A stretch of DNA of 64,000 nucleotides from Nonlabens antarcticus (GTDB lineage: Bacteria > Bacteroidota > Bacteroidia > Flavobacteriales > Flavobacteriaceae): assembly GCF_015356755.1 (NCBI RefSeq), contig NZ_JADFCO010000063.1, forward strand, positions 248,001-312,000. Direction: 5' to 3'. How positions within the stretch are numbered: position 1 is the stretch's first letter; every line of letters starts with the position of its first letter. Positions 1 through 64,000 of the stretch are shown in pieces. The translations under genes were made by a program, and so were the position numbers. The notes under the pieces are model-generated. The model did not search any database, was not told the DNA's origin, and was given only the letters and a program-made list of their open reading frames with translations.

Positions 1-1423
1 TTTCAAAATCGTCACCGTTGGTCACTTCATAACTCATACTTTTCCCGCTTAAAGTAAGGTTGAATTTTGAGCTTACATCCACACTCAACGATGCTCCATA
101 AAACATAGTTTCAAGATCTGCATATTGAGTGTAAAAAACATTTCCTAGAGTCGCTCCTTCTTCTACAATTAAAACGCGACCTACATCTTTAGTATAGAAA
201 TAGCGATCATTCTCTTTTTTATAACCTCCATAAATTTTATAACCCAAATTATTAGTCACCTTTCCTTTTAATCCTAGTTGTGCATCAATCAATCTGTCAG
301 TAGGTTTAATTGTAATCGCTGGTGCTAAAAACACATTCTCATCAGCAAATTGTTGCAAGCTATTCATATCTAATCCTCCTAAAAGCTGTGTGTAAGCTAT
401 AATTTGATCGTCTAGAACTCTATAGCTGGCATTGATGTCTGGATAAAAATTGAATTCATTCTGATTGCCTTCAAAATCATTCAGATAATTCACCTTGGCA
501 CCTAATTCAAGTTTATAATTATCACCATACAAATTTAGCTTGGGGTTAGCGCCCGCTATTAAATAAGAGTAATCTGTTTGTGCTGGTCGCAGGCCTTGCT
601 GGTCAAAAGTTCCTTTCAAGTAATCTAAATCTAGGCCTAACCCTATTTCTGTATCCTGTATATCAAAAGAAAGCTGAGGCGTCAGTCGCCCGCGGAATTC
701 TTGAGCATCTTCACTGGAGGAAAGCCCGGTTAATTTTACTTTCAGTTCCTTGAAAACCGAATCAAAGAAATCAACATTACCACCTATTCCATAAGAAAGA
801 TAATTAATGGCAACATCTGTATCGTCGGGATTTGTTCCTATTAACTGTGTATTTAAGGGGTCATATATTCCGTACCAATTTGCTCTTTGATATCGTGCTC
901 CAGCAGTAACACCATAACTAGCATATCTTGAACGATGACCGTAAGAAAGGTCTAAAGCAGAGTCTGAATAAGAATCATCCAGTAAAACCTCGTCAATACC
1001 ACCGAAAGATGAGTTGTGATTTAGAAAAATCCCTAAGTCAGAATCCTTGTCGACCTCAACATTACCAGCAAATTCTGCTATAATATTGCCGTAATTCCCC
1101 AGTCCCAGTCGTGCATAGTTATCATAATATTCTGGCCGCTTTCGTGGTTTTAAACGCGATAATTTCCCCTTTGCGGGAGTAAATGTGGACGCCACGGGAA
1201 CTGAAAAAATGCTATAGGTCACTGCTTTCTTCTTAATCTTAATCGTATCATTTAATTGGGGCACGCTCTTAACTTTAAAAGCATCTGCAACAGATGGATC
1301 ATAAGCTTTGACAACAGTAATAGTACCGCCATTCAATCGGTCTTCATCTTTCTTGTCCTGTGCAATAAGCGTCGTTCCAATTAATAAAACCGAAACTGCT
1401 GTAGTTATATATTTAAAATTCAT
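1..1423 (-). CDS. Outer-membrane beta-barrel protein (TonB-dependent-receptor-like), C-terminus cut by window edge
   Basis: About 474 residues are visible; the C-terminus lies beyond base 1. The protein begins with a signal peptide (MNFKYITTAVSVLLIG, then TTLIAQ before the mature part). A short linker rich in Lys/Arg follows, then alternating hydrophobic/polar strands with many Tyr, Gly and Asn (for example YDNYARLGLGNYGN and FEGNQNEFNFYPDINASYR), typical of an outer-membrane barrel. I see no plug-domain TonB box, so it may be a barrel without a classic receptor plug. It starts 8 bp after the TPR gene stop on the same strand, so the two are very probably one operon and may work together at the envelope. 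The barrel assignment is fairly sure; the substrate is unknown. Confidence 0.7.
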   Translation of the reverse strand, partial: MNFKYITTAVSVLLIGTTLIAQDKKDEDRLNGGTITVVKAYDPSVADAFKVKSVPQLNDTIKIKKKAVTYSIFSVPVASTFTPAKGKLSRLKPRKRPEYYDNYARLGLGNYGNIIAEFAGNVEVDKDSDLGIFLNHNSSFGGIDEVLLDDSYSDSALDLSYGHRSRYASYGVTAGARYQRANWYGIYDPLNTQLIGTNPDDTDVAINYLSYGIGGNVDFFDSVFKELKVKLTGLSSSEDAQEFRGRLTPQLSFDIQDTEIGLGLDLDYLKGTFDQQGLRPAQTDYSYLIAGANPKLNLYGDNYKLELGAKVNYLNDFEGNQNEFNFYPDINASYRVLDDQIIAYTQLLGGLDMNSLQQFADENVFLAPAITIKPTDRLIDAQLGLKGKVTNNLGYKIYGGYKKENDRYFYTKDVGRVLIVEEGATLGNVFYTQYADLETMFYGASLSVDVSSKFNLTLSGKSMSYEVTNGDDFE

Positions 1424-1431
1424 AGAGATGA

Positions 1432-4400
1432 TTAGTTATTGGATGGAACTATGGATGAGTTGGTTTTTGCCTGTTCGTTTTTGATTCTGGCAAGTTCCGT
1501 TTTTGCCTGTGCAACAACTTCTGGATATTGCGAGAAATTGTCAATCACACCTTGCAATAAGGTTACTGCATTCAAGGTTTGTTTTGTGGCGTCATAACTT
1601 TTCGCCATGACCACAAGACCTCGAGCGCTCCATAATTTATAGCTTCCATAGTTTTTAGAGAGGCTTTGCACGGTTGCGATAGCCTCACTATGTTTCCCTT
1701 CTTGATTCTCAAAATATGCCTTATAAAACGTAGCCTCTGCAGCTGTGACACCGCTGGAGTTACTGAACACTTCTGCATAACCGCGTTTTGCAGCTGCCAT
1801 ATCATTACGCTTGAAGGAAGATCTTGCAATGATCAATTGTGCATCTGATCTTACCGCAGCGACTGTTGAACTATCTCCCAATACTTTATTAGCATAACCT
1901 ACCGCTTTATCAAATTGCTCCGTTTCATAGTAGGCTTTCATCAAGTTTGATTGTGCGTAAGCTTTGTTCTGTGGGAAATCTGCTGTAGCTTCTAGTTTTA
2001 TTAATATGGGTATCGCTTTCGCGAAAGCGGACTTTCTATCACCACCATCACTAACCGCATCATTCAACAATATTTCTCCCAGTCGTGCCAGTGCCTGTTC
2101 AGAATACTCGCTGCGCTCGCGGTCTGCAACATATTGATAATTAGGAATACTTGCTGCCTTATTACCTTCAGAAAAATACGCCTGCGCTAGATTGAAATGC
2201 GCCTGTAAAGCATATTTGCCATTGGGAAATTGCTCCAGATACTTTTTCAATTCACGCACCGCAGCACTCATGTTACCTTGTACAAATGGACGCTCTGCGC
2301 TCTCATAAGCCGTGTCATCCAGCTCTGAATCTGTGACATCAATAAAATCTAAACCACGCACCCAGCTCGCATATTCTGCCGTTTTACCTTGATCAATATA
2401 TACCAGTCTCGCACTACTCACAGCTTCTACTGCTTGCGGAGTTCCAGCATATTTTGATGCTACTTGTTTAAAAATAGCTAAAGCCTCATCGAGCTTATTG
2501 TCATTGTAAAACTGTAAACCCTTACGCATCATAGATGGTGCGGTATATCTACTGTTTGGAAATTCTTTAATTAAGCGATCATAAGTCTGTGTACCATCAG
2601 CGACTTTACCACTGTTGATGTAGGTATTCCCTAATTCATACAAAACATCATCACGAAATTGAGAATTTTTGAAGTTTTCTAGAAACGTATTAAGTTCTTG
2701 TATTTTGCTATCTATACGATCAACAAAACCATAAGACATTGCTTTCTGGAAGGTTGCATAGTCAGCAGCTGGTCCTCCCATTTTAATCGATTCGTTGTAG
2801 GACTCAATAGCTGGCCAGTATTTTTTTGATACAAAATTAGCATCTCCTATCCTCATGTAAGCATCGTTTGTTCTCACTTTATCATTTGAAAACTGAGCGA
2901 CAAAGCGCTCCATAGCGCTGATGCTAGAACTATAATTTTTTAATTTAAAATGGGTGTAACCCATATCATAATCTAACAATTTGTCTTCATCAATACTTGC
3001 ACTGATTTTGTTTGCCCGCTCAAACTCTGCTAACGCGTTGTTGAAATCACTCAATTCGTAAAGAGAAGCTGCTTTCCAAAATCGCGCTTTCTTCTCTAGA
3101 TTTTTTTCGGTTAAGTTTTTAATAGCCTTATCAAGATTAGCTCCCGCAGCAGCATAATCTCCTGCTGTGAATAAATTCAATCCATGATATAAAGCTACCT
3201 TACCGTATACATTTTCATTCCCGCGAATTCTACCATCTTCCAATAAACTGATGGCTTCCGCATAATTTTTAGAGCTGAAATAGGAATCGATCAACAGGTT
3301 GTTCATTTCATCCTTATTTTCTGCATTGGGATATTTCTCGATATAATTCAAGATCACCGCTGGAACGCTTTCGTATGGATTCCCGTTCTCATAGCTCAAT
3401 TTTGCATAGTTATAGGTGGCATCTTGAGTAATCTGATCATCGAGTGCAATTTCACTTGCCTTTTTGAAAGCGTTCAACGCATCCTCACCACGATCAAGCT
3501 TGATGTAACTTTGACCCAGGTGATAGTAAGCATTTTGAGCAGTCGCATTTTCACCTCCTATAATCTTATTGAAAGTTTCCACCGCGTTTGCAAAATCGCC
3601 TAGTTTGTAATACGTATAACCCAGCTGGTAATAATCGTTATTGTTCCATTTACCTCGAGTTCCCTGATATTTTTGCAAGTACGGTAAAGCTTCCTGATAT
3701 TTTTCTTGGTTGAATAAAGACTGTCCTATAACACGGTTCAATTCAGATTGTTCTGCGCGGTTAGAGGTCGACATTTGCTTTTCAGCTAGAGTGATCGCTT
3801 CATCAAAACGCCCTAGTTTATAATTAAGATCAGCTTGATAATACGATAACTTGGCATCCGTTTCTGGTGCCTCCTCTACCTCGTTGAATAAACCCTCTGC
3901 AGTTTCTAGGTCATCACCTTCATAAGCGATGTATCCCAGATAATATTTTGCTTTGGAACCATATTCTTGCGTATCGCTAACTCTGTTCAAATAAGGTTTA
4001 GCCTCGTCATATTTATTGCTTTGAACGAGTGTATAACCCTTATTGAAGTAGTACCGATTTTTTTGGTCTTCAGATAAGTTGTTTTCATCCACCTTATCAT
4101 ACCACAATACCGCCTGACGGTAATTACCACTTTCAAAATAATAGTCAGCAACATCAATGTAAGCGCTATTACTCTTTGTAGAGGTAGGATATTGCTTCAC
4201 AAAATTCTCTACCATCTCATCAGCATTGCGTTGATTCAATCGCACAGCGCAGTTTGCAGCATAATATGCAGCATTTCCTTTGATGGTTTCATCATCAATC
4301 TTTTCAACAACCGCTTCAAATAAACGTTGTGCCGCAACGTATTGATCCTCTTGATAAAGATCGACAGCAGTGTTGTAGTTGCGCAAGTTGTCCGTAAAAA

Positions 4401-4470
4401 TTTTAGACTGCTGGGCGAGTCCTGTATAAACGGCGCCTAATAAAAAAGCCGTAAGTGCAATTTTCCTCAT
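1432..4470 (-). CDS. Secreted tetratricopeptide-repeat protein, 1012 aa
   Basis: The protein has a signal peptide (MRKIALTAFLLGAVYTGLAQQ) and then an almost unbroken run of TPR units to the C-terminus, with the usual spacing of Tyr/Ala/Gly (for example NAYYHLGQSYIKLDRGEDA and DDVLYELGNTYINSGKVADG). It should be periplasmic or outer-membrane associated and act as a protein-binding scaffold. Long TPR proteins of this kind are common in Flavobacteriia, but no specific role can be read from the sequence. One copy of the dispersed 16-bp palindrome lies inside the gene at 2014-2029 and is read as AFAKA near residue 817. The barrel gene follows at 8 bp; ftsE is divergent. Confidence 0.85.
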   Translation of the reverse strand: MRKIALTAFLLGAVYTGLAQQSKIFTDNLRNYNTAVDLYQEDQYVAAQRLFEAVVEKIDDETIKGNAAYYAANCAVRLNQRNADEMVENFVKQYPTSTKSNSAYIDVADYYFESGNYRQAVLWYDKVDENNLSEDQKNRYYFNKGYTLVQSNKYDEAKPYLNRVSDTQEYGSKAKYYLGYIAYEGDDLETAEGLFNEVEEAPETDAKLSYYQADLNYKLGRFDEAITLAEKQMSTSNRAEQSELNRVIGQSLFNQEKYQEALPYLQKYQGTRGKWNNNDYYQLGYTYYKLGDFANAVETFNKIIGGENATAQNAYYHLGQSYIKLDRGEDALNAFKKASEIALDDQITQDATYNYAKLSYENGNPYESVPAVILNYIEKYPNAENKDEMNNLLIDSYFSSKNYAEAISLLEDGRIRGNENVYGKVALYHGLNLFTAGDYAAAGANLDKAIKNLTEKNLEKKARFWKAASLYELSDFNNALAEFERANKISASIDEDKLLDYDMGYTHFKLKNYSSSISAMERFVAQFSNDKVRTNDAYMRIGDANFVSKKYWPAIESYNESIKMGGPAADYATFQKAMSYGFVDRIDSKIQELNTFLENFKNSQFRDDVLYELGNTYINSGKVADGTQTYDRLIKEFPNSRYTAPSMMRKGLQFYNDNKLDEALAIFKQVASKYAGTPQAVEAVSSARLVYIDQGKTAEYASWVRGLDFIDVTDSELDDTAYESAERPFVQGNMSAAVRELKKYLEQFPNGKYALQAHFNLAQAYFSEGNKAASIPNYQYVADRERSEYSEQALARLGEILLNDAVSDGGDRKSAFAKAIPILIKLEATADFPQNKAYAQSNLMKAYYETEQFDKAVGYANKVLGDSSTVAAVRSDAQLIIARSSFKRNDMAAAKRGYAEVFSNSSGVTAAEATFYKAYFENQEGKHSEAIATVQSLSKNYGSYKLWSARGLVVMAKSYDATKQTLNAVTLLQGVIDNFSQYPEVVAQAKTELARIKNEQAKTNSSIVPSNN
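2014..2029. repeat. Dispersed 16-bp palindrome (exact copy)
   Basis: Exact cgctttcgcgaaagcg inside the TPR gene, read as AFAKA on the minus strand. Confidence 0.95.
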
Positions 4471-4592
4471 GAGAGCTATAGTTAGTCAGTGTGTAAAATT
4501 AGAATCCTACACTTTGTTAACGGCACTTTTCCTAATTAATTATACGCATGGTTATCCACAGCTTTATGTATTTTTACCTCAAAATATATTTC

Positions 4593-5276
4593 ATGTCAAA
4601 TCACGTGCTTTCCCTTTCTGATGTCGATATTTTTCAAATGGACAATCTCATCCTTAAAGACGTGAATCTCAATATTGATAAAGGCGAGTTTGTTTACTTA
4701 ATCGGTAAAACTGGTAGTGGTAAAAGCTCCTTGATGAAAACCCTTTATGGTGATATTCCCTTGAAAAAAGGTTCTGGAAGTATTGTAGATTTTGATTTAG
4801 CCAGCTTGCGCGAAAGCGAAATTCCTTTCCTACGTCGCAAACTAGGAGTGGTATTTCAGGATTTTAAGCTTCTTACGGACAGAACAATTCAAGAAAACCT
4901 GAAGTTTGTTCTGAAAGCCACCGGCTGGAAGAATAAAACCGAAATGCAGGATAAGATTGACGAGGTTCTGGATAAGGTGGGCATGAAAACCAAAGGCTTT
5001 AAATACCCACACGAACTCTCTGGCGGTGAGCAACAACGTGTGGCTATTGCTAGAGCACTTCTTAATAATCCAGAACTGATTATTGCAGATGAGCCCACTG
5101 GAAATCTAGATCCACAGACCAGTGTGGAAATCATGGAGGTTTTACAAACCATTAATAAAAACGGAAATACGATTTTAATGGCAACCCATGATTATGCCCT
5201 CATTTTAAAATATCCATCCAAGACTCTCAAATGTGACGATGGCGAAGTTTTTGAAGTGGTTCAGAGAACGGTTTAA
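4593..5276 (+). CDS. ftsE: Cell-division ABC transporter ATP-binding protein FtsE
   Basis: This is a 227-residue ABC ATPase. It shows Walker A GKTGSGKS (residues 38-45), the Q-loop VFQDFKLL, the signature LSGGEQQRVAIARALL, Walker B LIIADEPTGNLD and the switch His in MATHDY. With the membrane protein FtsX, FtsE couples divisome assembly to periplasmic peptidoglycan hydrolysis. An upstream in-frame ATG at 4548 would add 15 hydrophobic residues that FtsE does not have, so ATG 4593 is chosen. No ftsX lies beside it; the FtsX-fold permease at 52377 is of the LolC/E type. Residues SLRESE come from a degenerate copy of the dispersed palindrome near 4804-4818. Confidence 0.88.
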   Translation: MSNHVLSLSDVDIFQMDNLILKDVNLNIDKGEFVYLIGKTGSGKSSLMKTLYGDIPLKKGSGSIVDFDLASLRESEIPFLRRKLGVVFQDFKLLTDRTIQENLKFVLKATGWKNKTEMQDKIDEVLDKVGMKTKGFKYPHELSGGEQQRVAIARALLNNPELIIADEPTGNLDPQTSVEIMEVLQTINKNGNTILMATHDYALILKYPSKTLKCDDGEVFEVVQRTV

Positions 5277-5552
5277 TTCATTTTAAATATTCTACTTATC
5301 GCTGAAAAGAAATGATTAACGGATTAGTTTTGGCACTAGTTCCTTTTTCAAAATATGTCGTTTGAAATTATAAGCCGGGTAGGTCAACGTTAGACATTTA
5401 ATTATGCGAATACTTTAGATTACTGATAATCAAAAGTATATTTAGATCTGTGGCAAGATAAAATCACCATTATCAATTATCGGTTCATTAAGAAAAAAGC
5501 GTTTCTTGGTTCGGCTGGAGAAACCTTTTAAGAGTACAATTAATTTTTAAGC

Positions 5553-6452
5553 ATGTTATCCATCTGCATTCCTGTTTTCAATTATGACATTAGGAAACTG
5601 GTCATGGAAATTCACAAACAAGTCTCGGCTCTTGATATCGCATTTGAGCTTTTAGTTTATGACGACTGTAGCTCTTCTAACTCAATCGTGACTAACAATT
5701 CTGAAATTCAGGAATTACAAAATGTTAGATTCAAAGTCTTAGAAAATAACATAGGACGCAGCGCTATTAGAAATTTATTGGCCGACGATTCTCAATTCCC
5801 TCATATTTTATTTCTAGATGCGGATGTTTATCCAAATAGTCCAGATTTTATAGAAAAGTATTTTAAACATATTTCTGCTGCTACCACCATTATTTACGGT
5901 GGTATTCAATATCAAAAAAATAAACCCGCTGCCGATGAAATGCTGCGATGGGTTTACGGAAGAGAAAGAGAAGTATTGACAGTAAAAGAAAGGCTTCTCA
6001 AACCACACCTGCGATTTTTGACTTTGAATTTTTTAATTTCCAGAGAAGCTTTCAACCTACTCCGTTTTAACGAGAATATACCCAACTTAAGACATGACGA
6101 CACTTTATTTGCTCTTAGCGCTAAAAATTTAGGTATCCCAGTTTTACACATCGATAATACCGTAGAACATCAAGGGTTGGAATCGAGTAAGATTTTCTTA
6201 AAGAAATCTAGTGAATCATCTCAAGTACTTGCTCATCTGGTCAAATCTGGACTTATAGAAGCTAAATCCACCAAGCTTTCAAAAACAGCAGGTCGACTTT
6301 TACGCTACAAGTTAGCTACGTTTATAATTTCTCTTCAAAAAACGTTTAGAAATAGAATGGAAGCAAACCTAAAATCTTCACAGCCATCAATGATTCTCTT
6401 TGATTTTCACAGGCTCGGTGAATATTTAAAAAGTTTTATTTCAGTAAGATAA
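5553..6452 (+). CDS. Family 2 glycosyltransferase
   Basis: A 299-residue GT-A enzyme. It opens with MLSICIPVFNYD and has the nucleotide-binding YDDCSS. NNIGRSAIRN and the metal-binding DxD motif (LFLDADVY, about residue 90) follow. A later RHDDTLFALSAKN segment fits the acceptor/catalytic region. It should transfer a sugar from a nucleotide-sugar donor at the cytoplasmic face of the membrane. The C-terminal 80 residues are basic and lack a membrane span. It is the first gene of a small glycosylation cluster; the 276 bp before it show no gene. Donor and acceptor cannot be told from sequence. Confidence 0.85.
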   Translation: MLSICIPVFNYDIRKLVMEIHKQVSALDIAFELLVYDDCSSSNSIVTNNSEIQELQNVRFKVLENNIGRSAIRNLLADDSQFPHILFLDADVYPNSPDFIEKYFKHISAATTIIYGGIQYQKNKPAADEMLRWVYGREREVLTVKERLLKPHLRFLTLNFLISREAFNLLRFNENIPNLRHDDTLFALSAKNLGIPVLHIDNTVEHQGLESSKIFLKKSSESSQVLAHLVKSGLIEAKSTKLSKTAGRLLRYKLATFIISLQKTFRNRMEANLKSSQPSMILFDFHRLGEYLKSFISVR

Positions 6453-6523
6453 GTTTTGTCATTTAAGAAAGTCTTATTTTGGATAAGCTACCGCAGTCTA
6501 TTAAACTGCTAACTTTTTATGTT

Positions 6524-7465
6524 ATGAATTCATTTCTTGTTGTTATTCCATTGTATAATAAATCTTCAACGATCCTTAGAGCGATAGAATCAGTTCTCGC
6601 ACAAGTGCATATTGATTTTAAAATACTCATAATAGATGATGGTTCTACAGACGACAGCTATCAACAAGCTTCATTAGTAACAAATGATCACATTACCCTT
6701 ATTAAGCAAGAAAATCACGGCGTTAGTTATACCCGCAACATAGGAATAAAAGAAGCTATTGAAAATAAATTTGATTTTGTAGCCTTCCTAGATGCAGATG
6801 ATTACTGGATGCCAGATCATTTGAAGCAATTAGATTATTCAATCAGCAAGTTCCCTGACGCAACAATTATTGCAAATAATTACAAGATAAAAATAGGTAA
6901 ACGTCAATTTCAAAAAACTAAATTATCACTTAAAAATATCGAGGATAGTTTTCTTGTAGAACCTTTTTTCCAGTACAATTATCTCAATACCGTACTGATT
7001 CCATCAGCGATTTGCATGTCTGTAAAAAATAACGAACCTATTTATTTTGATGAAAATTTAAGTCATACAGAAGATATTGATTTCTTAATTAAAGCTGGAC
7101 TGAGTGCAAAAGTTGCTTTTCATAAGAATCCCACTGTTATTTATGATGAAACTGCAGGGAACAAATCCTCAGAAGTTCCTATAGTCAAAAGATCTGTTAC
7201 AAACTTTAGTAAGTATGAAAAGGAATATCCCGAGAACCTCCACCTTAAGAAATTAATTGATATTAATAGATTTTCTATTGCCATCGATTACCGTTTGCTT
7301 AACGATATTAAGAATGCAACACTATACCAGCATCAAATAGATCAAAATAACCTTACTAAAAAACAGCGCACATTATTAGAAATGAGCAGCCGTCAATTAA
7401 AAGCGCTCAAAAGGACCCAGCGGGTTTTAGGAAACTTAGGATTTAGACTTAGAACCGGGAGTTAA
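6524..7465 (+). CDS. Family 2 glycosyltransferase
   Basis: A 313-residue GT2 enzyme. The start at ATG 6524 gives the usual beginning MNSFLVVIPLYNKSSTILRA; an upstream in-frame codon would add 15 residues before the first strand. Visible motifs are the donor-binding IIDDGSTDDS, ENHGVSYTRN and the DxD-type AFLDADDYWMPDH. TEDIDFLIKAGL matches the acceptor-side acidic motif. It follows the previous GT2 gene by 71 bp on the same strand, and its last 4 bp overlap the convergent ketoisomerase gene. Likely role: building a surface glycan or protein glycan. Specificity is unknown. Confidence 0.85.
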   Translation: MNSFLVVIPLYNKSSTILRAIESVLAQVHIDFKILIIDDGSTDDSYQQASLVTNDHITLIKQENHGVSYTRNIGIKEAIENKFDFVAFLDADDYWMPDHLKQLDYSISKFPDATIIANNYKIKIGKRQFQKTKLSLKNIEDSFLVEPFFQYNYLNTVLIPSAICMSVKNNEPIYFDENLSHTEDIDFLIKAGLSAKVAFHKNPTVIYDETAGNKSSEVPIVKRSVTNFSKYEKEYPENLHLKKLIDINRFSIAIDYRLLNDIKNATLYQHQIDQNNLTKKQRTLLEMSSRQLKALKRTQRVLGNLGFRLRTGS

Positions 7466-7857
7466 TGACTTGCTAGACTCTCAAAAGCTGTAAGATCTCT
7501 AATATAATCTTCTTCATCAAATTCATGAGAAGCGATGGAAAGACAAACAGCACCGCTGGAAAAGTCTTCCAACTCTCGCCATAACATTGTGGGAATCAAC
7601 AACCCTTTGTCCGGTTTGTTTAAAAGGATTTTCTTCCAGCTTTTACCGTCGTAAAGTTTAACGGTAAAACTACCGCTCAATGCAATGAGCATCGACTGGC
7701 ATTCTTTGTGCGCATGACCACCACGATGGCTGTTACTGGGAACATCAAACAAGTAATATACCCGTTTTACCGCAAACGGAATAGTATTTCCTTCAATGAC
7801 GGCAAGGTTACCTCGCGGGTCTACAATTTTAGGGATATCGACAAATTTATGCTCCAT
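7462..7857 (-). CDS. FdtA/WxcM-type sugar 3,4-ketoisomerase (cupin)
   Basis: A 131-residue single-domain cupin. It has the family's DPRGNLAVIE, the RVYYLFDVP strand, the catalytic His pair in RGGHAHK, LSGSFTVKLYDG and the C-terminal SHEFDEEDYIRD. The family converts dTDP-4-keto-6-deoxyglucose to a 3-keto sugar, a step toward dTDP-3-amino sugars such as Fuc3NAc. No RmlA, RmlB or aminotransferase partner lies in the window, so it either depends on distant genes or works on another nucleotide sugar. Its promoter box lies only 4 nt before the ATG. Family assignment is sure; substrate is inferred. Confidence 0.85.
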   Translation of the reverse strand: MEHKFVDIPKIVDPRGNLAVIEGNTIPFAVKRVYYLFDVPSNSHRGGHAHKECQSMLIALSGSFTVKLYDGKSWKKILLNKPDKGLLIPTMLWRELEDFSSGAVCLSIASHEFDEEDYIRDLTAFESLASH

Positions 7858-7861
7858 TGTT

Positions 7862-7869
7862 CAAATGTA
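7862..7869 (-). promoter_or_regulatory. Promoter -7 box of the ketoisomerase gene
   Basis: TACATTTG on the minus strand fits the Bacteroidota consensus TAnnTTTG. Only 4 nt separate it from the ATG at 7857, which suggests a leaderless or nearly leaderless mRNA. Confidence 0.55.
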
Positions 7870-7880
7870 ATTCTTTGTCA

Positions 7881-8708
7881 TTAACTAGTCTTGAGTCTAT
7901 CCCTATCCTGAAAATCAGCTGCGCCTTGCTCAAATGTTCGTTTAACTATCCAGGGCTTACGAGGGTCCAGGATTAAACCTTTTCGCAATAAAAAAAAGGC
8001 GTACTTGTAACTAAGAAAAGAAATATTCTTTTTAAAATATTGGGCGATCGCACCACGGGCATAGATAATGCGAGAAGAACTCGCTTCCATACTAGAATTA
8101 TGTTTTGGGTGTGCAACAATTACCTTATTGAGAAAATACCTTGATATATTTTTCTGTCCTAATTGATGTAGGAAAAGATAGTTCTCCCCATCCTCAAATT
8201 GAGCTCCTAACCCAAAACGTTCGTCATATCTAACCTTATTCTTTATAGGATTTCTTTTAAAAACAATTTCAGGCGACAAGGTTTGGTTTTCATTGACTTG
8301 AGTAAAAGTTTGATTATTATCTGGATACTCCCAGTATAGCTTTCCAGACTCCAGTACTTCCGTTTGAAACGTGATCAAGTCTGATGATATGTTATTGAAT
8401 GCCTCAATTATTATCGAAATGGCATCTTGCCGGATAATACAATCGTCGTCCATAAGCCACAATAACTCACCTTTTGATTCTCGAATCGCCAGATTTCTAC
8501 TGCGACTCAATCCATAATCCGTATCATTTATAACTCGGATATTGGTTTGGTCGCTGACTAGCTTTTTAGTTTTGCTCTGATTGACGATCAAAATGTTTTC
8601 TGTGATCGCAACAAGAGGTTTTGAAAAAATAACTTCTAAAAACGACAAGTCACTACGATCCATGGTCGCAATTAGAATCTCAAGATCATCTTCACTGTAT
8701 TGTCTCAA
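7881..8708 (-). CDS. Family 2 glycosyltransferase, probable TTG start
   Basis: A GT2 enzyme of about 275 residues. The core starts LEILIATMDRSDLSFL, with NDTDYGLSRSRNLAI and the DxD-type motif LLWLMDDDCII; LGAQFEDGENYLFLHQLG carries the later acidic motif. The frame stays open back to a GTG at 8777, but that start would overlap the divergent gene by 39 bp and add 23 residues with no GT2 character. The TTG at 8708 lies 16 nt after a perfect minus-strand promoter box (8732-8725), so it is preferred. The first ATG (8663) would remove the first beta strand. Specificity is unknown. Confidence 0.8.
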   Translation of the reverse strand: MRQYSEDDLEILIATMDRSDLSFLEVIFSKPLVAITENILIVNQSKTKKLVSDQTNIRVINDTDYGLSRSRNLAIRESKGELLWLMDDDCIIRQDAISIIIEAFNNISSDLITFQTEVLESGKLYWEYPDNNQTFTQVNENQTLSPEIVFKRNPIKNKVRYDERFGLGAQFEDGENYLFLHQLGQKNISRYFLNKVIVAHPKHNSSMEASSSRIIYARGAIAQYFKKNISFLSYKYAFFLLRKGLILDPRKPWIVKRTFEQGAADFQDRDRLKTS

Positions 8709-8724
8709 CCCCTTATCTTTATCC

Positions 8725-8732
8725 CAAAGGTA
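8725..8732 (-). promoter_or_regulatory. Promoter -7 box of the divergent GT2 gene
   Basis: TACCTTTG on the minus strand matches TAnnTTTG and decides the start of the GT2 gene at TTG 8708. Confidence 0.5.
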
Positions 8733-8738
8733 CTTTTT

Positions 8739-9878
8739 ATGCGCATTCTGCTGGTAGGCGAGTACAGTAATTATCACAACTCACTCAAACACGGTTTGAT
8801 CCAGCTGGGTCATGAGGTAATCATTGTGGGCGATGGCGATGGTTTCAAAGATCTTCCAGTGGATGTTTTTGTAGGCAGCGACTATTATCGCCGCAACAGG
8901 TTTCGTGAAAAATTCAAGGTTGCCTGGTGGAAACTTACAGGTCGCAACCTTGAAGATAACCTGAGGTTAGCACGCTTTCGCGAAAGCGAACATCTTCTCA
9001 AAGGTTTTGATATAGTGCAGTTTATCAACTCAAATCCATTTAGCTGCGAGCCGCCTGTTGAGATGAAAATGCTGAAGTTTCTCGTTGAAAATAACGGAAA
9101 ATGTTTTCTTGCTGCCTGCGGCGATGACTATCATTACGCAGATTATCTTACAAATTATCATGAAGGTTACAGCATTCTGGAAGCGGTAAAAATCGACTCC
9201 AGTTTAAAGCCTTTTTTGTGGCATACCTATAAATATTTAGGTCCGGAATATAAAGCTAACTATGAGTGGCTGGTCGATAAGTGTGTTGCCATAATTCCTA
9301 GTAATGTCGATTATGCAATGACATTGACGAGACAAATAAAAACTACAGAAATTATTCCAGCGCCCATAATTATCGATAAATACCAGCTGGAACAAAATGA
9401 AAACACCGAAGTTATCCAAATATTTCTGGGTATAAATCGACAAAATTACTGGAAAAAAGGCATTAATTATTTTGAGGAAGCTTTACTCCTACTCAAGGAA
9501 AAATATAATAATCAGGTGAATGTTACCGTAGCAGAAAATCTTCCCTATGTAGAATATATGACTCGTTTAAAGGATTCACACATTCTGTTAGATCAGGTAT
9601 TAAGCTATGATCAAGGATATAACGCACTGGAATCTATGCTCAAGGGAAAAGTAGTTTTTGCAGGTGCTGGGCCTGAATTCTTAAAAGCCCATAACCTAAA
9701 GAATATTGCAGTTATCAATGCTCAACCTGATGTCTCATATCTATTTGAACAAATTTCTATGCTGATAGAGAACCCAGAATCCCTACTATACATCGGAAAA
9801 AACGCAAGACGACATGTTGTGAAGTTTCATGATTCTGTGATGATTGCATCATTATTTGTAAAAAAATATAAATTTTAA
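8739..9878 (+). CDS. GT-B fold glycosyltransferase (GT1/GT4-like)
   Basis: A 379-residue protein with a two-Rossmann layout. The N-terminal half begins MRILLVGEYSNYHNSL, with HEVIIVGDGDGF. The C-terminal half has QIFLGINRQNYWKKG and the donor-binding stretch SYDQGYNALESMLKGKVVFA, where the acidic residue of the E-x7-E-like motif sits. The start at ATG 8739 leaves 30 bp to the divergent GT2; an upstream ATG at 8700 would run into that gene. The dispersed palindrome at 8973-8988 is read as RFRES. It is the last intact gene of the glycosylation cluster. Donor and acceptor are unknown. Confidence 0.8.
   Translation: MRILLVGEYSNYHNSLKHGLIQLGHEVIIVGDGDGFKDLPVDVFVGSDYYRRNRFREKFKVAWWKLTGRNLEDNLRLARFRESEHLLKGFDIVQFINSNPFSCEPPVEMKMLKFLVENNGKCFLAACGDDYHYADYLTNYHEGYSILEAVKIDSSLKPFLWHTYKYLGPEYKANYEWLVDKCVAIIPSNVDYAMTLTRQIKTTEIIPAPIIIDKYQLEQNENTEVIQIFLGINRQNYWKKGINYFEEALLLLKEKYNNQVNVTVAENLPYVEYMTRLKDSHILLDQVLSYDQGYNALESMLKGKVVFAGAGPEFLKAHNLKNIAVINAQPDVSYLFEQISMLIENPESLLYIGKNARRHVVKFHDSVMIASLFVKKYKF
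8973..8988. repeat. Dispersed 16-bp palindrome (exact copy)
   Basis: Exact cgctttcgcgaaagcg inside the GT-B gene, read as RFRES. Confidence 0.95.
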
Positions 9879-9972
9879 TATCGGTAGTTGTGCATATTTT
9901 TATAAACGATATTAATTGTTCCCTCCTGAAAAACTTAAATTAAGTGATGTCCTTTAGGATCTTTTAAAAAAA

Positions 9973-10371
9973 GATTGATTAAAAAAAGCCCTTTTAGATA
10001 AATTCCGTCCTTTTCCAGCTTATGTAATCCATAGCATTCAGGAAAGTTTAAGTGTAAAATGGACGTATAACTCAAACAGTATTGAAGGAAACACGTTAAC
10101 TCTTCAAGAAACAAGAATTGTTCTTCAAGAAGGTCTAACCGTAAGTTGAAAACCGCTCAGAGAACACTTTGAAGCTGTGAACCATAGCGATGCCATTTAA
10201 TTTGTAGAGGATCTTGTGACTATCGCAAGTATCTTAAGGAATCTAGTCTTGAATATGCAGCAGACTATATAAGCTTGCTTGCAAGACAGGGAAAAATAGA
10301 TGCTTATAAAGAAGGTCGTGTGTAGTTCACCACTAAAAAAACGATATAGGATTATGTGAAGAACAGAAAAA
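9973..10371 (+). pseudogene. Fic-family protein remnant with deleted catalytic core
   Basis: Reading from about 9985, the frame gives KALLDKFRPFPAYVIHSIQE, then KWTYNSNSIEGNTLTLQET and KPLREHFEAVNHSDAI. These are the conserved N-terminal Fic motifs, but in-frame stops fall at about 10147 and 10198. At about 10218 the match jumps to another frame. There SLEYAADYISLLARQGKIDA and YKEGRV resemble the C-terminal helix-turn-helix tail of Fic proteins, again with stops where Trp is expected. The central HPFxDGNGR AMPylation motif is absent. This is a dead gene with an internal deletion, at least three nonsense changes and a frame change. Fic proteins AMPylate targets and are common accessory genes. 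Confidence 0.75.
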
Positions 10372-10402
10372 AAAGAGGTAGTTGTGAATCAACTACCTCT
10401 TT
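10372..10402. terminator. Bidirectional hairpin terminator
   Basis: A 13-bp stem (arms 10372-10384 and 10390-10402) with a 5-nt loop is flanked by A-runs and T-runs. It lies between the Fic remnant (+) and the small hypothetical gene (-). Confidence 0.7.
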
Positions 10403-10413
10403 CTTTTTCTGGC

Positions 10414-10704
10414 TTAGCCTTTCTTATTTTTCCATTTGATATCAATCCCTTGGAAATCTTCTGCAGCTTTTTCTTTAGCTTGTTTTGGAATCATGAATTC
10501 GAATTCCTGTATGATTTCTAGATCTTCATCAAAATAAAATAGCATCGTTTCCTCTCCGTCATAATCACAGATAGTGAGTGCATGAACTTCATGCTCTACA
10601 AAATATTCATCTTTCACGTTTTGAGGTTCGACAAACTCAAAATAGTGCAAGACTTTTGCGCCTTTGAAAAAATCAAAATCCTCTAAATAAAACTGATCTG
10701 CCAT
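10414..10704 (-). CDS. Small acidic hypothetical protein, 96 aa
   Basis: I do not recognise a named family. The 96 residues are strongly acidic and rich in Phe/Tyr (MADQFYLEDFDFFKGAKVLH, then ETMLFYFDEDLEIIQEFEFM), with a basic tail KWKNKKG. No signal peptide or membrane segment is present, so it should be cytoplasmic. Coding is supported by a perfect promoter box just before the ATG, a terminator hairpin after the stop and normal codon use. It may be a small beta-rich conserved protein of Flavobacteriia. No function is proposed. Confidence 0.65.
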   Translation of the reverse strand: MADQFYLEDFDFFKGAKVLHYFEFVEPQNVKDEYFVEHEVHALTICDYDGEETMLFYFDEDLEIIQEFEFMIPKQAKEKAAEDFQGIDIKWKNKKG

Positions 10705-10708
10705 GCTA

Positions 10709-10716
10709 CAAAAATA
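10709..10716 (-). promoter_or_regulatory. Promoter -7 box of the 96-aa gene
   Basis: TATTTTTG on the minus strand, with 4 nt between the box and the ATG at 10704; this predicts a leaderless mRNA. Confidence 0.55.
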
Positions 10717-10738
10717 AATATTTAATAATGATTAAAAA

Positions 10739-10765
10739 GAAAGCCAGTCTATAAGACTGGCTTTC
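10739..10765 (-). terminator. Terminator after the E2 gene
   Basis: An 11-bp stem (10739-10749 with 10755-10765) is followed by a T-run on the minus strand, 20 bp after the E2 stop. Confidence 0.8.
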
Positions 10766-10785
10766 ACTATTGTTTTAATTAGTTT

Positions 10786-12141
10786 TTATATGGATCTGTT
10801 AGGATCAAAAGCCTCTAACAACTGCGCAACGCGCTGCACAAACTGACCACCTAATGCACCGTTAACAACTCTATGGTCGTAACTGTGCGATAAGAACATC
10901 TTCATGCGTATTCCTATAAAGTCTCCATCAGGAGTCTCTACTACAGCAGGAACTTTACGAATTGCACCTAAAGCCAAGATCGCGACTTGTGGCTGGTTTA
11001 TAATAGGTGTACCCATTATAGAGCCGAATGTTCCCACGTTAGTCACCGTATAGGTTCCGCCTTGAGTGTCGTCTGGCTTTAATTTTCCATCTCTGGCTCT
11101 TCCTGCAAGATCATTTACTGCTTTTGCCATGCCTACTAGGTTGAGCTGGTCAGCATTTTTGATTACCGGAACGATTAGATTACCATTAGGTAAGGCTGCT
11201 GCCATTCCTAGGTTGATGTTTTTCCGCTTGATGATTTTATCACCGTCTAAAGCAATATTAATCATTGGAAATTCTTTGATGGCTTGTGCAACCGCTTCCA
11301 TAAAAATAGGAGTAAAGGTTAAGTTCTCACCTTCACGTTTCTGGAAATCGGCCTTATGTTTCTTTCTCCAGTTCCAGATATTTGTAACATCACACTCAAT
11401 AAAACTTTGAACGTGAGCACTCGTCTGTACCGATGCCACCATGTGATGAGAAATCATTTTACCCATGCGGGTCATCTCTATCACCTCATCTTCTCCATTA
11501 ACAGATACTGGAATTGCTTTGGCTGCTGGTTTAGGAGCATTATTTTGAGCTGTAGGCGCTGGCGCAGCAGCCTTTGCAGGTGCTTGGGCTGGCTTACCAC
11601 TCTTGCGATCTTCAACAAATTTTAGAATATCATTTTTAGTCACACGGTCATCCTTACCAGTTCCATTGATGGACTCTAGTTCTGACATGGAGATATTTTC
11701 TTCTTTTGCGATATTTTTAACCAGTGGTGAATAGAAAGATTCGCTAGATGTGTAATCGTTCTTTCCAGCGGTATCCATTCCTTTATCAATCTGCTCTTCT
11801 GCAGTTTCTGTAGCTGCCTCTGCATAGCCTGCAGGTGCTTCATCAGCAACTTCTATAGGATCAATAGATTTAGAATCATTACTTGATTCTTCTTGTCCAC
11901 CTTCCGTTTCTATGATTGCAATTGTTTGTCCTACTTCTACGACATCATCTATATTGAAGAGAATCTCGACTAACTTACCATCAACTTCACTTGGAACCTC
12001 ACTATCGACTTTATCGGTAGCTATTTCAAGCACAGGTTCATCCATTTCTATCGTATCGCCTACATTTTTAAGCCATGCGGTTATGGTAGCCTCTGCTACG
12101 GATTCACCCATTTTAGGTAATTTCAATTCAAATCGAGCCAT
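10786..12141 (-). CDS. 2-oxoacid dehydrogenase E2, dihydrolipoamide acyltransferase
   Basis: 451 residues with the full E2 layout. The lipoyl domain spans residues 1-80, with lipoyl Lys44 in EIATDKVDSEVP. An acidic linker follows, then the peripheral-subunit-binding domain (about 136-178, YSPLVKNIAKEENISMSELE), an Ala/Pro linker and the acyltransferase domain (about 220-447). It forms the core of a 2-oxoacid dehydrogenase complex, probably branched-chain or 2-oxoglutarate type; the PDH E2 is a separate gene at the window end. The catalytic motif reads DHRVVNGA, with Asn where most family members have Asp. No E1 or E3 gene is adjacent. Its own promoter and terminator suggest a single-gene unit. 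Confidence 0.88.
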   Translation of the reverse strand: MARFELKLPKMGESVAEATITAWLKNVGDTIEMDEPVLEIATDKVDSEVPSEVDGKLVEILFNIDDVVEVGQTIAIIETEGGQEESSNDSKSIDPIEVADEAPAGYAEAATETAEEQIDKGMDTAGKNDYTSSESFYSPLVKNIAKEENISMSELESINGTGKDDRVTKNDILKFVEDRKSGKPAQAPAKAAAPAPTAQNNAPKPAAKAIPVSVNGEDEVIEMTRMGKMISHHMVASVQTSAHVQSFIECDVTNIWNWRKKHKADFQKREGENLTFTPIFMEAVAQAIKEFPMINIALDGDKIIKRKNINLGMAAALPNGNLIVPVIKNADQLNLVGMAKAVNDLAGRARDGKLKPDDTQGGTYTVTNVGTFGSIMGTPIINQPQVAILALGAIRKVPAVVETPDGDFIGIRMKMFLSHSYDHRVVNGALGGQFVQRVAQLLEAFDPNRSI

Positions 12142-12176
12142 AATTGCGCAGTAATATATCGGTTTATTAAGAATTG

Positions 12177-12184
12177 CAAAAATA
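12177..12184 (-). promoter_or_regulatory. Promoter -7 box of the E2 gene
   Basis: TATTTTTG on the minus strand, 35 nt before the ATG at 12141, gives a leader of about 30 nt. Confidence 0.5.
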
Positions 12185-12274
12185 AGAATTATCTATCAGC
12201 CTTTGCAGTTATCGGATAGCAATAGGAATTATTTAAGAAATCAATGAAGTTTAGACGGGAAGGTTGAGTTTATA

Positions 12275-13366
12275 TCATATAATTTTGACCTCACCGCGTT
12301 CCTCACTAGAGTCACTTCCCGCCATTGCAGAACGATCCAACGTGAAAAATCTATAGGTGTTCCCAAACCCTTTACTAAGATTCATAAGGTCAATCACCTT
12401 CCCATGTTCTAGAGTTGCCATATCCCAGATTACTTGATCACCTCCTTTTGAGCTCATTTTAAGAGTATCAAAAGTTACTACCTGACCTGCCCATTCTGGT
12501 TTAAAATTCAAATCTGCAGTTACTAATATTTTTTGCTGAATCGCAGATATAGTAATAGTTGAAGCTGTCTTTGAGCGAGTTATTTTAGGAAGTATAAATT
12601 TTAAGAATCCGCTTAGAAACTTACCTTTTGGATAGTGCTTGTCATAAAATAGCGACATAGCTTTAAAAAACCTTTCCTTGTAGACTTTATCTTTTATTGT
12701 ACTTTCTCCTTTAAAGTGAATGGCTTTTTCAGATCCTATGTAATAGTTCTGAAATCCGTTTTTTAAAGCGGTAAAACTCAAATCAATATCCTCACCGTAC
12801 ATAAAGTACCGCTCGTCCAGTCCACCTAAACTTTCATAGACAGACTTTTTACCTAACATAAATGCTCCCACTAAAATCTCTGTTTGACCATTCTCATCTT
12901 CTTTTATTCTATGATCATAATAACTGGAAGAAAACCCCAGCAGTTTCAAAAGGGCGCTGGACCGTTTCGGTGTGCGCCGTTTACTTTCAGGAAGAAAATT
13001 TCCCGTTCCATCTAGCAATCGTACTCCTAAAAACCCTGTTTTTGAGTTCGCTTTCGCGAAAGCGAGACCTACATCAAAAACAGTTTCTCCAACAATGACA
13101 TCAGGATTTACAAGACAAATAAACGATCCTCGCGCTCGAGAGACCGCTATATTATTACCCTTAGAGAATCCATAATTCTCATCTAATTTGACAATTTTAA
13201 TCTTTTTATATCTTGTCGAAAGTCGCTCAACACTGCCATCAGTCGAGTCATTATCTACTACGATAATTTCAGATTGAATATTTGTAGTTGCGCGTAAAAC
13301 ACTTTCCACACACAGCTCTAAAAAAACCGAAGCATTGAAATTCAATATTACAACGGAGAGTTCCAT
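12275..13366 (-). CDS. Family 2 glycosyltransferase (rhamnosyltransferase-like)
   Basis: 363 residues. The GT-A core begins MELSVVILNFNASVFLELCV. It has VVDNDSTDGSVERL, DENYGFSKGNNIAV, the DxD-type CLVNPDVIVG and the late motif MYGEDIDLSFTALKNG, typical of wbbL/rhamnosyltransferase-like GT2 enzymes. The last 90 residues (after about 270) are not part of the GT core and resemble nothing I can name. The gene begins 1 bp after the recR stop, so it is probably co-transcribed and translationally coupled with recR. The palindrome at 13049-13064 is read as AFAKA in a loop. Confidence 0.85.
   Translation of the reverse strand: MELSVVILNFNASVFLELCVESVLRATTNIQSEIIVVDNDSTDGSVERLSTRYKKIKIVKLDENYGFSKGNNIAVSRARGSFICLVNPDVIVGETVFDVGLAFAKANSKTGFLGVRLLDGTGNFLPESKRRTPKRSSALLKLLGFSSSYYDHRIKEDENGQTEILVGAFMLGKKSVYESLGGLDERYFMYGEDIDLSFTALKNGFQNYYIGSEKAIHFKGESTIKDKVYKERFFKAMSLFYDKHYPKGKFLSGFLKFILPKITRSKTASTITISAIQQKILVTADLNFKPEWAGQVVTFDTLKMSSKGGDQVIWDMATLEHGKVIDLMNLSKGFGNTYRFFTLDRSAMAGSDSSEERGEVKII
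13049..13064. repeat. Dispersed 16-bp palindrome (exact copy)
   Basis: Exact cgctttcgcgaaagcg inside a GT2 gene, read as AFAKA. Confidence 0.95.
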
Positions 13367-13367
13367 G

Positions 13368-13985
13368 CTAGCTTCTTAGCGAATTCTCATAAGGTACGCG
13401 ATGTAAAATACTGCGACCCAGAGTGACTTCGTCTGCAAATTCTAGTTCATCACCTACAGCAATTCCTCTTGCGATAGTTGACGTATTGATCTCTAGACCG
13501 TCCAATTGTTTAAATATGTAGAAATTAGTGGTATCTCCTTCTATCGTGGGACTCAAGGCAAAAATGATCTCCTTCACTCCTTCCTCTTTTACTCTTTTAA
13601 CAAGTGAGCCTACTTTTAAATCCTGAGGCCCCACGCCATCCATGGGACTAATTTTTCCTCCTATGACATGGTATAAACCTCGATATTGACTCGTGTTTTC
13701 AATCGCCATCACATCACGTATATCTTCCACAACACAGACGATTTTTTGATCGCGATTGTGACTAGCACAGATCTCGCAAAGCTCTGTATCACTAACATTA
13801 TGGCATCGCTTGCAAAACTGCAAATCGTGTCGCATCTTGAGCAAGGCTTCTGACAATAAATCTGTATTCTGTTCTGGCTGGCGCATTAAATGCAGCACCA
13901 GGCGCAATGCGGTACGCTTACCTATTCCAGGCAGTTGTGACACCTGATTGACGGCTTCTTCTAATATTTTTGAGGAGAAATTCAT
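13368..13985 (-). CDS. recR: Recombination protein RecR
   Basis: 205 residues. An N-terminal helix-hairpin-helix includes [13 protein letters not shown] (about 18-30). A four-Cys zinc finger follows (C58, C61, C70, C73, in [16 protein letters not shown]), then a Toprim domain with [12 protein letters not shown] and the Walker-B-like [10 protein letters not shown]. RecR acts with RecO and RecF to load RecA at gaps. ATG 13985 is chosen because homologs begin near [12 protein letters not shown]. The longer frame to 14096 would add a hydrophobic stretch and overlap the divergent symporter gene. A promoter box ends 6 nt before this ATG, which also supports it. Confidence 0.92.
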
Positions 13986-13991
13986 ACTGTA

Positions 13992-13999
13992 CAAAGATA
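13992..13999 (-). promoter_or_regulatory. Promoter -7 box of recR
   Basis: TATCTTTG on the minus strand, with 6 nt to the ATG at 13985; transcription would start at or beside the start codon. Confidence 0.55.
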
Positions 14000-14081
14000 G
14001 GAACAGTAATCCTATCGTCAGCAGGTTTACAATTTCGATAAGCTTAGCTATTAGTACTATTTTAGCGCAAAATTTGATCCA

Positions 14082-15572
14082 TTGACTTCTACCCAAATCC
14101 TAATTACCATTGCCATTTACTTTGCTGTTTTGATCGCAATATCATTTATTGTGGGCAGGAAAGGTGATAGCGCTACCTTTTTTAGAGGCAATCGCAGCTC
14201 TCCATGGTACATTGTTGCTTTTGGAATGATAGGAGCCTCACTTAGCGGTGTGACATTTATTTCAGTTCCCGGTGCGGTTGAGTCCGGCGCGATGAATTAT
14301 TTCCAGGTAGTTCTGGGATATATTGTAGGTTACGGAGTGATCGGGCTAGTGCTCATGCCATTGTACTATCGCATGAATCTTACTTCTATTTATAGTTATC
14401 TGGGAGATCGATTTGGTAGTGCAGCTCAATATACCGGGAGTAGTTTTTTCATATTATCGCGCGTTGTAGGCGCTAGCTTCCGGTTATATCTGGTCGCTGG
14501 AGTATTACAGGCGTTTGTATTTGATGAGATGGGAATTGAATTCTGGCAGACCGTTACGTTTACGGTTTTGCTCATCTGGTTGTACACCTTCAAATCTGGT
14601 ATTAAAACCATCGTCTGGACAGATACACTGCAGACCTTATTTATGCTTATTGCTGTGGGCGTGGCTATCTACTACATATCTGATAGTTTGAACCTTGAAG
14701 GGATCGGTGGTATTATCTCTTTTGTAGGCGAGAGCGATCTGTCACAAATCTTTTTCTGGGACGACTGGAAAAGTGATCAATACTTTATAAAACAGTTTTT
14801 ATCAGGTGCTTTTATTGCTATCGTGATGACAGGTCTGGATCAGGATATGATGCAGAAAAACCTTACTTGTCGCAATCTAGGTGAAGCTCAGAAGAATATT
14901 TTTTGGTTTACAATCGTCCTCACGGTTGTGAATTTTATTTTTCTGGTTTTAGGAGTGTTGCTTACCGCTTTCGCGAAAGCGGAAAATATACAAGCCTCAA
15001 AAGATGCTTTGTTCCCGTCCATCGCAATGGATGGCGGTTTAGGAATGGGAATAGGGTTGGTATTTATTTTAGGTCTGATAGCAGCAGCCTACTCCAGTGC
15101 AGATAGCGCTTTGACGTCTCTCACCACATCTTTTTCTGTAGACATCGTAAAATTAGAAACTCGTTTTACAGATAAAAAGCAGCAGAACTTGAGGAAATTA
15201 TTCCACATAGGGTTTTCCATATTACTTATCGCGGTAATCGTCAGTTTTGAATACGTGATAAAGGATGCTAGTGTGATTAATAAACTATTTGTTTTTGCGG
15301 GATATACTTATGGGCCATTGCTGGGACTGTTCGGTTTTGGGATATTGACTAAACTTAAAGTGAATCATGTATTGATTCCGTTTATTGCGGTGGCCTCGCC
15401 GATACTTACGTTTTTGATCAGTTATCTATCCTCCACCTACGGCGGATTCGAATTTGGCTTCTTTGTATTGTTATTGAATGGAGCGATTACATTTTTGGGA
15501 ATGTGGATTGCGAGTATGTTTAATGATCAGACCGATCTTGAAACGATTCCATCCGCAGTTTCTAGTTCTTGA
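14082..15572 (+). CDS. Sodium:solute symporter (SSS family)
   Basis: 496 residues with about 13 membrane spans, beginning [20 protein letters not shown]. Typical SSS features are the [12 protein letters not shown] segment, [30 protein letters not shown] and the sodium-site-like [18 protein letters not shown]. It should import an organic solute (sugar, acid or amino acid) with Na+ at the inner membrane; the substrate cannot be assigned. The start is a TTG, 97 bp from divergent recR; no ATG is available before the first span. The palindrome at 14966-14981 falls in a loop and is read as AFAKA. Confidence 0.88.
14966..14981. repeat. Dispersed 16-bp palindrome (exact copy)
   Basis: Exact cgctttcgcgaaagcg inside the symporter gene, read as AFAKA. 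Confidence 0.95.
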
Positions 15573-15764
15573 CTTTAACTCCAATAAAATTGAGAAGAAC
15601 TTCAAACTCCCAAAACAACTAAAGAGATACGCAGAGAAAAAGCGGGAAAATTTAATTTCTTCCCATCAACTATTTCGATAAAACGGGTATTTGCAAAACA
15701 TGCATCGCACGCCGGTATGTTTTCAACTATCGCAACATAAAGCTTCTAGCGGTGCTCTTTATTT

Positions 15765-16127
15765 TTAATACTGGTTCGTTCCCAGCATCACCAATGTACA
15801 CGCCACCTCAACTTCAATATTCTGATCCTGCAACATTTTATAAAATGATGGGTTTTCTGTACCAGGATTGAATATCACACGGCCAGGTTTAAGACTTAAA
15901 ATATAGTCGTAGTATTCCTCCTGCCGCTGCGCATTTAAATAAAGCGTTACGGTATCAATATCAGTAAAAGGCACTAGTTCTGTATGGATTTTTACATCAT
16001 CTACTATTCCAGATCTTAAACCTATCGCTACAGTTTCAATGTTATATTTTCTGAGTCTATAGATGGCGACATTAGAATAACGCTCTTCTTTAAGTGACGC
16101 TCCTAAAACAAGTGTTTTTTTAGACAT
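15765..16127 (-). CDS. CoA-binding domain protein (YccU-like)
   Basis: 120 residues forming one Rossmann-type CoA-binding domain. MSKKTLVLGASLKEERYSN holds the nucleotide-binding turn; GLRSGIVDDVKIHTELVP and GRVIFNPGTENP match the family, and the protein ends VEVACTLVMLGTNQY. The biochemical role of this stand-alone family is not established. ATG 16127 is preferred over an in-frame ATG at 16151, because the domain starts directly at MSKKTLVLG. It is convergent with the symporter, and 190 bp of gene-free sequence lie between them. Confidence 0.8.
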   Translation of the reverse strand: MSKKTLVLGASLKEERYSNVAIYRLRKYNIETVAIGLRSGIVDDVKIHTELVPFTDIDTVTLYLNAQRQEEYYDYILSLKPGRVIFNPGTENPSFYKMLQDQNIEVEVACTLVMLGTNQY

Positions 16128-16176
16128 AATTTCATATTCAGACTGTAACAATACGAAATTTCGCTCGTCTATTTAT

Positions 16177-16325
16177 TGAAGGAAGTGATGAACCTTCATT
16201 GATTTATTTGATAAAAGACGGTTGTCAAACCGCAATTCAATAGCCAAATAACTCATAGCTAATGGTTAGTGTTATTATTTGGTTACTAGAAATCCCGAGC
16301 TTGCAGGCTCGGGATTTTGTTTTTC
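16177..16325 (+). ncRNA. Candidate structured small RNA
   Basis: The 307-bp gap between the CoA-binding gene and the transposase holds a series of inverted repeats on one strand: arms 16178-16182/16193-16197, 16219-16223/16228-16232 and 16244-16251/16275-16282. A strong GC-rich hairpin at 16290-16317 with a T-rich tail follows. No plus-strand gene lies within 600 bp upstream, so the terminator has no obvious client. Short stems can arise by chance in AT-rich DNA and no clear promoter is visible, so this remains a candidate. Confidence 0.3.
16290..16317 (+). terminator. Orphan intrinsic terminator
   Basis: An 11-bp stem, aaatcccgagc with gctcgggattt, has a 6-nt loop and is followed by tttgtttttctttttt-like sequence on the plus strand. 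It could end the candidate small RNA or insulate the transposase. Confidence 0.7.
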
Positions 16326-16401
16326 TTTTTTATAGAAATATTGGAGCTAGAGTAACACGAGCGGAAATCATGTAAGAAAATTCAACCGTCAAACTCTCGA
16401 T

Positions 16402-16439
16402 TTTTCATAAGGGTAGGCTTAAGCCTACCCTTATGAAAA
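16402..16439. repeat. Left palindrome of the transposase locus (38 bp, perfect)
   Basis: Arms 16402-16420 and 16421-16439 are exact reverse complements with no loop, ending 19 bp before the transposase ATG. Confidence 0.95.
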
Positions 16440-16458
16440 CAAATAACTAAATTGCTGT

Positions 16459-16863
16459 ATGTCAAGAAATGACATACAAGTTTACTACCATCTCATTTTC
16501 GGAACGAAATATAGAGAGAATACAATTTCTTCTCTTCTTCATTATGGGATATATGGTTGTATTTGGAATAAGTGTGAGGAAATTAAAGTCAAACCAATTA
16601 TTGTCGATGGAACGGAAAACCACATACATGTGCTTGTAAAACCTAACAGTAAAATTACGATATCATCGATGGTTCATTTAATAAAAGGCTCTAGTTCAAA
16701 ATGGCTTAATGAAAATCACGAGTTTTTAGAACCGTTTAGATGGCAGCGCGGTTATGGGATATTCAGCGTCAGCCCCAAAGATGTTGATATGATCACTGCC
16801 TATATTAAAAAACAAAAGGAGCACCATAATAATGGAACCGTGGAGAGTCAGTGGGAAGTTTAA
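16459..16863 (+). CDS. tnpA: IS200/RAYT-like Y1 transposase
   Basis: A 134-residue single-domain HUH endonuclease (Y1_Tnp). It starts MSRNDIQVYYHLIFGTKYR. The HUH motif is ENHIHVLV (His55, His57), and FRWQRGYGIFSVSP is a common signature in Bacteroidota members. The catalytic Tyr is Tyr115, in TAYIKKQKEHH. All catalytic residues are present, so it looks intact. Such enzymes cut and join single-stranded DNA at hairpins. Its length fits IS200 TnpA better than the longer RAYT proteins of Gammaproteobacteria. No tnpB is nearby. It is flanked closely by matching palindromes, its likely substrates. Confidence 0.88.
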   Translation: MSRNDIQVYYHLIFGTKYRENTISSLLHYGIYGCIWNKCEEIKVKPIIVDGTENHIHVLVKPNSKITISSMVHLIKGSSSKWLNENHEFLEPFRWQRGYGIFSVSPKDVDMITAYIKKQKEHHNNGTVESQWEV

Positions 16864-16873
16864 GAATCACACA

Positions 16874-16909
16874 TTTCGTAAGGGTAGCTTTAAAGCTACC
16901 CTTATGAAA
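16874..16909. repeat. Right palindrome of the transposase locus (36 bp)
   Basis: Arms 16874-16891 and 16892-16909 are complementary except for one G:T pair (16878/16905). It starts 11 bp after the transposase stop. Confidence 0.95.
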
Positions 16910-16928
16910 ATGGGCTGCCTTTAAAACA

Positions 16929-17936
16929 CTACCACTTAATCACAGCACTTCCCCAGGTAAATCCACTACCGAAAGCGGCAAGAACAACCATGTCTCCTTC
17001 CTTTATTTTGCCTTCTTCCCAGGCTTCAGTCAACGCGATTGGAATAGATGCCGCAGTGGTATTCCCGTATTTCTGGATGTTATTGTAGACCTTATCATCG
17101 GGTAATTGAAACTTCTTCTGGATAAATTGAGAGATGCGTAAGTTGGCTTGATGCGGAATCAACATATCTATATCAGCAACCTCCAGATTATTTGCTTTTA
17201 ACCCTTCCATAATAACTTCACTAAATCGAACCACCGCGTTTTTAAAAACAAATTGCCCGTTCATATAAGGGAAGTAAGGAATGTCTTCTTGCGGATTCTC
17301 TTCTAAAATCTGCGGCACCCAGTATTCTGTAGAAGGTCCACGTAACGAAAGTTCCAGTGCATGTTTTCCCTCACTGTGCAAGTGTGTGGAAAGAATACCG
17401 TGACCTTCCTTATCAGATCTGGTTAAGACAGCAGCTCCCGCTCCATCGCCGAAGATTACACTCACACTCCTACCACGAGTGGAAAAATCCAGTCCGCCAC
17501 TGTGGTTTTCAGACCCTATGACTAAAACATTTTTATACATCCCAGTCTTAATGAACTGATCTGCCACAGAAAGTCCATAAATAAAACCACTACACTGATT
17601 TCTAACATCTAACGCTGGGCACGTATGGATATCTAGCAATTCCTGTACTTGAACGCCACAACCTGGAAAATAGTAATCTGGAGATAATGTGGCAAAAACA
17701 ATCAGGTCTATGTCATCTTTAGATATTTTAGCACGTTCTAACGCGATTTTGGCTGCTTTCACACCCATTGTTGCAGTCGTATTATCGTCCTCTTTTGTAA
17801 TGTGATGACGTTCTTTAATTCCCGTACGCTCCTGGATCCAGGCATCATTTGTATCCATGATCCCGGCAAGATCATCATTTGTCACTATATTTTCTGGAAC
17901 ATATTTTCCCATTCCAGCTATTCGAGAAGTATACAT
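16929..17936 (-). CDS. 3-oxoacyl-ACP synthase III family protein (FabH-like)
   Basis: 335 residues of thiolase fold. The Cys-His-Asn triad is in place: Cys115 in VRNQCSGFIYG, His262 in IPHQANLRIS and Asn292 in KYGNTTAASIP. Other family motifs are ERTGIKERH, IFGDGAGAAVL and the C-terminal AFGSGFTWGSAVIKW. FabH enzymes start fatty acid synthesis by condensing acyl-CoA with malonyl-ACP. This copy stands alone and not in a fab operon, so it may be a paralog for special acyl primers. It is divergent from the AlkB-like gene and ends 20 bp from the right palindrome of the transposase locus. Confidence 0.88.
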   Translation of the reverse strand: MYTSRIAGMGKYVPENIVTNDDLAGIMDTNDAWIQERTGIKERHHITKEDDNTTATMGVKAAKIALERAKISKDDIDLIVFATLSPDYYFPGCGVQVQELLDIHTCPALDVRNQCSGFIYGLSVADQFIKTGMYKNVLVIGSENHSGGLDFSTRGRSVSVIFGDGAGAAVLTRSDKEGHGILSTHLHSEGKHALELSLRGPSTEYWVPQILEENPQEDIPYFPYMNGQFVFKNAVVRFSEVIMEGLKANNLEVADIDMLIPHQANLRISQFIQKKFQLPDDKVYNNIQKYGNTTAASIPIALTEAWEEGKIKEGDMVVLAAFGSGFTWGSAVIKW

Positions 17937-17940
17937 ATCT

Positions 17941-17948
17941 TATTTTTG
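17941..17948 (+). promoter_or_regulatory. Possible promoter -7 box of the AlkB-like gene
   Basis: TATTTTTG on the plus strand, 64 nt before ATG 18013. Confidence 0.35.
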
Positions 17949-18012
17949 AATGTGTAGCAAGATACGCTCTAGCCTACTTTCAACGCTAGCGAACTTCTTT
18001 ATTTTAGTATGC

Positions 18013-18624
18013 ATGCATAACAAATTACATTCGTTTATCAATCTCGGGTTCCCTGATGCTGACGTGCAGTATGACGGAGGTTTTTACGCTTTCGCGAAAG
18101 CGGAACAACTCTTCAGCACCCTGCAACAAGAGATTCCATGGCGGCAAAACGAGATCACCGTGTTTGGAAAAACCTATAATGAACCACGATTGACGCAGTT
18201 GTATGGCGATGACCAAATGGAATACAGTTATAGTGGGATCGCGTTCAAAGCACTCGAATGGTCTCCCGCTATGAAATCCATCAAAGAAGATGTGGAAAAA
18301 GCGACGGGTTACCGGTTTAATATTTGTCTAGCCAACTTCTATCGCGACGGCAGCGATTCTAACGGCTGGCACGCAGATAATGAGAAGGAGTTGGGCCGCA
18401 ATCCTGTAATTGCTTCCATCAGTCTGGGACAGGAACGATTTTTTCACTTGCGGCATAACAAGAACAAAGAGTGGCGCTATAAATTCCCATTACAAAACGG
18501 AAGTCTACTGCTTATGGCAGGAGAAACACAACATACTTATAAGCACCAAGTAGCAAAAACCAAACACCAGATCCACCCGCGCATTAACCTGACGTTTAGA
18601 AAAGTCATCGATAGCTGTTCTTAA
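18013..18624 (+). CDS. AlkB-like 2-oxoglutarate/Fe(II) dioxygenase
   Basis: 203 residues of the AlkB fold. Iron ligands are His120 and Asp122 (NGWHADNE) and His178 (in THTYKHQVAK-like context). 2-oxoglutarate is bound by Arg190 and Arg196 (HPRINLTFR). EPRLTQLYGD and NFYRDGSDSNGWHAD match AlkB/ALKBH2-like repair enzymes. These remove N1-methyladenine and N3-methylcytosine lesions by oxidative demethylation. ATG 18013 is chosen; the upstream frame to 17950 would place residues over the promoter region. The dispersed palindrome at 18087-18102 gives AFAKA near residue 26. Confidence 0.87.
   Translation: MHNKLHSFINLGFPDADVQYDGGFYAFAKAEQLFSTLQQEIPWRQNEITVFGKTYNEPRLTQLYGDDQMEYSYSGIAFKALEWSPAMKSIKEDVEKATGYRFNICLANFYRDGSDSNGWHADNEKELGRNPVIASISLGQERFFHLRHNKNKEWRYKFPLQNGSLLLMAGETQHTYKHQVAKTKHQIHPRINLTFRKVIDSCS
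18087..18102. repeat. Dispersed 16-bp palindrome (exact copy)
   Basis: Exact cgctttcgcgaaagcg inside the AlkB-like gene, read as AFAKA. Confidence 0.95.
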
Positions 18625-18629
18625 CTTTG
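18622..18629 (+). promoter_or_regulatory. Promoter -7 box of the DUF2805 gene
   Basis: TAACTTTG overlaps the stop codon of the AlkB-like gene and lies 39 nt before ATG 18669. Confidence 0.5.
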
Positions 18630-18668
18630 CATTTGTAAACTAATAACAAGTGAATCGACTATTAATAT

Positions 18669-18965
18669 ATGGCCAAAGCAAAAGAACTTATTGAAGACCT
18701 AGACGAACGCTCTATCGACCGCATTATCGAGATGGCCTGGGAAGACCGCACGCCTTTTAGTGCTATTGAATTCCAATTCGGTGTTTCTGAAAGCGAAGTG
18801 ATTAAAATTATGCGGGACCAGATGAAAGCCAGCAGCTTCAGAATGTGGCGGGCACGCGTTCAGGACAGACCTACAAAACATGTCGCACTGCGTGATCCAG
18901 AAATGGACCGATTTAAATGCAACCGCCAGCGAGCGATTAGTCACAATAAGATTTCTAAGAGGTAA
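18669..18965 (+). CDS. DUF2805 / TIGR03643 family protein
   Basis: 98 residues. IDRIIEMAWEDRTPFSAIEF is followed by QFGVSESEVIKIMRDQM and SSFRMWRARVQDRPTKH, which I recognise as the TIGR03643/DUF2805 family. The first half looks like a helix-turn-helix, and the tail (DRFKCNRQRAISHNKISKR) is strongly basic, so a nucleic-acid-binding role is plausible but unproven. It follows the AlkB-like gene by 44 bp and has its own promoter box inside the end of that gene. Confidence 0.82.
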   Translation: MAKAKELIEDLDERSIDRIIEMAWEDRTPFSAIEFQFGVSESEVIKIMRDQMKASSFRMWRARVQDRPTKHVALRDPEMDRFKCNRQRAISHNKISKR

Positions 18966-19465
18966 GTGTTTTCTAAAATTAGAACCTCCTTCAATTGTCA
19001 ATCTTCATGAGATGAAAAGATAAAAGCGAACAGTTCAACCGCCGATACACAACATCTAGGTTTGATATTCTTAGCTGAGGCCTGATGAGTTGTTTCAACT
19101 TTGAAAATCAGTGATATCTCAATATTCACATATTTAATATTCCTTAAAAGGATTATCAATTAAGGTTCATATTTGATAAAAATATTTGCTTAATGATCAT
19201 TTATTTCAATAGTAGATGCTCTATTCTATTTTGAAAATCTTTCAATTTTAATACAGATTCGAAAAAAGATACTGAAAAGCTTCTGTTTTTAGATACAGTG
19301 AAATATTGACGTCTGGCTCAAGTTTAGCCAATCGACTCAAACTTTAAAATTTTACGGCTTCAGTACTATCCCTTTTTAATGGTAACCTGATCGTCTTTCT
19401 ACTTTCTCCCTCACTTAAAAATTCCTTATAAAATAAATGTACTTCAAGATCAGGATTTCAAAAAG
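18966..19465. other. Gene-free AT-rich interval
   Basis: About 500 bp with no credible coding frame, no tRNA and no clear pseudogene. The sequence is AT-rich with frequent stops in all frames. Only its right end, with the promoter/operator of the next operon, can be interpreted. Confidence 0.6.
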
Positions 19466-19487
19466 TATTTAGATATTTGACTAAATA
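19466..19487 (+). promoter_or_regulatory. Putative operator of the SdpR-like repressor
   Basis: A perfect inverted repeat, tatttag-8 nt-ctaaata, is centred on a near-consensus -7 box (gatatttg) 11 nt before the regulator ATG. This layout fits autorepression by an ArsR-fold dimer. Confidence 0.5.
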
Positions 19488-19497
19488 ACTAACTGTA

Positions 19498-19752
19498 ATG
19501 AATCCGCTGTTTAAAGCTTTGAACGATCCTACCCGAAGAGAAATTCTTGAAATCCTCAAGGATAAGGACCTTAATGCTGGCGAGATCGCAGATCATTTTG
19601 ATATCTCAAAACCTAGTATTTCACATCATCTCGATCTGCTCAAAAGAGCAAGTTTGATCACGGGAACTAAAGAAGGTCAATTCATTAATTATTCTATCAA
19701 CACCACAGTGATGGACGATTTACTCCAGTGGATCTTAAAACTAAAATCTTAA
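19498..19752 (+). CDS. ArsR-family autorepressor, SdpR-like
   Basis: 84 residues, one winged helix-turn-helix: MNPLFKALNDPTRREILEIL, then LNAGEIADHFDISKPSISHH (recognition helix) and the wing KEGQFINYSIN. There is no Cys metal site, which points to the SdpR subgroup rather than metal sensors. In Bacillus, SdpR represses the sdpRI operon and is titrated by the membrane protein SdpI. Here the next gene, 3 bp on, encodes an SdpI-type protein, so the pair is conserved. An inverted repeat over the promoter is the likely binding site. Confidence 0.85.
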   Translation: MNPLFKALNDPTRREILEILKDKDLNAGEIADHFDISKPSISHHLDLLKRASLITGTKEGQFINYSINTTVMDDLLQWILKLKS

Positions 19753-19755
19753 CCT

Positions 19756-20409
19756 ATGAAAACTTCAAAAACAACGGAGGCTGTCCTTATCATTCTCACT
19801 TTAATTCCACTGTTGTACCTGGCTGGGATTTATACTTCTGTGGCAGATCAAGTTCCCATGCATTTTGATGCCAGTGGAAATGCAGATAGATATGGTCATA
19901 AATCTGAATTATGGATCATCCCTTTAGTGCTGAATGTGTCCTTGTACTTATTGTTTAAATATTTTCCAAAACTTGATTCCAAAAAGCAGTTCCACAAAAT
20001 GGAAAATAAGTACACCTATGTGCGCATGGCGTTGACCTTGTTCTTGACCGTACTCTCTTGTGGGATAATTTTTATCTCCACGAGTAATTCTACAGAAGCT
20101 CCGGTCAACTGGCTCTATGGACTAACAGGGTTGATGTTTATATTTCTGGGAAACTACATGCCTGCAATGAAGCCCAATTATTTTATAGGAATTCGCACTC
20201 CATGGACTTTAGAGAATGAAACGGTATGGCGCAAAACACATCAAGTAGGCGCTTGGGTTTTTATAGCTTCTGGCTTTTTGATCATTCTATCCTGTTTCCT
20301 GCTGTCAAATTTCGCCATACTTTTCGTTGTTCTTGGCATAACGATTGTCATAGTATTGTTCAGCACTATTTACAGTTATCTTGTTTTCAAAAAACTAAAT
20401 CATGAATAG
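19756..20409 (+). CDS. SdpI family membrane protein (DUF1648)
   Basis: 217 residues with about six membrane spans. The N-terminal DUF1648 signature is PMHFDASGNADRYGHKSE; MKPNYFIGIRTPWTLENETV and WRKTHQVGAWVF are the SdpI-domain signature. SdpI in Bacillus subtilis gives immunity to the SDP toxin and senses it for SdpR. No toxin gene is visible here, so in this organism the pair may answer another envelope signal. It lies between the repressor (3-bp gap) and the hydrolase (8-bp overlap), which makes a three-gene operon. Confidence 0.85.
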   Translation: MKTSKTTEAVLIILTLIPLLYLAGIYTSVADQVPMHFDASGNADRYGHKSELWIIPLVLNVSLYLLFKYFPKLDSKKQFHKMENKYTYVRMALTLFLTVLSCGIIFISTSNSTEAPVNWLYGLTGLMFIFLGNYMPAMKPNYFIGIRTPWTLENETVWRKTHQVGAWVFIASGFLIILSCFLLSNFAILFVVLGITIVIVLFSTIYSYLVFKKLNHE

Positions 20410-21352
20410 ATTTCTCATTTTCCTATTACTTCCTGCTTTTGCATTTGCCCAGAATACCTTCAAAATGAATAATTCTGAGTCAAGCACTTCTAAAGCTACT
20501 CAGATTGATATCAATGATGATATTAAGGGAACTCTACTAATCCCAGCAATAGATAAAAAGGTGCCACTTGTCATTTTATTTACAGGAAGTGGTCCTAACG
20601 ATCGCAACGGGAATTCTATGATGACCAGAAATGATAGTCACAAACAACTGGCGCAAGCTTTAGATTCGGCTGGAATTGCTTCCTATAGATTTGACAAACG
20701 CACTTTTACCATGCTCAAGGAACGTCGCATGAAAGTTGATGTTTCTTTCAATGATTTTGTTACAGATGCAAAATCGGTGGTAGCAAACTTTGCAGGTGAT
20801 CAACGGTTTTCTAAAATCATTCTTGCAGGTCACAGTCAAGGCTCGCTAGTAGCAATGCTCGCCATAGATGAGAGTATTGACGGCTTTATTTCCATTGGTG
20901 GCGCAGCAGATGAGATCGATGCTATTGTGGTGCAACAAATCGCGGCACAGGCCCCTGGACTGGATAAAGAAGCTGCGAAGGTTTTTAGACAAATGCGCTC
21001 TCAGGACTCACTGGTTTCTGATGTAAACCCGGTTCTGGCTTCAATGCTGGGTCCAGAAATTCAACCTTTTATGGAATCCTGGATGGCTTATAATCCTAAG
21101 GAAATCATTAAAGATGTGAAAATTCCAGTGCTGATTATCAATGGCACCAGAGATCGTCAAGTTAATGTAGATCAAGCTGAAAAATTACACGCTGCATTGC
21201 CTGCATCTAAGTTGGTTATCATTGAAAACATGAACCACATTTTCAAGAAAGTAGGTCAAGATGATATCATGGCTGCAAAAAGTTATACGGACCCTAGTTT
21301 CAAATTACATCCAGAACTCATTGAATCGATCATTTCCTTTGTAAAGCATTAA
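20402..21352 (+). CDS. Secreted alpha/beta hydrolase
   Basis: 316 residues with a signal peptide (MNRFLIFLLLPAFAFAQ). The alpha/beta-hydrolase core has the oxyanion region LFTGSGPNDRNG, the nucleophile elbow GHSQGS and the late INGTRDRQVN (acid). The catalytic His is in ENMNHIFKKVG. It should be a periplasmic or surface esterase/peptidase-like enzyme; the substrate is unknown. The 8-bp overlap with the SdpI gene shows it belongs to the sdpRI-like operon and is likely under the same repressor, an unusual third member. Confidence 0.82.
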   Translation: MNRFLIFLLLPAFAFAQNTFKMNNSESSTSKATQIDINDDIKGTLLIPAIDKKVPLVILFTGSGPNDRNGNSMMTRNDSHKQLAQALDSAGIASYRFDKRTFTMLKERRMKVDVSFNDFVTDAKSVVANFAGDQRFSKIILAGHSQGSLVAMLAIDESIDGFISIGGAADEIDAIVVQQIAAQAPGLDKEAAKVFRQMRSQDSLVSDVNPVLASMLGPEIQPFMESWMAYNPKEIIKDVKIPVLIINGTRDRQVNVDQAEKLHAALPASKLVIIENMNHIFKKVGQDDIMAAKSYTDPSFKLHPELIESIISFVKH

Positions 21353-21366
21353 GATTATTACAAGTA

Positions 21367-21382
21367 CGCTTTCGCGAAAGCG
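21367..21382. repeat. Dispersed 16-bp palindrome (exact copy, intergenic)
   Basis: Exact cgctttcgcgaaagcg, 14 bp after the hydrolase stop. Confidence 0.95.
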
Positions 21383-21493
21383 GTGTAACCTAAGTTTCAC
21401 ACCATAAAAATATTTCCTCAAATGCTATTCTAATTGAGAATGGACGATCGGGCCTAAAGTTGTATTTTGGCAGACTATCCATTTCAATACAAT

Positions 21494-22810
21494 ATGATAT
21501 TACAAGAAGTACTCGTTGACACAGCACCATTCATCACGGAAGATTCGGTTGTTTTTGGACTATTAATGATAGCGCTGGGTTTTGTGTTTTATACCTCTTC
21601 TCAAACTACTGGCTTTTGGGGCAAATTTTACAAGTACGTTCCCGCATTATTAATGTGCTATTTGATCCCCTCTATTTTGAGTTCTACTGGGATTATAGGA
21701 ACGGAATGGAAAGAACTGGAAGATGGCGTGCTGGTAGAGAAATCATCTTCACTTTATCAAATGGCTTCCAGATACCTATTACCTGCAGCATTAGTATTGA
21801 TGACCTTGAGCATTGATCTAAAGGCGGTATTTAATCTGGGTCCCAAAGCGTTAATCATGTTCCTCACTGGAAGTGTAGGAATCATCATAGGTGGACCCAT
21901 TGCCTTGATGATTTTTATTTCCATAAGTCCAGAATCGTTTGACGCTACTGGTGCAGATGCTATATGGCGTGGATTGAGCACCATCGCTGGAAGCTGGATA
22001 GGTGGTGGCGCAAATCAAGCTGCCATGTTAGAGGTCTATGGTTACAATCAAGAATTATTTGGAGGTGTGTTACTGGTAGATATTATTGTGGCAAACCTCT
22101 GGATGGCTATGATTCTTCTAGGAATAGGTTCTTCCGCAAGGTTTGATAAGTGGACTGGCGCTGACGTTAGTTCCATTGAAAAACTCAAGCAAAAAGTAAA
22201 TGCTTATTCTCAAAGTGTGAAACGAGAAGCTTCCTTTACAGATATGATGGTCATTTTGGGAATAGGTTTTGGCGCGGTCGCAATTGCGAGATTTACAGGA
22301 GATTATCTGGGAGATATGATGGATAGCAACCCAGCAGTAGCAGATAATATTTATTTGAGTTTCTTGACTAGTAAATTCTTTTGGTTGATTTCTATAGCAA
22401 CAGTAATAGGCATCATCCTTTCCTATACACCTCTTAAAAAATATGAAGGTGCTGGCGCTTCTCGCATCGGTAGTATATTTATTTACATACTAGTGGCAAC
22501 GATAGGTGTTCATATGGACTTAAGTACCATATTAGAAAATCCACTATTAATCCTTGTAGGTATCGTTTGGATGGCCATTCATGCAGGATTGTTGATTCTC
22601 ATGGCAAAATTAATTAAGGCTCCTTATTTCTTTCTTGCAGTAGGAAGTCAAGCAAATGTAGGCGGTGCTGCCAGCGCACCTGTAGTTGCGGCAGAGTTTC
22701 ATCCATCTTTAACAACAGTAGGGGTTCTTCTTGCCGTTTTTGGATATGTGGTAGGGACTGTGGGTGCTATTGCTTGTACCATATTGATGCAAATTGTTGC
22801 AACCGCCTAA
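21494..22810 (+). CDS. DUF819 family membrane protein (YjcL-like)
   Basis: 438 residues with about twelve membrane spans. It begins MILQEVLVDTAPFITEDSVV. Glycine-rich helices such as TIAGSWIGGGANQAAM and VGSQANVGGAASAPVVAAEF form the two inverted repeats of the DUF819 family, which resembles carboxylate/solute transporters. The transported substrate is not known. The ATG at 21494 is preferred over a TTG at 21467 that would add nine residues. Both neighbours are on the same strand, but the gaps (141 and 45 bp) suggest separate promoters. Confidence 0.85.
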   Translation: MILQEVLVDTAPFITEDSVVFGLLMIALGFVFYTSSQTTGFWGKFYKYVPALLMCYLIPSILSSTGIIGTEWKELEDGVLVEKSSSLYQMASRYLLPAALVLMTLSIDLKAVFNLGPKALIMFLTGSVGIIIGGPIALMIFISISPESFDATGADAIWRGLSTIAGSWIGGGANQAAMLEVYGYNQELFGGVLLVDIIVANLWMAMILLGIGSSARFDKWTGADVSSIEKLKQKVNAYSQSVKREASFTDMMVILGIGFGAVAIARFTGDYLGDMMDSNPAVADNIYLSFLTSKFFWLISIATVIGIILSYTPLKKYEGAGASRIGSIFIYILVATIGVHMDLSTILENPLLILVGIVWMAIHAGLLILMAKLIKAPYFFLAVGSQANVGGAASAPVVAAEFHPSLTTVGVLLAVFGYVVGTVGAIACTILMQIVATA

Positions 22811-22855
22811 AAGTTTAAAAGTTTACACGCATATTTGCACTCTGAAAAAAAAGCT

Positions 22856-23566
22856 ATGAGAACCTGTATTTATATCATTTTGAGCCTGATTATATTTTCG
22901 TCCTGCACAGAGGATACTTCTAACAATCTTACCATTAACGGTAATGTAAAAGGTCTAAAAGTAGGTAAACTCATTCTCCAGAAAATTCAAGATTCAGTTC
23001 TTGTAAATCTCGACAGTGTACAAATTGACGGCGACGGTAAATTCTCACTAACTACTTTTATTGAGGAACCTCAAATATTATATCTCTACCTAGATAAAAA
23101 AGATGGAACCGTCTATGATGACCGACTTACATTTTTTGCACAGGATACTATTATGAGTATTAATACTACTTTGGAAAAGTTTGAAAATGATGCAGTGATT
23201 ACAGGTTCTAAAAATCAGGAGATCCTAAATGTGTTTAACGGCAACATAGAGAAATTAAATCAAACCTATACAGAACTGATGAAACGTAGCATGACGTTGC
23301 AACAACAAGAATCCCCCTCTCAAGAAGATATTGAGCAGCTGGATGTAGATTACGATAAGTATTTGCGCAAGCGTGTTTTGTATGCCTTGAGCTTTGCGAC
23401 CGTAAATAAAGATAAAGAAGTGGCACCGTATATCTTGGTGCAAGAAGGATTTGATACAAATCCAGAGCTATTAGACAGCGTTTATAATCAAATGCCAAAA
23501 AAAATTCAGACAAGTCTTTACGGGAAAGAATTGTCTGAATTGATAAAAGACTTGAAAGAACTCTAG
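22856..23566 (+). CDS. DUF4369-like lipoprotein
   Basis: 236 residues. A lipoprotein signal, MRTCIYIILSLIIFSSC, has the lipidated Cys at 17. A beta-rich domain follows: LTINGNVKGLKVGKLILQK and LDSVQIDGDGKFSLTTFIEE, the pattern of DUF4369 domains that often precede thioredoxin-like domains in Bacteroidota. Here the thioredoxin part is missing; the rest is helical (NGNIEKLNQTYTELMKRSM). It is probably anchored in the outer or inner membrane facing the periplasm. ATG 22856 gives a clean signal peptide; a TTG at 22835 is less likely. The stop overlaps the convergent gene by 4 bp. Confidence 0.75.
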   Translation: MRTCIYIILSLIIFSSCTEDTSNNLTINGNVKGLKVGKLILQKIQDSVLVNLDSVQIDGDGKFSLTTFIEEPQILYLYLDKKDGTVYDDRLTFFAQDTIMSINTTLEKFENDAVITGSKNQEILNVFNGNIEKLNQTYTELMKRSMTLQQQESPSQEDIEQLDVDYDKYLRKRVLYALSFATVNKDKEVAPYILVQEGFDTNPELLDSVYNQMPKKIQTSLYGKELSELIKDLKEL

Positions 23567-23829
23567 AGTTCGTTCACACGCTCGATAAGGGAAGAACCTT
23601 TAGTTTCAAGGTCTGCGCGCACTGCTTGTAAGTGAGCTGCTCTCTTTTCTACTTTTTTATCGTTTACACGTGCAATCAGATCGTCAAATGTTGCGATGCT
23701 GTCGTCGATGATTTTTTCTGATGCTGCTGCATCGCTTTTTGGATTAACCGCTTGTGAGATTAATGCTGCCTCTATGATATCTCCAAGAACATAATTGATG
23801 TCTTGCTTAAGATCTCTAATACTTGCCAT
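23563..23829 (-). CDS. Conserved hypothetical helical protein, 88 aa
   Basis: 88 residues, almost wholly alpha-helical by composition (MASIRDLKQDINYVLGDIIE, later RVNDKKVEKRAAHLQAVRAD). It has no signal peptide, no membrane segment and no Cys. I do not know a named family. Codon use is normal and a perfect promoter box lies 18 nt before the ATG, so it is very probably a real, separately transcribed cytoplasmic gene. Its 3' end overlaps the lipoprotein gene by 4 bp on the opposite strand. No function is proposed. Confidence 0.75.
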   Translation of the reverse strand: MASIRDLKQDINYVLGDIIEAALISQAVNPKSDAAASEKIIDDSIATFDDLIARVNDKKVEKRAAHLQAVRADLETKGSSLIERVNEL

Positions 23830-23846
23830 GATTTAATTTTAGATTG

Positions 23847-23854
23847 CAAAAATA
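23847..23854 (-). promoter_or_regulatory. Promoter -7 box of the 88-aa gene
   Basis: TATTTTTG on the minus strand, 17 nt before the ATG. Confidence 0.5.
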
Positions 23855-23867
23855 GTGAATATTAACG

Positions 23868-24839
23868 CTACAAATGCACCACTAACAATTTCCCATTGCC
23901 AGAGCATCTTGCAGATAAATTTGTCAGTACTGAAGGAATAAGATATGTTTGAGAATTACTGAATTTATAAATCATTCCATCCTGCTCTAACTCACAATCA
24001 TCACCCACGTTCATGAGGATCGTAAAGCTGTCCCTAGGGTGTAAATCAATAGGTTCTTGTCCTTCAAATTGAAGAATATCAGCTAGAAAATAATCAGATC
24101 GCCCTAATTCTTGCACGCCTTGTTCTTGAAAATTGTAAGCGAGTTTGTAATTCTCTGCCTTGGAATAATCTGCCGCAGCGATGGATTGCTCTATATGGAG
24201 ATCTCTGGGTTTGCCTTTATCATCACGACGGTCATAGTCATAAACCCGATAGGTCACATCACTGCTTTGCTGGATTTCTGCAAGCATAATACCTGATCCT
24301 ATCGCATGTATAAATCCAGGTTTTATCAAAAACGCATCCCCCTCTTTTACTTTCTGGGAATTCAATAATGCAGGAAGATTGTTGTTGTGTATCGCTTTCG
24401 CGAAAGCGGACTCTTTACAATTTTCTTTAAAACCTAATGTCAATGTTGCACCTTCAACGGCATCCATCACATACCACATCTCTGTCTTGCCGGAGCTATT
24501 GTGCTTGTCGCGCGCCATGGCATCATCTGGATGTAACTGGATGGATAGATCCTGAGCGGCGTCGATATATTTGATCAAAAGGGGAAATTGTGTCCCGAAT
24601 TGTTCAAATATGCGTTTGCCCATCACTTCCTCGCCGTGGTTTTCTAGTAACCATTTTAAAGACCTCCCTTTAAAACTTCCAGAATCGACAATGGAAATAT
24701 CGTTTCCTACATCACTAATTTCCCAGCTTTCGCCCAATTTAGGAATGAAGGGATGAACTTTTTTAAGTGAATTCAATTTACTGCCACCCCAGATCTTTTC
24801 CTTGTAAATAGGCTGAAATGTTAGGGGATACCAGTTCAT
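23868..24839 (-). CDS. manA: Mannose-6-phosphate isomerase, class I
   Basis: 323 residues of the type I phosphomannose isomerase cupin. PIYKEKIWGGSKL is the start motif. Zinc ligands sit in SIQLHPDDAMA (Gln/His), KTEMWYV (Glu) and KPGFIHAIGSG (His). DVTYRVYDYDRRD carries the catalytic Arg. It interconverts mannose-6-phosphate and fructose-6-phosphate, feeding GDP-mannose and surface glycans. Its ATG overlaps the queD stop by 1 bp (TAATG), so translation is coupled. The palindrome at 24393-24408 inserts AFAKA in a loop. Confidence 0.92.
   Translation of the reverse strand: MNWYPLTFQPIYKEKIWGGSKLNSLKKVHPFIPKLGESWEISDVGNDISIVDSGSFKGRSLKWLLENHGEEVMGKRIFEQFGTQFPLLIKYIDAAQDLSIQLHPDDAMARDKHNSSGKTEMWYVMDAVEGATLTLGFKENCKESAFAKAIHNNNLPALLNSQKVKEGDAFLIKPGFIHAIGSGIMLAEIQQSSDVTYRVYDYDRRDDKGKPRDLHIEQSIAAADYSKAENYKLAYNFQEQGVQELGRSDYFLADILQFEGQEPIDLHPRDSFTILMNVGDDCELEQDGMIYKFSNSQTYLIPSVLTNLSARCSGNGKLLVVHL
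24393..24408. repeat. Dispersed 16-bp palindrome (exact copy)
   Basis: Exact cgctttcgcgaaagcg inside manA, read as AFAKA. Confidence 0.95.
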
Positions 24840-25249
24840 TAATTACCTTTATAGACCACAAAATTACGTGGCGTCTCGAATAACTTCACTTCTAGATCAT
24901 ATTTAGGATCCAGTTGTTCTTTAATCTTATTATAGATCACAAAAGCGATATTTTCTGCAGTAGGATTTAGATCCTTAAATTCTAAAACTTCCTCATTAAG
25001 ATTTTTATGATCCAGCGCATCCTCTACGTGATGCTCAATAATGTCTTTTAATATTTTCAAGTCTATGAGAAAACCCGTTTCTGGATCCACCTCGCCAGTA
25101 ACCCCTACTTCAAGATCATAATTGTGTCCATGATAATGTGGGTTGCTACATTTTCCAAAAATTGATAGATTTTTTTCATCGCTCCAGTCCTTTCGGTATA
25201 AACGATGTGCTGCATTAAAATGGGCTTTTCTGTAGGCTGTTATTCTCAT
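24839..25249 (-). CDS. queD: 6-carboxytetrahydropterin synthase / 6-pyruvoyl-tetrahydropterin synthase family
   Basis: 136 residues of the tunnelling fold. Zinc is bound by His in FNAAHRLYR and by the HYHGHNYDLEV pair. GKCSNPHYHGHNY carries the catalytic Cys, EVGVTGEVDPETGFLIDLK the central strands, and LDHKNLNE and NPTAENIA complete the family. QueD makes 6-carboxy-5,6,7,8-tetrahydropterin for queuosine/preQ0; no other que gene is nearby, so a pterin role is also possible. It is the middle gene of a tightly overlapping trio: 4-bp overlap with idi before it and 1-bp overlap with manA after it. Confidence 0.88.
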   Translation of the reverse strand: MRITAYRKAHFNAAHRLYRKDWSDEKNLSIFGKCSNPHYHGHNYDLEVGVTGEVDPETGFLIDLKILKDIIEHHVEDALDHKNLNEEVLEFKDLNPTAENIAFVIYNKIKEQLDPKYDLEVKLFETPRNFVVYKGN

Positions 25250-25758
25250 GATATGTGTTTGTAATACTTATCAAAAATGATCTTAAACCATTCTGTGTAT
25301 ATTTCAGGTTGTCGCTCCATATCATTTTTAATTTCAATAGCGGTCATCCATTTCCACGCAGCGACCTCATGAGGATTCAAGTCCGGTTCGCCATTATAAC
25401 TTCCTACCATCACGTGATCAAATTCATGCTCTGTAAGACCGTTATCAAAAGGAGCTATGTATATGAAATGGAACAGCTCTTTCAGGTCGGTTTTGAAACC
25501 CATTTCTTCCATCAAACGGCGTTTCCCAGCTTCAATATTAGTCTCGCCTTCTCGTTGATGGCTGCAACAGGTATTGGTCCACAATCCCGGAGAATGATAT
25601 TTTTCTAGAGCCCGCTGTTGCAACATGATCTCGTTCTTATCATTAACCACAAAAACAGAAAACGCCCGGTGTAAAAGCGCTTTTTTATGAGCCTCTATTT
25701 TTTCCATCAAGCCTATCTGCTCATCCTTCTCGTTTACCAGTATTACTTTCTCTTCCAC
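25246..25758 (-). CDS. idi: Isopentenyl-diphosphate delta-isomerase, type I
   Basis: 170 residues with a Nudix fold. Motifs include HRAFSVFVVNDKNEIMLQQR, WTNTCCSHQREGE (catalytic Cys) and RRLMEEMGF (Nudix-box remainder), with the later acidic EHEFDHVMVG and EVAAWKWM. It interconverts IPP and DMAPP for isoprenoid synthesis (quinones, carotenoids, undecaprenol). It is the first gene of the idi-queD-manA operon, with a promoter box 17 nt before the ATG. The grouping of isoprenoid, pterin and mannose genes has no clear pathway logic; coupling may only balance expression. Confidence 0.9.
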   Translation of the reverse strand: MEEKVILVNEKDEQIGLMEKIEAHKKALLHRAFSVFVVNDKNEIMLQQRALEKYHSPGLWTNTCCSHQREGETNIEAGKRRLMEEMGFKTDLKELFHFIYIAPFDNGLTEHEFDHVMVGSYNGEPDLNPHEVAAWKWMTAIEIKNDMERQPEIYTEWFKIIFDKYYKHIS

Positions 25759-25775
25759 TATTTTTATTTCAGTCT

Positions 25776-25783
25776 CAAAAATA
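25776..25783 (-). promoter_or_regulatory. Promoter -7 box of idi-queD-manA
   Basis: TATTTTTG on the minus strand, 17 nt before the idi ATG. Confidence 0.5.
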
Positions 25784-25871
25784 CAAAAGGAAGTCTTACA
25801 AAAAAATTAGTTTGTGCCCTCTTATGATTGCAAAAACTCCCCAGCATTCCACGGAAACGATAGCTAAAACG

Positions 25872-25879
25872 TATTTTTG
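25872..25879 (+). promoter_or_regulatory. Promoter -7 box of prfC
   Basis: TATTTTTG on the plus strand, 18 nt before ATG 25898. It contains the TTG that would be an alternative start, which argues for ATG 25898. Confidence 0.55.
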
Positions 25880-25897
25880 CACTCATTAAAATTATCT

Positions 25898-27502
25898 ATG
25901 AAATTCAAGGATCAAATCGCCCGCAGACGAACCTTTGGGATTATATCTCACCCAGATGCCGGGAAAACCACGCTTACTGAAAAGCTACTCCTTTATGGTG
26001 GGGCGATTCAAGAGGCTGGAGCTGTAAAATCCAATAAGATTAAAAAGGGTGCTACCAGTGACTTTATGGAGATTGAGCGGCAACGTGGGATTTCTGTAGC
26101 CACCTCTGTCCTTGCTTTTGAATACGATAATAAGAAGATCAATATCCTGGATACACCAGGTCACAAAGATTTTGCAGAAGATACCTTTAGAACCCTAACC
26201 GCAGTGGATAGCGTCATCGTTGTTATCGATGTTGCTAAAGGTGTTGAGGAGCAAACTGAAAAGCTCGTAGAAGTATGCCGCATGCGCAAGATTCCCATCA
26301 TAGTTTTCATAAATAAGATGGATCGCGAGGGTAAAGATGCTTTTGACCTGATGGATGAGATCGAACAAAAGCTACATTTAAGGGTAACACCCATGAGTTT
26401 CCCAATAGGAATGGGATATGATCTAAAAGGAATTTACAACCTTAGAAAAAAGAATGTCAACCTTTTTACGGGCGATTCTGTCAAACAAAGAAAAAATCTA
26501 ATTTCCATAACGGACCTTGCAGACCCTAAACTGGATGAGCTAGTGGGCGCAAAAGCTGCCGATACTTTACGTGAGGAAATTGAACTTGTTGAAGGAATTT
26601 ATCCTGAATTCAATAGAGAAGAATATTTAGAAGGCGAATTGCAACCCATCTTTTTTGGGAGTGCGCTGCACAACTTCGGAGTGAAGGAATTATTAGACGG
26701 ATTTATCGAGGTGGCACCAGCACCTCGAGCTAAGAAAGCGGAGGAACGCCTGGTTCAACCTGACGAAAAAGAATTTAGTGGTTTTGTATTTAAAATTCAT
26801 GCAAACATGGATCCACGCCACCGTGACCGCCTTGCTTTTATAAAGGTTGTAAGTGGTGTTTTTGAAAGAAATACAGCTTACAAACACGTAAGGTTAGAAA
26901 AAAACCTCAAGTTTTCCAGTCCCAATGCATTTTTTGCAGAGAAGAAGGAAATTGTAGATGAATCATTCCCTGGTGATATTGTAGGATTGCATGATACTGG
27001 GAATTTCAAAATAGGAGACACACTCACCTCTGGAGAGAATTTGCATTATAAAGGAATTCCATCGTTCTCACCAGAACACTTCAGATACATTAACAACGCA
27101 GACCCAATGAAGTCTAAACAACTTGCAAAAGGGGTCGACCAATTGATGGATGAGGGTGTAGCGCAGTTGTTCACCTTAGAACTCAATGGTAGAAAGGTTA
27201 TAGGGACTGTAGGTGCTCTTCAATTTGAAGTAATTCAATACCGTTTAGAGCATGAATACGGCGCGACGTGTGCTTATGAGAACCTCAGCGTTCACAAAGC
27301 TTGTTGGGTAGATACCGCAGACGAGCAGTCTGATGAGTTCAAAGACTTTAAGCGTGTAAAAGCTAAATTTCTTGCACATGACAAACGTAACCAACTCGTG
27401 TTTTTTGCAGATTCATCTTTTTCATTACAGATGACTCAGCAAAAATACCCAAGTATCAAATTCCATTTTGTGTCGGAATTTGATAAGATTAGCGATCAAT
27501 AA
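25898..27502 (+). CDS. prfC: Peptide chain release factor 3
   Basis: 534 residues, a translational GTPase. G1 is SHPDAGKTTL, G2 lies in ERQRGISVATS, G3 is DTPGHKDF and G4 is NKMDRE. The RF3-type domains II and III follow (PDEKEFSGFVFKIHANMDP; VGALQFEVIQYRLEHEYG). RF3 uses GTP to release RF1/RF2 from ribosomes after termination. ATG 25898 gives the usual start MKFKDQIARRRTFG. It is transcribed alone; a long palindrome that can act as a two-way terminator follows the stop. Confidence 0.95.
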   Translation: MKFKDQIARRRTFGIISHPDAGKTTLTEKLLLYGGAIQEAGAVKSNKIKKGATSDFMEIERQRGISVATSVLAFEYDNKKINILDTPGHKDFAEDTFRTLTAVDSVIVVIDVAKGVEEQTEKLVEVCRMRKIPIIVFINKMDREGKDAFDLMDEIEQKLHLRVTPMSFPIGMGYDLKGIYNLRKKNVNLFTGDSVKQRKNLISITDLADPKLDELVGAKAADTLREEIELVEGIYPEFNREEYLEGELQPIFFGSALHNFGVKELLDGFIEVAPAPRAKKAEERLVQPDEKEFSGFVFKIHANMDPRHRDRLAFIKVVSGVFERNTAYKHVRLEKNLKFSSPNAFFAEKKEIVDESFPGDIVGLHDTGNFKIGDTLTSGENLHYKGIPSFSPEHFRYINNADPMKSKQLAKGVDQLMDEGVAQLFTLELNGRKVIGTVGALQFEVIQYRLEHEYGATCAYENLSVHKACWVDTADEQSDEFKDFKRVKAKFLAHDKRNQLVFFADSSFSLQMTQQKYPSIKFHFVSEFDKISDQ

Positions 27503-27516
27503 ATCTTTAAGCAAGG

Positions 27517-27552
27517 ATACAAATAGGCTTCCATATGGAAGCCTATTTGTAT
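27517..27552. terminator. 36-bp perfect palindrome after prfC, probable terminator
   Basis: Arms 27517-27534 and 27535-27552 are exact reverse complements with an atat centre. It lies between the convergent prfC and the decayed OmpA gene. Followed by T-rich sequence on the plus strand, it can serve as a terminator. Confidence 0.65.
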
Positions 27553-27587
27553 TCTTGTTTGTGCTTTTTAAATAGCTATGGGCAATC

Positions 27588-28600
27588 TTAATATTGATCC
27601 ATTCCTGAAACTATAATCTCAGATCTACGATTCCGCTGGAAATCTGTCGGTGTACAATTCACACCATTAGCACACACATTCACTAACTGGCGCTCATCAT
27701 AAACCTGATCAGTGACTCGATTTGTATCGAGCCCTTTGCCTCTTAATCAATTTCTGGTACTTGTGCTCTTCTTTCAGAAAACTCGTCGTTATAAGCATCA
27801 TTTACACGGCTACCTGTATGCGAGAGTATGTCAATTTTTAATGCTGGATATAATTCAAGGAACACTTGGATTATATCCAGTTCATTAGCAGCGTCAGATC
27901 TGGTGTTTGATTTAGCAAAATCAAAATAGATTTTCTTAAAGTCTAGAACTCTGGCTATGTCATCACATTCTAATACAAGAATTTTAGAACTTGATAAATA
28001 CAGAACAATATCCATAAAATCATTAGTAGGTGGCGTTGTAAATAATTCATCATCTGGAGTATATAGATCTAAAGATGCGCGAACGAACTACTGCTTGACG
28101 CATTCTAATTTGAATACATAATTTTTGTTTTCTCTAGTCGTAACCTGATCCACCTGATTGTTATAAGCTTCCATAATGGTTGCCAGAGCTCCCAATAACG
28201 GTTCCCCTGAATTAGAATCCAGTGTTCCAGTAACTAAAACCTCACACATAATCCGCAAGTCTTCTAACTGTACAAACCAATAAATTTTGTTACCTCCTTT
28301 ACTGCCAGCACGGTTAGAACTGAAATAACCCAGTTCAGTATCGTCATTCACGATAAATCTGAAATCATCGTAAGCTGTAATAATCGGCTTTCCCAAATTG
28401 ATTACGTCACTCATAGAAACATCGTTATTTGTAGAGATTGTAAAAACATCAAGCCCACCTAGGCCTTGATGTCTTATGCTTGCAAAGTATAGAACATTAT
28501 TCTTACTCAAAAACGTGAAAATGTCTCGCCTATTTGTATTGATACTTTCATTGTTTTTAGGATTGCTTAAAGTGTCTCGTCCTGAAATAGCGATACATTA
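27588..28600 (-). pseudogene. Decayed PD40/OmpA-family envelope protein
   Basis: The minus strand encodes the second half of a PD40-OmpA protein. NRRDIFTFLSKNNVLYFAS, GLGGLDVF and ELGYFSSNRAGSKGGNKIYW are beta-propeller repeats; KIYFDFAKSNTRSDAANELD and LKIDILSHTGSRVNDAYN match the OmpA peptidoglycan-binding domain. DERQLVNVCANGVNCTPTDF and RRSEIIV are its C-terminus. An in-frame TAG at 28088 and an apparent 1-nt loss near 27743 break the frame, and the N-terminal half (TPR/propeller start) is missing after an upstream stop near 28600. Intact relatives are often next to PorP/SprF-type genes; none remains here. Confidence 0.78.
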
Positions 28601-28617
28601 AATTACTAGTGTATCGC
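28590..28617. repeat. Inverted repeat upstream of the OmpA remnant
   Basis: Arms gcgataca (28590-28597) and tgtatcgc (28610-28617) lie beside the rpoC-operon terminator. They mark the truncated 5' edge of the pseudogene. Confidence 0.5.
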
Positions 28618-28643
28618 CATTTCATTACGAAACAGTATGGTAC

Positions 28644-28676
28644 AAAAAAAGCCCGATACTTTCGTATCGGGCTTTT
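28644..28676 (-). terminator. Terminator of the rpoBC-DUF3467 operon
   Basis: The stem gcccgatac/gtatcgggc has a 4-nt loop and is flanked by A- and T-runs. It starts 4 bp after the DUF3467 stop. Confidence 0.85.
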
Positions 28677-28679
28677 TAA

Positions 28680-28991
28680 TTATGCTTGGCCAGTAGGACC
28701 AAAATTCAGTGGTATGGGCGGTTTATCATAATCCTTGATCTCACCATGCGAGGCTTCAAACTTTCTAACATTATCTGCTAGTGCTCGAGCTAATCGTTTT
28801 GCATGTTGAGGAGTTAATATGATCCTCGACTTTACCTTGGACTTTGGGTTACCTGGCATAATGTTCACAAAATCCACAACGAATTCAGAAACCGAATGGT
28901 TTATAATGGCAAGATTACTGTATTGGCCTTCGGCCGTTTCAGGATCTACCTCGATGTTGATCTTGTGATCGTTATTATTATTTGAATCCAT
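28680..28991 (-). CDS. DUF3467 family protein
   Basis: 103 residues. EGQYSNLAIINHSVSEFVVD is followed by FVNIMPGNPKSKVKSRIILT and PQHAKRLARALADNVRKFEA, which is the DUF3467 pattern. The gene is commonly found directly after rpoC in Bacteroidota. Its ATG overlaps the rpoC stop by 1 bp, so it is co-transcribed and coupled with RNA polymerase. Function is unknown; its position suggests a role near transcription. The acidic N-terminus and Pro-rich C-terminus (DKPPIPLNFGP) look flexible. Confidence 0.88.
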   Translation of the reverse strand: MDSNNNNDHKINIEVDPETAEGQYSNLAIINHSVSEFVVDFVNIMPGNPKSKVKSRIILTPQHAKRLARALADNVRKFEASHGEIKDYDKPPIPLNFGPTGQA

Positions 28992-31900
28992 TAATTATAG
29001 TTCACTTGTGGCTCTTCCTTGCGTTGAAGTAATTTTTCAAATTCCTCCTTAGACCCTACGATGATATCCTCGTAGTTACGCATTCCTGTACCCGCTGGAA
29101 TTCTATGTCCTACGATTACATTCTCTTTCAATCCTTCTAGAGTATCTACTTTACCGCTTACTGCAGCTTCATTCAATACTTTAGTAGTTTCTTGGAACGA
29201 TGCCGCACTAATAAATGATTTAGTCTGTAGGGAAGCTCTCGTAATACCTTGAAGAACTGGCTCTGCCGTTGCTGGCTGAACGTCTCTAGCTTCTACAAGT
29301 GCTTTATCTTCACGTTTCAATATGGAGTTCTCATCTCTCAACTCACGTGGAGAAATAGTCTGTCCTTCTTTCAACGTTGCAGAATCTCCTGCATTCTCTA
29401 CTACTTTCATTCCGTATAGCTTATCGTTTTCAAGGATAAAATCTTCTTTATGAACCAACTGGTTTTCAAGGAAAATTCCATCACCTGGATCTACGATTCT
29501 TACCTTACGTAGCATTTGACGAACAACAACCTCAAAGTGTTTGTCGTTAATCTTCACGCCTTGTAATCTATATACTTCCTGAACTTCATTAACAAGATAC
29601 TGTTGAACAGCACTAGGTCCTTTAATGGCAAGAATATCTTTAGGAGTAATTGATCCATCAGATAGAGGCATACCGGCACGAACATAATCGTTTTCCTGTA
29701 CCAAAATCTGGTTGGATAATTTCACTAGATACTTCTTAATCTCATCCGTTTTAGAGGTTACCACGATCTCGCGGTTACCACGTTTAATTTTACCGAAGGA
29801 AACAACACCATCAATTTCACTTACAACCGCTGGGTTGGAAGGATTACGAGCTTCAAAGAGTTCTGTTACTCGTGGAAGACCTCCCGTAATATCACCTGCT
29901 TTAGCAGATTTACGTGGAATCTTAACAAGTACTTTACCTACTTTGATCTTCTCAGCATCATTTACCATCAAGTGTGCACCTACTGGTAAATTGTAACTGA
30001 TTTGAGTATCACCATTAGCATCTACAATGTGTAGGGTTGGGATTAACTTCTTATCTCTAGAGTCAGAAATTACTTTCTCCTCATATCCTGTCTGCTCATC
30101 CGTTTCTACTTGGAACGTTGTCCCTTGAATGATATTTTCAAACTTGATCTTACCAGCAAATTCAGATATAATTACACCGTTGAATGCATCCCATTTAGCG
30201 ATAATATCACCTTTCTTCACAGCAGAACCTATTTTGATATAAAGTTCAGAACCGTAAGGAATGTTATTAGAGTTTAGAAGAATTCCAGTTTTAGGGTGCA
30301 TTAGTTTAGATTCAGCTGTACGAGATATTACTACCTCTATTTCTTTACCTTCACTACTGGTTCCTTTTACTGTTTTGATATCTTCTATTTCTAGTATACC
30401 GTCATTTTTAGCAACAATTGTGTTCTCTTCAGAAACGTTACCTGCAACTCCACCCACGTGGAATGTACGTAGTGTCAATTGTGTTCCTGGTTCACCAATG
30501 GATTGTGCTGCTATTACTCCTACAGCTTCTCCTCTCATTACCATTCTATTAGTAGCGAGGTTGCGACCATAACATTTAGCACACACACCTTTTTCTGCTT
30601 CACAAGTCAAGGAAGATCTTACTTCTACAGCTTCCAAACCAGATATCTCAATCTGATCTGCAATTGCATTTGTAATCATCTCACCTGCAGCAACAAGTAC
30701 ATCTTGTGATGCTGGATCGATAACATCATTAAGTGCTGTACGTCCTACGACTCTAGCTCCTAATTTCTCCATCACCTCTTCATTCTTCTTCAATGCACTA
30801 ACACTAATACCTCTTAATGTTTCACAGTCTACCGTGTTAACGATAACATCTTGTGCAACATCATGAAGACGACGTGTCAAGTAACCAGCATCTGCCGTTT
30901 TCAAGGCTGTATCTGCAAGTCCTTTACGTGCACCGTGAGTAGAGATAAAGTATTCAAGAATCGATAGTCCTTCCTTAAAGTTGGAAAGAATAGGATTCTC
31001 AATAATTTCACCACCACCAGAGTTAGATTTTTTAGGCTTAGCCATCAATCCACGCATTCCTGTAAGCTGTCTGATCTGTTCTTTAGATCCACGTGCTCCA
31101 GAGTCAAGCATCATGTACACAGAGTTGAATCCTTGTTGATCCTCTCTAATGTTTTTCATGGAAAGTTCTGTCAACTGCGCATTAGTAGCAGTCCACACAT
31201 CAATCACCTGATTATAGCGCTCGTTTTGAGTAATTAGTCCCATACCATAGTTACCACGGATGGTATCTACTTTCTTGTTAGCAGCATCAATCATAGATTG
31301 CTTCTCCTTTGGAATCATAATATCTCCCAAAGAGAATGATAACCCACCGCGGAATGCAAATCCATAACCTAGATCTTTAATTTCATCTAGGAAAGTAGCT
31401 GTTCTAGGAACATCTGTTACCTTCAAGATTTCACCGATGATATCACGTAGTGCTTTCTTAGTAAGTACCTCGTTAATATAACCTGCCTCGTTAGGAACTT
31501 TCTCGTTAAAGATGACACGACCTGCAGTCGTTTCAATGATCTCATTTTTGAAAGAACCGTCTGGTTGCAACAAGCTGATTCTACATTTAACTGGCGCGTT
31601 GATGTCAACCCGCTTCTCGTTAAATGCAATAACTAATTCTTCTGGTCCATAGAACGTCAGTCCTTCACCTCTTACTGGGTGACCTTCTTCTGATCTACGC
31701 AATTTGGTCATATAATAAAGACCCAATACCATATCCTGAGAAGGTACCGCTATTGGGCTACCATTTGCAGGGTTCAAGATATTGTGGGAAGCCAGCATTA
31801 ATAACTGACATTCAAGAATTGCTTCTGGTCCTAATGGAAGGTGAACAGCCATTTGATCCCCATCAAAATCTGCATTAAATGCAGTACATACTAAGGGGTG

Positions 31901-33298
31901 CAATTGGATTGCTTTTCCTTCAATCAATTTAGGTTGGAAAGCCTGGATACCTAAACGGTGAAGTGTAGGTGCACGGTTTAACATAACTGGATGTCCTTTA
32001 AGAACATTTTCCAGAATATCCCAAACCACAGGTTCCTTATTATCTATTATTTTCTTAGCAGATTTTACCGTCTTAACGATACCACGCTCAATAAGCTTTC
32101 TAATAACGAAAGGCTTATACAATTCCGCAGCCATGTCTTTAGGCAATCCACATTCAAACAATTTTAATTCTGGTCCAACGACGATTACCGAACGAGCCGA
32201 ATAATCTACACGCTTACCAAGTAAGTTCTGACGGAAACGCCCTTGCTTACCTTTCAATGAATCAGAAAGTGACTTTAATGGTCTGTTAGAATCCGTTTTA
32301 ACAGCACTTGATTTTCTAGTGTTGTCTAATAGGGAATCCACAGCCTCTTGAAGCATACGCTTCTCATTACGCAAGATTACCTCTGGAGCCTTGATTTCCA
32401 TCAATCGCTTCAAACGGTTGTTACGTATGATCACACGGCGGTACAAGTCATTCAAGTCAGAAGTTGCAAAACGACCACCATCTAGTGGTACTAATGGACG
32501 CAATTCTGGTGGAATAACTGGAACGACCTTCATGATCATCCACTCTGGTTTGTTCTCGCGACGCTCGTTAGATTCCTTAAGCGCTTGAACTACTTGAAGA
32601 CGTTTTAAAGCCTCCATTTTGCGTTGTTTAGACGTCTCGTTGTTTGCTTTATGACGCAAGTCATAAGACAAGGTCTCAAGATCAATACGTTTAAGCAAAT
32701 CGATCAAACACTCTGCACCCATCTTAGCAATAAACTTGTTAGGGTCAGAATCCTCTAGGTACATATTCTCTTGTGGAATAGTGTCTAGAATGTTCAAATA
32801 TTCTTCTTCAGTAAGGAAATCAAGTCTTTTAAGCTCCTCACCATCTTCATTTTTTGCGATACCTGGCTGGATCACTACATACCTTTCGTAGTAGATGATC
32901 ATGTCAAGTTTCTTAGATGGTAATCCCAGTAGGTAACCTATTTTGTTAGGTAAACTACGGAAATACCAGATGTGTGCAACAGGAACGACAAGGTTGATAT
33001 GTCCTATACGGTCACGTCTTACCTTTTTTTCAGTTACTTCTACACCACATCGATCACATACGATTCCCTTGTAACGGATTCGTTTGTATTTACCACAAGC
33101 ACACTCATAATCCTTAACCGGACCAAAGATGCGCTCACAGAAAAGTCCATCCCTTTCTGGTTTGTGCGTACGGTAGTTGATCGTTTCCGGTTTTAAGACC
33201 TCACCTCTGGACTCTGCAAGAATTGCTTCTGGAGAAGCCAGGCCGATTGAAATCTTGGAAAATTTCTTCTGTGCTGGGGCGTCGTTATATCTAGCCAT
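28991..33298 (-). CDS. rpoC: DNA-directed RNA polymerase subunit beta-prime
   Basis: 1435 residues, the normal length in Bacteroidota. Zinc sites appear in [20 protein letters not shown] and later [16 protein letters not shown]. The catalytic loop is [14 protein letters not shown], with [15 protein letters not shown] just before it; the bridge-helix/trigger-loop region includes [20 protein letters not shown]. It is followed by DUF3467 with a 1-bp overlap and preceded by rpoB with a 92-bp gap that holds one copy of the dispersed palindrome. None of the palindromes falls inside this gene. Confidence 0.97.
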
Positions 33299-33347
33299 AT
33301 TTATGGTACTATTTTAAGTTAGGAATAGTGAGGAATCTGGATTATTA

Positions 33348-33363
33348 CGCTTTCGCGAAAGCG
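33348..33363. repeat. Dispersed 16-bp palindrome (exact copy, rpoB-rpoC gap)
   Basis: Exact cgctttcgcgaaagcg in the untranslated gap between rpoB and rpoC, so it must be present in their shared mRNA. Confidence 0.95.
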
Positions 33364-33390
33364 AACTATCCACAGTCCTCACTGAAAAAA

Positions 33391-36300
33391 TTAATCCTCG
33401 AGTCTCAAGTCTAATCCTAGACCTTTCAATTCGTGCATTAATACATTAAATGACTCAGGCAATCCTGGTTCTGGCATAGGCTCACCTTTAACGATCGCCT
33501 CATAAGTCTTAGCACGTCCTACAACGTCATCAGACTTAACAGTCAGGATCTCTCTAAGTGTGCTCGATGCACCATAGGCCTCGAGTGCCCATACTTCCAT
33601 CTCACCAAATCGTTGACCACCAAATTGTGCTTTACCACCTAATGGCTGCTGTGTGATCAATGAATATGGACCGATAGAACGTGCGTGCATCTTATCGTCA
33701 ACCATATGACCCAGTTTCAACATGTAGATAATACCTACTGTTGCTGGCTGGTCAAAACGCTCTCCGGTTCCACCATCATATAAGTAGGTATGACCGAATC
33801 TTGGGATTCCTGCCTCATCTGTATAGGCGTTGATCTGGTCAAGGGTTGCTCCGTCAAAAATTGGTGTTGCAAAATTCTTGCCCAACTTCTCACCAGCCCA
33901 TCCTAGAACGGTCTCATAAATCTGCCCGATGTTCATACGCGATGGTACACCTAGTGGGTTTAGTACGATATCTACTGGAGTTCCATCCTCAAGAAATGGC
34001 ATATCCTCTGCACGTACAATACGCGCAACGATACCTTTATTCCCATGACGTCCTGCCATCTTGTCCCCTACTTTAAGCTTACGTTTTTTAGCAACGTAAA
34101 CTTTAGCAAGTTTTATAATTCCAGCTGGAAGCTCATCACCTACTGAAACAGTAAATTTCTCACGTCTCAAGGAACCTTGAAGGTCATTTTCCTTAATCTT
34201 ATAGTTGTGAAGTAAATCTGCAACCGTCTCGTTAGTTTCTTTAGTGGTAGTCCACGTTCCAGAAACTAAATGCGTAAAGTCATCAACAGAATTCATCATT
34301 TTCAACGTGTATTTCTTTCCTTTAGGAAGAACTTCTTCTCCTAAGTCATTGAATACACCTTGTGATGTTTTTCCACTTACTATTTCAAAAAGCTTATCAA
34401 CAAGTCTTGTCTTAAGATCATCAAACTTAGCTTGATATTCTTGTTCCAATCTTGCGATGTCTTCTTTATCCTGCGCTCTTTTCTTCTTGTCCTTAACGGC
34501 ACGAGAGAACAATTTCTTATCGATTACAACACCACGTAATGATGGAGAAGCTTTTAAAGAAGCATCTTTTACATCACCTGCTTTATCACCGAAGATTGCT
34601 CTTAGAAGTTTCTCTTCTGGAGTAGGATCTGATTCCCCTTTAGGAGTAATCTTACCTATTAATATATCTCCCGGCTCAACCTCTGCACCGATGCGGATCA
34701 TACCGTTCTCATCAAGATTTGCAGTAGCCTCTTCAGAAACGTTAGGTATGTCTGGCGTTAATTCCTCATTACCTAATTTTGTATCTCTTACATCCAGGGA
34801 ATATTCGTCCACGTGAATGGAAGTAAATATATCCTCACGAACTACTTTCTCTGATATTACAATCGCATCCTCAAAGTTGTAACCCTTCCATGGCATAAAT
34901 GCCACTTTCATGTTACGACCTAAAGCAAGCTCTCCAGCCTCAGTCGCATAACCCTGGCAAAGAACCTGTCCTTTACTTACACGATCACCCTTCTGAACGA
35001 TAGGCTTCAATGTTATAGAAGTACCTTGATTCGTCTTACGGAATTTGATCAAGTTATAACTGGTCTCATCCGGCTCAAAACTGATCAGTTTTTCACGATC
35101 TGTTCTATCGTACTCAATAACGACTCTTTGCGCATCTACATAAGCGACGGTACCAGGACCTTCTGCATTAATCAATACCCTAGAATCTTGAGCAACCTGT
35201 CTTTCAAGTCCTGTTCCTACAATAGGAGCATCAACTCTCAACAATGGAACTGCCTGACGCATCATGTTTGATCCCATCAGCGCTCTGTTTGCATCATCAT
35301 GTTCCAAGAAAGGAATTAACGAAGCAGAAATTGAAGCTATCTGGTTAGGTGCAACGTCTGCATAAACCACCTGACTAGGATCAACTACTGGGAAGTCACC
35401 TTCCATACGTGCAATTACATTTTCAGAAGTAATCTTTCCATTTTCCAATGGTAAGTTAGCCTGGGCAATGTGCATTCCTTCTTCTTCCTCAGCACTCAAG
35501 TAAATTGGGGCATCTTTAAGATTCACAACGCCGTCCTTAACGGTACGATATGGAGTCTCGATGAATCCCATGCTGTTCACTTTCGCGAAAACTGCAAGCG
35601 AGGAAATCAAACCAATATTCGGTCCCTCTGGAGTTTCAATTGGACATAATCGTCCGTAGTGTGTATAGTGAACATCACGAACCTCAAATCCTGCTCTTTC
35701 ACGGGAAAGTCCACCTGGTCCTAGCGCGGAAAGACGACGCTTGTGCGTGATCTCTGCGAGAGGATTGGTTTGATCCATGAATTGGGATAGTTGATTCGTC
35801 CCAAAGAAGGAATTAATTACAGAAGACAATGTCTTTGCATTAATAAGGTCAATAGGTGTAAATACCTCATTATCCCTAACATTCATTCTTTCACGAATAG
35901 TTCTTGCCATACGAGCAAGACCTACACCAAATTGTTGTGACAACTGCTCACCAACGGTACGAACGCGACGGTTAGACAAGTGGTCAATATCATCAATCTC
36001 TGCTTTAGAGTTGATCAACATGATCAAGTGCTTGATGATGGTAATGATGTCCTCTTTAGTTAGCACCTGCTTATCCATAGGGATATCCAGTTGCAATTTT
36101 TTATTCATACGGTAACGACCTACCTCACCTAGGTTGTATCTCTGGTCAGAGAAGAACAACTTATCGATGATACCGCGAGCAGTTTCTTCATCTGGCGGCT
36201 CAGCGTTACGTAATTGTCTGTAAATATGTTCTACCGCTTCTTTTTCAGAGTTGGTAGGATCTTTTTGTAAAGTATTATGGATAATAGCATAATCTGCAGA

Positions 36301-37200
36301 CTGATTGTCCTCTTTATGTAAAAGAATAGTTTTAGCCTGAGATTCCATGATCTCATCAATATGTTGTTTCTCAAGGATAGTATCGCGATCTAGTACAATC
36401 TCGTTACGCTCAATAGAAACTACTTCACCAGTATCTTCATCAACGAAATCCTCGTGCCATGTTTTCAAAACACGAGCAGCGAGTTTACGTCCTAAATACT
36501 TTTTAAGCCCTGTCTTACTTGCTTTCACTTCCTCTGCAAGATCAAAGATTCCAAGAATATCCTTGTCTCTTTCAAATCCAATAGCGCGGAATAAAGTAGT
36601 TACGGGTAACTTTTTCTTACGGTCGATATAGGCGTACATGACGCTATTAATATCTGTTGCAAATTCAATCCAAGAACCTTTAAAAGGAATTACTCTAGCG
36701 GAGTACAGTTTAGTTCCATTTGCGTGGAAAGACTGACCGAAGAATACACCCGGAGATCTGTGTAGTTGAGAAACTACGACTCTTTCTGCTCCATTGATTA
36801 CAAAAGTACCAGAGGTAGTCATGTATGGGATTGTACCTAAATATACATCTTGAACGATTGTTTCAAAATCTTCATGTTCAGGATCAGTACAATATAATTT
36901 GAGGCGTGATTTAAGAGGCACGCTGTATGTTAATCCACGTTCAATACACTCTTGAATAGAGTATCGTGGTGGGTCTACGAAATAATCAAGAAACTCCAAT
37001 ACGAACTGGTTGCGCGTATCAGTAATAGGGAAGTTTTCCATGAAGGTATTGTAGAGACCTTCTACTTCACGTCTATCTGATTTAGTTTCTAATTGAAAGA
37101 AATCCTGAAACGATTTGATTTGTATATCCAGCAGATCAGGATACTCTGCCTTAGAAGTTACCGTTGAAAAATTAATTCTTTCTGTGTTTGTTGCTAGCAT
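33391..37200 (-). CDS. rpoB: DNA-directed RNA polymerase subunit beta
   Basis: 1269 residues. The rifampicin-binding region ([40 protein letters not shown]), the [16 protein letters not shown] motif, the catalytic [12 protein letters not shown] region and the C-terminal [20 protein letters not shown] are all present. The start is ATG 37200 ([14 protein letters not shown]); the codon before it is TTG. A partial palindrome, tttcgcgaaa, occurs at 35581 (FAKV in the protein) and is probably a chance or decayed match. The gene is co-transcribed after rplL. Confidence 0.97.
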
Positions 37201-37262
37201 CAATGCACGGTATTAAGTTAAAAAAAGCGTTATCGACGACGTCTCATCTTTATACGCAAAAT

Positions 37263-37298
37263 GGTCTAAACCTGCGGGATACCCCACAGGTCTAAACC
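37263..37298 (-). promoter_or_regulatory. Hairpin between direct repeats in the rplL-rpoB gap
   Basis: The 10-mer ggtttagacc (minus strand) occurs twice, 26 bp apart. Between the copies an 8-bp stem (cctgtggg with cccgcagg, one G:T) can form. The position between ribosomal protein and polymerase genes suggests an attenuator or RNA-processing site. Confidence 0.45.
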
Positions 37299-37320
37299 TT
37301 AATGTATTAGGTAAGATGAA

Positions 37321-37692
37321 TTACTTCAACTCAACCTCAGCACCAGCTTCTTCTAGCTGAGCTTTAAGAGCTTCTGCTTCGTCTTTAGATACACCTTCCT
37401 TGATTGGGGATGGAGCATTATCAACAAGTTCTTTAGCTTCTTTCAATCCTGCACCAGTAAGTTCTTTAACTAACTTTACTACTGCTAGTTTAGCACCACC
37501 TGGAGCTTTAAGGATTACGTCAAATTCTGACTGCTCCTCAACTTCTTCACCACCTGCTGCTGGTCCAGCCATTGCAACTGCCGCTGCTGCTGGTTCGATT
37601 CCATACTCGTCTTTAAGTATAGTCGCTAATTCGTTTACTTCTTTCACAGTAAGGTTTACTAACTTTTCTGCGAAGTCTTTTAAATCTGCCAT
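37321..37692 (-). CDS. rplL: 50S ribosomal protein L7/L12
   Basis: 123 residues. The N-terminal dimer domain is [20 protein letters not shown]. An Ala/Gly-rich hinge ([15 protein letters not shown]) and the C-terminal factor-binding domain ([40 protein letters not shown]) follow. It forms the ribosomal stalk with L10 and recruits translation GTPases such as EF-Tu and RF3, both encoded in this window. It follows rplJ by 53 bp. Confidence 0.97.
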
Positions 37693-37745
37693 TTCTATCG
37701 TTTTAATAAAATTTATAAATAATTAATTGCGTACTAATTTGTGTG

Positions 37746-38261
37746 TTATCTCTCTGATAACGTTTTAATGATTCCAGCAATTTTACCACCACTTGATTTA
37801 AGTGCTGATATAACATTTTTAGCTGGGCTCTGAAGAAGACCAACGATCTCTCCGATCATTTCTTCTTTAGATTTGATATCGCTTAATGCATCAATCAAGT
37901 GATCTCCTACATAAACCGTCTCTTCAATATAAGCTCCTTTCAAAACCGGCTTAGCCGACTTTTTACGGAATCCCTGAATAACCTTTGCTGGTGCATTGGC
38001 TACTTCAGAAAGCATCATTGAAGTGTTTCCTTTCAATAATTCTGGAAGCTCTCCAAAATCTTTATCAGAAGCCTCCATTGCTTTTGCAAGCAAGGTGTTC
38101 TTTACTACTGAAAGACTAACGTTAGCTTTAAAACAAGCTCTACGTAGGTTTGTTGTTTGTAATGCGTTAAGTCCAGATATATCTGCTAGATAAATGGTTG
38201 TGTTGTCAGCCAGCGTAGCAGTCAAATCCTGTATAACAGTTGCTTTTTCTTCTCTTGTCAT
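37746..38261 (-). CDS. rplJ: 50S ribosomal protein L10
   Basis: 171 residues. MTREEKATVIQDLTATLADN, then YLADISGLNALQTTNLRRAC and VVKNTLLAKAME are typical L10. The C-terminal helix that binds L7/L12 dimers ends VISALKSSGGKIAGIIKTLS. L10 anchors the stalk to 23S rRNA and in many bacteria represses its own operon. The 12-bp gap from rplA leaves no room for a classic L10 leader here, so any such control must lie elsewhere. Confidence 0.96.
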   Translation of the reverse strand: MTREEKATVIQDLTATLADNTTIYLADISGLNALQTTNLRRACFKANVSLSVVKNTLLAKAMEASDKDFGELPELLKGNTSMMLSEVANAPAKVIQGFRKKSAKPVLKGAYIEETVYVGDHLIDALSDIKSKEEMIGEIVGLLQSPAKNVISALKSSGGKIAGIIKTLSER

Positions 38262-38273
38262 TATCTAGATTTT

Positions 38274-38975
38274 TTAGTCGTCTGATGCAAAACGCTTCGT
38301 GTCGATCTGGATGCTAGGACTCATTGTGCTAGACATGTATATACTTTTGATATATACTCCTTTTGACGTCGTAGGTTTTAACTTAACTAACGTGTTGATT
38401 AATTCTCTTGCATTTCCTGCAATCTTTTCTGCATCAAAGGAAGCTTTTCCAACAGATGCGTGAATGATACCAGTTTTATCAACCTTAAAGTCAATTTTAC
38501 CAGCTTTCACATCAGCTACTGCTTTTGCAACGTCCATTGTTACTGTACCAGTCTTAGGGTTAGGCATCAAACCACGTGGACCCAAAACGCGTCCTAGCGG
38601 TCCTAACTTACCCATAACACTAGGCATCGTGATAATTACATCAACATCAGTCCAACCGTTCTTGATTTTGTCAAGATATTCATCAAGACCTACATAATCT
38701 GCACCAGCCGCTGTAGCTTCCGCTTCTTTGTCTGGAGTAACTAATGCAAGTACTTTCACATCTTTACCAGTACCATGTGGGAGTGTAACAACACCTCTAA
38801 CCATCTGGTTTGCCTTACGTGGATCCACGTTAAGACGCACTGCTAGATCTACAGAGGCATCAAAATTTACCGTTGATACATCCTTTACTAACTGGGAAGC
38901 TTCTGCAACCGTATAGGTATTAGCCCTATCGATTTTTGCATTAGTATCCTTCTGTTTTTTTGTTAATTTTGCCAT
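38274..38975 (-). CDS. rplA: 50S ribosomal protein L1
   Basis: 233 residues. [40 protein letters not shown] and the L1 signature [20 protein letters not shown] are clear. L1 forms the mobile stalk near the ribosomal E site and in many bacteria represses rplKA translation. It follows rplK by 11 bp in the usual order. Confidence 0.97.
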
Positions 38976-38986
38976 TGTTGTAAGTT

Positions 38987-39427
38987 TTAAGCAGGTGCGT
39001 TACCGCCCTTTACATTAATACCCAATGATCTTGCAGTACCAGCTATCATTTTCATAGCGCTTTCTACTGTAAAAGCATTTAGATCAGGCATTTTGTCTTC
39101 TGCGATCAGTTTTACCTGATCCCAGCTTATGGTTCCAACTTTCTTACGGTTAGGCTCACCACTACCAACTTTAATTTTTGCTGCTTCTAGGATTTGTACT
39201 GCTGCTGGAGGAGTTTTAATTACAAAATCAAAGGACTTATCCTTAAAAACCGTAATTGCAACTGGTAAAATCTTACCAGCCTTATCCTGGGTTCTAGCAT
39301 TGAACTGCTTACAGAACTCCATGATATTAACACCAGCCGCACCTAATGCAGGTCCTACAGGTGGAGATGGGTTTGCTGCACCACCTCTAACTTGTAACTT
39401 TACAACCTTAGATACTTCTTTAGCCAT
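38987..39427 (-). CDS. rplK: 50S ribosomal protein L11
   Basis: 146 residues. [40 protein letters not shown] and the C-terminal RNA-binding part ([32 protein letters not shown]) are typical of L11. It binds the GTPase-associated region of 23S rRNA. A 69-bp leader separates it from nusG, where an L1 autoregulatory site would be expected; I could not identify one with confidence. Confidence 0.97.
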
Positions 39428-39496
39428 TTTTAATTTATTTCAAAGTTTAACAGATATAAAGTGGAAGCCTTATACACTGCTTATAAACTGTAACAC

Positions 39497-40051
39497 TTAT
39501 ACTTTTTCTACTTGCATATAGCTTAGCTCCAATGGAGTCTTACGGCCAAATATCTTAACCATAACCTCAAGCTTACGCTTCTCTTCGTTTACTTTTTCAA
39601 TTGTACCATTGAACCCATTAAATGGACCGTCGATAACCTTGATTGTTTCACCACTCTTGAATGGGATGTTAACGTTATCAGTTTGTTCTGCAAGCTCATC
39701 GACCTTACCTAACATCCTATTAACCTCTGCTCTTCTCAATGGAACCGGCTCGCCACCTTTCGTTTCACCTAAGAAACCTATGACGCCGTTAACAGATTTA
39801 ATAATATGGGGTACCTCACCTTCAAGACGTGCTTGAACCATGATGTATCCTGGAAAATAAACCTTCTCTTTATTAATTTTTTTACCGTCTCGTATCTGCA
39901 CTACCTTTTCGGTAGGAACAAGAATTTGCTTTAAGTAATCACCTAGGTTATGGTGGTTGATTTCAGATTCAATATATTCTTTGATCTTATTTTCTTGACC
40001 GCTAACAGATCTTACTACATACCACTTCATTACATCTTTTTCCTCACTCAT
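39497..40051 (-). CDS. nusG: Transcription termination/antitermination factor NusG
   Basis: 184 residues. The NGN domain is KWYVVRSVSGQENKIKEYIE and YFPGYIMVQARLEGEVPHII. The C-terminal KOW domain has GETIKVIDGPFNGFNGTIEK. NusG binds RNA polymerase and links it to Rho or the ribosome. It lies 9 bp after secE, the standard order. Confidence 0.96.
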   Translation of the reverse strand: MSEEKDVMKWYVVRSVSGQENKIKEYIESEINHHNLGDYLKQILVPTEKVVQIRDGKKINKEKVYFPGYIMVQARLEGEVPHIIKSVNGVIGFLGETKGGEPVPLRRAEVNRMLGKVDELAEQTDNVNIPFKSGETIKVIDGPFNGFNGTIEKVNEEKRKLEVMVKIFGRKTPLELSYMQVEKV

Positions 40052-40060
40052 GTCGTAGTA

Positions 40061-40258
40061 TTATGTTGTTTTGATCCATTCAAAGTAATTGGTAATAGCC
40101 GTACTAAACACGGTATCTATTCCATAGATAATCAATGCAAAAATAACTGAAAAGACTGCCACGGTTACCGTTAGCTTTTGAGCCTCTGCCCATGTAGGCC
40201 ACGTGACAAAGTTTGTCAACTCATTGTAAGACTCCTTTACATATGTTACTAATCCCAT
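40061..40258 (-). CDS. secE: Preprotein translocase subunit SecE
   Basis: 65 residues of the short one-span SecE type. GLVTYVKESYNELTNFVTWP is the conserved amphipathic helix, followed by WAEAQKLTVTV and a single membrane span (VFSVIFALIIYGIDTVFS). It clamps SecY in the inner-membrane translocon. It starts the secE-nusG-rplKAJL-rpoBC series after tRNA-Trp. Confidence 0.95.
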   Translation of the reverse strand: MGLVTYVKESYNELTNFVTWPTWAEAQKLTVTVAVFSVIFALIIYGIDTVFSTAITNYFEWIKTT

Positions 40259-40356
40259 AATTTGAACGATCTATCGTGAATCGCTTCACTTGATTATTTC
40301 TTTGAACTTTGTAAAGAGTTCATTTGTACTGTTTCTCAACAAGTATAAACTTGTCG

Positions 40357-40377
40357 TTTTGCGCGGACTGACAGGCT
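40357..40377 (-). repeat. Duplicate of the tRNA-Trp 3' end
   Basis: 21 nt match 40469-40489 with one mismatch. The matched region covers the 3' acceptor strand and the start of the T-arm of tRNA-Trp plus 5-6 nt beyond it. It lies 112 bp downstream of the gene, as in a leftover attachment site. Confidence 0.6.
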
Positions 40378-40473
40378 TACCGTTCTTCAACGGCACAAGC
40401 TTCTCGTCTCACTACTTCATTATTTCAGTTATCATTAAAGTAAGACCCAAAGGATTTAACTCTAATCATTTTG

Positions 40474-40546
40474 CGCGGACTGAGAGGCTCGAACTCCCGA
40501 CAGCTGGTTTTGGAAACCAGTGCTCTACCAACTGAACTAAGTCCGC
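40474..40546 (-). tRNA. tRNA-Trp(CCA)
   Basis: 73 nt. Acceptor gcggact pairs with agtccgc. The anticodon stem ctggt/accag holds loop ttccaaa with anticodon CCA. The discriminator is G and the 3' CCA is not encoded. It lies between tuf and secE. Confidence 0.95.
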
Positions 40547-40581
40547 ATTCCTATTTTATGCAGTTTTATCTGCTGTAAGTA

Positions 40582-40597
40582 TGCTTTCGCGAAAGCG
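40582..40597. repeat. Dispersed 16-bp palindrome (one mismatch, intergenic)
   Basis: tgctttcgcgaaagcg, first base differs, between tuf and tRNA-Trp. Confidence 0.85.
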
Positions 40598-40626
40598 AAA
40601 ACTTTACGTATTCCCCAACAATGGGA

Positions 40627-40662
40627 AAGTATCCTATCTAAAATTCATCAGATAGGATACTT
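40627..40662 (-). terminator. Hairpin after tuf
   Basis: A 13-bp perfect stem (40627-40639 with 40650-40662) and 10-nt loop, 16 bp after the tuf stop. The T-tail is weak, so it may be a processing or partial termination site before tRNA-Trp. Confidence 0.6.
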
Positions 40663-40678
40663 ACTTTAGTTGGAAATA

Positions 40679-41866
40679 TTAATCTAATATCTCAGTCACC
40701 TGACCTGCTCCTACTGTTCTACCACCCTCACGGATTGCAAAACGAAGACCTAGGTTCAATGCGATAGGCTGGATAAGATCAACAGTAATTGTCAAGTTAT
40801 CTCCAGGCATTACCATCTCAACACCATCTGGAAGCATAATGTTTCCAGTTACATCAGTGGTACGTACGTAAAACTGTGGACGGTAGTTATTATGGAATGG
40901 AGTGTGACGTCCACCTTCTTCTTTTTTCAAGATATAAACCTCAGCTTTGAATTTAGCGTGTGGAGTTACAGATCCTGGCTTAGTAATAACCATACCACGA
41001 GAGATTTGAGATTTCTCAATACCTCTCAAAAGGATACCTGCATTATCTCCAGCCTCACCTCTATCAAGAATCTGACGGAACATTTCAATACCTGTAATAG
41101 TAGAAGTCAATTTTTGAGCTCCCATACCGATGATCTCAACAGGATCTCCAGTGTTTGCCACACCAGTCTCAATACGACCAGTTGCAACAGTACCACGACC
41201 TGTAATAGAGAATACATCCTCGATAGGCATCAAGAAAGGCTTATCTACCTCACGTGTAGGCTCCTCGATCCATGTGTCAACAGATTCCATCAATTCAAGA
41301 ACTGAATCCACCCATTTTTGCTCACCATTCAATGCACCTAGTGCAGATCCAGATATAACAGGACCATTGTCACCATCATATTCATAGAAATTCAATAGAT
41401 CACGAACTTCCATGTCTACTAATTCAAGTAACTCCTCATCATCTACCATGTCAACCTTATTAAGGAAAACAACGATACGTGGAATACCTACCTGACGTCC
41501 TAGAAGGATGTGCTCGCGCGTTTGTGGCATTGGACCATCAGTTGCAGCAACAACAAGAATAGCACCGTCCATTTGGGCAGCACCAGTTACCATGTTCTTT
41601 ACGTAATCTGCGTGACCAGGACAATCTACGTGTGCGTAGTGTCTGTTTTTAGTTTGATACTCAACGTGTGAAGAGTTGATCGTGATACCACGTTCTTTTT
41701 CTTCTGGAGCATTGTCAATTTGATCAAAACTTGTTGCCTTAGAGTAACCAGCATCTGCAAGTACTTTAGTGATTGCAGCAGTAAGAGTTGTCTTACCGTG
41801 GTCAACGTGACCAATAGTTCCTACATTAAGGTGAGGTTTCGAACGATCGTACGTTTCTTTAGCCAT
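40679..41866 (-). CDS. tuf: Elongation factor Tu
   Basis: 395 residues. GTPase motifs are [10 protein letters not shown] (G1), DCPGHADY (G3) and [10 protein letters not shown] (G4). [15 protein letters not shown] contains the switch I end, and domain 3 ends [15 protein letters not shown]. It delivers aminoacyl-tRNA to the ribosome. It sits directly downstream of four tRNA genes and upstream of tRNA-Trp, a common arrangement in Bacteroidota. Confidence 0.98.
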
Positions 41867-41977
41867 AATTATAATCTTAGTTTATATTAGTGTTTCAATT
41901 AAAAACTGAGACGGAAATAAAACCAAATCAGCTTATACTATCTAGGGTCTCCCGGAGAGACCTTATTCTTTATTTAG

Positions 41978-42049
41978 AGCCAATGATGAGATTTGAACTC
42001 ATGACCTCTTCCTTACCAAGGAAACGCTCTACCCCTGAGCTACACCGGC
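41978..42049 (-). tRNA. tRNA-Thr(GGT)
   Basis: 72 nt. Acceptor gccggtg pairs with cattggc (two G:T). Anticodon loop ttggtaa gives GGT. T-loop sequence gttcaaat is present. 111 nt upstream of the tuf start. Confidence 0.93.
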
Positions 42050-42061
42050 TTATGGTGTTAT

Positions 42062-42077
42062 CGCTTTCGCGAAAGCG
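42062..42077. repeat. Dispersed 16-bp palindrome (exact copy, between tRNA genes)
   Basis: Exact cgctttcgcgaaagcg between tRNA-Thr(GGT) and tRNA-Gly. Confidence 0.95.
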
Positions 42078-42154
42078 AAATAGCCGAGGGCTTTTTTATC
42101 ACTAAAACACACATAGCATTTAAGTGAGATTCCCGCCCTAGCGGAAAATATTTG

Positions 42155-42227
42155 AGCGAGAGACCGGGTTCGAACCGGCGACATTCAGCTTGGAAGGCTG
42201 ACGCTCTACCAACTGAGCTACTCTCGC
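42155..42227 (-). tRNA. tRNA-Gly(TCC)
   Basis: 73 nt. Acceptor gcgagag pairs with ctctcgc. Anticodon stem tcagc/gctga, loop cttccaa, anticodon TCC. Confidence 0.95.
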
Positions 42228-42260
42228 AATTACCATCATAATGACGGTCTTAATTAAATG

Positions 42261-42342
42261 TGGGGAGAGCAGGATTCGAACCTGCGAAGACGTAGTCAGC
42301 GGAGTTACAGTCCGCCCTCGTTGGCCGCTTGAGTATCTCCCC
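42261..42342 (-). tRNA. tRNA-Tyr(GTA)
   Basis: 82 nt, with a long variable arm as expected for bacterial tRNA-Tyr. Acceptor ggggaga/tctcccc; anticodon loop ctgtaac, anticodon GTA. Confidence 0.95.
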
Positions 42343-42378
42343 TCAATCTAATTATTTCAATTTTTCAAAAAACTTAAG

Positions 42379-42452
42379 AGCCGATGGAGGGACTCGAACC
42401 CACGACCTGCTGATTACAAATCAGCTGCTCTAGCCAGCTGAGCTACATCGGC
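42379..42452 (-). tRNA. tRNA-Thr(TGT)
   Basis: 74 nt. Acceptor gccgatg pairs with catcggc. Anticodon stem gctga/tcagc, loop tttgtaa, anticodon TGT. It is the first gene of the tRNA-tuf unit. Confidence 0.95.
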
Positions 42453-42501
42453 TTATGTGAGATTTAAAGCGCCACACGCTCCCATTATTTCTAACGGACT
42501 G

Positions 42502-42534
42502 CAAATGTAAGCCTATTTTTTAATTAGCAAAAAA
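42502..42534 (-). promoter_or_regulatory. Promoter of the tRNA-tuf operon
   Basis: Minus strand: ttttttg (42534-42528) and TACATTTG (42509-42502), 18 nt apart, match the -33 TTG and -7 TAnnTTTG elements of Bacteroidota. It lies 50 bp before tRNA-Thr(TGT). Confidence 0.65.
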
Positions 42535-42620
42535 TAATTGAAGAAAAATATTTAGCTCAAGGTTATATTTTTTTTAATCTACATGTAAAAGCCCTCCTAT
42601 TTCTAGATAATGTTATATCG

Positions 42621-43499
42621 TTATTTATTTCTGGGATGAGCTTTACGATGAATATCCTTTAATGCTTGCATGCTAGTATGCGTATAAACCTGGGTACTTG
42701 CAAGACTCGTGTGTCCCAGCAATTCTTTCACCGCATTTAAATCTGCACCCTGATCCAGTAAATGAGTAGCAAACGTATGCCTCAATATATGTGGACTCAC
42801 CTTTACTTTGAGACTGACTTGTTTAAAATAATCAGTAACGACTCTATAAATTAATGACGCATAGACTGGATTACCTGAATCGGTTATAAAAAAATGATTT
42901 TCATTATCGGTTGTTAGCGGGTTTCTTAAATTTAGGTAATCGGTTAGTATTTGAGTAGAAGATTTCAATAGTGGAACGATTCGTTCTTTATTCCGTTTTC
43001 CTAAAATCTTTACTCGATCCTGAGAAATTTGTACCGCATCAAGGGTCAGTCCCATCAATTCTGCACGGCGCATTCCTGTAACATACAATAATTCAATCAT
43101 GGCTCTATTCCTAACCTCTGCAAACGAATCTTCATTATAAGGCTGATTGAACAGGTCGCTTAGTTCTTTTTGAGAAAATGGAACTTGTACTTTTTTGGCG
43201 ATTTTCAAGCTTTTGTGCAATACCATCATATTAGAATCTAAGTGGTTCTGTGCTCTCAAGTATTTATAATAAGATTTGAGCGATGACATTTTGCGATTGA
43301 TGGTCCTACTTGTCAGCGCTGCATCCATCAATTCTGACATCCACTGCCGCACCATGGAGTAATTAGCGTCTTTCAGATCCACTTCATGTTCCTTAATGAA
43401 TTCCTGGAATTGCTCAAGATCTCTTATATAAGAACTAGAGGTATGAGCACTATAGTGCTTCTCAGATTCTAGGTATTTTTTAAATTCAGGCAGTTTCAT
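42621..43499 (-). CDS. xerC: Tyrosine recombinase XerC/XerD-type
   Basis: 292 residues. The N-terminal SAM-like DNA-binding domain is LPEFKKYLESEKHYSAHTSS, and the catalytic domain has all active residues. They are Arg144 (VTGMRRAEL), Lys168, His237 and Arg240 (SPHILRHTFATHLL), His263 (LGHTSLASTQ) and Tyr272 (QVYTH). Xer recombinases resolve chromosome dimers at dif. Bacteroidota have both XerC- and XerD-like copies, and the choice here is tentative. ATG 43499 is used because the codon before it is TTG. The gene starts just past the rpsU terminator. Confidence 0.88.
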   Translation of the reverse strand: MKLPEFKKYLESEKHYSAHTSSSYIRDLEQFQEFIKEHEVDLKDANYSMVRQWMSELMDAALTSRTINRKMSSLKSYYKYLRAQNHLDSNMMVLHKSLKIAKKVQVPFSQKELSDLFNQPYNEDSFAEVRNRAMIELLYVTGMRRAELMGLTLDAVQISQDRVKILGKRNKERIVPLLKSSTQILTDYLNLRNPLTTDNENHFFITDSGNPVYASLIYRVVTDYFKQVSLKVKVSPHILRHTFATHLLDQGADLNAVKELLGHTSLASTQVYTHTSMQALKDIHRKAHPRNK

Positions 43500-43511
43500 C
43501 AAAAAAGCGCA

Positions 43512-43553
43512 TAAAAAAAACGATCCGATAAATTTAGTGATTTATCGGATCGT
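43512..43553 (-). terminator. Terminator of rpsU
   Basis: A 14-bp perfect stem (43520-43533 with 43540-43553) and 6-nt loop, followed by eight T on the minus strand. Confidence 0.88.
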
Positions 43554-43576
43554 CAGTATTACTATTAGGCAAAGAA

Positions 43577-43771
43577 CTATAGGTTCTCCGCATCTCTTAA
43601 GTGCTGGATGTATTCAGCTTTAATTTTTTGTGCGCGATTTGCAACAGATGGTTTAGTGAACTGCTGTCTTCTGCGTAGTTCACGCATTTTTCCTGTACGA
43701 TCAAACTTGCGTTTAAAGCGTTTCAGGGCTCTGTCGATATTTTCTCCGTCTTTAACTGGTATAATTAACAT
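43577..43771 (-). CDS. rpsU: 30S ribosomal protein S21
   Basis: 64 residues. MLIIPVKDGENIDRALKRFK is the conserved start and RKFDRTGKMRELRRRQQFTK the basic core. In Bacteroidota, bS21 helps hide the 3' end of 16S rRNA, so most mRNAs there lack Shine-Dalgarno function. This gene has one of near-perfect strength at 43778-43787, a known arrangement for autoregulation of rpsU. It has its own promoter box and terminator. Confidence 0.95.
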   Translation of the reverse strand: MLIIPVKDGENIDRALKRFKRKFDRTGKMRELRRRQQFTKPSVANRAQKIKAEYIQHLRDAENL

Positions 43772-43777
43772 AGTATC

Positions 43778-43787
43778 ATCACCTCCT
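43778..43787 (-). promoter_or_regulatory. Strong Shine-Dalgarno of rpsU
   Basis: AGGAGGTGAT on the minus strand is fully complementary to the 3' end of 16S rRNA, 6 nt before the ATG. Upstream bases extend the match. Such a site is exceptional in this window. Confidence 0.85.
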
Positions 43788-43800
43788 CTCTTTGGGATGG

Positions 43801-43808
43801 CAAAAATA
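43801..43808 (-). promoter_or_regulatory. Promoter -7 box of rpsU
   Basis: TATTTTTG on the minus strand, 29 nt before the ATG, so the mRNA leader would just include the Shine-Dalgarno. Confidence 0.55.
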
Positions 43809-43862
43809 CGTTATTAATTGATATCCTAAACTATTAATTGATTTTTTACTAGGGTCTTTTTA

Positions 43863-43902
43863 AAAGTCTGGCTCACTAAAGGTAAATGGTAAGCCAGACT
43901 TT
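43863..43902 (-). terminator. Terminator after the acyl-CoA dehydrogenase gene
   Basis: An 11-bp stem (aaagtctggct with agccagacttt), 18-nt loop and T-rich tail on the minus strand. Confidence 0.7.
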
Positions 43903-43921
43903 ATAAGAGTGGTTCCTCGAA

Positions 43922-45091
43922 CTACTTAGCAGCTGGCTTATAATCCTTGCCGTCAAGTGTCATTTTTGCAATGATCTCACGCATGATTTCACTGGTTCCA
44001 CCACCTATAGGACCTAATCTACTATCTCGAGACATTCTTGCTAATGGGTATTCTTCAATATATCCATAACCACCTAAAAATTGAAGACAACCGTAAATTA
44101 CTTCGTCTGAAATTTTAGTAGATAGCAACTTTGCCATGCTCGCCTCTTTTACTGGGTAAAGACCTTTGTCAAGTTCCTCCGCAATAGAATAATTAAAATT
44201 CTTTGCCATTTCAACCTCGCTCATCATATCTGCAAGTTTGTGACGTAGTGCTTGAAATTTATCCAAAGACTTACCGAATGCCGTACGGTCCTTCATATAT
44301 CCCACCGTATATTCTAAAGCATATTCTGCACGTGCATGACCATTTATAGCCATAATCAATCGCTCTAGTGCAAAGTGTTGCATGATATAAGGGAAGCCTT
44401 TTCCTTCTTCTCCCATCAAATTTTCTACTGGAATGCGTACATCATTAAATCCTATCTCTCCAGTATCACTAGCTCTCCATCCTAATTTATTCAATTTAGT
44501 AGCGCTTATTCCTGGAGTTTCACGATCCATAACAAATATGGAAATACCACGACCTTTAGCGTCGGGATCTGTTTTTGCAGCAATAACTAAGTAGTCAGAA
44601 TAAACACCATTTGTAATAAAGGTCTTTGAACCATTGATCACATAATGATCACCATCTTTTACAGCTGTTGTTCTCATTCCAGCAACATCACTCCCACCGA
44701 ATGGCTCTGTAATACACAGGCATCCTATTTTATCACCAACTAGTGTAGGCACTAGGTATTCTTGTTTTATTCTCTCATCACCTTCTTTCAATAAGTGTTG
44801 AGCTCCTAAAAATGCCTGAACCCACATTGCAGCAGCAAAGCCACCAGAATTTATACGTTGCATTTCTTCCAGAAAAATAACAGTATAGAAAAAATCAAGG
44901 TCTAATCCTCCATACTCTTCAGGATAATACAACCCGAAGTAGCCCATATCGCCCATTTTCTTAAAAATGTCACGATCTATTTGGCCAGTTTCTTCCCATC
45001 TTTCAATGTGAGGCACTGCTTCTTTTTTGAGAAATTCTCTAAAACTTTGTCGGAACGCGTTATGTTCTTCCGTGAAATATTTTGAATACAT
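43922..45091 (-). CDS. Acyl-CoA dehydrogenase
   Basis: 389 residues with the three ACAD domains. Flavin/substrate-binding motifs are CLCITEPFGGSDVAGMRTTA and KTFITNGVYSDYLVIAAKTD. The C-terminal helical domain has QFLGGYGYIEEYPLARMSRD and the terminal GGTSEIMREIIAKMTL. The catalytic Glu fits the Gly-Gly-Thr-Ser-Glu region of this subgroup, though its exact position needs alignment. It oxidises acyl-CoA in fatty acid or branched-chain amino acid breakdown. A promoter box within the end of the upstream HhH gene suggests separate expression. Confidence 0.88.
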   Translation of the reverse strand: MYSKYFTEEHNAFRQSFREFLKKEAVPHIERWEETGQIDRDIFKKMGDMGYFGLYYPEEYGGLDLDFFYTVIFLEEMQRINSGGFAAAMWVQAFLGAQHLLKEGDERIKQEYLVPTLVGDKIGCLCITEPFGGSDVAGMRTTAVKDGDHYVINGSKTFITNGVYSDYLVIAAKTDPDAKGRGISIFVMDRETPGISATKLNKLGWRASDTGEIGFNDVRIPVENLMGEEGKGFPYIMQHFALERLIMAINGHARAEYALEYTVGYMKDRTAFGKSLDKFQALRHKLADMMSEVEMAKNFNYSIAEELDKGLYPVKEASMAKLLSTKISDEVIYGCLQFLGGYGYIEEYPLARMSRDSRLGPIGGGTSEIMREIIAKMTLDGKDYKPAAK

Positions 45092-45114
45092 AGAAAGTAC
45101 TTATAGTTTTTTTA

Positions 45115-45975
45115 TTAATTCAATGTCAAATATAGCTGAATTAGCGATAATTTTTCCTGAGGAAACCTAGAGGTTAACAACACCTTATCCCAACTTTTAA
45201 AACCATCACGCAACGTGCGCTGCTCTATCAGCTCATCAATGAGGTAGTCGTTAAAATAAGGAATGGTTGACAACTCATCCCGAGTTGACGTATTTAATTT
45301 ATGCTTTTTAAAGCCTTGTGGCGGTTTTATAAAAAAGTGTTTCTTCACTTCCAGCATTGTAGAGTCTGTGATTCCATACACATCCAGTACTTGCTCCATG
45401 GCGATAAAGCCGTTCAATTTGATGCGTTCCTCTAGAATCCTTCCAGATAATGCGGGACCTATTCCATAGACCTCTTTCAATTGTTCACGACTAGCGGTAT
45501 TAATATTACTAATAACAATCTTCCGGTCTTTATAGCTTGTATAAGATTTTGATTTCGTTTTTGGGTTATTAACCCAGGCAGGAAACTTAAAATAGGGTGA
45601 GATACTATCTAGCCACTGTTTACTTACCTCAGTCACTTGCTGGAATTGTGCTGGAGAATTGATAAATGTTCCGCTTTCGCGAAAGCGGTTTAACCGTAAC
45701 AACTCTTCTTCATTCAATCCTATTTGATAGGCACGATAATCATTGATATAGTTAGGATTGAAGGGATAGATCGTGTCCTTCTTGCGATAGGCAATGCGTT
45801 TGAGCGAGTCGATTTTTTCCTGATATTCAGAAACGTCAGTTAGAAGCAATCGATCATCAGGAATTGTTGAGGCATAATAACGCAATCCACAAACTATCAC
45901 TAACAATAGCATTAAAAGCAAAATCCCTCTTTGTTGTCGTTTGTCGAACAAAAAGAGGGATTTTAAATTTTTCAT
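45115..45975 (-). CDS. Helix-hairpin-helix (ComEA-like) protein with N-terminal membrane anchor
   Basis: 286 residues. A single membrane span near residues 18-31 (GILLLMLLLVIVCG) is followed by several HhH units: NINTASREQLKEVYGIGPAL, SGRILEERIKLNGFIAMEQV and LNTSTRDELSTIPYFNDYLI. The fold binds DNA non-specifically; ComEA uses it for DNA uptake. This protein is longer than ComEA and no comEC is near, so competence is only one possibility. The palindrome at 45672-45687 is read as RFRES. It starts 9 bp after the symporter gene. Confidence 0.78.
   Translation of the reverse strand: MKNLKSLFLFDKRQQRGILLLMLLLVIVCGLRYYASTIPDDRLLLTDVSEYQEKIDSLKRIAYRKKDTIYPFNPNYINDYRAYQIGLNEEELLRLNRFRESGTFINSPAQFQQVTEVSKQWLDSISPYFKFPAWVNNPKTKSKSYTSYKDRKIVISNINTASREQLKEVYGIGPALSGRILEERIKLNGFIAMEQVLDVYGITDSTMLEVKKHFFIKPPQGFKKHKLNTSTRDELSTIPYFNDYLIDELIEQRTLRDGFKSWDKVLLTSRFPQEKLSLIQLYLTLN
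45127..45134 (-). promoter_or_regulatory. Promoter -7 box of the acyl-CoA dehydrogenase gene
   Basis: TATATTTG on the minus strand inside the 3' end of the HhH gene, 35 nt before ATG 45091. Confidence 0.4.
45672..45687. repeat. Dispersed 16-bp palindrome (exact copy)
   Basis: Exact cgctttcgcgaaagcg inside the HhH gene, read as RFRES. Confidence 0.95.
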
Positions 45976-45984
45976 TTGGTGATT

Positions 45985-48069
45985 TTAAGCATCTGTCTTG
46001 AGTCCTAGTTCACCAGCTTTTAATTTTTTCCAGTACACATTCAGATCTTCACGCACCTCTTTTGACATCAACAACAACCCTATAATATTAGGGAATGACA
46101 TCGCAAGAATCATCATGTCTGAAAAGTCCAGTACCGCTCCCAATGAAACAGAGGAACCTATCACAACAAATACCAGGAATAATATTTTGTATGCCACCTC
46201 AACCGTTTTGCTTCTACCAAAAAGGTACGTCCAGGCGCGCATCCCATAATAAGACCAGCTGATCATAGTACTGAAAGCAAAAAGGAATACCGCTCCTGCA
46301 AGTACATAAGGGAACCAAGAAATAACACTACCAAAAGCATCAGAGGTTAATTGTGCACCCGCAATTCCTTCTACCTCGTGCATCCCTGTAAAGATCAAAA
46401 CTAACGCTGTAAGTGTACAAACTACAACGGTGTCGATAAATGGCTCTAACAATGCAACAAAACCTTCTGATGGTGGATGGTGTGTTTTTGCAACACTGTG
46501 TGCAATAGCTGCTGATCCTACACCGGCTTCATTTGAGAAAGCTGCTCTCTGGAAACCTACAATTAGAACTCCTATAATTCCACCTTTTATAGCAGATGGG
46601 CTGAATGCACCATCGATAATGGCATTGAATGCTGGCCCGATGTTTTCAATATTAATAACAATAACGGCTAGCGCTGCAAGAACATAAACACTGGCCATAA
46701 ATGGTACTACTTTTTCAGTAACCTTTGCGATACTGCGTATTCCACCTATGATAACAACTCCTACTAGAACAGCTGTCACAATCCCGAACCAGAACCCTTG
46801 TCCTTCCAAGAAGCTAAATTGTGTTTCTAAACCTGCAAAAGCTTGATTTGACTGAAACATATTTCCACCACCGAAGGAAGCTCCTATACAAAGTATAGCA
46901 AACATCACCGCTAGTACTTTTCCTAATCCTTTTTTATTTTGTTTAGCGAGACCGTATCGCAAGTAATTCATAGGACCTCCATAAACGGAACCATCTGCAG
47001 CGATAAATCTATATTTTACACCTAGCGTACATTCTACAAATTTTGAAGACATTCCTAAAAGACCTGCAAGGATCATCCAGAAGGTTGCCCCTGCACCACC
47101 CAGTGAAATAGCTACCGCGACACTGGCAATGTTTCCTAAGCCTACGGTTCCAGAAACTGCTGTTGCTAGCGCCTGAAAGTGTGTTACCTGACCTGGTGCA
47201 GATGGGTCATCAAACTTACCTTTTGCAAGGTCGATCGAGTGCTTAAATCCTCTAAAGTTGATAAAGCCCATACGGATCGTAAAGAACAATGCTCCCAATA
47301 CTAACCATACCACGATAAAAGGAATTCCCTTTTGTTGTACGTCTCCATTAGGATGCAACAATGGAACTTTCTCACTGTACTCTACTCTTGCAAAAAGGTG
47401 AGCTCCAGTTTCTACTACATCTCCTCCTACTTCACCGTTATAGATAACATCACCTTCTTGTAATTCTTTACCTCTACTTTCTAAGTGAGTAAAAACTCCC
47501 GTGGATGGCGAATTAATGGTTACGTCCTGGCCTCCCGCAACAGAAATAATTGCAATAGGATCACCTACCATTACCTTTTCACCATTAGGCTTTAACCATG
47601 ATTTTAAGCTATACTTATTAAGATCGCCCGCTTCCCAGCCTGGAATAGATATATTTTTACCTTCCGCATATACTACGGGATCATAAATTCCCGTGGCTGT
47701 AAAGGGATCCCAGAAAAGGATATTTCCCATTGCAGCTACTGCAGGAACTGCGGCTCCATTTAAAATTTCTGTAATGTGCTCTGCCTTAATTTTGTAAACT
47801 CCGGCTGCTGTATTGCCCTGAGAGTCTATTACTTCAACAGTGTAATCAATTCCCTCGCTTAAACCTACAGCCTTGTTTTCTGAAAGAGGCGTTGATTGAT
47901 TGGACCATTTGTAAGTGTAGGGTGCAACTCCACCAGTGACCGTTACCTCAATAACACCGTCATTAATTTCTGATGTTGGATTGGAAGTTTCAGCTTGTAG
48001 TTCTAGTTCTTGTGCTTGTGTAAAATTTGCGATCAGTAGAAAGCTGAAAAATAGAAGTATTTTATTCAT
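45985..48069 (-). CDS. Sodium:alanine symporter (AGCS) with secreted SprB-like and lipoyl-like N-terminal domains
   Basis: 694 residues, much longer than the usual 450-550 of AGCS transporters. A signal peptide ([20 protein letters not shown]) leads to an SprB-repeat-like domain (about 30-95; [20 protein letters not shown]). A lipoyl/biotinyl-like beta domain (about 155-215; [39 protein letters not shown]) has no modifiable Lys at its turn. From about 250 the AGCS core follows, with [20 protein letters not shown] and [20 protein letters not shown]. It imports alanine or glycine with Na+. The extra domains would sit in the periplasm. It is followed at 9 bp by the HhH gene. Confidence 0.87.
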
Positions 48070-48155
48070 TTTGAATTATCAGATAGAATTAAGCCAGCAA
48101 GATGCATAAAAATCTCGCTTTATAAAAGTTTTGTTAAGAAATAGTAAAGATCCTT

Positions 48156-49154
48156 TCAATGTATTCTATAAGATTTTTGTAGTTGTGCTATCTGATTTGA
48201 GTTTCCAACTACAATAATCTTTGACCCGGGTACGATAGCGGTATCTGGGCTAGGGTTCACTACATATTCACCATCAGGAGACTTGTAACCTATTATGGTA
48301 CAACCCGTTTCTTGTCTCAGGTTTAAATCAATCATGGAGCGATTTTCCTTATCATCAAACATCTGTTCAAAAGAAATCTGCTCTAAATTTACCCCATCTT
48401 CACCTCCATAATTTAAATTATCCCAGAATTCAATTAAATCTGGGCTAACTACTAGAGAGGCCATGTGTTGTCCACCTATTTGATCAGGTAATATGACATT
48501 GTCTGCCCCAGCGAGCTTCAGTTTTTTATAACTAGTATCCTCGCTTGCTCTAGAAATGATCTTTAATCCTTTGTTGAGTTGTCGGGCACTTAATACCACA
48601 AAGAGATTATCGGCATCATCTGGTAATGCTGTTATAAGTACAGACGCCTTTTCAATTTTTGCTCGCTGTAATATTTCATCTTCATTAGCATTCCCGTGAA
48701 CAAAATATTTATGATCTAATGGACTGTTGTCAATGACTTCTTGTTGCTTTTCAATAATCACAAAATCACGCTTGAAATCCTGAAGTCTAATTACCGCCTG
48801 ACGACCATTCCTCCCATAACCGCATACAATAATATGATTTTCCATAGTCTTTAAATATTTTAATTGGGCTCGCTGTCGTCGAGCTGAAACAGAGTTTTTA
48901 AAAAGAAGGTATTCTGAAATGACCGATACTGAGTAACCTAATATAATTACACTTGTAAGAAGTAAAAATATTGTAAACAGTTTTGACTCAGGGCTGGCAG
49001 TTCCTAATTCTCTAAAACCAACTGTAGTGATGGTGATCACCGTCATATACAGAGAGTCGACCCATGAAAGTTCTAAAATAAACCTATAGCCTAAACATCC
49101 TACCAATAGAATCAGTACCAATAAACTTATGGCAATTGTTATTTTATTACGCAT
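48156..49154 (-). CDS. Potassium channel with RCK/TrkA-N domain
   Basis: 332 residues. Two membrane spans (about 6-24 and 58-84) surround a pore loop with filter TITTVGFRELG (residues 41-51); the usual TVGYGD is changed, as in some bacterial channels. A cytoplasmic RCK domain starts at HIIVCGYGRNGRQAVIRLQD (Rossmann GxGxxG) and ends with a TrkA-C part. It should pass K+ under nucleotide or ion control. It lies 9 bp after the PspC gene and likely shares its transcript. Confidence 0.88.
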   Translation of the reverse strand: MRNKITIAISLLVLILLVGCLGYRFILELSWVDSLYMTVITITTVGFRELGTASPESKLFTIFLLLTSVIILGYSVSVISEYLLFKNSVSARRQRAQLKYLKTMENHIIVCGYGRNGRQAVIRLQDFKRDFVIIEKQQEVIDNSPLDHKYFVHGNANEDEILQRAKIEKASVLITALPDDADNLFVVLSARQLNKGLKIISRASEDTSYKKLKLAGADNVILPDQIGGQHMASLVVSPDLIEFWDNLNYGGEDGVNLEQISFEQMFDDKENRSMIDLNLRQETGCTIIGYKSPDGEYVVNPSPDTAIVPGSKIIVVGNSNQIAQLQKSYRIH

Positions 49155-49163
49155 TATGGGGCA

Positions 49164-49391
49164 TTAAAGATCAAAAACAGAACTGCGTTTCACGTGAACG
49201 AGATCTTTCAGACGCAGCCAAAAAGCCATAACTATATATATCGCAAATCCAGCACCTAGCGTCGCAAATGTGAAATAAATAAAGGTAATTCTGACATGTT
49301 TTGCTCGCATACCTAAACGATCTGCAAGACGTGTGGATACATAGAACCCGTACTTCTCTAAATAATGTCTTAATTCGTTCACTATGCTCAT
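49164..49391 (-). CDS. PspC-domain membrane protein
   Basis: 75 residues, one PspC domain: FYVSTRLADRLGMRAKHVRI followed by the span TFIYFTFATLGAGFAIYIVM and a short basic tail. In enterobacteria PspC senses membrane stress with PspB, but small stand-alone PspC proteins in Bacteroidota have no known partner. The frame at 49171-49398 is a shadow of this gene. It starts 34 bp after DUF2851 and precedes the K+ channel by 9 bp, suggesting an envelope-related operon. Confidence 0.82.
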   Translation of the reverse strand: MSIVNELRHYLEKYGFYVSTRLADRLGMRAKHVRITFIYFTFATLGAGFAIYIVMAFWLRLKDLVHVKRSSVFDL

Positions 49392-49425
49392 GGTTCAAAT
49401 TTACGTAAGTTGAATCAATCGTTAA

Positions 49426-50700
49426 CTATGAAGGACTGCGCATCAAGTGAATTCCAATATCACAGTTCAAACAAGCGTTTTTATCGCAATAATTAGGTTT
49501 GAGCTCTAGAACCGCTTGGGATTCCAATGCGTTTTTTAACCCTATCAATTTATGAAACTGATTTGTTATCGTGTTTTTTTCCATTTTAATACCACGCATC
49601 AGCAGCAGTAACTCCTCTATATTTTGCTTGCCTTGATATTTTGCATATGCAAACCTGACTGGCACAACACAGTTAATAATCAAAAGGTCGATAAATTCGG
49701 AAGTCAAATACTTCTCTCGCTTTTCAGTGATTTTATCAAACAAGTGGCGTTCATCCCAGTAATTAGCTGCCTTTATTTGAAATAATTTCATGATTTTTTC
49801 CCTGGAGTCAGCCATTAGGATTTCCGCAAACAAAAGTGGATTTCTTTGATAGAGCATCGCTAACTGTGATAATCGTACCGTAGGATAATTTGCCGGCCGC
49901 AACCTGAAAAATTTAAGCTTGGTAAGGATAGGGTCGAGTTGGTATTTCGCTTTCGCAAAAGCGTATTCTTTTTTAAGATTCTGAAAATATCTATCTTCAT
50001 GAATGGTATCTAGCAAGCCAGATTGTCCCATCAACACAGACTCTAACTGAAACGCATCATGAGCCAATTTACGCAACACAGATTGATTCATACTGGTTGC
50101 GATCTGCTCAAAAGCATCTGCATTTACCTTAGTGCCGAAACTTCTCATCAACATCTGAAAAAAGGTAGCTTCCCAATCGTTATTGTTCACATCAAGGCTC
50201 GACATTATACGGTCATAACGCTTTTCTAGCCGCTGGATAAAAACTTTTTCTAACCACATATCTCTTAGAAAAGTATCGATGTTTGCTATGCTCTTTTCGC
50301 AATTAATAAACTGATTATTCTTGTGGGCAAATAGACTGGTGTAAGAAATAATGAGCTCGTCAGACACGTATTTAGCGACCTCTAGAACCGGGATGTCAAT
50401 CTCACTGCGACGCGTGATTTCTGCATCGTGTTTCCATACCACATGCAAGATGACATTATCATAGGCAGGATCGTCATCATGTCCATGACGATACCAGTCA
50501 CTAGCGCGCAAGTGCATCTCTACATTTCCAGCCCAGGCTTGACCAGCAATCTCTACCCTACAATTAAAGAAGTCAGGCCCAGAGTGGTGGTTGTGTGTTC
50601 CTAAAGATTTAATCACCACCGATTGACCAGCGGTAGTTTTAAGATCCAGACCATTTAACTTCTTGAATTTCCAGAGGTAATGGATAAAATCTTCCTGCAT
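49426..50700 (-). CDS. DUF2851 family protein
   Basis: 424 residues. MQEDFIHYLWKFKKLNGLDL, HNHHSGPDFFNCRVEIAGQA and WAGNVEMHLRASDWYRHGHD are the DUF2851 signature. The His/Asp-rich N-terminal region looks like a metal-binding site, and the end has a Cys cluster (KPNYCDKNACLNCDIG). Function is unknown. The palindrome copy at 49948-49963 has one mismatch and is read as AFAKA. It is the first gene of the DUF2851-PspC-K+ channel unit. Confidence 0.85.
   Translation of the reverse strand: MQEDFIHYLWKFKKLNGLDLKTTAGQSVVIKSLGTHNHHSGPDFFNCRVEIAGQAWAGNVEMHLRASDWYRHGHDDDPAYDNVILHVVWKHDAEITRRSEIDIPVLEVAKYVSDELIISYTSLFAHKNNQFINCEKSIANIDTFLRDMWLEKVFIQRLEKRYDRIMSSLDVNNNDWEATFFQMLMRSFGTKVNADAFEQIATSMNQSVLRKLAHDAFQLESVLMGQSGLLDTIHEDRYFQNLKKEYAFAKAKYQLDPILTKLKFFRLRPANYPTVRLSQLAMLYQRNPLLFAEILMADSREKIMKLFQIKAANYWDERHLFDKITEKREKYLTSEFIDLLIINCVVPVRFAYAKYQGKQNIEELLLLMRGIKMEKNTITNQFHKLIGLKNALESQAVLELKPNYCDKNACLNCDIGIHLMRSPS
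49948..49963. repeat. Dispersed 16-bp palindrome (one mismatch)
   Basis: cgctttcgcaaaagcg in the DUF2851 gene, read as AFAKA; the change is silent for the peptide. Confidence 0.85.
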
Positions 50701-51243
50701 GGTATTAAGTTACCTGCTAATGTAAGTGATTCTGGATTAGTGATTTGCTATCTGTTCTTGATCTAGTGGTTTATCCACTACTTCAATCGAAAGCGAAATC
50801 GTTAATTAATTTTTAAGATGCGAATTCTTAGGTGGTATTTGTAAAGTGGTTTTGGTTATCCTTGTAGTTAGGGGAAATTTGAACAAACAATAGATATTAA
50901 GGTTTTACAACGGACAACAATAGTAAAAACTCCCTTCCCATCACCTAAACATGTATTTGCTAAATTTCTTCCGGCTTTTCCGAGTCATTAAATATAATGG
51001 TGAAAATCACTCGCCACTTATGCTCACAGCAGGGAATATAGAATGTTATATTTTCAGGTCTACTAAATAGATAAGCAAATCACATTCAGAATACGTTGAG
51101 GGTAGGTAAAACTCCCAAATATTGCCAGTTCCATGAGATATTGAAACGAGTTCAGCATGACAAATCATTAGCAATGTTTGATACTTAGGATTTAAAACGG
51201 CAATCAGAATTTGAGCAGCAAAAGCAAAGTAAACAATCGGCAA
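50701..51243. other. Gene-free interval with a repeat remnant
   Basis: 543 bp between DUF2851 and the CBS-like gene. No credible gene is present; a 65-codon frame at 51046-51243 (minus) runs through the repeat at 51132 and is rejected. A half copy of the dispersed palindrome (cgaaagcga) lies near 50788. Confidence 0.6.
51132..51165 (-). repeat. HAELVS-type intergenic repeat remnant
   Basis: On the minus strand it contains gtcatgctgaactcgtttca and then atctcatgg; in one frame this reads CHAELVSISHG. It resembles a dispersed element common between genes in Bacteroidota (translated HAELVSAS). Confidence 0.5.
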
Positions 51244-52233
51244 TTACTCTTCTAGCCATCCTTTTGATGCCATCCATTCATCGTTGAAGAATTTCCCAAC
51301 ATAACGACTCCCGTGATCGTGGTATAAAATGACAACGACATCATCTTTAGTAAATGGCTGTTCCTCATGAATTTGCAACAATCCTTTAATGGCAGCTCCA
51401 GCACTATTTCCTAGAAACATTCCTTCTTCTTTAGCAAGCCTACGCGTGTAGACTGCTGCGTCCTTATCAGTTACTTTAGTAAAGCCATCGATAACTTCAA
51501 ATCTCACATTTAATGGTAGGATATCCTCACCTATTCCTTCGGTTACGTAGGGATAGATTTCCTTTTCGTCAAATATTCCGGTTTCATGGTATTTCTTGAA
51601 AACCGATCCATAGGTATCGATTCCCCATATCTTCACATCGGGATTCTTACCTTTTAGATACGTTCCTACTCCAGATATAGTACCACCGGTTCCCACTCCT
51701 ACTACAAAGTGCGTCACTTTTCCATCGGTTTGCTCCCAGATTTCTGGTCCAGTACTCATATAATGTGCCTTACAATTGGAAGGGTTGTCATACTGATTTA
51801 CATACCAGGAATTGGGTATTTCCTCACTCAATCGCTTGCTGGTAGAATAATAAGATTGCGGGTCGTCTGGGGCAACGTCTGTAGGACAAACATGAACCTC
51901 AGCACCCACGGCACGCAATATGTCCATTTTTTCTTTAGACTGCTTATCGCTCAATACACAAATAAGCTTGTATCCTTTGATAATGGCAGCAAGCGCAAGT
52001 CCCATTCCTGTATTTCCACTGGTTCCTTCAATGATGGTGCCGCCTGGTTTAAGACGACCATCTGCTTCTGCATCTTCAATCATCATGAGTCCCATGCGAT
52101 CTTTTGTACTATTTCCCGGGTTGAAAGTCTCGTATTTGGCCAGTACCAAACAAGGCAGGTCTTCAACAAGTTTATTCATCTTAATCATAGGAGTGTTTCC
52201 TATGGTTCCCAATATATTTTCAACGTAATCCAT
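51244..52233 (-). CDS. PLP-dependent cysteine synthase / cystathionine beta-synthase-like enzyme
   Basis: 329 residues of the fold-type II PLP family. GTIGNTPMIKMNKL is followed by the PLP Lys44 in NPGNSTKDRMGL. TIIEGTSGNTGMGLALAAI binds the substrate carboxylate, VGVGTGGTISGVGTYLK binds the phosphate, and LGNSAGAAIKG ends the site. NSWYVNQYDNPSNCKAHYMS resembles the CBS catalytic core more than CysK. No regulatory CBS domains are present. ATG 52233 is chosen because a promoter box lies 17 nt upstream, inside the longer frame to 52305. Confidence 0.87.
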   Translation of the reverse strand: MDYVENILGTIGNTPMIKMNKLVEDLPCLVLAKYETFNPGNSTKDRMGLMMIEDAEADGRLKPGGTIIEGTSGNTGMGLALAAIIKGYKLICVLSDKQSKEKMDILRAVGAEVHVCPTDVAPDDPQSYYSTSKRLSEEIPNSWYVNQYDNPSNCKAHYMSTGPEIWEQTDGKVTHFVVGVGTGGTISGVGTYLKGKNPDVKIWGIDTYGSVFKKYHETGIFDEKEIYPYVTEGIGEDILPLNVRFEVIDGFTKVTDKDAAVYTRRLAKEEGMFLGNSAGAAIKGLLQIHEEQPFTKDDVVVILYHDHGSRYVGKFFNDEWMASKGWLEE

Positions 52234-52250
52234 GATCTTTTTTTGCGCTG

Positions 52251-52258
52251 CAAATTTA
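52251..52258 (-). promoter_or_regulatory. Promoter -7 box of the CBS-like gene
   Basis: TAAATTTG on the minus strand, 17 nt before ATG 52233. Confidence 0.5.
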
Positions 52259-52325
52259 GGATTTTGCCTGAAGTATACCACGGTATTCCCATCGGTTATT
52301 TTCATGACTGGTATTGAGGGGATTC

Positions 52326-52341
52326 CGCTTTCGCGAAAGCG
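52326..52341. repeat. Dispersed 16-bp palindrome (exact copy, intergenic)
   Basis: Exact cgctttcgcgaaagcg between the FtsX-type and CBS-like genes. Confidence 0.95.
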
Positions 52342-52376
52342 GTCTGTTCCAACTAAAAGAAATGAATTCTTAAAGC

Positions 52377-53609
52377 CTATTCAAAACGCATCGCTTTTAC
52401 CGGAGAGATCCGGCTGACGATATAGGTAGGGATAATTAAAACGATTAAACAAATGGTAAACGTACCTAAATTGAGCAATAGAACATGCCACCAGGAAATA
52501 AAAACAGGTGCTTCACTTACATAATAAGTAGCGGGATCAAGAGTTAATGGCGCAAAGAAATATTGCAGCCCGACTAGCCCTAATCCTATCGCATTACCCC
52601 AGAACAAACCTTTTAAAATGAGACTCATCGCATTGTATAAAAAGACTTTACGCACCATCCAGTCTGTCGCACCCAGGGACTTGAGAACGCCTATCATATT
52701 AGTACGGTCTAAGATTAAAACCAGTAATGCCGTAATCATATTGATAACACCCACCAGTAATATAATACCAATAATACCATAGATATTTCCATCTAAAAGA
52801 GCCAGCCAGTCAAAAATTGTGGGATACTGCTCTTTAATAGTTCTAGCCTCCAACATTTGCGGGACATTTAGGAAAACTTCTTTTCCTACTTCATCAATCT
52901 GGGCAAAATCACCAATAAAGACCTCAAACTTCCCAACTTCATCGTCTTCCCATTTATTGATCTTCTGAATGTTGCGAATGTCTCCCAAAATGAATTTTGT
53001 ATCGTATTCCTCGAGGCCGCTATCATAGATCCCGACCACGGTAAATGCCCTAGCGAGTGGTTCTTCATTTTCCTTCATGAAATAGGTGGGTGCTTTATCA
53101 CCCACTTTTAAACCTAACCTGCGAGAGATATCATCAGAAATCAAAATATCCTTAGAGGTTGACTCTTGAGAAACATCAGGCAATTCACCCTCGACTAAAA
53201 ACTCCTTGAAGCTTTCCCAGCGGTAATCGGTGCCCACTCCTTTTAGTATGACACCTTCAAAATCTGTTGCCGTACGGATCATAGCTCCTTTTGTAGCAAC
53301 AGCTTGAACGTGAGAAACCTCTGGAACCGACTTGAAATCAGGGTAAAAATCCTGGTTTATGGAGATAGGTTTGACGGTAGTAATGGAGTTATTGCGATCA
53401 AATAGTGAAATTGTTACATCTCCATTGAATGCGCTGACCTTCTCCCTAATCTTTTTTTGTAGGCCCACGCCGGTCGCAATGGCGATGATCATTACAACCA
53501 TACCTATCGCAATTGCTGCCGTGGCAATTTTTATTATCGGTGCGCTTACGCTATTTTTATAAGCCGTACTATTTTGTACGCGCTGTGCTATGAAATACTC
53601 TAGATTCAA
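52377..53609 (-). CDS. ABC transporter permease, FtsX/LolC-E type, TTG start
   Basis: 410 residues. The N-terminus MNLEYFIAQRVQNSTAYKNS is typical of the family in Flavobacteriia. The first span is AAIAIGMVVMIIAIATGV, then a large periplasmic MacB-like domain (about 50-265) and three C-terminal spans (IIGIILLVGVINMITALLVL onward), ending RISPVKAMRFE. It likely moves lipoproteins or envelope substrates with an ABC ATPase encoded elsewhere. The start is TTG: no ATG fits, and a perfect promoter box lies 19 nt upstream, inside the divergent gene. Confidence 0.85.
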   Translation of the reverse strand: MNLEYFIAQRVQNSTAYKNSVSAPIIKIATAAIAIGMVVMIIAIATGVGLQKKIREKVSAFNGDVTISLFDRNNSITTVKPISINQDFYPDFKSVPEVSHVQAVATKGAMIRTATDFEGVILKGVGTDYRWESFKEFLVEGELPDVSQESTSKDILISDDISRRLGLKVGDKAPTYFMKENEEPLARAFTVVGIYDSGLEEYDTKFILGDIRNIQKINKWEDDEVGKFEVFIGDFAQIDEVGKEVFLNVPQMLEARTIKEQYPTIFDWLALLDGNIYGIIGIILLVGVINMITALLVLILDRTNMIGVLKSLGATDWMVRKVFLYNAMSLILKGLFWGNAIGLGLVGLQYFFAPLTLDPATYYVSEAPVFISWWHVLLLNLGTFTICLIVLIIPTYIVSRISPVKAMRFE

Positions 53610-53622
53610 CCTTTATTCTTCT

Positions 53623-54912
53623 ATGTTCAAATATACCATAATCCTTATGGCTTTTATGGTATCGTCCTGCGATGCCAGTGTCAATCAAAAAAATAAAATT
53701 AATTCTAAAACGGGTGAAACCACCACCATTCCTATAGCGGTTGATAGCTCTCAATTTGTGAGGCCAGTTCAAAATATGTCTACCACAGCCGCAGATCAAG
53801 TTAGCAGCTGGATAGGACAACTAAAAGGAAAGCGTGTTGCTGTAGTGGGCAATCAAACGAGTATAGTCAATTCATTAAATAAAGAGCAACGTCGCACTTG
53901 GGATCAGGCAGAAAAGATAAAATATGTACATCTAGTGGATACTTTAGTTTCATTAGGCGTTGATGTAAAAAAAGTTTTTGCTCCAGAACACGGTTTTAGA
54001 GGCAATGCAGATGCGGGTACCGCAATAGCTGATGGCACTGATAAAAGAACTGGATTGCCCATAATATCTTTATACGGAAATAACAAAAAACCCACAGCTG
54101 AACAATTAGCAGATGTCGACGTTATTCTTTTTGACATTCAGGATGTAGGTGCTCGATTCTACACCTACATATCAACACTACATTATGTAATGGAAGCCGC
54201 TGCTGATAGTAAGAAAACGGTGATCATCCTGGATAGACCTAATCCCAATGGACATTACATTGATGGACCCATACTTGATTCACAACACAAGAGTTTTGTG
54301 GGAATGCATCCAGTACCTGTCGTTCATGGGATGACAATGGGTGAATATGCACAAATGATCAATGGAGAAAAGTGGTTGCCCTATGGAAAACAAGCTAAGA
54401 TAAATGTGATTAAATTGAAAAATTACACTCACGACACACCTTATACTTTACCCATCCCACCGTCTCCCAACTTGCCCAATGCGCAAGCAGTCAACCTCTA
54501 TCCCAGCCTTTGCTTTTTTGAGGGCGCTGATGTGAGTGTAGGTCGCGGTACTAATATGCAGTTCCAGGTGTATGGCTCGCCATCGCTCGCAAAATATCGA
54601 GATTTCTCATTTACTCCTACTCCAGGCTATGGTTCTAAAAGACCGCCTTTTAATGGTAAGAAATGCTTTGGGGTTGATCTGCGGGAATATCCAAAATTGG
54701 ATAAATTACAGTTGGATTTTTTAGTAGACGCTTACGCGAAAGCGCCTTATAAAGAAACCTTTTTCAATTCCTTTTTCACTAATCTAGCCGGCACAAAAAA
54801 CCTGCAAGCTCAAATCGAAAAAGGTATGAGTGCCGCTGCAATTTCACAAACCTGGCAACAAGGTTTGAAAGAGTATGACAAAATGAGACAGCCTTATTTA
54901 TTATATGAATAG
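53623..54912 (+). CDS. DUF1343 / NamZ-like exo-beta-N-acetylmuramidase lipoprotein
   Basis: 429 residues. Lipoprotein signal MFKYTIILMAFMVSSC has lipidated Cys16. The N-terminal Rossmann-like part (KGKRVAVVGNQTSIVN, KKVFAPEHGFRGNADAGTAI, VDVILFDIQDVGARFYTYIS) is the DUF1343 signature. DRPNPNGHYIDGPIL and SVGRGTNMQFQVYGSP complete the family (GH171, NamZ), which removes MurNAc from peptidoglycan fragments. It likely serves cell-wall recycling in the periplasm. The longer frame to 53590 overlaps the divergent permease start. A mismatched palindrome at 54729 reads AYAKA. Confidence 0.87.
   Translation: MFKYTIILMAFMVSSCDASVNQKNKINSKTGETTTIPIAVDSSQFVRPVQNMSTTAADQVSSWIGQLKGKRVAVVGNQTSIVNSLNKEQRRTWDQAEKIKYVHLVDTLVSLGVDVKKVFAPEHGFRGNADAGTAIADGTDKRTGLPIISLYGNNKKPTAEQLADVDVILFDIQDVGARFYTYISTLHYVMEAAADSKKTVIILDRPNPNGHYIDGPILDSQHKSFVGMHPVPVVHGMTMGEYAQMINGEKWLPYGKQAKINVIKLKNYTHDTPYTLPIPPSPNLPNAQAVNLYPSLCFFEGADVSVGRGTNMQFQVYGSPSLAKYRDFSFTPTPGYGSKRPPFNGKKCFGVDLREYPKLDKLQLDFLVDAYAKAPYKETFFNSFFTNLAGTKNLQAQIEKGMSAAAISQTWQQGLKEYDKMRQPYLLYE
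53628..53635 (-). promoter_or_regulatory. Promoter -7 box of the FtsX-type gene
   Basis: TATATTTG on the minus strand, within the first codons of the NamZ-like gene and 19 nt before TTG 53609. Confidence 0.5.
54729..54744. repeat. Dispersed 16-bp palindrome (one mismatch)
   Basis: cgcttacgcgaaagcg in the NamZ-like gene, read as AYAKA. Confidence 0.85.
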
Positions 54913-55369
54913 TAAATCTATTGCCATGAAATCCATTTTTGAAGAACTTGAGTATCTCAAATTACGAGAACGCCTAAAAACGATTACCCCATCGAACAAC
55001 GCTCAATGGGGTGTAATGAGTGCTGCTCAAATGATGAAACATTGTCAATACCCCCTCCAGGTTGCCATGGGTAAAGAGAAAATAGTAATTAAATCCAACT
55101 GGCTGGTTAAGATTCTATTCAAGAAGATGATGTATAGTTCTAAACCATACCGCAAAAATGGACCTACTCTTTCTACATTTAAAGTAGAAGATAGTCGCGA
55201 TTTTGCAAGCGAAAAAGAAAAACTTGATCTATGGATTCAAGAATTGTGGTACGATCGCAATAATGAAAACCGACGCAGTCATCCTGTTTTTGGCGAGTTT
55301 ACTAAGGAGCAATGGGGAGTACTTCAGTGGAAACATCTGGATCATCATTTTAAACAATTCGGAGTGTAG
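54905..55369 (+). CDS. DUF1569 family protein
   Basis: 154 residues with a DinB-like four-helix pattern. WGVMSAAQMMKHCQYPLQVA is followed by HPVFGEFTKEQWGVLQWKHL and DHHFKQFGV, the DUF1569 signature. Conserved His residues (in MKHCQ and HLDHH) could bind a metal. Function is unknown. It overlaps the end of the NamZ-like gene by 8 bp, so the two are translationally coupled. ATG 54926 is an alternative start that would lose seven residues. Confidence 0.83.
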   Translation: MNSKSIAMKSIFEELEYLKLRERLKTITPSNNAQWGVMSAAQMMKHCQYPLQVAMGKEKIVIKSNWLVKILFKKMMYSSKPYRKNGPTLSTFKVEDSRDFASEKEKLDLWIQELWYDRNNENRRSHPVFGEFTKEQWGVLQWKHLDHHFKQFGV

Positions 55370-55406
55370 AAGTTCAGCTTCCTTTATTCCCGACTTATAA
55401 CAATTA

Positions 55407-56171
55407 TCAATTCCTTTCATCTACCTCTTTTATGAGATAAATAAGCGTACCCTTTGTGGTTAGTTTCAGTATCATCTGCGTTTCATTTAATTTACAAACA
55501 TTGTAAATTTCAGGAGTAATTTCATCGGCACCTAATATCAGTTCAGTTCTGGTATCGTCTATACCCCAAAGTTTTACATCTTGAATTCCAAAAATATTGA
55601 AGTCCATTCTACCATCTGCCAATAAAGTAAGGACGAGTGAGCTCAACAAAGTTTCAGTAAGCTCTGGATTTTCATTGTCAGGTGAAACTTTCACTTCTCT
55701 GGCAACCCAGCGACCAAGAATCAAATCTTTTGAAAATTTAATTTTCTCACATCGATCTGTTATTAAAAACGAATACTCCTTTTGCGGACTCAGACCGTCT
55801 TGCCTTTTAAACATTAGGTCAAAATCACGAGTTGACAGGACAGCACTGCGTGTCTTCATCAACGTAAATTTGTCTTTATTGTCTAGTGTGATCGTATCGT
55901 TTTGAAAACGATAGTTTCCATCTTGAGCTACCGATAGCATAGTAGCAGAATAAGTAGAGTCTGCGCGCAGTTCTATGTAATATGATTTGAATACCTGGTT
56001 CATGGCAATCATATCATCCTCAAGCATTATTTTGGAGGCTTTTGACTTGATTACTTTTGCAAAAGACCAATTTCCTAGATAGTCCTGGGCATGAGAGCTA
56101 GCACCTATAAAAATCAACATTGCTAGGTAACAATATTGTTTCACGTATGGAAGATATTTGATGCTACTCAT
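55407..56171 (-). CDS. Secreted hypothetical protein, 254 aa
   Basis: I do not recognise a firm family. A signal peptide ([17 protein letters not shown]) leads to [20 protein letters not shown] and a beta-rich body with alternating strands ([40 protein letters not shown]). The repeated LGxW start ([18 protein letters not shown]) suggests two lipocalin-like domains. It should be periplasmic or exported. Its start overlaps the obgE stop by 8 bp, so it is in the obgE transcript. Confidence 0.65.
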
Positions 56172-57171
56172 TCAGCATTTTCCACAACTGATCTTTGAGT
56201 TGCTGTAAGTTATATTGATTGATAGAAGAAATAAACATGTAAGGTGCACCATCAAAAGCCCCTTCATTATCTAAATGTTCTTTCAACTCAGTCATGAGTT
56301 CATCGTCCAGCATATCTGATTTAGTAATCGCGACAAATCGCTCCTTATCCAGCATTTCTGGATTGTACTTGCGCAATTCGTTCAATAGAATTTGATATTC
56401 CGCAGCAATATCTTTGGCATCTGCTGGCACCATAAAGAGCAATGTAGAATTGCGTTCAATGTGACGCAAGAATCGGTGACCTATTCCTTTGCCTTCTGCT
56501 GCACCTTCAATGATTCCAGGAATATCAGCAATTACAAAAGTTTGAAAATCACGATATTCCACAATTCCTAAATTTGGTTTTAGGGTCGTAAATTCATAGT
56601 TGGCTATTTTAGGTTTAGCCGCTGTCAAAACAGATAACAAAGTTGATTTACCAGCATTGGGAAATCCTACCAATCCTACATCGGCCAGGATTTTGAGTTC
56701 AAAAGTGACCTCTAATGCGATTCCATCCGTTCCGGGTTGAGCATAACGAGGCGTTTGCCTGGTAGAACTCTTAAAGTGCCAGTTTCCCTTTCCTCCCATT
56801 CCGCCTTCCGCAAGGATAGTTTCATCGCCATCATTTAATATTTCATGGATGATCTGGCCTGTTTCTGTATCTCTTACTACAGTTCCTAAAGGAAGTTCTA
56901 GATAAATATCCTCACCGTCTAAACCCGTACGACGTTGCTTTGCACCGTTACCACCTTGCATCGACTTAAAGTGACGCTGATATTTAAAGTGATAGAGTGT
57001 CCATAAGTTTTTATTACCACGCATTATGATGTGGCCACCACGACCACCATCACCACCGTCGGGACCACCCTTATCGATGTACTTCTCACGGTGCAAGTGG
57101 GTACTTCCCTTACCTCCACGACCGGATTCCAAGTGTACTTTAGTATAGTCTACAAAATTTCCTTCAGTCAT
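56164..57171 (-). CDS. obgE: GTPase ObgE/CgtA
   Basis: 335 residues. The glycine-rich Obg domain ([36 protein letters not shown]) spans about residues 4-158. The GTPase domain follows: G1 GFPNAGKST (169-177), G3 in [20 protein letters not shown] and G4 TKSDML. It lacks the C-terminal OCT extension, as do many Obg proteins. Obg is essential and acts in 50S assembly and stress. A tandem array of a 7-bp unit ends 15 bp before its ATG. Confidence 0.94.
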
Positions 57172-57186
57172 GGTATTGTAATTAAT

Positions 57187-57242
57187 GCCTATTGCCTATT
57201 GCCTATTGCCTATTGCCTATTGCCTATTGCCTATTGCCTATT
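57187..57242. repeat. Heptanucleotide tandem repeat, 8 x gcctatt
   Basis: Eight perfect copies of the 7-mer gcctatt, 56 bp in all, in the 5' region of obgE. Confidence 0.98.
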
Positions 57243-57413
57243 GAAAAATAAAAATTTCAAATGGACTACCAGCTTTTCTATACGTAATTTTATGGATATA
57301 AACGCGTGACATTCAAACCTTGAAAGTCAAACTATCATCCTTTAATTATTTGCAAATCCATCTGGAAGGATGTGAATTAAAGTCTCAACGTTGAAAGTTT
57401 AACTCAAAACGAT

Positions 57414-58517
57414 TTACAGTTTATCAAATTCTGCGCTCAATCGTTTTGTGATTTCATCAATGGATCCCTCCCCATTAACGCCGTAATATTTATCTAATTT
57501 CTGATAATAATTCTTGAGCGGTGCCGTCTGTCTGTAGTACACGCTAATGCGCCCACGTATTACTTGCTCGTTAGCATCGTCGGGACGTCCACTGCTCTTT
57601 CCTCTTTCTAATAAACGTTCTACGAGAACTTCATCATCCACCTCTAGTGCCACCATTCCACTTACTCCTGTTCCTTTACCTTCTAGTAGATTATCAAGAG
57701 CTTTAGCTTGTGCGTCAGTTCTAGGAAATCCATCAAAAATGAATCCTGCTCCATTTGGAGTTTTTTCCACTTCAGCTTTCAACATTTTGATCGTGACTTC
57801 ATCTGGAACTAAATTTCCTTTATCCATGAAGGATTTGGCTAATATTCCCAGGTCAGTAGAATTCTTGATATTGTATCTAAAAACATCTCCTGTCGAGATA
57901 TGAACAAGACCATATTTCTCTTTTAAACGTTCTGCCTGAGTTCCTTTTCCCGCTCCTGGAGGACCGAATAGCACTATATTTTTCATAGGGTTAGTCTGTA
58001 CGTAAAGTTCGGGCAGGTTGCGCCCTAAATTGTTATAATCCATGCCGTAGCCTACGACAAATTTATTCTCAATATTTTGACCTACATAATCAATTTTCAA
58101 CTGTCGGTTGTAAACTTCTGGTTTTAGAAATAAGGTCGCAATATAAAGTGCAGAAGGATTGTGGGATTTAAGCTTTCGCGAAAGCGCATCTATTGTAAGT
58201 CCCGTATCTACAATGTCTTCAACAATAATTACCGCACGATCGGTAAGATCAACATCCAGCTCCATATCCAGTCGTATCTCTCCTGTAGATGAAGTCCCTT
58301 CATAACTACTCGTGCGCAAGAATGCAACCTCACAATCACCCATGAATTTCCGGGTCAGGTCTGCCAGAACCATATAACTTCCATTCAAAACTCCCAAAAA
58401 AATAGGGTTTTTGTCCTTTAAGTCTCGATTGATTTGATAGGCAAGGTTTTCCACAGCGCCATCAATCTCTTTTACACTCAAAAAGGGCTTAAAATAAAGG
58501 TCGTGAATTTTACGCAA
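57414..58517 (-). CDS. Fused hypoxanthine phosphoribosyltransferase-adenylate kinase
   Basis: 367 residues with two enzymes. Residues 1-175 are a purine phosphoribosyltransferase (VLNGSYMVLADLTRKF; PRPP loop VEDIVDTGLT, 99-108). Residues 178-367 are adenylate kinase (P-loop GPPGAGKGT at 185-193; IFDGFPRT; RGKSSGRPDD), a short form without the zinc LID. The pair links purine salvage to AMP/ADP balance. This fusion is known in Flavobacteriia. The start is TTG 58517, supported by a promoter box 17 nt upstream. A near-palindrome at 58171 reads LSRK. Confidence 0.92.
   Translation of the reverse strand: MRKIHDLYFKPFLSVKEIDGAVENLAYQINRDLKDKNPIFLGVLNGSYMVLADLTRKFMGDCEVAFLRTSSYEGTSSTGEIRLDMELDVDLTDRAVIIVEDIVDTGLTIDALSRKLKSHNPSALYIATLFLKPEVYNRQLKIDYVGQNIENKFVVGYGMDYNNLGRNLPELYVQTNPMKNIVLFGPPGAGKGTQAERLKEKYGLVHISTGDVFRYNIKNSTDLGILAKSFMDKGNLVPDEVTIKMLKAEVEKTPNGAGFIFDGFPRTDAQAKALDNLLEGKGTGVSGMVALEVDDEVLVERLLERGKSSGRPDDANEQVIRGRISVYYRQTAPLKNYYQKLDKYYGVNGEGSIDEITKRLSAEFDKL
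58171..58186. repeat. Dispersed 16-bp palindrome (one mismatch)
   Basis: agctttcgcgaaagcg in the hpt-adk gene, read as LSRK. Confidence 0.85.
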
Positions 58518-58533
58518 TGCTGATAATTTTTTG

Positions 58534-58541
58534 CAAAGATA
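58534..58541 (-). promoter_or_regulatory. Promoter -7 box of hpt-adk
   Basis: TATCTTTG on the minus strand, 17 nt before TTG 58517. Confidence 0.5.
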
Positions 58542-58668
58542 GTCATTTGAAAAAAGGAGGTGTTCTAATAATGAGAGTATGTAACTCTTGTTTATTTTAA
58601 AATTATTATCCTATCAGATTATGTGTTTTATCTGGGCGTTGCCTGCGGCCGGGCTTTACGTTACAATC

Positions 58669-58708
58669 TTTTTTATGACAATGCATTTCATGCATGAGTC
58701 ATAAAAAA
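58669..58708. repeat. Hairpin in the divergent hpt-adk/purK gap
   Basis: An 11-bp stem (ttttttatgac with gtcataaaaaa) encloses an inner atgcat/atgcat pair. It looks like a terminator but lies upstream of both flanking genes. Confidence 0.6.
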
Positions 58709-58771
58709 GGATTTTCACTTCAATCACTAACGCAAGCCTAGAGTCATCATTTAGAACCAAAATAGAACGTG

Positions 58772-58779
58772 TATTTTTG
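58772..58779 (+). promoter_or_regulatory. Promoter -7 box of purK
   Basis: TATTTTTG on the plus strand, only 4 nt before ATG 58784; predicts a leaderless mRNA. Confidence 0.6.
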
Positions 58780-58783
58780 ACAC

Positions 58784-59926
58784 ATGGAACAGACACTTTT
58801 TTCATCAGATTTTAGGTTAGGAATTCTAGGCGGTGGCCAGCTAGGAAAAATGATGTTGTACACTACCCGCAAATGGGATGTGCAGACATATGTTATGGAT
58901 ATGGAAGACACCGCACCTGCGTTTGAGGGCTGCACCGTTTTCTTTGAAGGTGATATTATGGATTATGAGGCTGTCATGGAATTTGGCCGTCAGGTTGATG
59001 TTCTTACTATAGAAATTGAAAACGTAAATGTGCAAGCTTTAGAAGATCTGGAAGCAGAAGGTGTTGCAGTCTCGCCTAGTGCCAAGGTTCTGAACTTAAT
59101 CCGCAATAAAGCGACCCAGAAAACCTTTTATCAGGAATACCAGCTTCCAACAGCAGCCTTTGAAATCTTAGAAAAACCAGACCCAAACACAAAACGCAAT
59201 TTCCCATTCATCTGGAAAAGTGCTGAAGGCGGTTACGACGGCAAAGGTGTAAAAGTAATCCGAACAGCTACTGACCTGAAGGACCTTCCTCACGAAGAAT
59301 GCATTTATGAAGACCTGGTTGATTTTGAAATGGAACTTGCAGTCATCGTTGCGCGCAATTCAAATGGCAAGATAAAAACATATCCTGTGGTAGAAATGGA
59401 ATTCCATCCAGAAGCAAACCAAGTAGAATATGTAATCTGTCCAGCGCGAATTTCAAATGAAGTTTCTGAAAAGGCTCGCGATCTCGCACTTAAAGTATCC
59501 CAAGCCTATGATCACGTAGGATTACTGGCCGTTGAATTATTTCTTACTAAAAATGGAGAACTCCTTATCAATGAGGTGGCACCACGACCCCACAATTCAG
59601 GTCACTACTCCATTGAGGGATCTGTGACAGACCAGTTTGAGCAGCATATACGCTGTATTTTGAACCTACCTTTAGGTTCTACCGATACTGTAAAACCAGC
59701 CGTAATGGTCAATCTTGTAGGAGAAGAAGGCTACACTGGAAACGTTATTTATGATGGTATAGAAGAAATTCTTGCCATGCCAGGCGTGACACCACACATC
59801 TATGGTAAAAAGCAAACCCGACCTTTTAGAAAAATGGGTCATGTTACTGTGGTGGCTGATGATATTGAAACAGCGAGAAGCTTAGCTGAAGAAGTGAAGC
59901 GGAAAATCAGGGTGATTAGTTCCTAG
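58784..59926 (+). CDS. purK: 5-(carboxyamino)imidazole ribonucleotide synthase
   Basis: 380 residues of ATP-grasp fold. The N-terminal RLGILGGGQLGKMMLYTTRK is the PurK start. PFIWKSAEGGYDGKGVKVI is the ATP-binding strand and loop, and NEVAPRPHNSGHYSIEGSVT with QFEQHIRCILNLPLG is the signature. It carboxylates AIR with ATP and bicarbonate in purine synthesis, a link to the neighbouring purine salvage/kinase gene. purE is not visible in the window. The ATG follows a promoter box by 4 nt. A heptamer repeat begins at the base after the stop. Confidence 0.95.
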   Translation: MEQTLFSSDFRLGILGGGQLGKMMLYTTRKWDVQTYVMDMEDTAPAFEGCTVFFEGDIMDYEAVMEFGRQVDVLTIEIENVNVQALEDLEAEGVAVSPSAKVLNLIRNKATQKTFYQEYQLPTAAFEILEKPDPNTKRNFPFIWKSAEGGYDGKGVKVIRTATDLKDLPHEECIYEDLVDFEMELAVIVARNSNGKIKTYPVVEMEFHPEANQVEYVICPARISNEVSEKARDLALKVSQAYDHVGLLAVELFLTKNGELLINEVAPRPHNSGHYSIEGSVTDQFEQHIRCILNLPLGSTDTVKPAVMVNLVGEEGYTGNVIYDGIEEILAMPGVTPHIYGKKQTRPFRKMGHVTVVADDIETARSLAEEVKRKIRVISS

Positions 59927-59961
59927 GTATGAGGTATGAGGTATGAGGTATGAGGTATGAG
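59927..59961. repeat. Heptanucleotide tandem repeat, 5 x gtatgag
   Basis: Five perfect copies of the 7-mer gtatgag start directly after the purK stop codon. Confidence 0.97.
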
Positions 59962-60103
59962 GAAAATAGATTTTCTAGTTTAGATTCCGGACAATTTCAT
60001 TTTTTTGTACAGTTATTGCTTTGCTAAGTTAAAGTGGGAAAGCTCCTTTCCTAGAAATAGGAAATGAGGATTTTGAAGCGGCGCAGCCGCTCAGAAGACA
60101 GAT

Positions 60104-60177
60104 AGGTTGAAATTTCGTCATAATGAATTGAATTTTAGTTTCGATACCACTGTTGTTCGATTTCTTCTTATTGCAAC
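60104..60177. repeat. Diverged direct repeat, copy A
   Basis: Matches 61080-61159 at roughly 70 percent by eye, including aattgaattttag; it lies downstream of the DUF6624-like gene. Confidence 0.5.
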
Positions 60178-60214
60178 ACTATTGATATGATGATCATTCC
60201 TAATGATTTACTTT

Positions 60215-60997
60215 TCAAGCTTCACTGGTAACTCTTTCCATTTCTTCTTCAATTTTCAAACCTTGACGTGATAAGTAGACTCTTAAACTTTCTTGAAATC
60301 CCATTTGTCGGCGTCTTTGATAGACATTTTTAGGATCGAACATTTTATAAAGCCTTCCATTTTTAATCTGAGTTCCATAAATTTGAGGTTGATTATTTAG
60401 CAATAAAAATCGGTCTTGAAGTAAAGCTAAAAAATTCTTTGGTAATTTTCCATTGGCAATAATAGACTTGAAATCGTCATAATAATGAGCTATCCATTTA
60501 GCATCTGAATGTTGTAATACGAGAAAGATTCCTAAATATCCGCGAAAGTCTCTTAATTGATTTTTTGGAAACCCGCATTGTTCTGTCAAGGATACAAAAA
60601 ATTGCAGGTTTTCACGATCTACCGTCTGCATATCACCTATACCTTCATTTCTAACCAACTGGTCTTTTTTATAAATACTTAAAAAATCATCGTTTATATT
60701 GTTACAAGAAACCTCAACGAGTTGGACCTGGGAGATGGGATTTGAATATAATTCTAAGAGACTATCGATAATTTTCACATAAGAGTCCTCCTCCAATAAC
60801 AGTATTGGTTTAATCTGTCCCTTTTCAAATTGAGGCTCAATCGCTGACTTATTTTTGTTTTGTTTTTCAGATTGCCTTTGATCCGACTGCTCTTTTTTAC
60901 AACCTGAGAAAATCAGCAGCAGCATAAATCCTAATAAACGAAATCGTAGAAGGCGCTTAATTAAAGCTTGTTGAATTAAAAAGGTTGATCTAATCAT
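60215..60997 (-). CDS. DUF6624-like lipoprotein
   Basis: 260 residues. A basic N-terminus and hydrophobic stretch end in the lipobox MLLLIFSGC, followed by a charged KKEQSDQRQSEKQNKNK linker. The C-terminal half (FLVLQHSDAKWIAHYYDDFK, LALLQDRFLLLNNQPQIYGT, QIKNGRLYKM) resembles the DUF6624 family, whose function is unknown. The signal peptide is preceded by about 20 extra residues, so an internal start is possible. The gene stands alone between two diverged direct repeats, with gene-free DNA on both sides. Confidence 0.7.
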   Translation of the reverse strand: MIRSTFLIQQALIKRLLRFRLLGFMLLLIFSGCKKEQSDQRQSEKQNKNKSAIEPQFEKGQIKPILLLEEDSYVKIIDSLLELYSNPISQVQLVEVSCNNINDDFLSIYKKDQLVRNEGIGDMQTVDRENLQFFVSLTEQCGFPKNQLRDFRGYLGIFLVLQHSDAKWIAHYYDDFKSIIANGKLPKNFLALLQDRFLLLNNQPQIYGTQIKNGRLYKMFDPKNVYQRRRQMGFQESLRVYLSRQGLKIEEEMERVTSEA

Positions 60998-61079
60998 GTT
61001 TTATATGACCTTGATGGATTTTAAATTTATAAGCAAAACTTGTTTAATGAGAAAAAAAAGGTGAATTCTAAAGACGGAA

Positions 61080-61159
61080 AGGTTGGAGTTCCGTGATAGT
61101 AAATTGAATTTTAGCTGGTGATATCAATGGTGTTTCCGTCAATTTTCTTCAATTGTAAC
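61080..61159. repeat. Diverged direct repeat, copy B
   Basis: Second copy of the repeat seen at 60104-60177, upstream of the DUF6624-like gene. The rest of the 310-bp gap shows only a terminator hairpin. Confidence 0.5.
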
Positions 61160-61204
61160 GTATTTGAGAACGTGAACATTTTGACTTATGCACGCTCTAT
61201 AAGA

Positions 61205-61241
61205 AAAGCTCCTCAGATGTAAAATCTTGTCGAGGAGCATT
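61205..61241 (-). terminator. Terminator after the SDR gene
   Basis: Arms gctcctc (61208-61214) and gaggagc (61232-61238) with T-rich sequence on the minus strand. Confidence 0.65.
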
Positions 61242-61307
61242 TAATTATCGGTAGATAATAATTTTACTCTCAGCGGTTTTAAATCAAAAATCTCCAATCA
61301 AAAAACC

Positions 61308-61991
61308 CTACGGCGTACTACTACTCACTTCAAGCGTCTTTCCATTATAGAATTTATTTCCGGTCAAGGCAAATTCCATAATATATTGAGCCATTTCTTT
61401 AGGTTGCAATGGTGCGTCGTAACCTGGAAACGCTTCAGCGAGCATTTCTGTTTGTACGGCCCCTAGTGCAAGCGTGTTGAAAGCAGGTCCGTTTTCTTTG
61501 TATTCTTCGGCGAGCAACTCAAAAAGTGTAATAACCGCGGCTTTTGCGCTGCTGTAAGCGGCTAGTCCTGGGAATTTTGAACTGCCTTGAATGCCGCCCA
61601 TGGAACTTATTGCAACCACGTGGGAGTTGGAATTCATCAACGGCAATAACCCTTGGGTTAATCCAGCCACGCCATAAACATTGACTTCATAACAATTCTT
61701 AAAGTCGGCTTTTGTGAGTTCTTCAAACGGTTTATTAACTAAAAAACCCGCATTGTGAATCAAGATATCTACTTTATCAAAACGCTTTTTAATTGCTGAA
61801 ACCGCACTTTCTATACTGGATTCCTGTGCTAGATCACAAGAGATAGCAGTAATTCTAGAATTGTTGAGTTCTTGAATGGGAGCACGCTTTCGCGAAAGCG
61901 CGATCACTTCATCCCCATTAGCAGCAAATAGCTGAGCCAATTCAAATCCTATACCGCGGCTGGTGCCTGTTACTACTATATTTTTACTCAT
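61308..61991 (-). CDS. Short-chain dehydrogenase/reductase
   Basis: 227 residues. The cofactor motif is VTGTSRGIGFELAQ (7-20), with LIHNAGFLVNKPFE. Catalytic residues are Ser (VAISSMGGIQG) and the Tyr/Lys pair in AAYSSAKAAVITL. The substrate is unknown. Its first codons overlap the M28 peptidase gene by 8 bp, so it is translated from the same mRNA. The palindrome at 61885-61900 is read as LSRKR. Confidence 0.9.
   Translation of the reverse strand: MSKNIVVTGTSRGIGFELAQLFAANGDEVIALSRKRAPIQELNNSRITAISCDLAQESSIESAVSAIKKRFDKVDILIHNAGFLVNKPFEELTKADFKNCYEVNVYGVAGLTQGLLPLMNSNSHVVAISSMGGIQGSSKFPGLAAYSSAKAAVITLFELLAEEYKENGPAFNTLALGAVQTEMLAEAFPGYDAPLQPKEMAQYIMEFALTGNKFYNGKTLEVSSSTP
61885..61900. repeat. 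Dispersed 16-bp palindrome (exact copy)
   Basis: Exact cgctttcgcgaaagcg inside the SDR gene, read as LSRKR. Confidence 0.95.
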
Positions 61992-62982
61992 TAGGAATCG
62001 GGTTCATCTTTAAGCCGTTATCGTTCGCGAGGAAGAATAATCCGGGCAATGTAGCATCAACAACTTTAGACATATGCTGTGCATTAATTCCTGAAATCTC
62101 GTCGCCCACTTTGTGATAATGGTCAAAATTTGTAAAGTCAAAAGTGCTCAAGGTTTGAGAAGGAACATTGAATTCCTGATAAAAACCATAGTTGTCTGAT
62201 CGCATAAACAAATTCATTTGAGCGGCTGCTTCTAGTTTTCCCGTAACTACACGGTCCTTATTTTCTTGATTGAAAATTTCCCCCATATTTGAGGTGTCAT
62301 ATCCTGTTAAATAGGCAATATATGGTTTGTCCAACATAGGAGTTCCCGTCATTTCATAATTAATCATAGCAACTACATTCTCTCCAGATGCCTTCATTTG
62401 AGCAGCCAATTGTCGAGAACCGACCAACCCTTTTTCTTCTGCAGAAAACAAAGCGAAAACTACTTTGCGACGGTTGAAATCTAATTTCTTGAAAAGCTCT
62501 GCAATCGCAAGAACACTCGCCGTTCCTGTAGCATTATCATTAGCACCGTTTGCAATGCTATCGCCTGCAACGGCTTGAATGATCCCGATGTGATCGTAAT
62601 GTGCACCTATAACGATAGTCTCTTTCATCAATTCCTTATCGTTACCTGGCATCACTGCCACTACGTTATTTCCAGAAATACCGTCCGTGGTAAATGGCTG
62701 CATATACTCCTCATTATAAGGTGCGATACCCAATGCTTCAAATCGATCTGCTAAATATGCGGCAGCTTTATCAATTCCTTCTGTTCCAGTTTCCCGTCCC
62801 ATTAATTCATCGCTTGCCAGATATTGAACGTCAATAGCTATTTGGGTTGGGTTACTTACTGGTAAAACTATTCGGTTTTCCTTGGTCGAACCAGAACCCA
62901 TCGATCCATTATCACTACGTTTAGTGGTGCCACAAGATGCCAGAGTTATAGCTGCTATTGCAACGAGAAATAAATTTTTCAT
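61984..62982 (-). CDS. M28 family metallopeptidase lipoprotein
   Basis: 332 residues. Lipoprotein signal MKNLFLVAIAAITLASC ends in Cys17. The M28 zinc site is built from GAHYDHIG (His), NGANDNATGTAS (Asp), FSAEEKGLVGS (catalytic and binding Glu) and FDHYHKVGDE (His). YLASDELMGRETGTEGIDKA is a common start of the domain in Bacteroidota. It is probably an aminopeptidase at the cell surface or in the periplasm. It leads a two-gene unit with the SDR. Confidence 0.9.
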   Translation of the reverse strand: MKNLFLVAIAAITLASCGTTKRSDNGSMGSGSTKENRIVLPVSNPTQIAIDVQYLASDELMGRETGTEGIDKAAAYLADRFEALGIAPYNEEYMQPFTTDGISGNNVVAVMPGNDKELMKETIVIGAHYDHIGIIQAVAGDSIANGANDNATGTASVLAIAELFKKLDFNRRKVVFALFSAEEKGLVGSRQLAAQMKASGENVVAMINYEMTGTPMLDKPYIAYLTGYDTSNMGEIFNQENKDRVVTGKLEAAAQMNLFMRSDNYGFYQEFNVPSQTLSTFDFTNFDHYHKVGDEISGINAQHMSKVVDATLPGLFFLANDNGLKMNPIPNE

Positions 62983-63055
62983 AAGAAATGTTAGTTAGTG
63001 TCGTAAAAATAAGCAATCAAAAGACCGTTTGAAAAACAAAGTCCCGCAATCGCAC

Positions 63056-63085
63056 AAAAAAGCCGATCAAATGATCGGCTTTTTG
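63056..63085 (-). terminator. Terminator after the PDH E2 gene
   Basis: Stem agccgatc/gatcggct with 4-nt loop, flanked by A- and T-runs, 20 bp after the E2 stop. Confidence 0.85.
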
Positions 63086-63104
63086 AATATGAATGGAATA
63101 TTTC

Positions 63105-64000
63105 CTAAACGTACATGACGATAGGGTTTTCAATGTAAGCTTTAAATGTTTGAAGGAATGCTGCTCCTGTTGCTCCGTCAACGGTGCGGTGGTCACAAGC
63201 AAGAGTAATTTTCATCACATTACCTATCACGATCTGTCCATTCTTTACGACTGGTTTTTCAACAATCGCACCTACCGACATAATAGCCGAGTTAGGTTGA
63301 TTGATAATTGAGGTGAATTCTGTAATACCGAACATTCCCAAGTTAGAAATGGTAAAGGTGCTTCCCTCCATCTCTTTAGGTTGTAATTTCTTATCACGAG
63401 CCTTTCCTGCGAGTTCTTTAACCTTGCTACCTATTTGTTGCATAGTCATCTGGTCTGCAAATGGCAATACTGGAACTAGTAATCCATCATCAACAGCAAC
63501 TGCAACACCTATGTGTATGTGTTTTGCAATTTTAGTAGCAGCATCAGTCCAGGTAGTATTCACTCTAGGATGTTTGCGCAACGCCATTGCAGCTGCCTTG
63601 ATTACCATATCGTTAAAACTGATCTTGGTATCTGGAAGTTCATTGATGGCCTTGCGACTTTCAATGGCATTATCCATATCCAGGTCAAGTCCTAAATAAT
63701 AATGTGGTGCCGTGAACTTAGACTGACCCAAACGCTTTGCAATCGTCTTGCGCATTTGTGAATTAGGAACTTCTTCCCAAGTCTCTGTCCCAACAGATTC
63801 AAATGATGATTGTGAGCTTGCAACAGCTGTGCTAGGAGTATAGTTCTCAATATCTTTTTTAGTCACCCGACCATTTTCACCAGATCCTTTTACAGTACCT
63901 AAATCAATTCCTTTATCGGCCGCCATTTTCTTAGCAAGTGGTGATGCAAATATGCGACCTCCTGCGTTTGAAGATTTTGAAGTTGACTCGTTAGAACCTT
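63105..64000 (-). CDS. Pyruvate dehydrogenase E2 (dihydrolipoamide acetyltransferase), N-terminus cut by window edge
   Basis: About 298 C-terminal residues. The peripheral-subunit-binding domain reads RIFASPLAKKMAADKGIDLG and TVKGSGENGRVTKKDIENY. The acyltransferase domain begins SQMRKTIAKRLGQSKFTAPH, and its catalytic motif LACDHRTVDGATGAAFL is canonical, unlike the E2 at 10786. It ends ENPIVMYV, typical of PDH E2. The lipoyl domain(s) lie beyond base 64000. It supplies acetyl-CoA as the core of the pyruvate dehydrogenase complex. Confidence 0.92.
   Translation of the reverse strand, partial: GSNESTSKSSNAGGRIFASPLAKKMAADKGIDLGTVKGSGENGRVTKKDIENYTPSTAVASSQSSFESVGTETWEEVPNSQMRKTIAKRLGQSKFTAPHYYLGLDLDMDNAIESRKAINELPDTKISFNDMVIKAAAMALRKHPRVNTTWTDAATKIAKHIHIGVAVAVDDGLLVPVLPFADQMTMQQIGSKVKELAGKARDKKLQPKEMEGSTFTISNLGMFGITEFTSIINQPNSAIMSVGAIVEKPVVKNGQIVIGNVMKITLACDHRTVDGATGAAFLQTFKAYIENPIVMYV

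What the first reader, a model, noticed from the sequence alone, without database searches (positions are those of the whole stretch)
2014..61900. Abundant dispersed 16-bp palindrome cgctttcgcgaaagcg across the whole window
I count 12 exact copies (2014, 8973, 13049, 14966, 18087, 21367, 24393, 33348, 42062, 45672, 52326, 61885) and 4 with one mismatch (40582, 49948, 54729, 58171). A random 16-mer would be expected far less than once in 64 kb. Copies sit in unrelated genes and in gaps, spaced about 1.5-9 kb, so this is neither an IS nor an operon feature. HIP1 of cyanobacteria is the closest parallel I know. Possible roles are a binding site for a nucleoid or segregation protein (parS and Noc sites are also about 16-bp palindromes), a methylation site, an uptake signal, or a self-spreading motif. 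None is proven.
Basis: seen in the sequence. Interest (0 to 1): 0.82.

Follow-up and report, generated by a model that had tools for sequence, protein, structure and literature searches.

The report
Repeated palindrome marks Nonlabens chromosomes
Some marine bacteria carry hundreds of copies of one 14-letter palindromic DNA word, evenly spread and often held in the same places across species, which looks like a chromosome-wide signal read by a still unknown protein.

Summary
The window's genome (probably Nonlabens, Flavobacteriaceae) has 480 exact 16-mers and 611 copies of the 14-bp core GCTTTCGCGAAAGC; the reversed control has none. All 23 sampled genus members are rich, as are Dokdonia and one further genus; 317 of 397 sampled family genomes have no core.

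The element is more than a word. (1) The core is nearly invariant. (2) Two arms of about 30-45 bp, read outward, are G-poor: dyad-symmetric and independent of transcription. (3) Copies avoid each other: 2 of 97 gaps are under 1 kb, against 22 expected. (4) Copies are held in place: 34 of 35 comparisons at coding sites intact in the window keep the core, against 5-13% of random 14-mers; the rpoB-rpoC copy is kept in 20 of 20 genus genomes examined. (5) A lytic phage and an ICE/BREX region lack it; tailed-phage contigs carry it with arms.

This points to DNA-level selection for a dimeric reader. My best mechanism is a two-way, Chi-like self/repair signal (0.32). Nucleoid-protein and DNA-uptake sites are close rivals. 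No reader was found.

The parts
2014..2029 (.). exact 16-mer, coding (TPR protein 1432-4470 -), frame AFAKA; no aligned relative
8973..8988 (.). exact 16-mer, coding (8700-9878 +), frame RFRES; no aligned relative
13049..13064 (.). exact 16-mer, coding (glycosyltransferase 12275-13366 -), frame AFAKA; no aligned relative
14966..14981 (.). exact 16-mer, coding (SSF symporter 14082-15572 +); core kept in 3 of 3 aligned genomes
18087..18102 (.). exact 16-mer, coding (17950-18624 +); core kept in 3 of 3 aligned genomes
21367..21382 (.). exact 16-mer, intergenic; core kept in 2 of 2 aligned genomes
24393..24408 (.). exact 16-mer, coding (23868-24839 -); core kept in 2 of 2 aligned genomes
33303..33408 (.). 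example of the extended element at the rpoB-rpoC spacer: 16-mer at 33348-33363 plus G-poor arms of about 45 bp on each side
33348..33363 (.). exact 16-mer, rpoB-rpoC spacer; core in 20 of 20 genus genomes examined (own included), also in G266 (Dokdonia sinensis) and G250
40582..40597 (.). 14-bp core intact (outer base C>T), intergenic; core in 5 of 18 aligned rows
42062..42077 (.). exact 16-mer, intergenic; core in 7 of 17 aligned rows
45672..45687 (.). exact 16-mer, coding (HHH_3 protein 45115-45975 -); core kept in 17 of 17 aligned genomes
49948..49963 (.). copy with one change in the core, coding; core intact in 9 of 10 aligned genomes, so probably a recent loss here
52326..52341 (.). exact 16-mer, intergenic; core intact in 3 of 6 aligned genomes, in the other 3 interrupted after its first half
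54729..54744 (.). copy with one change in the core, coding; core intact in 3 of 6 aligned genomes, one shares the window's change, so loss or gain cannot be told
58171..58186 (.). 14-bp core intact (outer base C>A), coding (57414-58517 -), frame LSRK; core kept in 4 of 5 aligned genomes
61885..61900 (.). exact 16-mer, coding (short-chain dehydrogenase 61308-61991 -), frame LSRKR; core kept in 5 of 5 aligned genomes

Best explanation
Shown: about 400-900 copies per rich genome of a dyad-symmetric DNA element that behaves as if under strong selection. It has a strict 14-bp palindrome core, usually C...G at the outer ends, and two arms of about 30-45 bp whose outward strand is G-poor. Copies lie about 4-5 kb apart and almost never within 1 kb of each other. 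Inferred: a homodimeric protein of this clade reads the core in double-stranded DNA. Most likely it is a two-way, Chi-like 'self' and repair signal. When DNA is processed from a broken end on either side, the bound site stops or redirects the nuclease. The strand left 3'-ended next to the site is the arm that reads inward, which is T/G-rich and C-poor, a composition I recall as favoured by RecA. A palindrome gives the same answer from both sides, and one site every few kb is enough, so close pairs gain nothing. The reader protein and its link to the AddAB-like nuclease are not shown.
For: Strict core and palindrome. Constraint at DNA level in all three frames and in spacers. Arms keto-rich reading inward, symmetric and independent of transcription; arms of one site do not pair with each other, so it is not a hairpin signal. 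Minimum spacing. Density near that of E. coli Chi (recalled). Phage DNA itself keeps the site with arms: two phage groups about 65% identical share one site, as expected if the molecule that carries the site benefits. A lytic phage and an ICE lack it. An AddAB-like helicase/nuclease pair is present and RecC was not found.
Against: Known Chi sites are short and oriented (recalled); here the whole palindrome is needed and single half-sites are only about 2.3-fold over expectation (56 against 24.1). The AddB-like nuclease domain occurs in all 34 genomes tested, rich or poor, and AddA and AddB of three rich genomes are not more like each other than like one poor sister genus. Chi does not by itself predict a minimum spacing. 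On the 5' side of coding sites the depletion is much weaker at codon position 1 than at position 3 (1.8-fold against about 10-fold), so a mutational origin of part of the arm signal is not excluded. No reader gene was identified.
Confidence: 0.32

Rival explanations
1. Binding site of a clade-specific dimeric nucleoid or segregation protein that anchors loops or marks the chromosome every few kb, in the manner of MatP, SlmA or Noc but genome-wide.
For: Palindrome with strict core, even spread without clustering (25 stretches of 20 kb in G002, var/mean 0.70), minimum spacing, per-site conservation across genomes. Some 9.5-11.5 bp undulation of A-T and R-Y in the Nonlabens arms.
Against: No extra ParB common to rich genomes. 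A G-poor strand over 30-45 bp is hard to explain by a double-strand binder. Dokdonia arms show no 10-bp period (best 6.5-7).
Confidence: 0.3
2. DNA uptake (self-recognition) sequence of a natural transformation system, spread and kept by biased uptake of kin DNA.
For: High copy number, even spacing and presence in both genes and gaps are the known traits of uptake sequences (PMC1939737 and PMC7811141, passages). Absent from an ICE and a lytic phage.
Against: Known uptake sequences are not palindromes (PMC1939737, passage). Phages keep the site between relatives about 65% identical. The arms are strand-asymmetric rather than AT-rich. Competence genes were not tested.
Confidence: 0.2
3. HIP1-like palindrome tied to a DNA methyltransferase.
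For: Iterated palindrome confined to a few genera; HIPs track methyltransferases in cyanobacteria (PMC4390886, section 17).
Against: PF00145 is absent from 5 of 9 rich genomes, PF01555 from 3 of 9, and G010 has neither. The inner hexamer TCGCGA is near expectation outside the sites (122 against 113.9). Other methyltransferase families were not tested.
Confidence: 0.06
4. Self-spreading repeat (REP/MITE-like).
For: Many copies; small hairpin modules sit inside some copies.
Against: 130 of 252 copies lie in predicted genes, many positions are shared between genomes, and the 12 coding differences found are ungapped single changes at two places.
Confidence: 0.03
5. RNA-level element (hairpin, terminator or processing site).
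For: The 16-mer can fold (-4.3 kcal/mol); the rpoB-rpoC spacers of the 25 other genomes printed often contain inverted repeats (by eye, not counted).
Against: Arms are alike on both sides of transcription; arms do not pair beyond composition; gap orientation follows gap length.
Confidence: 0.04

Closest known systems
HIP1 / HIP sequences of cyanobacteria
   Same: Perfect palindrome, highly iterated in genes and gaps, clade-restricted, unknown function
   Different: 14-16 bp instead of 8, several times rarer (HIP1 densities recalled), extended G-poor arms, minimum spacing, no common methyltransferase of the two families tested
DNA uptake sequences (Haemophilus USS, Neisseria DUS)
   Same: Hundreds to thousands of copies, even spacing, genes and gaps (PMC1939737, PMC7811141, passages)
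   Different: Palindromic, strand-asymmetric instead of AT-rich arms, kept by phages
Chi sites (RecBCD, AddAB)
   Same: About one per 4-5 kb; T/G-rich neighbourhood on the strand that would be 3'-ended; AddAB-like pair present
   Different: Chi is short, oriented and not a palindrome (recalled); here half-sites are only 2.3-fold enriched
parS / Noc / SlmA / MatP sites
   Same: About 16-bp palindromes read by dimers (recalled)
   Different: Hundreds of copies along the whole chromosome sampled; no extra ParB paralogue common to rich genomes
REP elements with RAYT transposases
   Same: Short palindromes in high copy
   Different: About half of the copies are in genes and many positions are conserved

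Membership tests
HIP (highly iterated palindrome) | palindrome far above expectation | tested here: met
   480 exact 16-mers against 0 for the control; 252 cores in 1.24 Mb against an order-2 Markov expectation printed as 0.0
HIP (highly iterated palindrome) | cognate orphan DNA methyltransferase | tested here: inconclusive
   Two families tested and not met: PF00145 missing from 5 of 9 and PF01555 from 3 of 9 rich genomes, both from G010; other methyltransferase families not tested
HIP (highly iterated palindrome) | methylated in vivo | not testable with these tools
   no read data
DNA uptake sequence | over-represented and more evenly spaced than random | tested here: met
   2 of 97 gaps under 1 kb against 22.1 simulated, minimum 10 in 2000 simulations
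DNA uptake sequence | non-palindromic motif | tested here: not met
   perfect palindrome core; that known ones are not palindromes is stated in PMC1939737
DNA uptake sequence | promotes uptake of DNA fragments | not testable with these tools
   needs a transformation assay
Chi site | short, oriented (non-palindromic) sequence | tested here: not met
   14-bp palindrome; half-site 56 outside full sites against 24.1 expected
Chi site | cognate AddAB or RecBCD enzyme | tested here: inconclusive
   PDDEXK_1 nuclease domain in 34 of 34 genomes, two or more matches in 28, so not special to rich ones; RecC in 0 of 34; AddAB locus compared in 4 genomes
Chi site | stops degradation and raises recombination | not testable with these tools
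   needs an assay
parS / Noc | cognate ParB-family protein beyond the chromosomal ParB | tested here: not met
   7 of 9 rich genomes have a single ParB match; the about 600-aa ParB-like extras occur in G000 and G019 and in several poor genomes
parS / Noc | regional clustering on the chromosome | tested here: not met
   25 stretches of 20 kb in G002: 1-8 copies each, var/mean 0.70
REP | extragenic location | tested here: not met
   130 of 252 in predicted genes

The most novel reading that the evidence does not exclude
A new class of chromosome signal: a two-way palindromic core flanked by strand-asymmetric loading arms, kept at minimum distances over the whole chromosome and copied by phages, read by an unknown dimeric protein that tells self from foreign DNA during end processing or DNA maintenance.
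Probability: 0.4. Interest if true: 0.93.

Novelty: new variant of a known kind. Interest (0 to 1): 0.85.

Why it matters
Iterated genome signals (Chi, uptake sequences, HIP1) each opened a field, and HIP1 is still unexplained. This one is long enough to be unambiguous, is conserved at many individual sites across some 20 genomes of a genus, has a measurable extended structure, occurs in cultured marine bacteria, and is carried by phage contigs. A pull-down with a 90-bp duplex, or reporters with and without the site, would make its function directly testable.

Tried and rejected
Chance or codon use: rejected. Confinement to the window: rejected. RNA hairpin, terminator or promoter: disfavoured by gap context, transcription-independent arms and unpaired arms. 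Cruciform with extended arms: arms of one site match no better than re-paired arms of other sites. C5 and PF01555 methyltransferases: not common to rich genomes. ParB paralogue: none common. RecBCD: RecC in 0 of 34. Special AddAB type in rich genera: not seen in the one comparison of 4 loci; a gene between addB and addA looked rich-specific there but has an aminotransferase class I/II domain. Other dialects: a de novo 12-mer search in 8 poor genera found no comparable iterated word (40-100 kb each); this would miss rarer or shorter words. Helical phasing of the arms: weak in Nonlabens, absent in Dokdonia, so not claimed. Pure deamination bias of the arms: not clearly excluded. Against it, C rises as well as A, and on the 3' side of coding sites all codon positions are depleted 3.0-, 3.3- and 4.3-fold; for it, on the 5' side the folds are 1.8, 5.0 and 9.8. 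A second long 16-mer gap (G017:C1:37818-69257) proved not site-free: it holds three cores with other outer bases. The first tree was wrong for '-' strand loci and was redone.
Full report
OBSERVATION. The window is G000:C63:248001-312000 of a 3.27-Mb, 66-contig genome that has 480 exact 16-mers and none of the same word read backwards. The window's own record is not named.

RANGE. In the 99 genomes, all 23 of the genus (own included) have 180-737 exact 16-mers; the other 76 have 0-4. With the 14-bp core (397 genomes of the family, 317 without a match), the 4 genus members sampled have 578-664, G266 has 857 and G250 has 408. G266's first contig has the length of Dokdonia sinensis NZ_REFV01000001, and the named D. 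sinensis genome gives the same count, 857. Two genomes of genus g100 have 16 and 19, one of g75 has 17 (another 1), and the rest have 0-9. Of 26 genomes reached through named loci, the 18 labelled Nonlabens or Dokdonia have 385-905 cores, and a MAG labelled Cytophagaceae SAT149 has 369; the other seven (Aquimarina, Flavobacterium, Saprospiraceae and others) have 1-10. These loci had been found by the word itself, so they are not an unbiased sample.

ANATOMY. In 1.24 Mb of Nonlabens DNA (60 loci and the window) there are 210 exact 16-mers, 55 with one mismatch (40 of them at the outermost base), 20 with two, then background. For the 14-mer core the counts are 252 exact, 23 with one mismatch and 21 with two; a control palindrome of the same letters gives 0, 0 and 3. 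Single half-sites outside full sites are 56 against 24.1 expected. These pooled counts hold orthologous copies from several species.

Outside the core both arms share a composition. Read outward, G falls to 0.048 at +4 to +10, 0.083 at +11 to +20 and 0.113 at +21 to +30 (0.18-0.20 beyond +50); A and C rise; the effect ends by about +50 in Nonlabens, +30 in Dokdonia and +20 in G250. The near consensus is G-R-A-A-T-Y-A in Nonlabens and G-T-A in Dokdonia. The two arms of one site do not match each other more than re-paired arms do, and folding energy is no better. In genes the arm on the 5' side and the arm on the 3' side are alike overall. By codon position (+4 to +10), the depletion on the 3' side is 3.0-, 3.3- and 4.3-fold, and on the 5' side 1.8-, 5.0- and 9.8-fold. 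Amino-acid-changing positions therefore take part, but on the 5' side less than silent ones. Chance matches in seven GC-rich viral contigs lack the arms (G 0.378 at +4 to +10), whereas 34 GC-poor loci have them (G 0.084).

PLACEMENT. 130 of 252 cores are in predicted genes and 122 between them, while 87% of the DNA is coding by this simple prediction; all three frames occur (72 AFAKA, 30 RFRES, 28 LSRK). The orientation of flanking genes follows the length of each class of gap. Gaps between neighbours: 1% of 191 under 1 kb against 22% for random placement in all loci; in one genome plus the window, which avoids most orthologous repeats, 2 of 97 against 22.1 (minimum 10 in 2000 simulations). 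Dokdonia G266 has 1 of 38 and G250 0 of 18. Counts in 25 stretches of 20 kb along the complete chromosome of G002 are 1-8, var/mean 0.70.

CONSERVATION. The rpoB-rpoC spacer (RpoB confirmed by Pfam; RpoC by a phage rpoC match) keeps the exact word in 19 of 20 genus genomes examined and the core in 20 of 20, though the flanks differ; three more genus genomes were too fragmented to include. It also holds a site in G266 and G250, and in none of the 25 other genomes compared. For coding sites intact in the window that could be aligned, the core is kept in 34 of 35 comparisons (17 of them at one site; genomes share ancestry, and local alignment favours conserved words); random aligned 14-mers are fully conserved in 5.4-12.8%. 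Three coding sites (2014, 8973, 13049) had no aligned relative. Gap sites are less constant: 40582 in 5 of 18 aligned rows, 42062 in 7 of 17, 52326 in 3 of 6, 21367 in 2 of 2. Of 90 cores of other genomes aligned to the window, 70 are identical here; 12 coding differences are ungapped one-base changes at two places, and 8 lie in one spacer. At those two places the core is intact in 9 of 10 aligned genomes (49949) and in 3 of 6 (54730, where one genome shares the window's change). So many copies are old and held; losses by point change are seen, and turnover is visible in spacers.

FOREIGN DNA. Phage P12024S of a Nonlabens relative has 0 in 35.7 kb (about 6.7 expected, P 1.3e-3). A 53-kb gap in the own genome, picked because it was free of sites, holds conjugation genes and BREX genes. 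A second long gap, in G017, turned out to hold three cores. Of 13 stretches fetched from 11 low-count genomes of other genera, 12 share DNA with one heavy-metal island; its reference copy L164 encodes an RND pump, a multicopper oxidase, P-type ATPases and an ArsP-like permease, and the islands keep spacings and arms. Other low-count genomes were not examined. Viral contigs with the site include HK97-type tailed phages with portal, protease, capsid and tape-measure genes, distant relatives of Cellulophaga phage phi39:1 (capsid 45% identity). One site is intact between two phage groups about 65% identical and one base off in a third group; in another pair, 87-90% identical, one site is kept and one is lost. 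That phages keep it suggests that it serves the molecule that carries it. The host of these contigs was not determined.

PHYLOGENY. An RpoB tree of 30 genomes puts G250 and Dokdonia with the poor genus G204 (supported) and leaves Nonlabens apart in an unresolved fork; a single origin of the rich state is neither shown nor excluded.

PDDEXK_1 nuclease domain (AddB-like): all, with two or more matches in 28. RecC: none. ParB: the chromosomal one in all, extra large ones scattered. C5 methyltransferase: absent from G000, G010, G020, G022 and G250. PF01555 methyltransferase: absent from G005, G010 and G266. AddA and AddB of G000, G266 and G250 are not nearer to each other than to poor G204.

MECHANISM. 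Strictness, palindrome and DNA-level constraint point to a dimeric protein on double-stranded DNA. The strand-asymmetric arms point to a step with single strands: the strand reading inward, which would be the 3'-ended strand after end processing up to the site, is T/G-rich. That is the polarity of Chi, and I recall that E. coli Chi lies in G/T-rich, RecA-favoured islands; I did not read that paper. I therefore rank a two-way Chi-like signal first, but only at 0.32: an AddAB-like nuclease is present without the site in other genera, half-sites are hardly iterated, minimum spacing is explained as well by uptake or by loop anchoring, and a mutational part in the arms is not excluded. That it is a selected iterated recognition element of some kind I hold at about 0.95.

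LITERATURE. No paper of the searched library holds the 16-mer or the 14-mer, none holds 'highly iterated palindrome' with 'Bacteroidetes', and none holds 'Dokdonia', 'Nonlabens' and 'palindrom' together; subscription papers, preprints and figures are not covered. PMC4390886: passages and section 17 read. PMC1939737 and PMC7811141: passages read.

Noticed in passing
L205, L207, L218, L222, L223, L235; among them homologues of window 52326: Small hairpin-like modules (about 20-50 nt) sit inside the palindrome, splitting it into its two halves, in several Nonlabens genomes. This looks like target-specific insertion near the centre, comparable to a repeat module reported inside HIP1 (PMC4390886, section 17).
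   Followed up: partly
L137, L140, L141, L153 (near-identical group) and L148, L152: HK97-type phage contigs, distant relatives of Cellulophaga phage phi39:1, carry sites with G-poor arms, one of them at a place shared by both groups.
   Followed up: partly
L243-L245 (G000:C58:45001-100000): Site-free ICE-like region with TraG and coupling proteins, BrxC, PglZ, an Eco57I-type methylase and an ADP-ribosyltransferase/glycohydrolase protein.
   Followed up: partly
L164-L176 (L169 not matched): Heavy-metal resistance islands shared by several Flavobacteriaceae genera; they carry the site although the host genomes otherwise nearly lack it, so they may have passed through a site-rich host.
   Followed up: partly
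window 45115-45975 (-): A protein with a helix-hairpin-helix domain (PF12836, as in ComEA-like DNA receptors, recalled) contains one of the best conserved coding copies (17 of 17 aligned genomes).
   Followed up: no
rpoB-rpoC spacers of 25 poor genomes: By eye, many of these spacers hold other, unrelated inverted repeats, so a hairpin or palindrome at this place may be wanted in general.
   Followed up: no
G480 (MAG Cytophagaceae bacterium SAT149, via L082): 369 core copies in 2.8 Mb: a further rich lineage or a mislabelled MAG.
   Followed up: no
L206, L208, L210, L213, L204: The half-site CGCTTTCGCGAATGT and the variant CGCTTTCGCGGAAGCG recur inside repeated Asp-rich protein units near the window 8-28 kb equivalents.
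   Followed up: no
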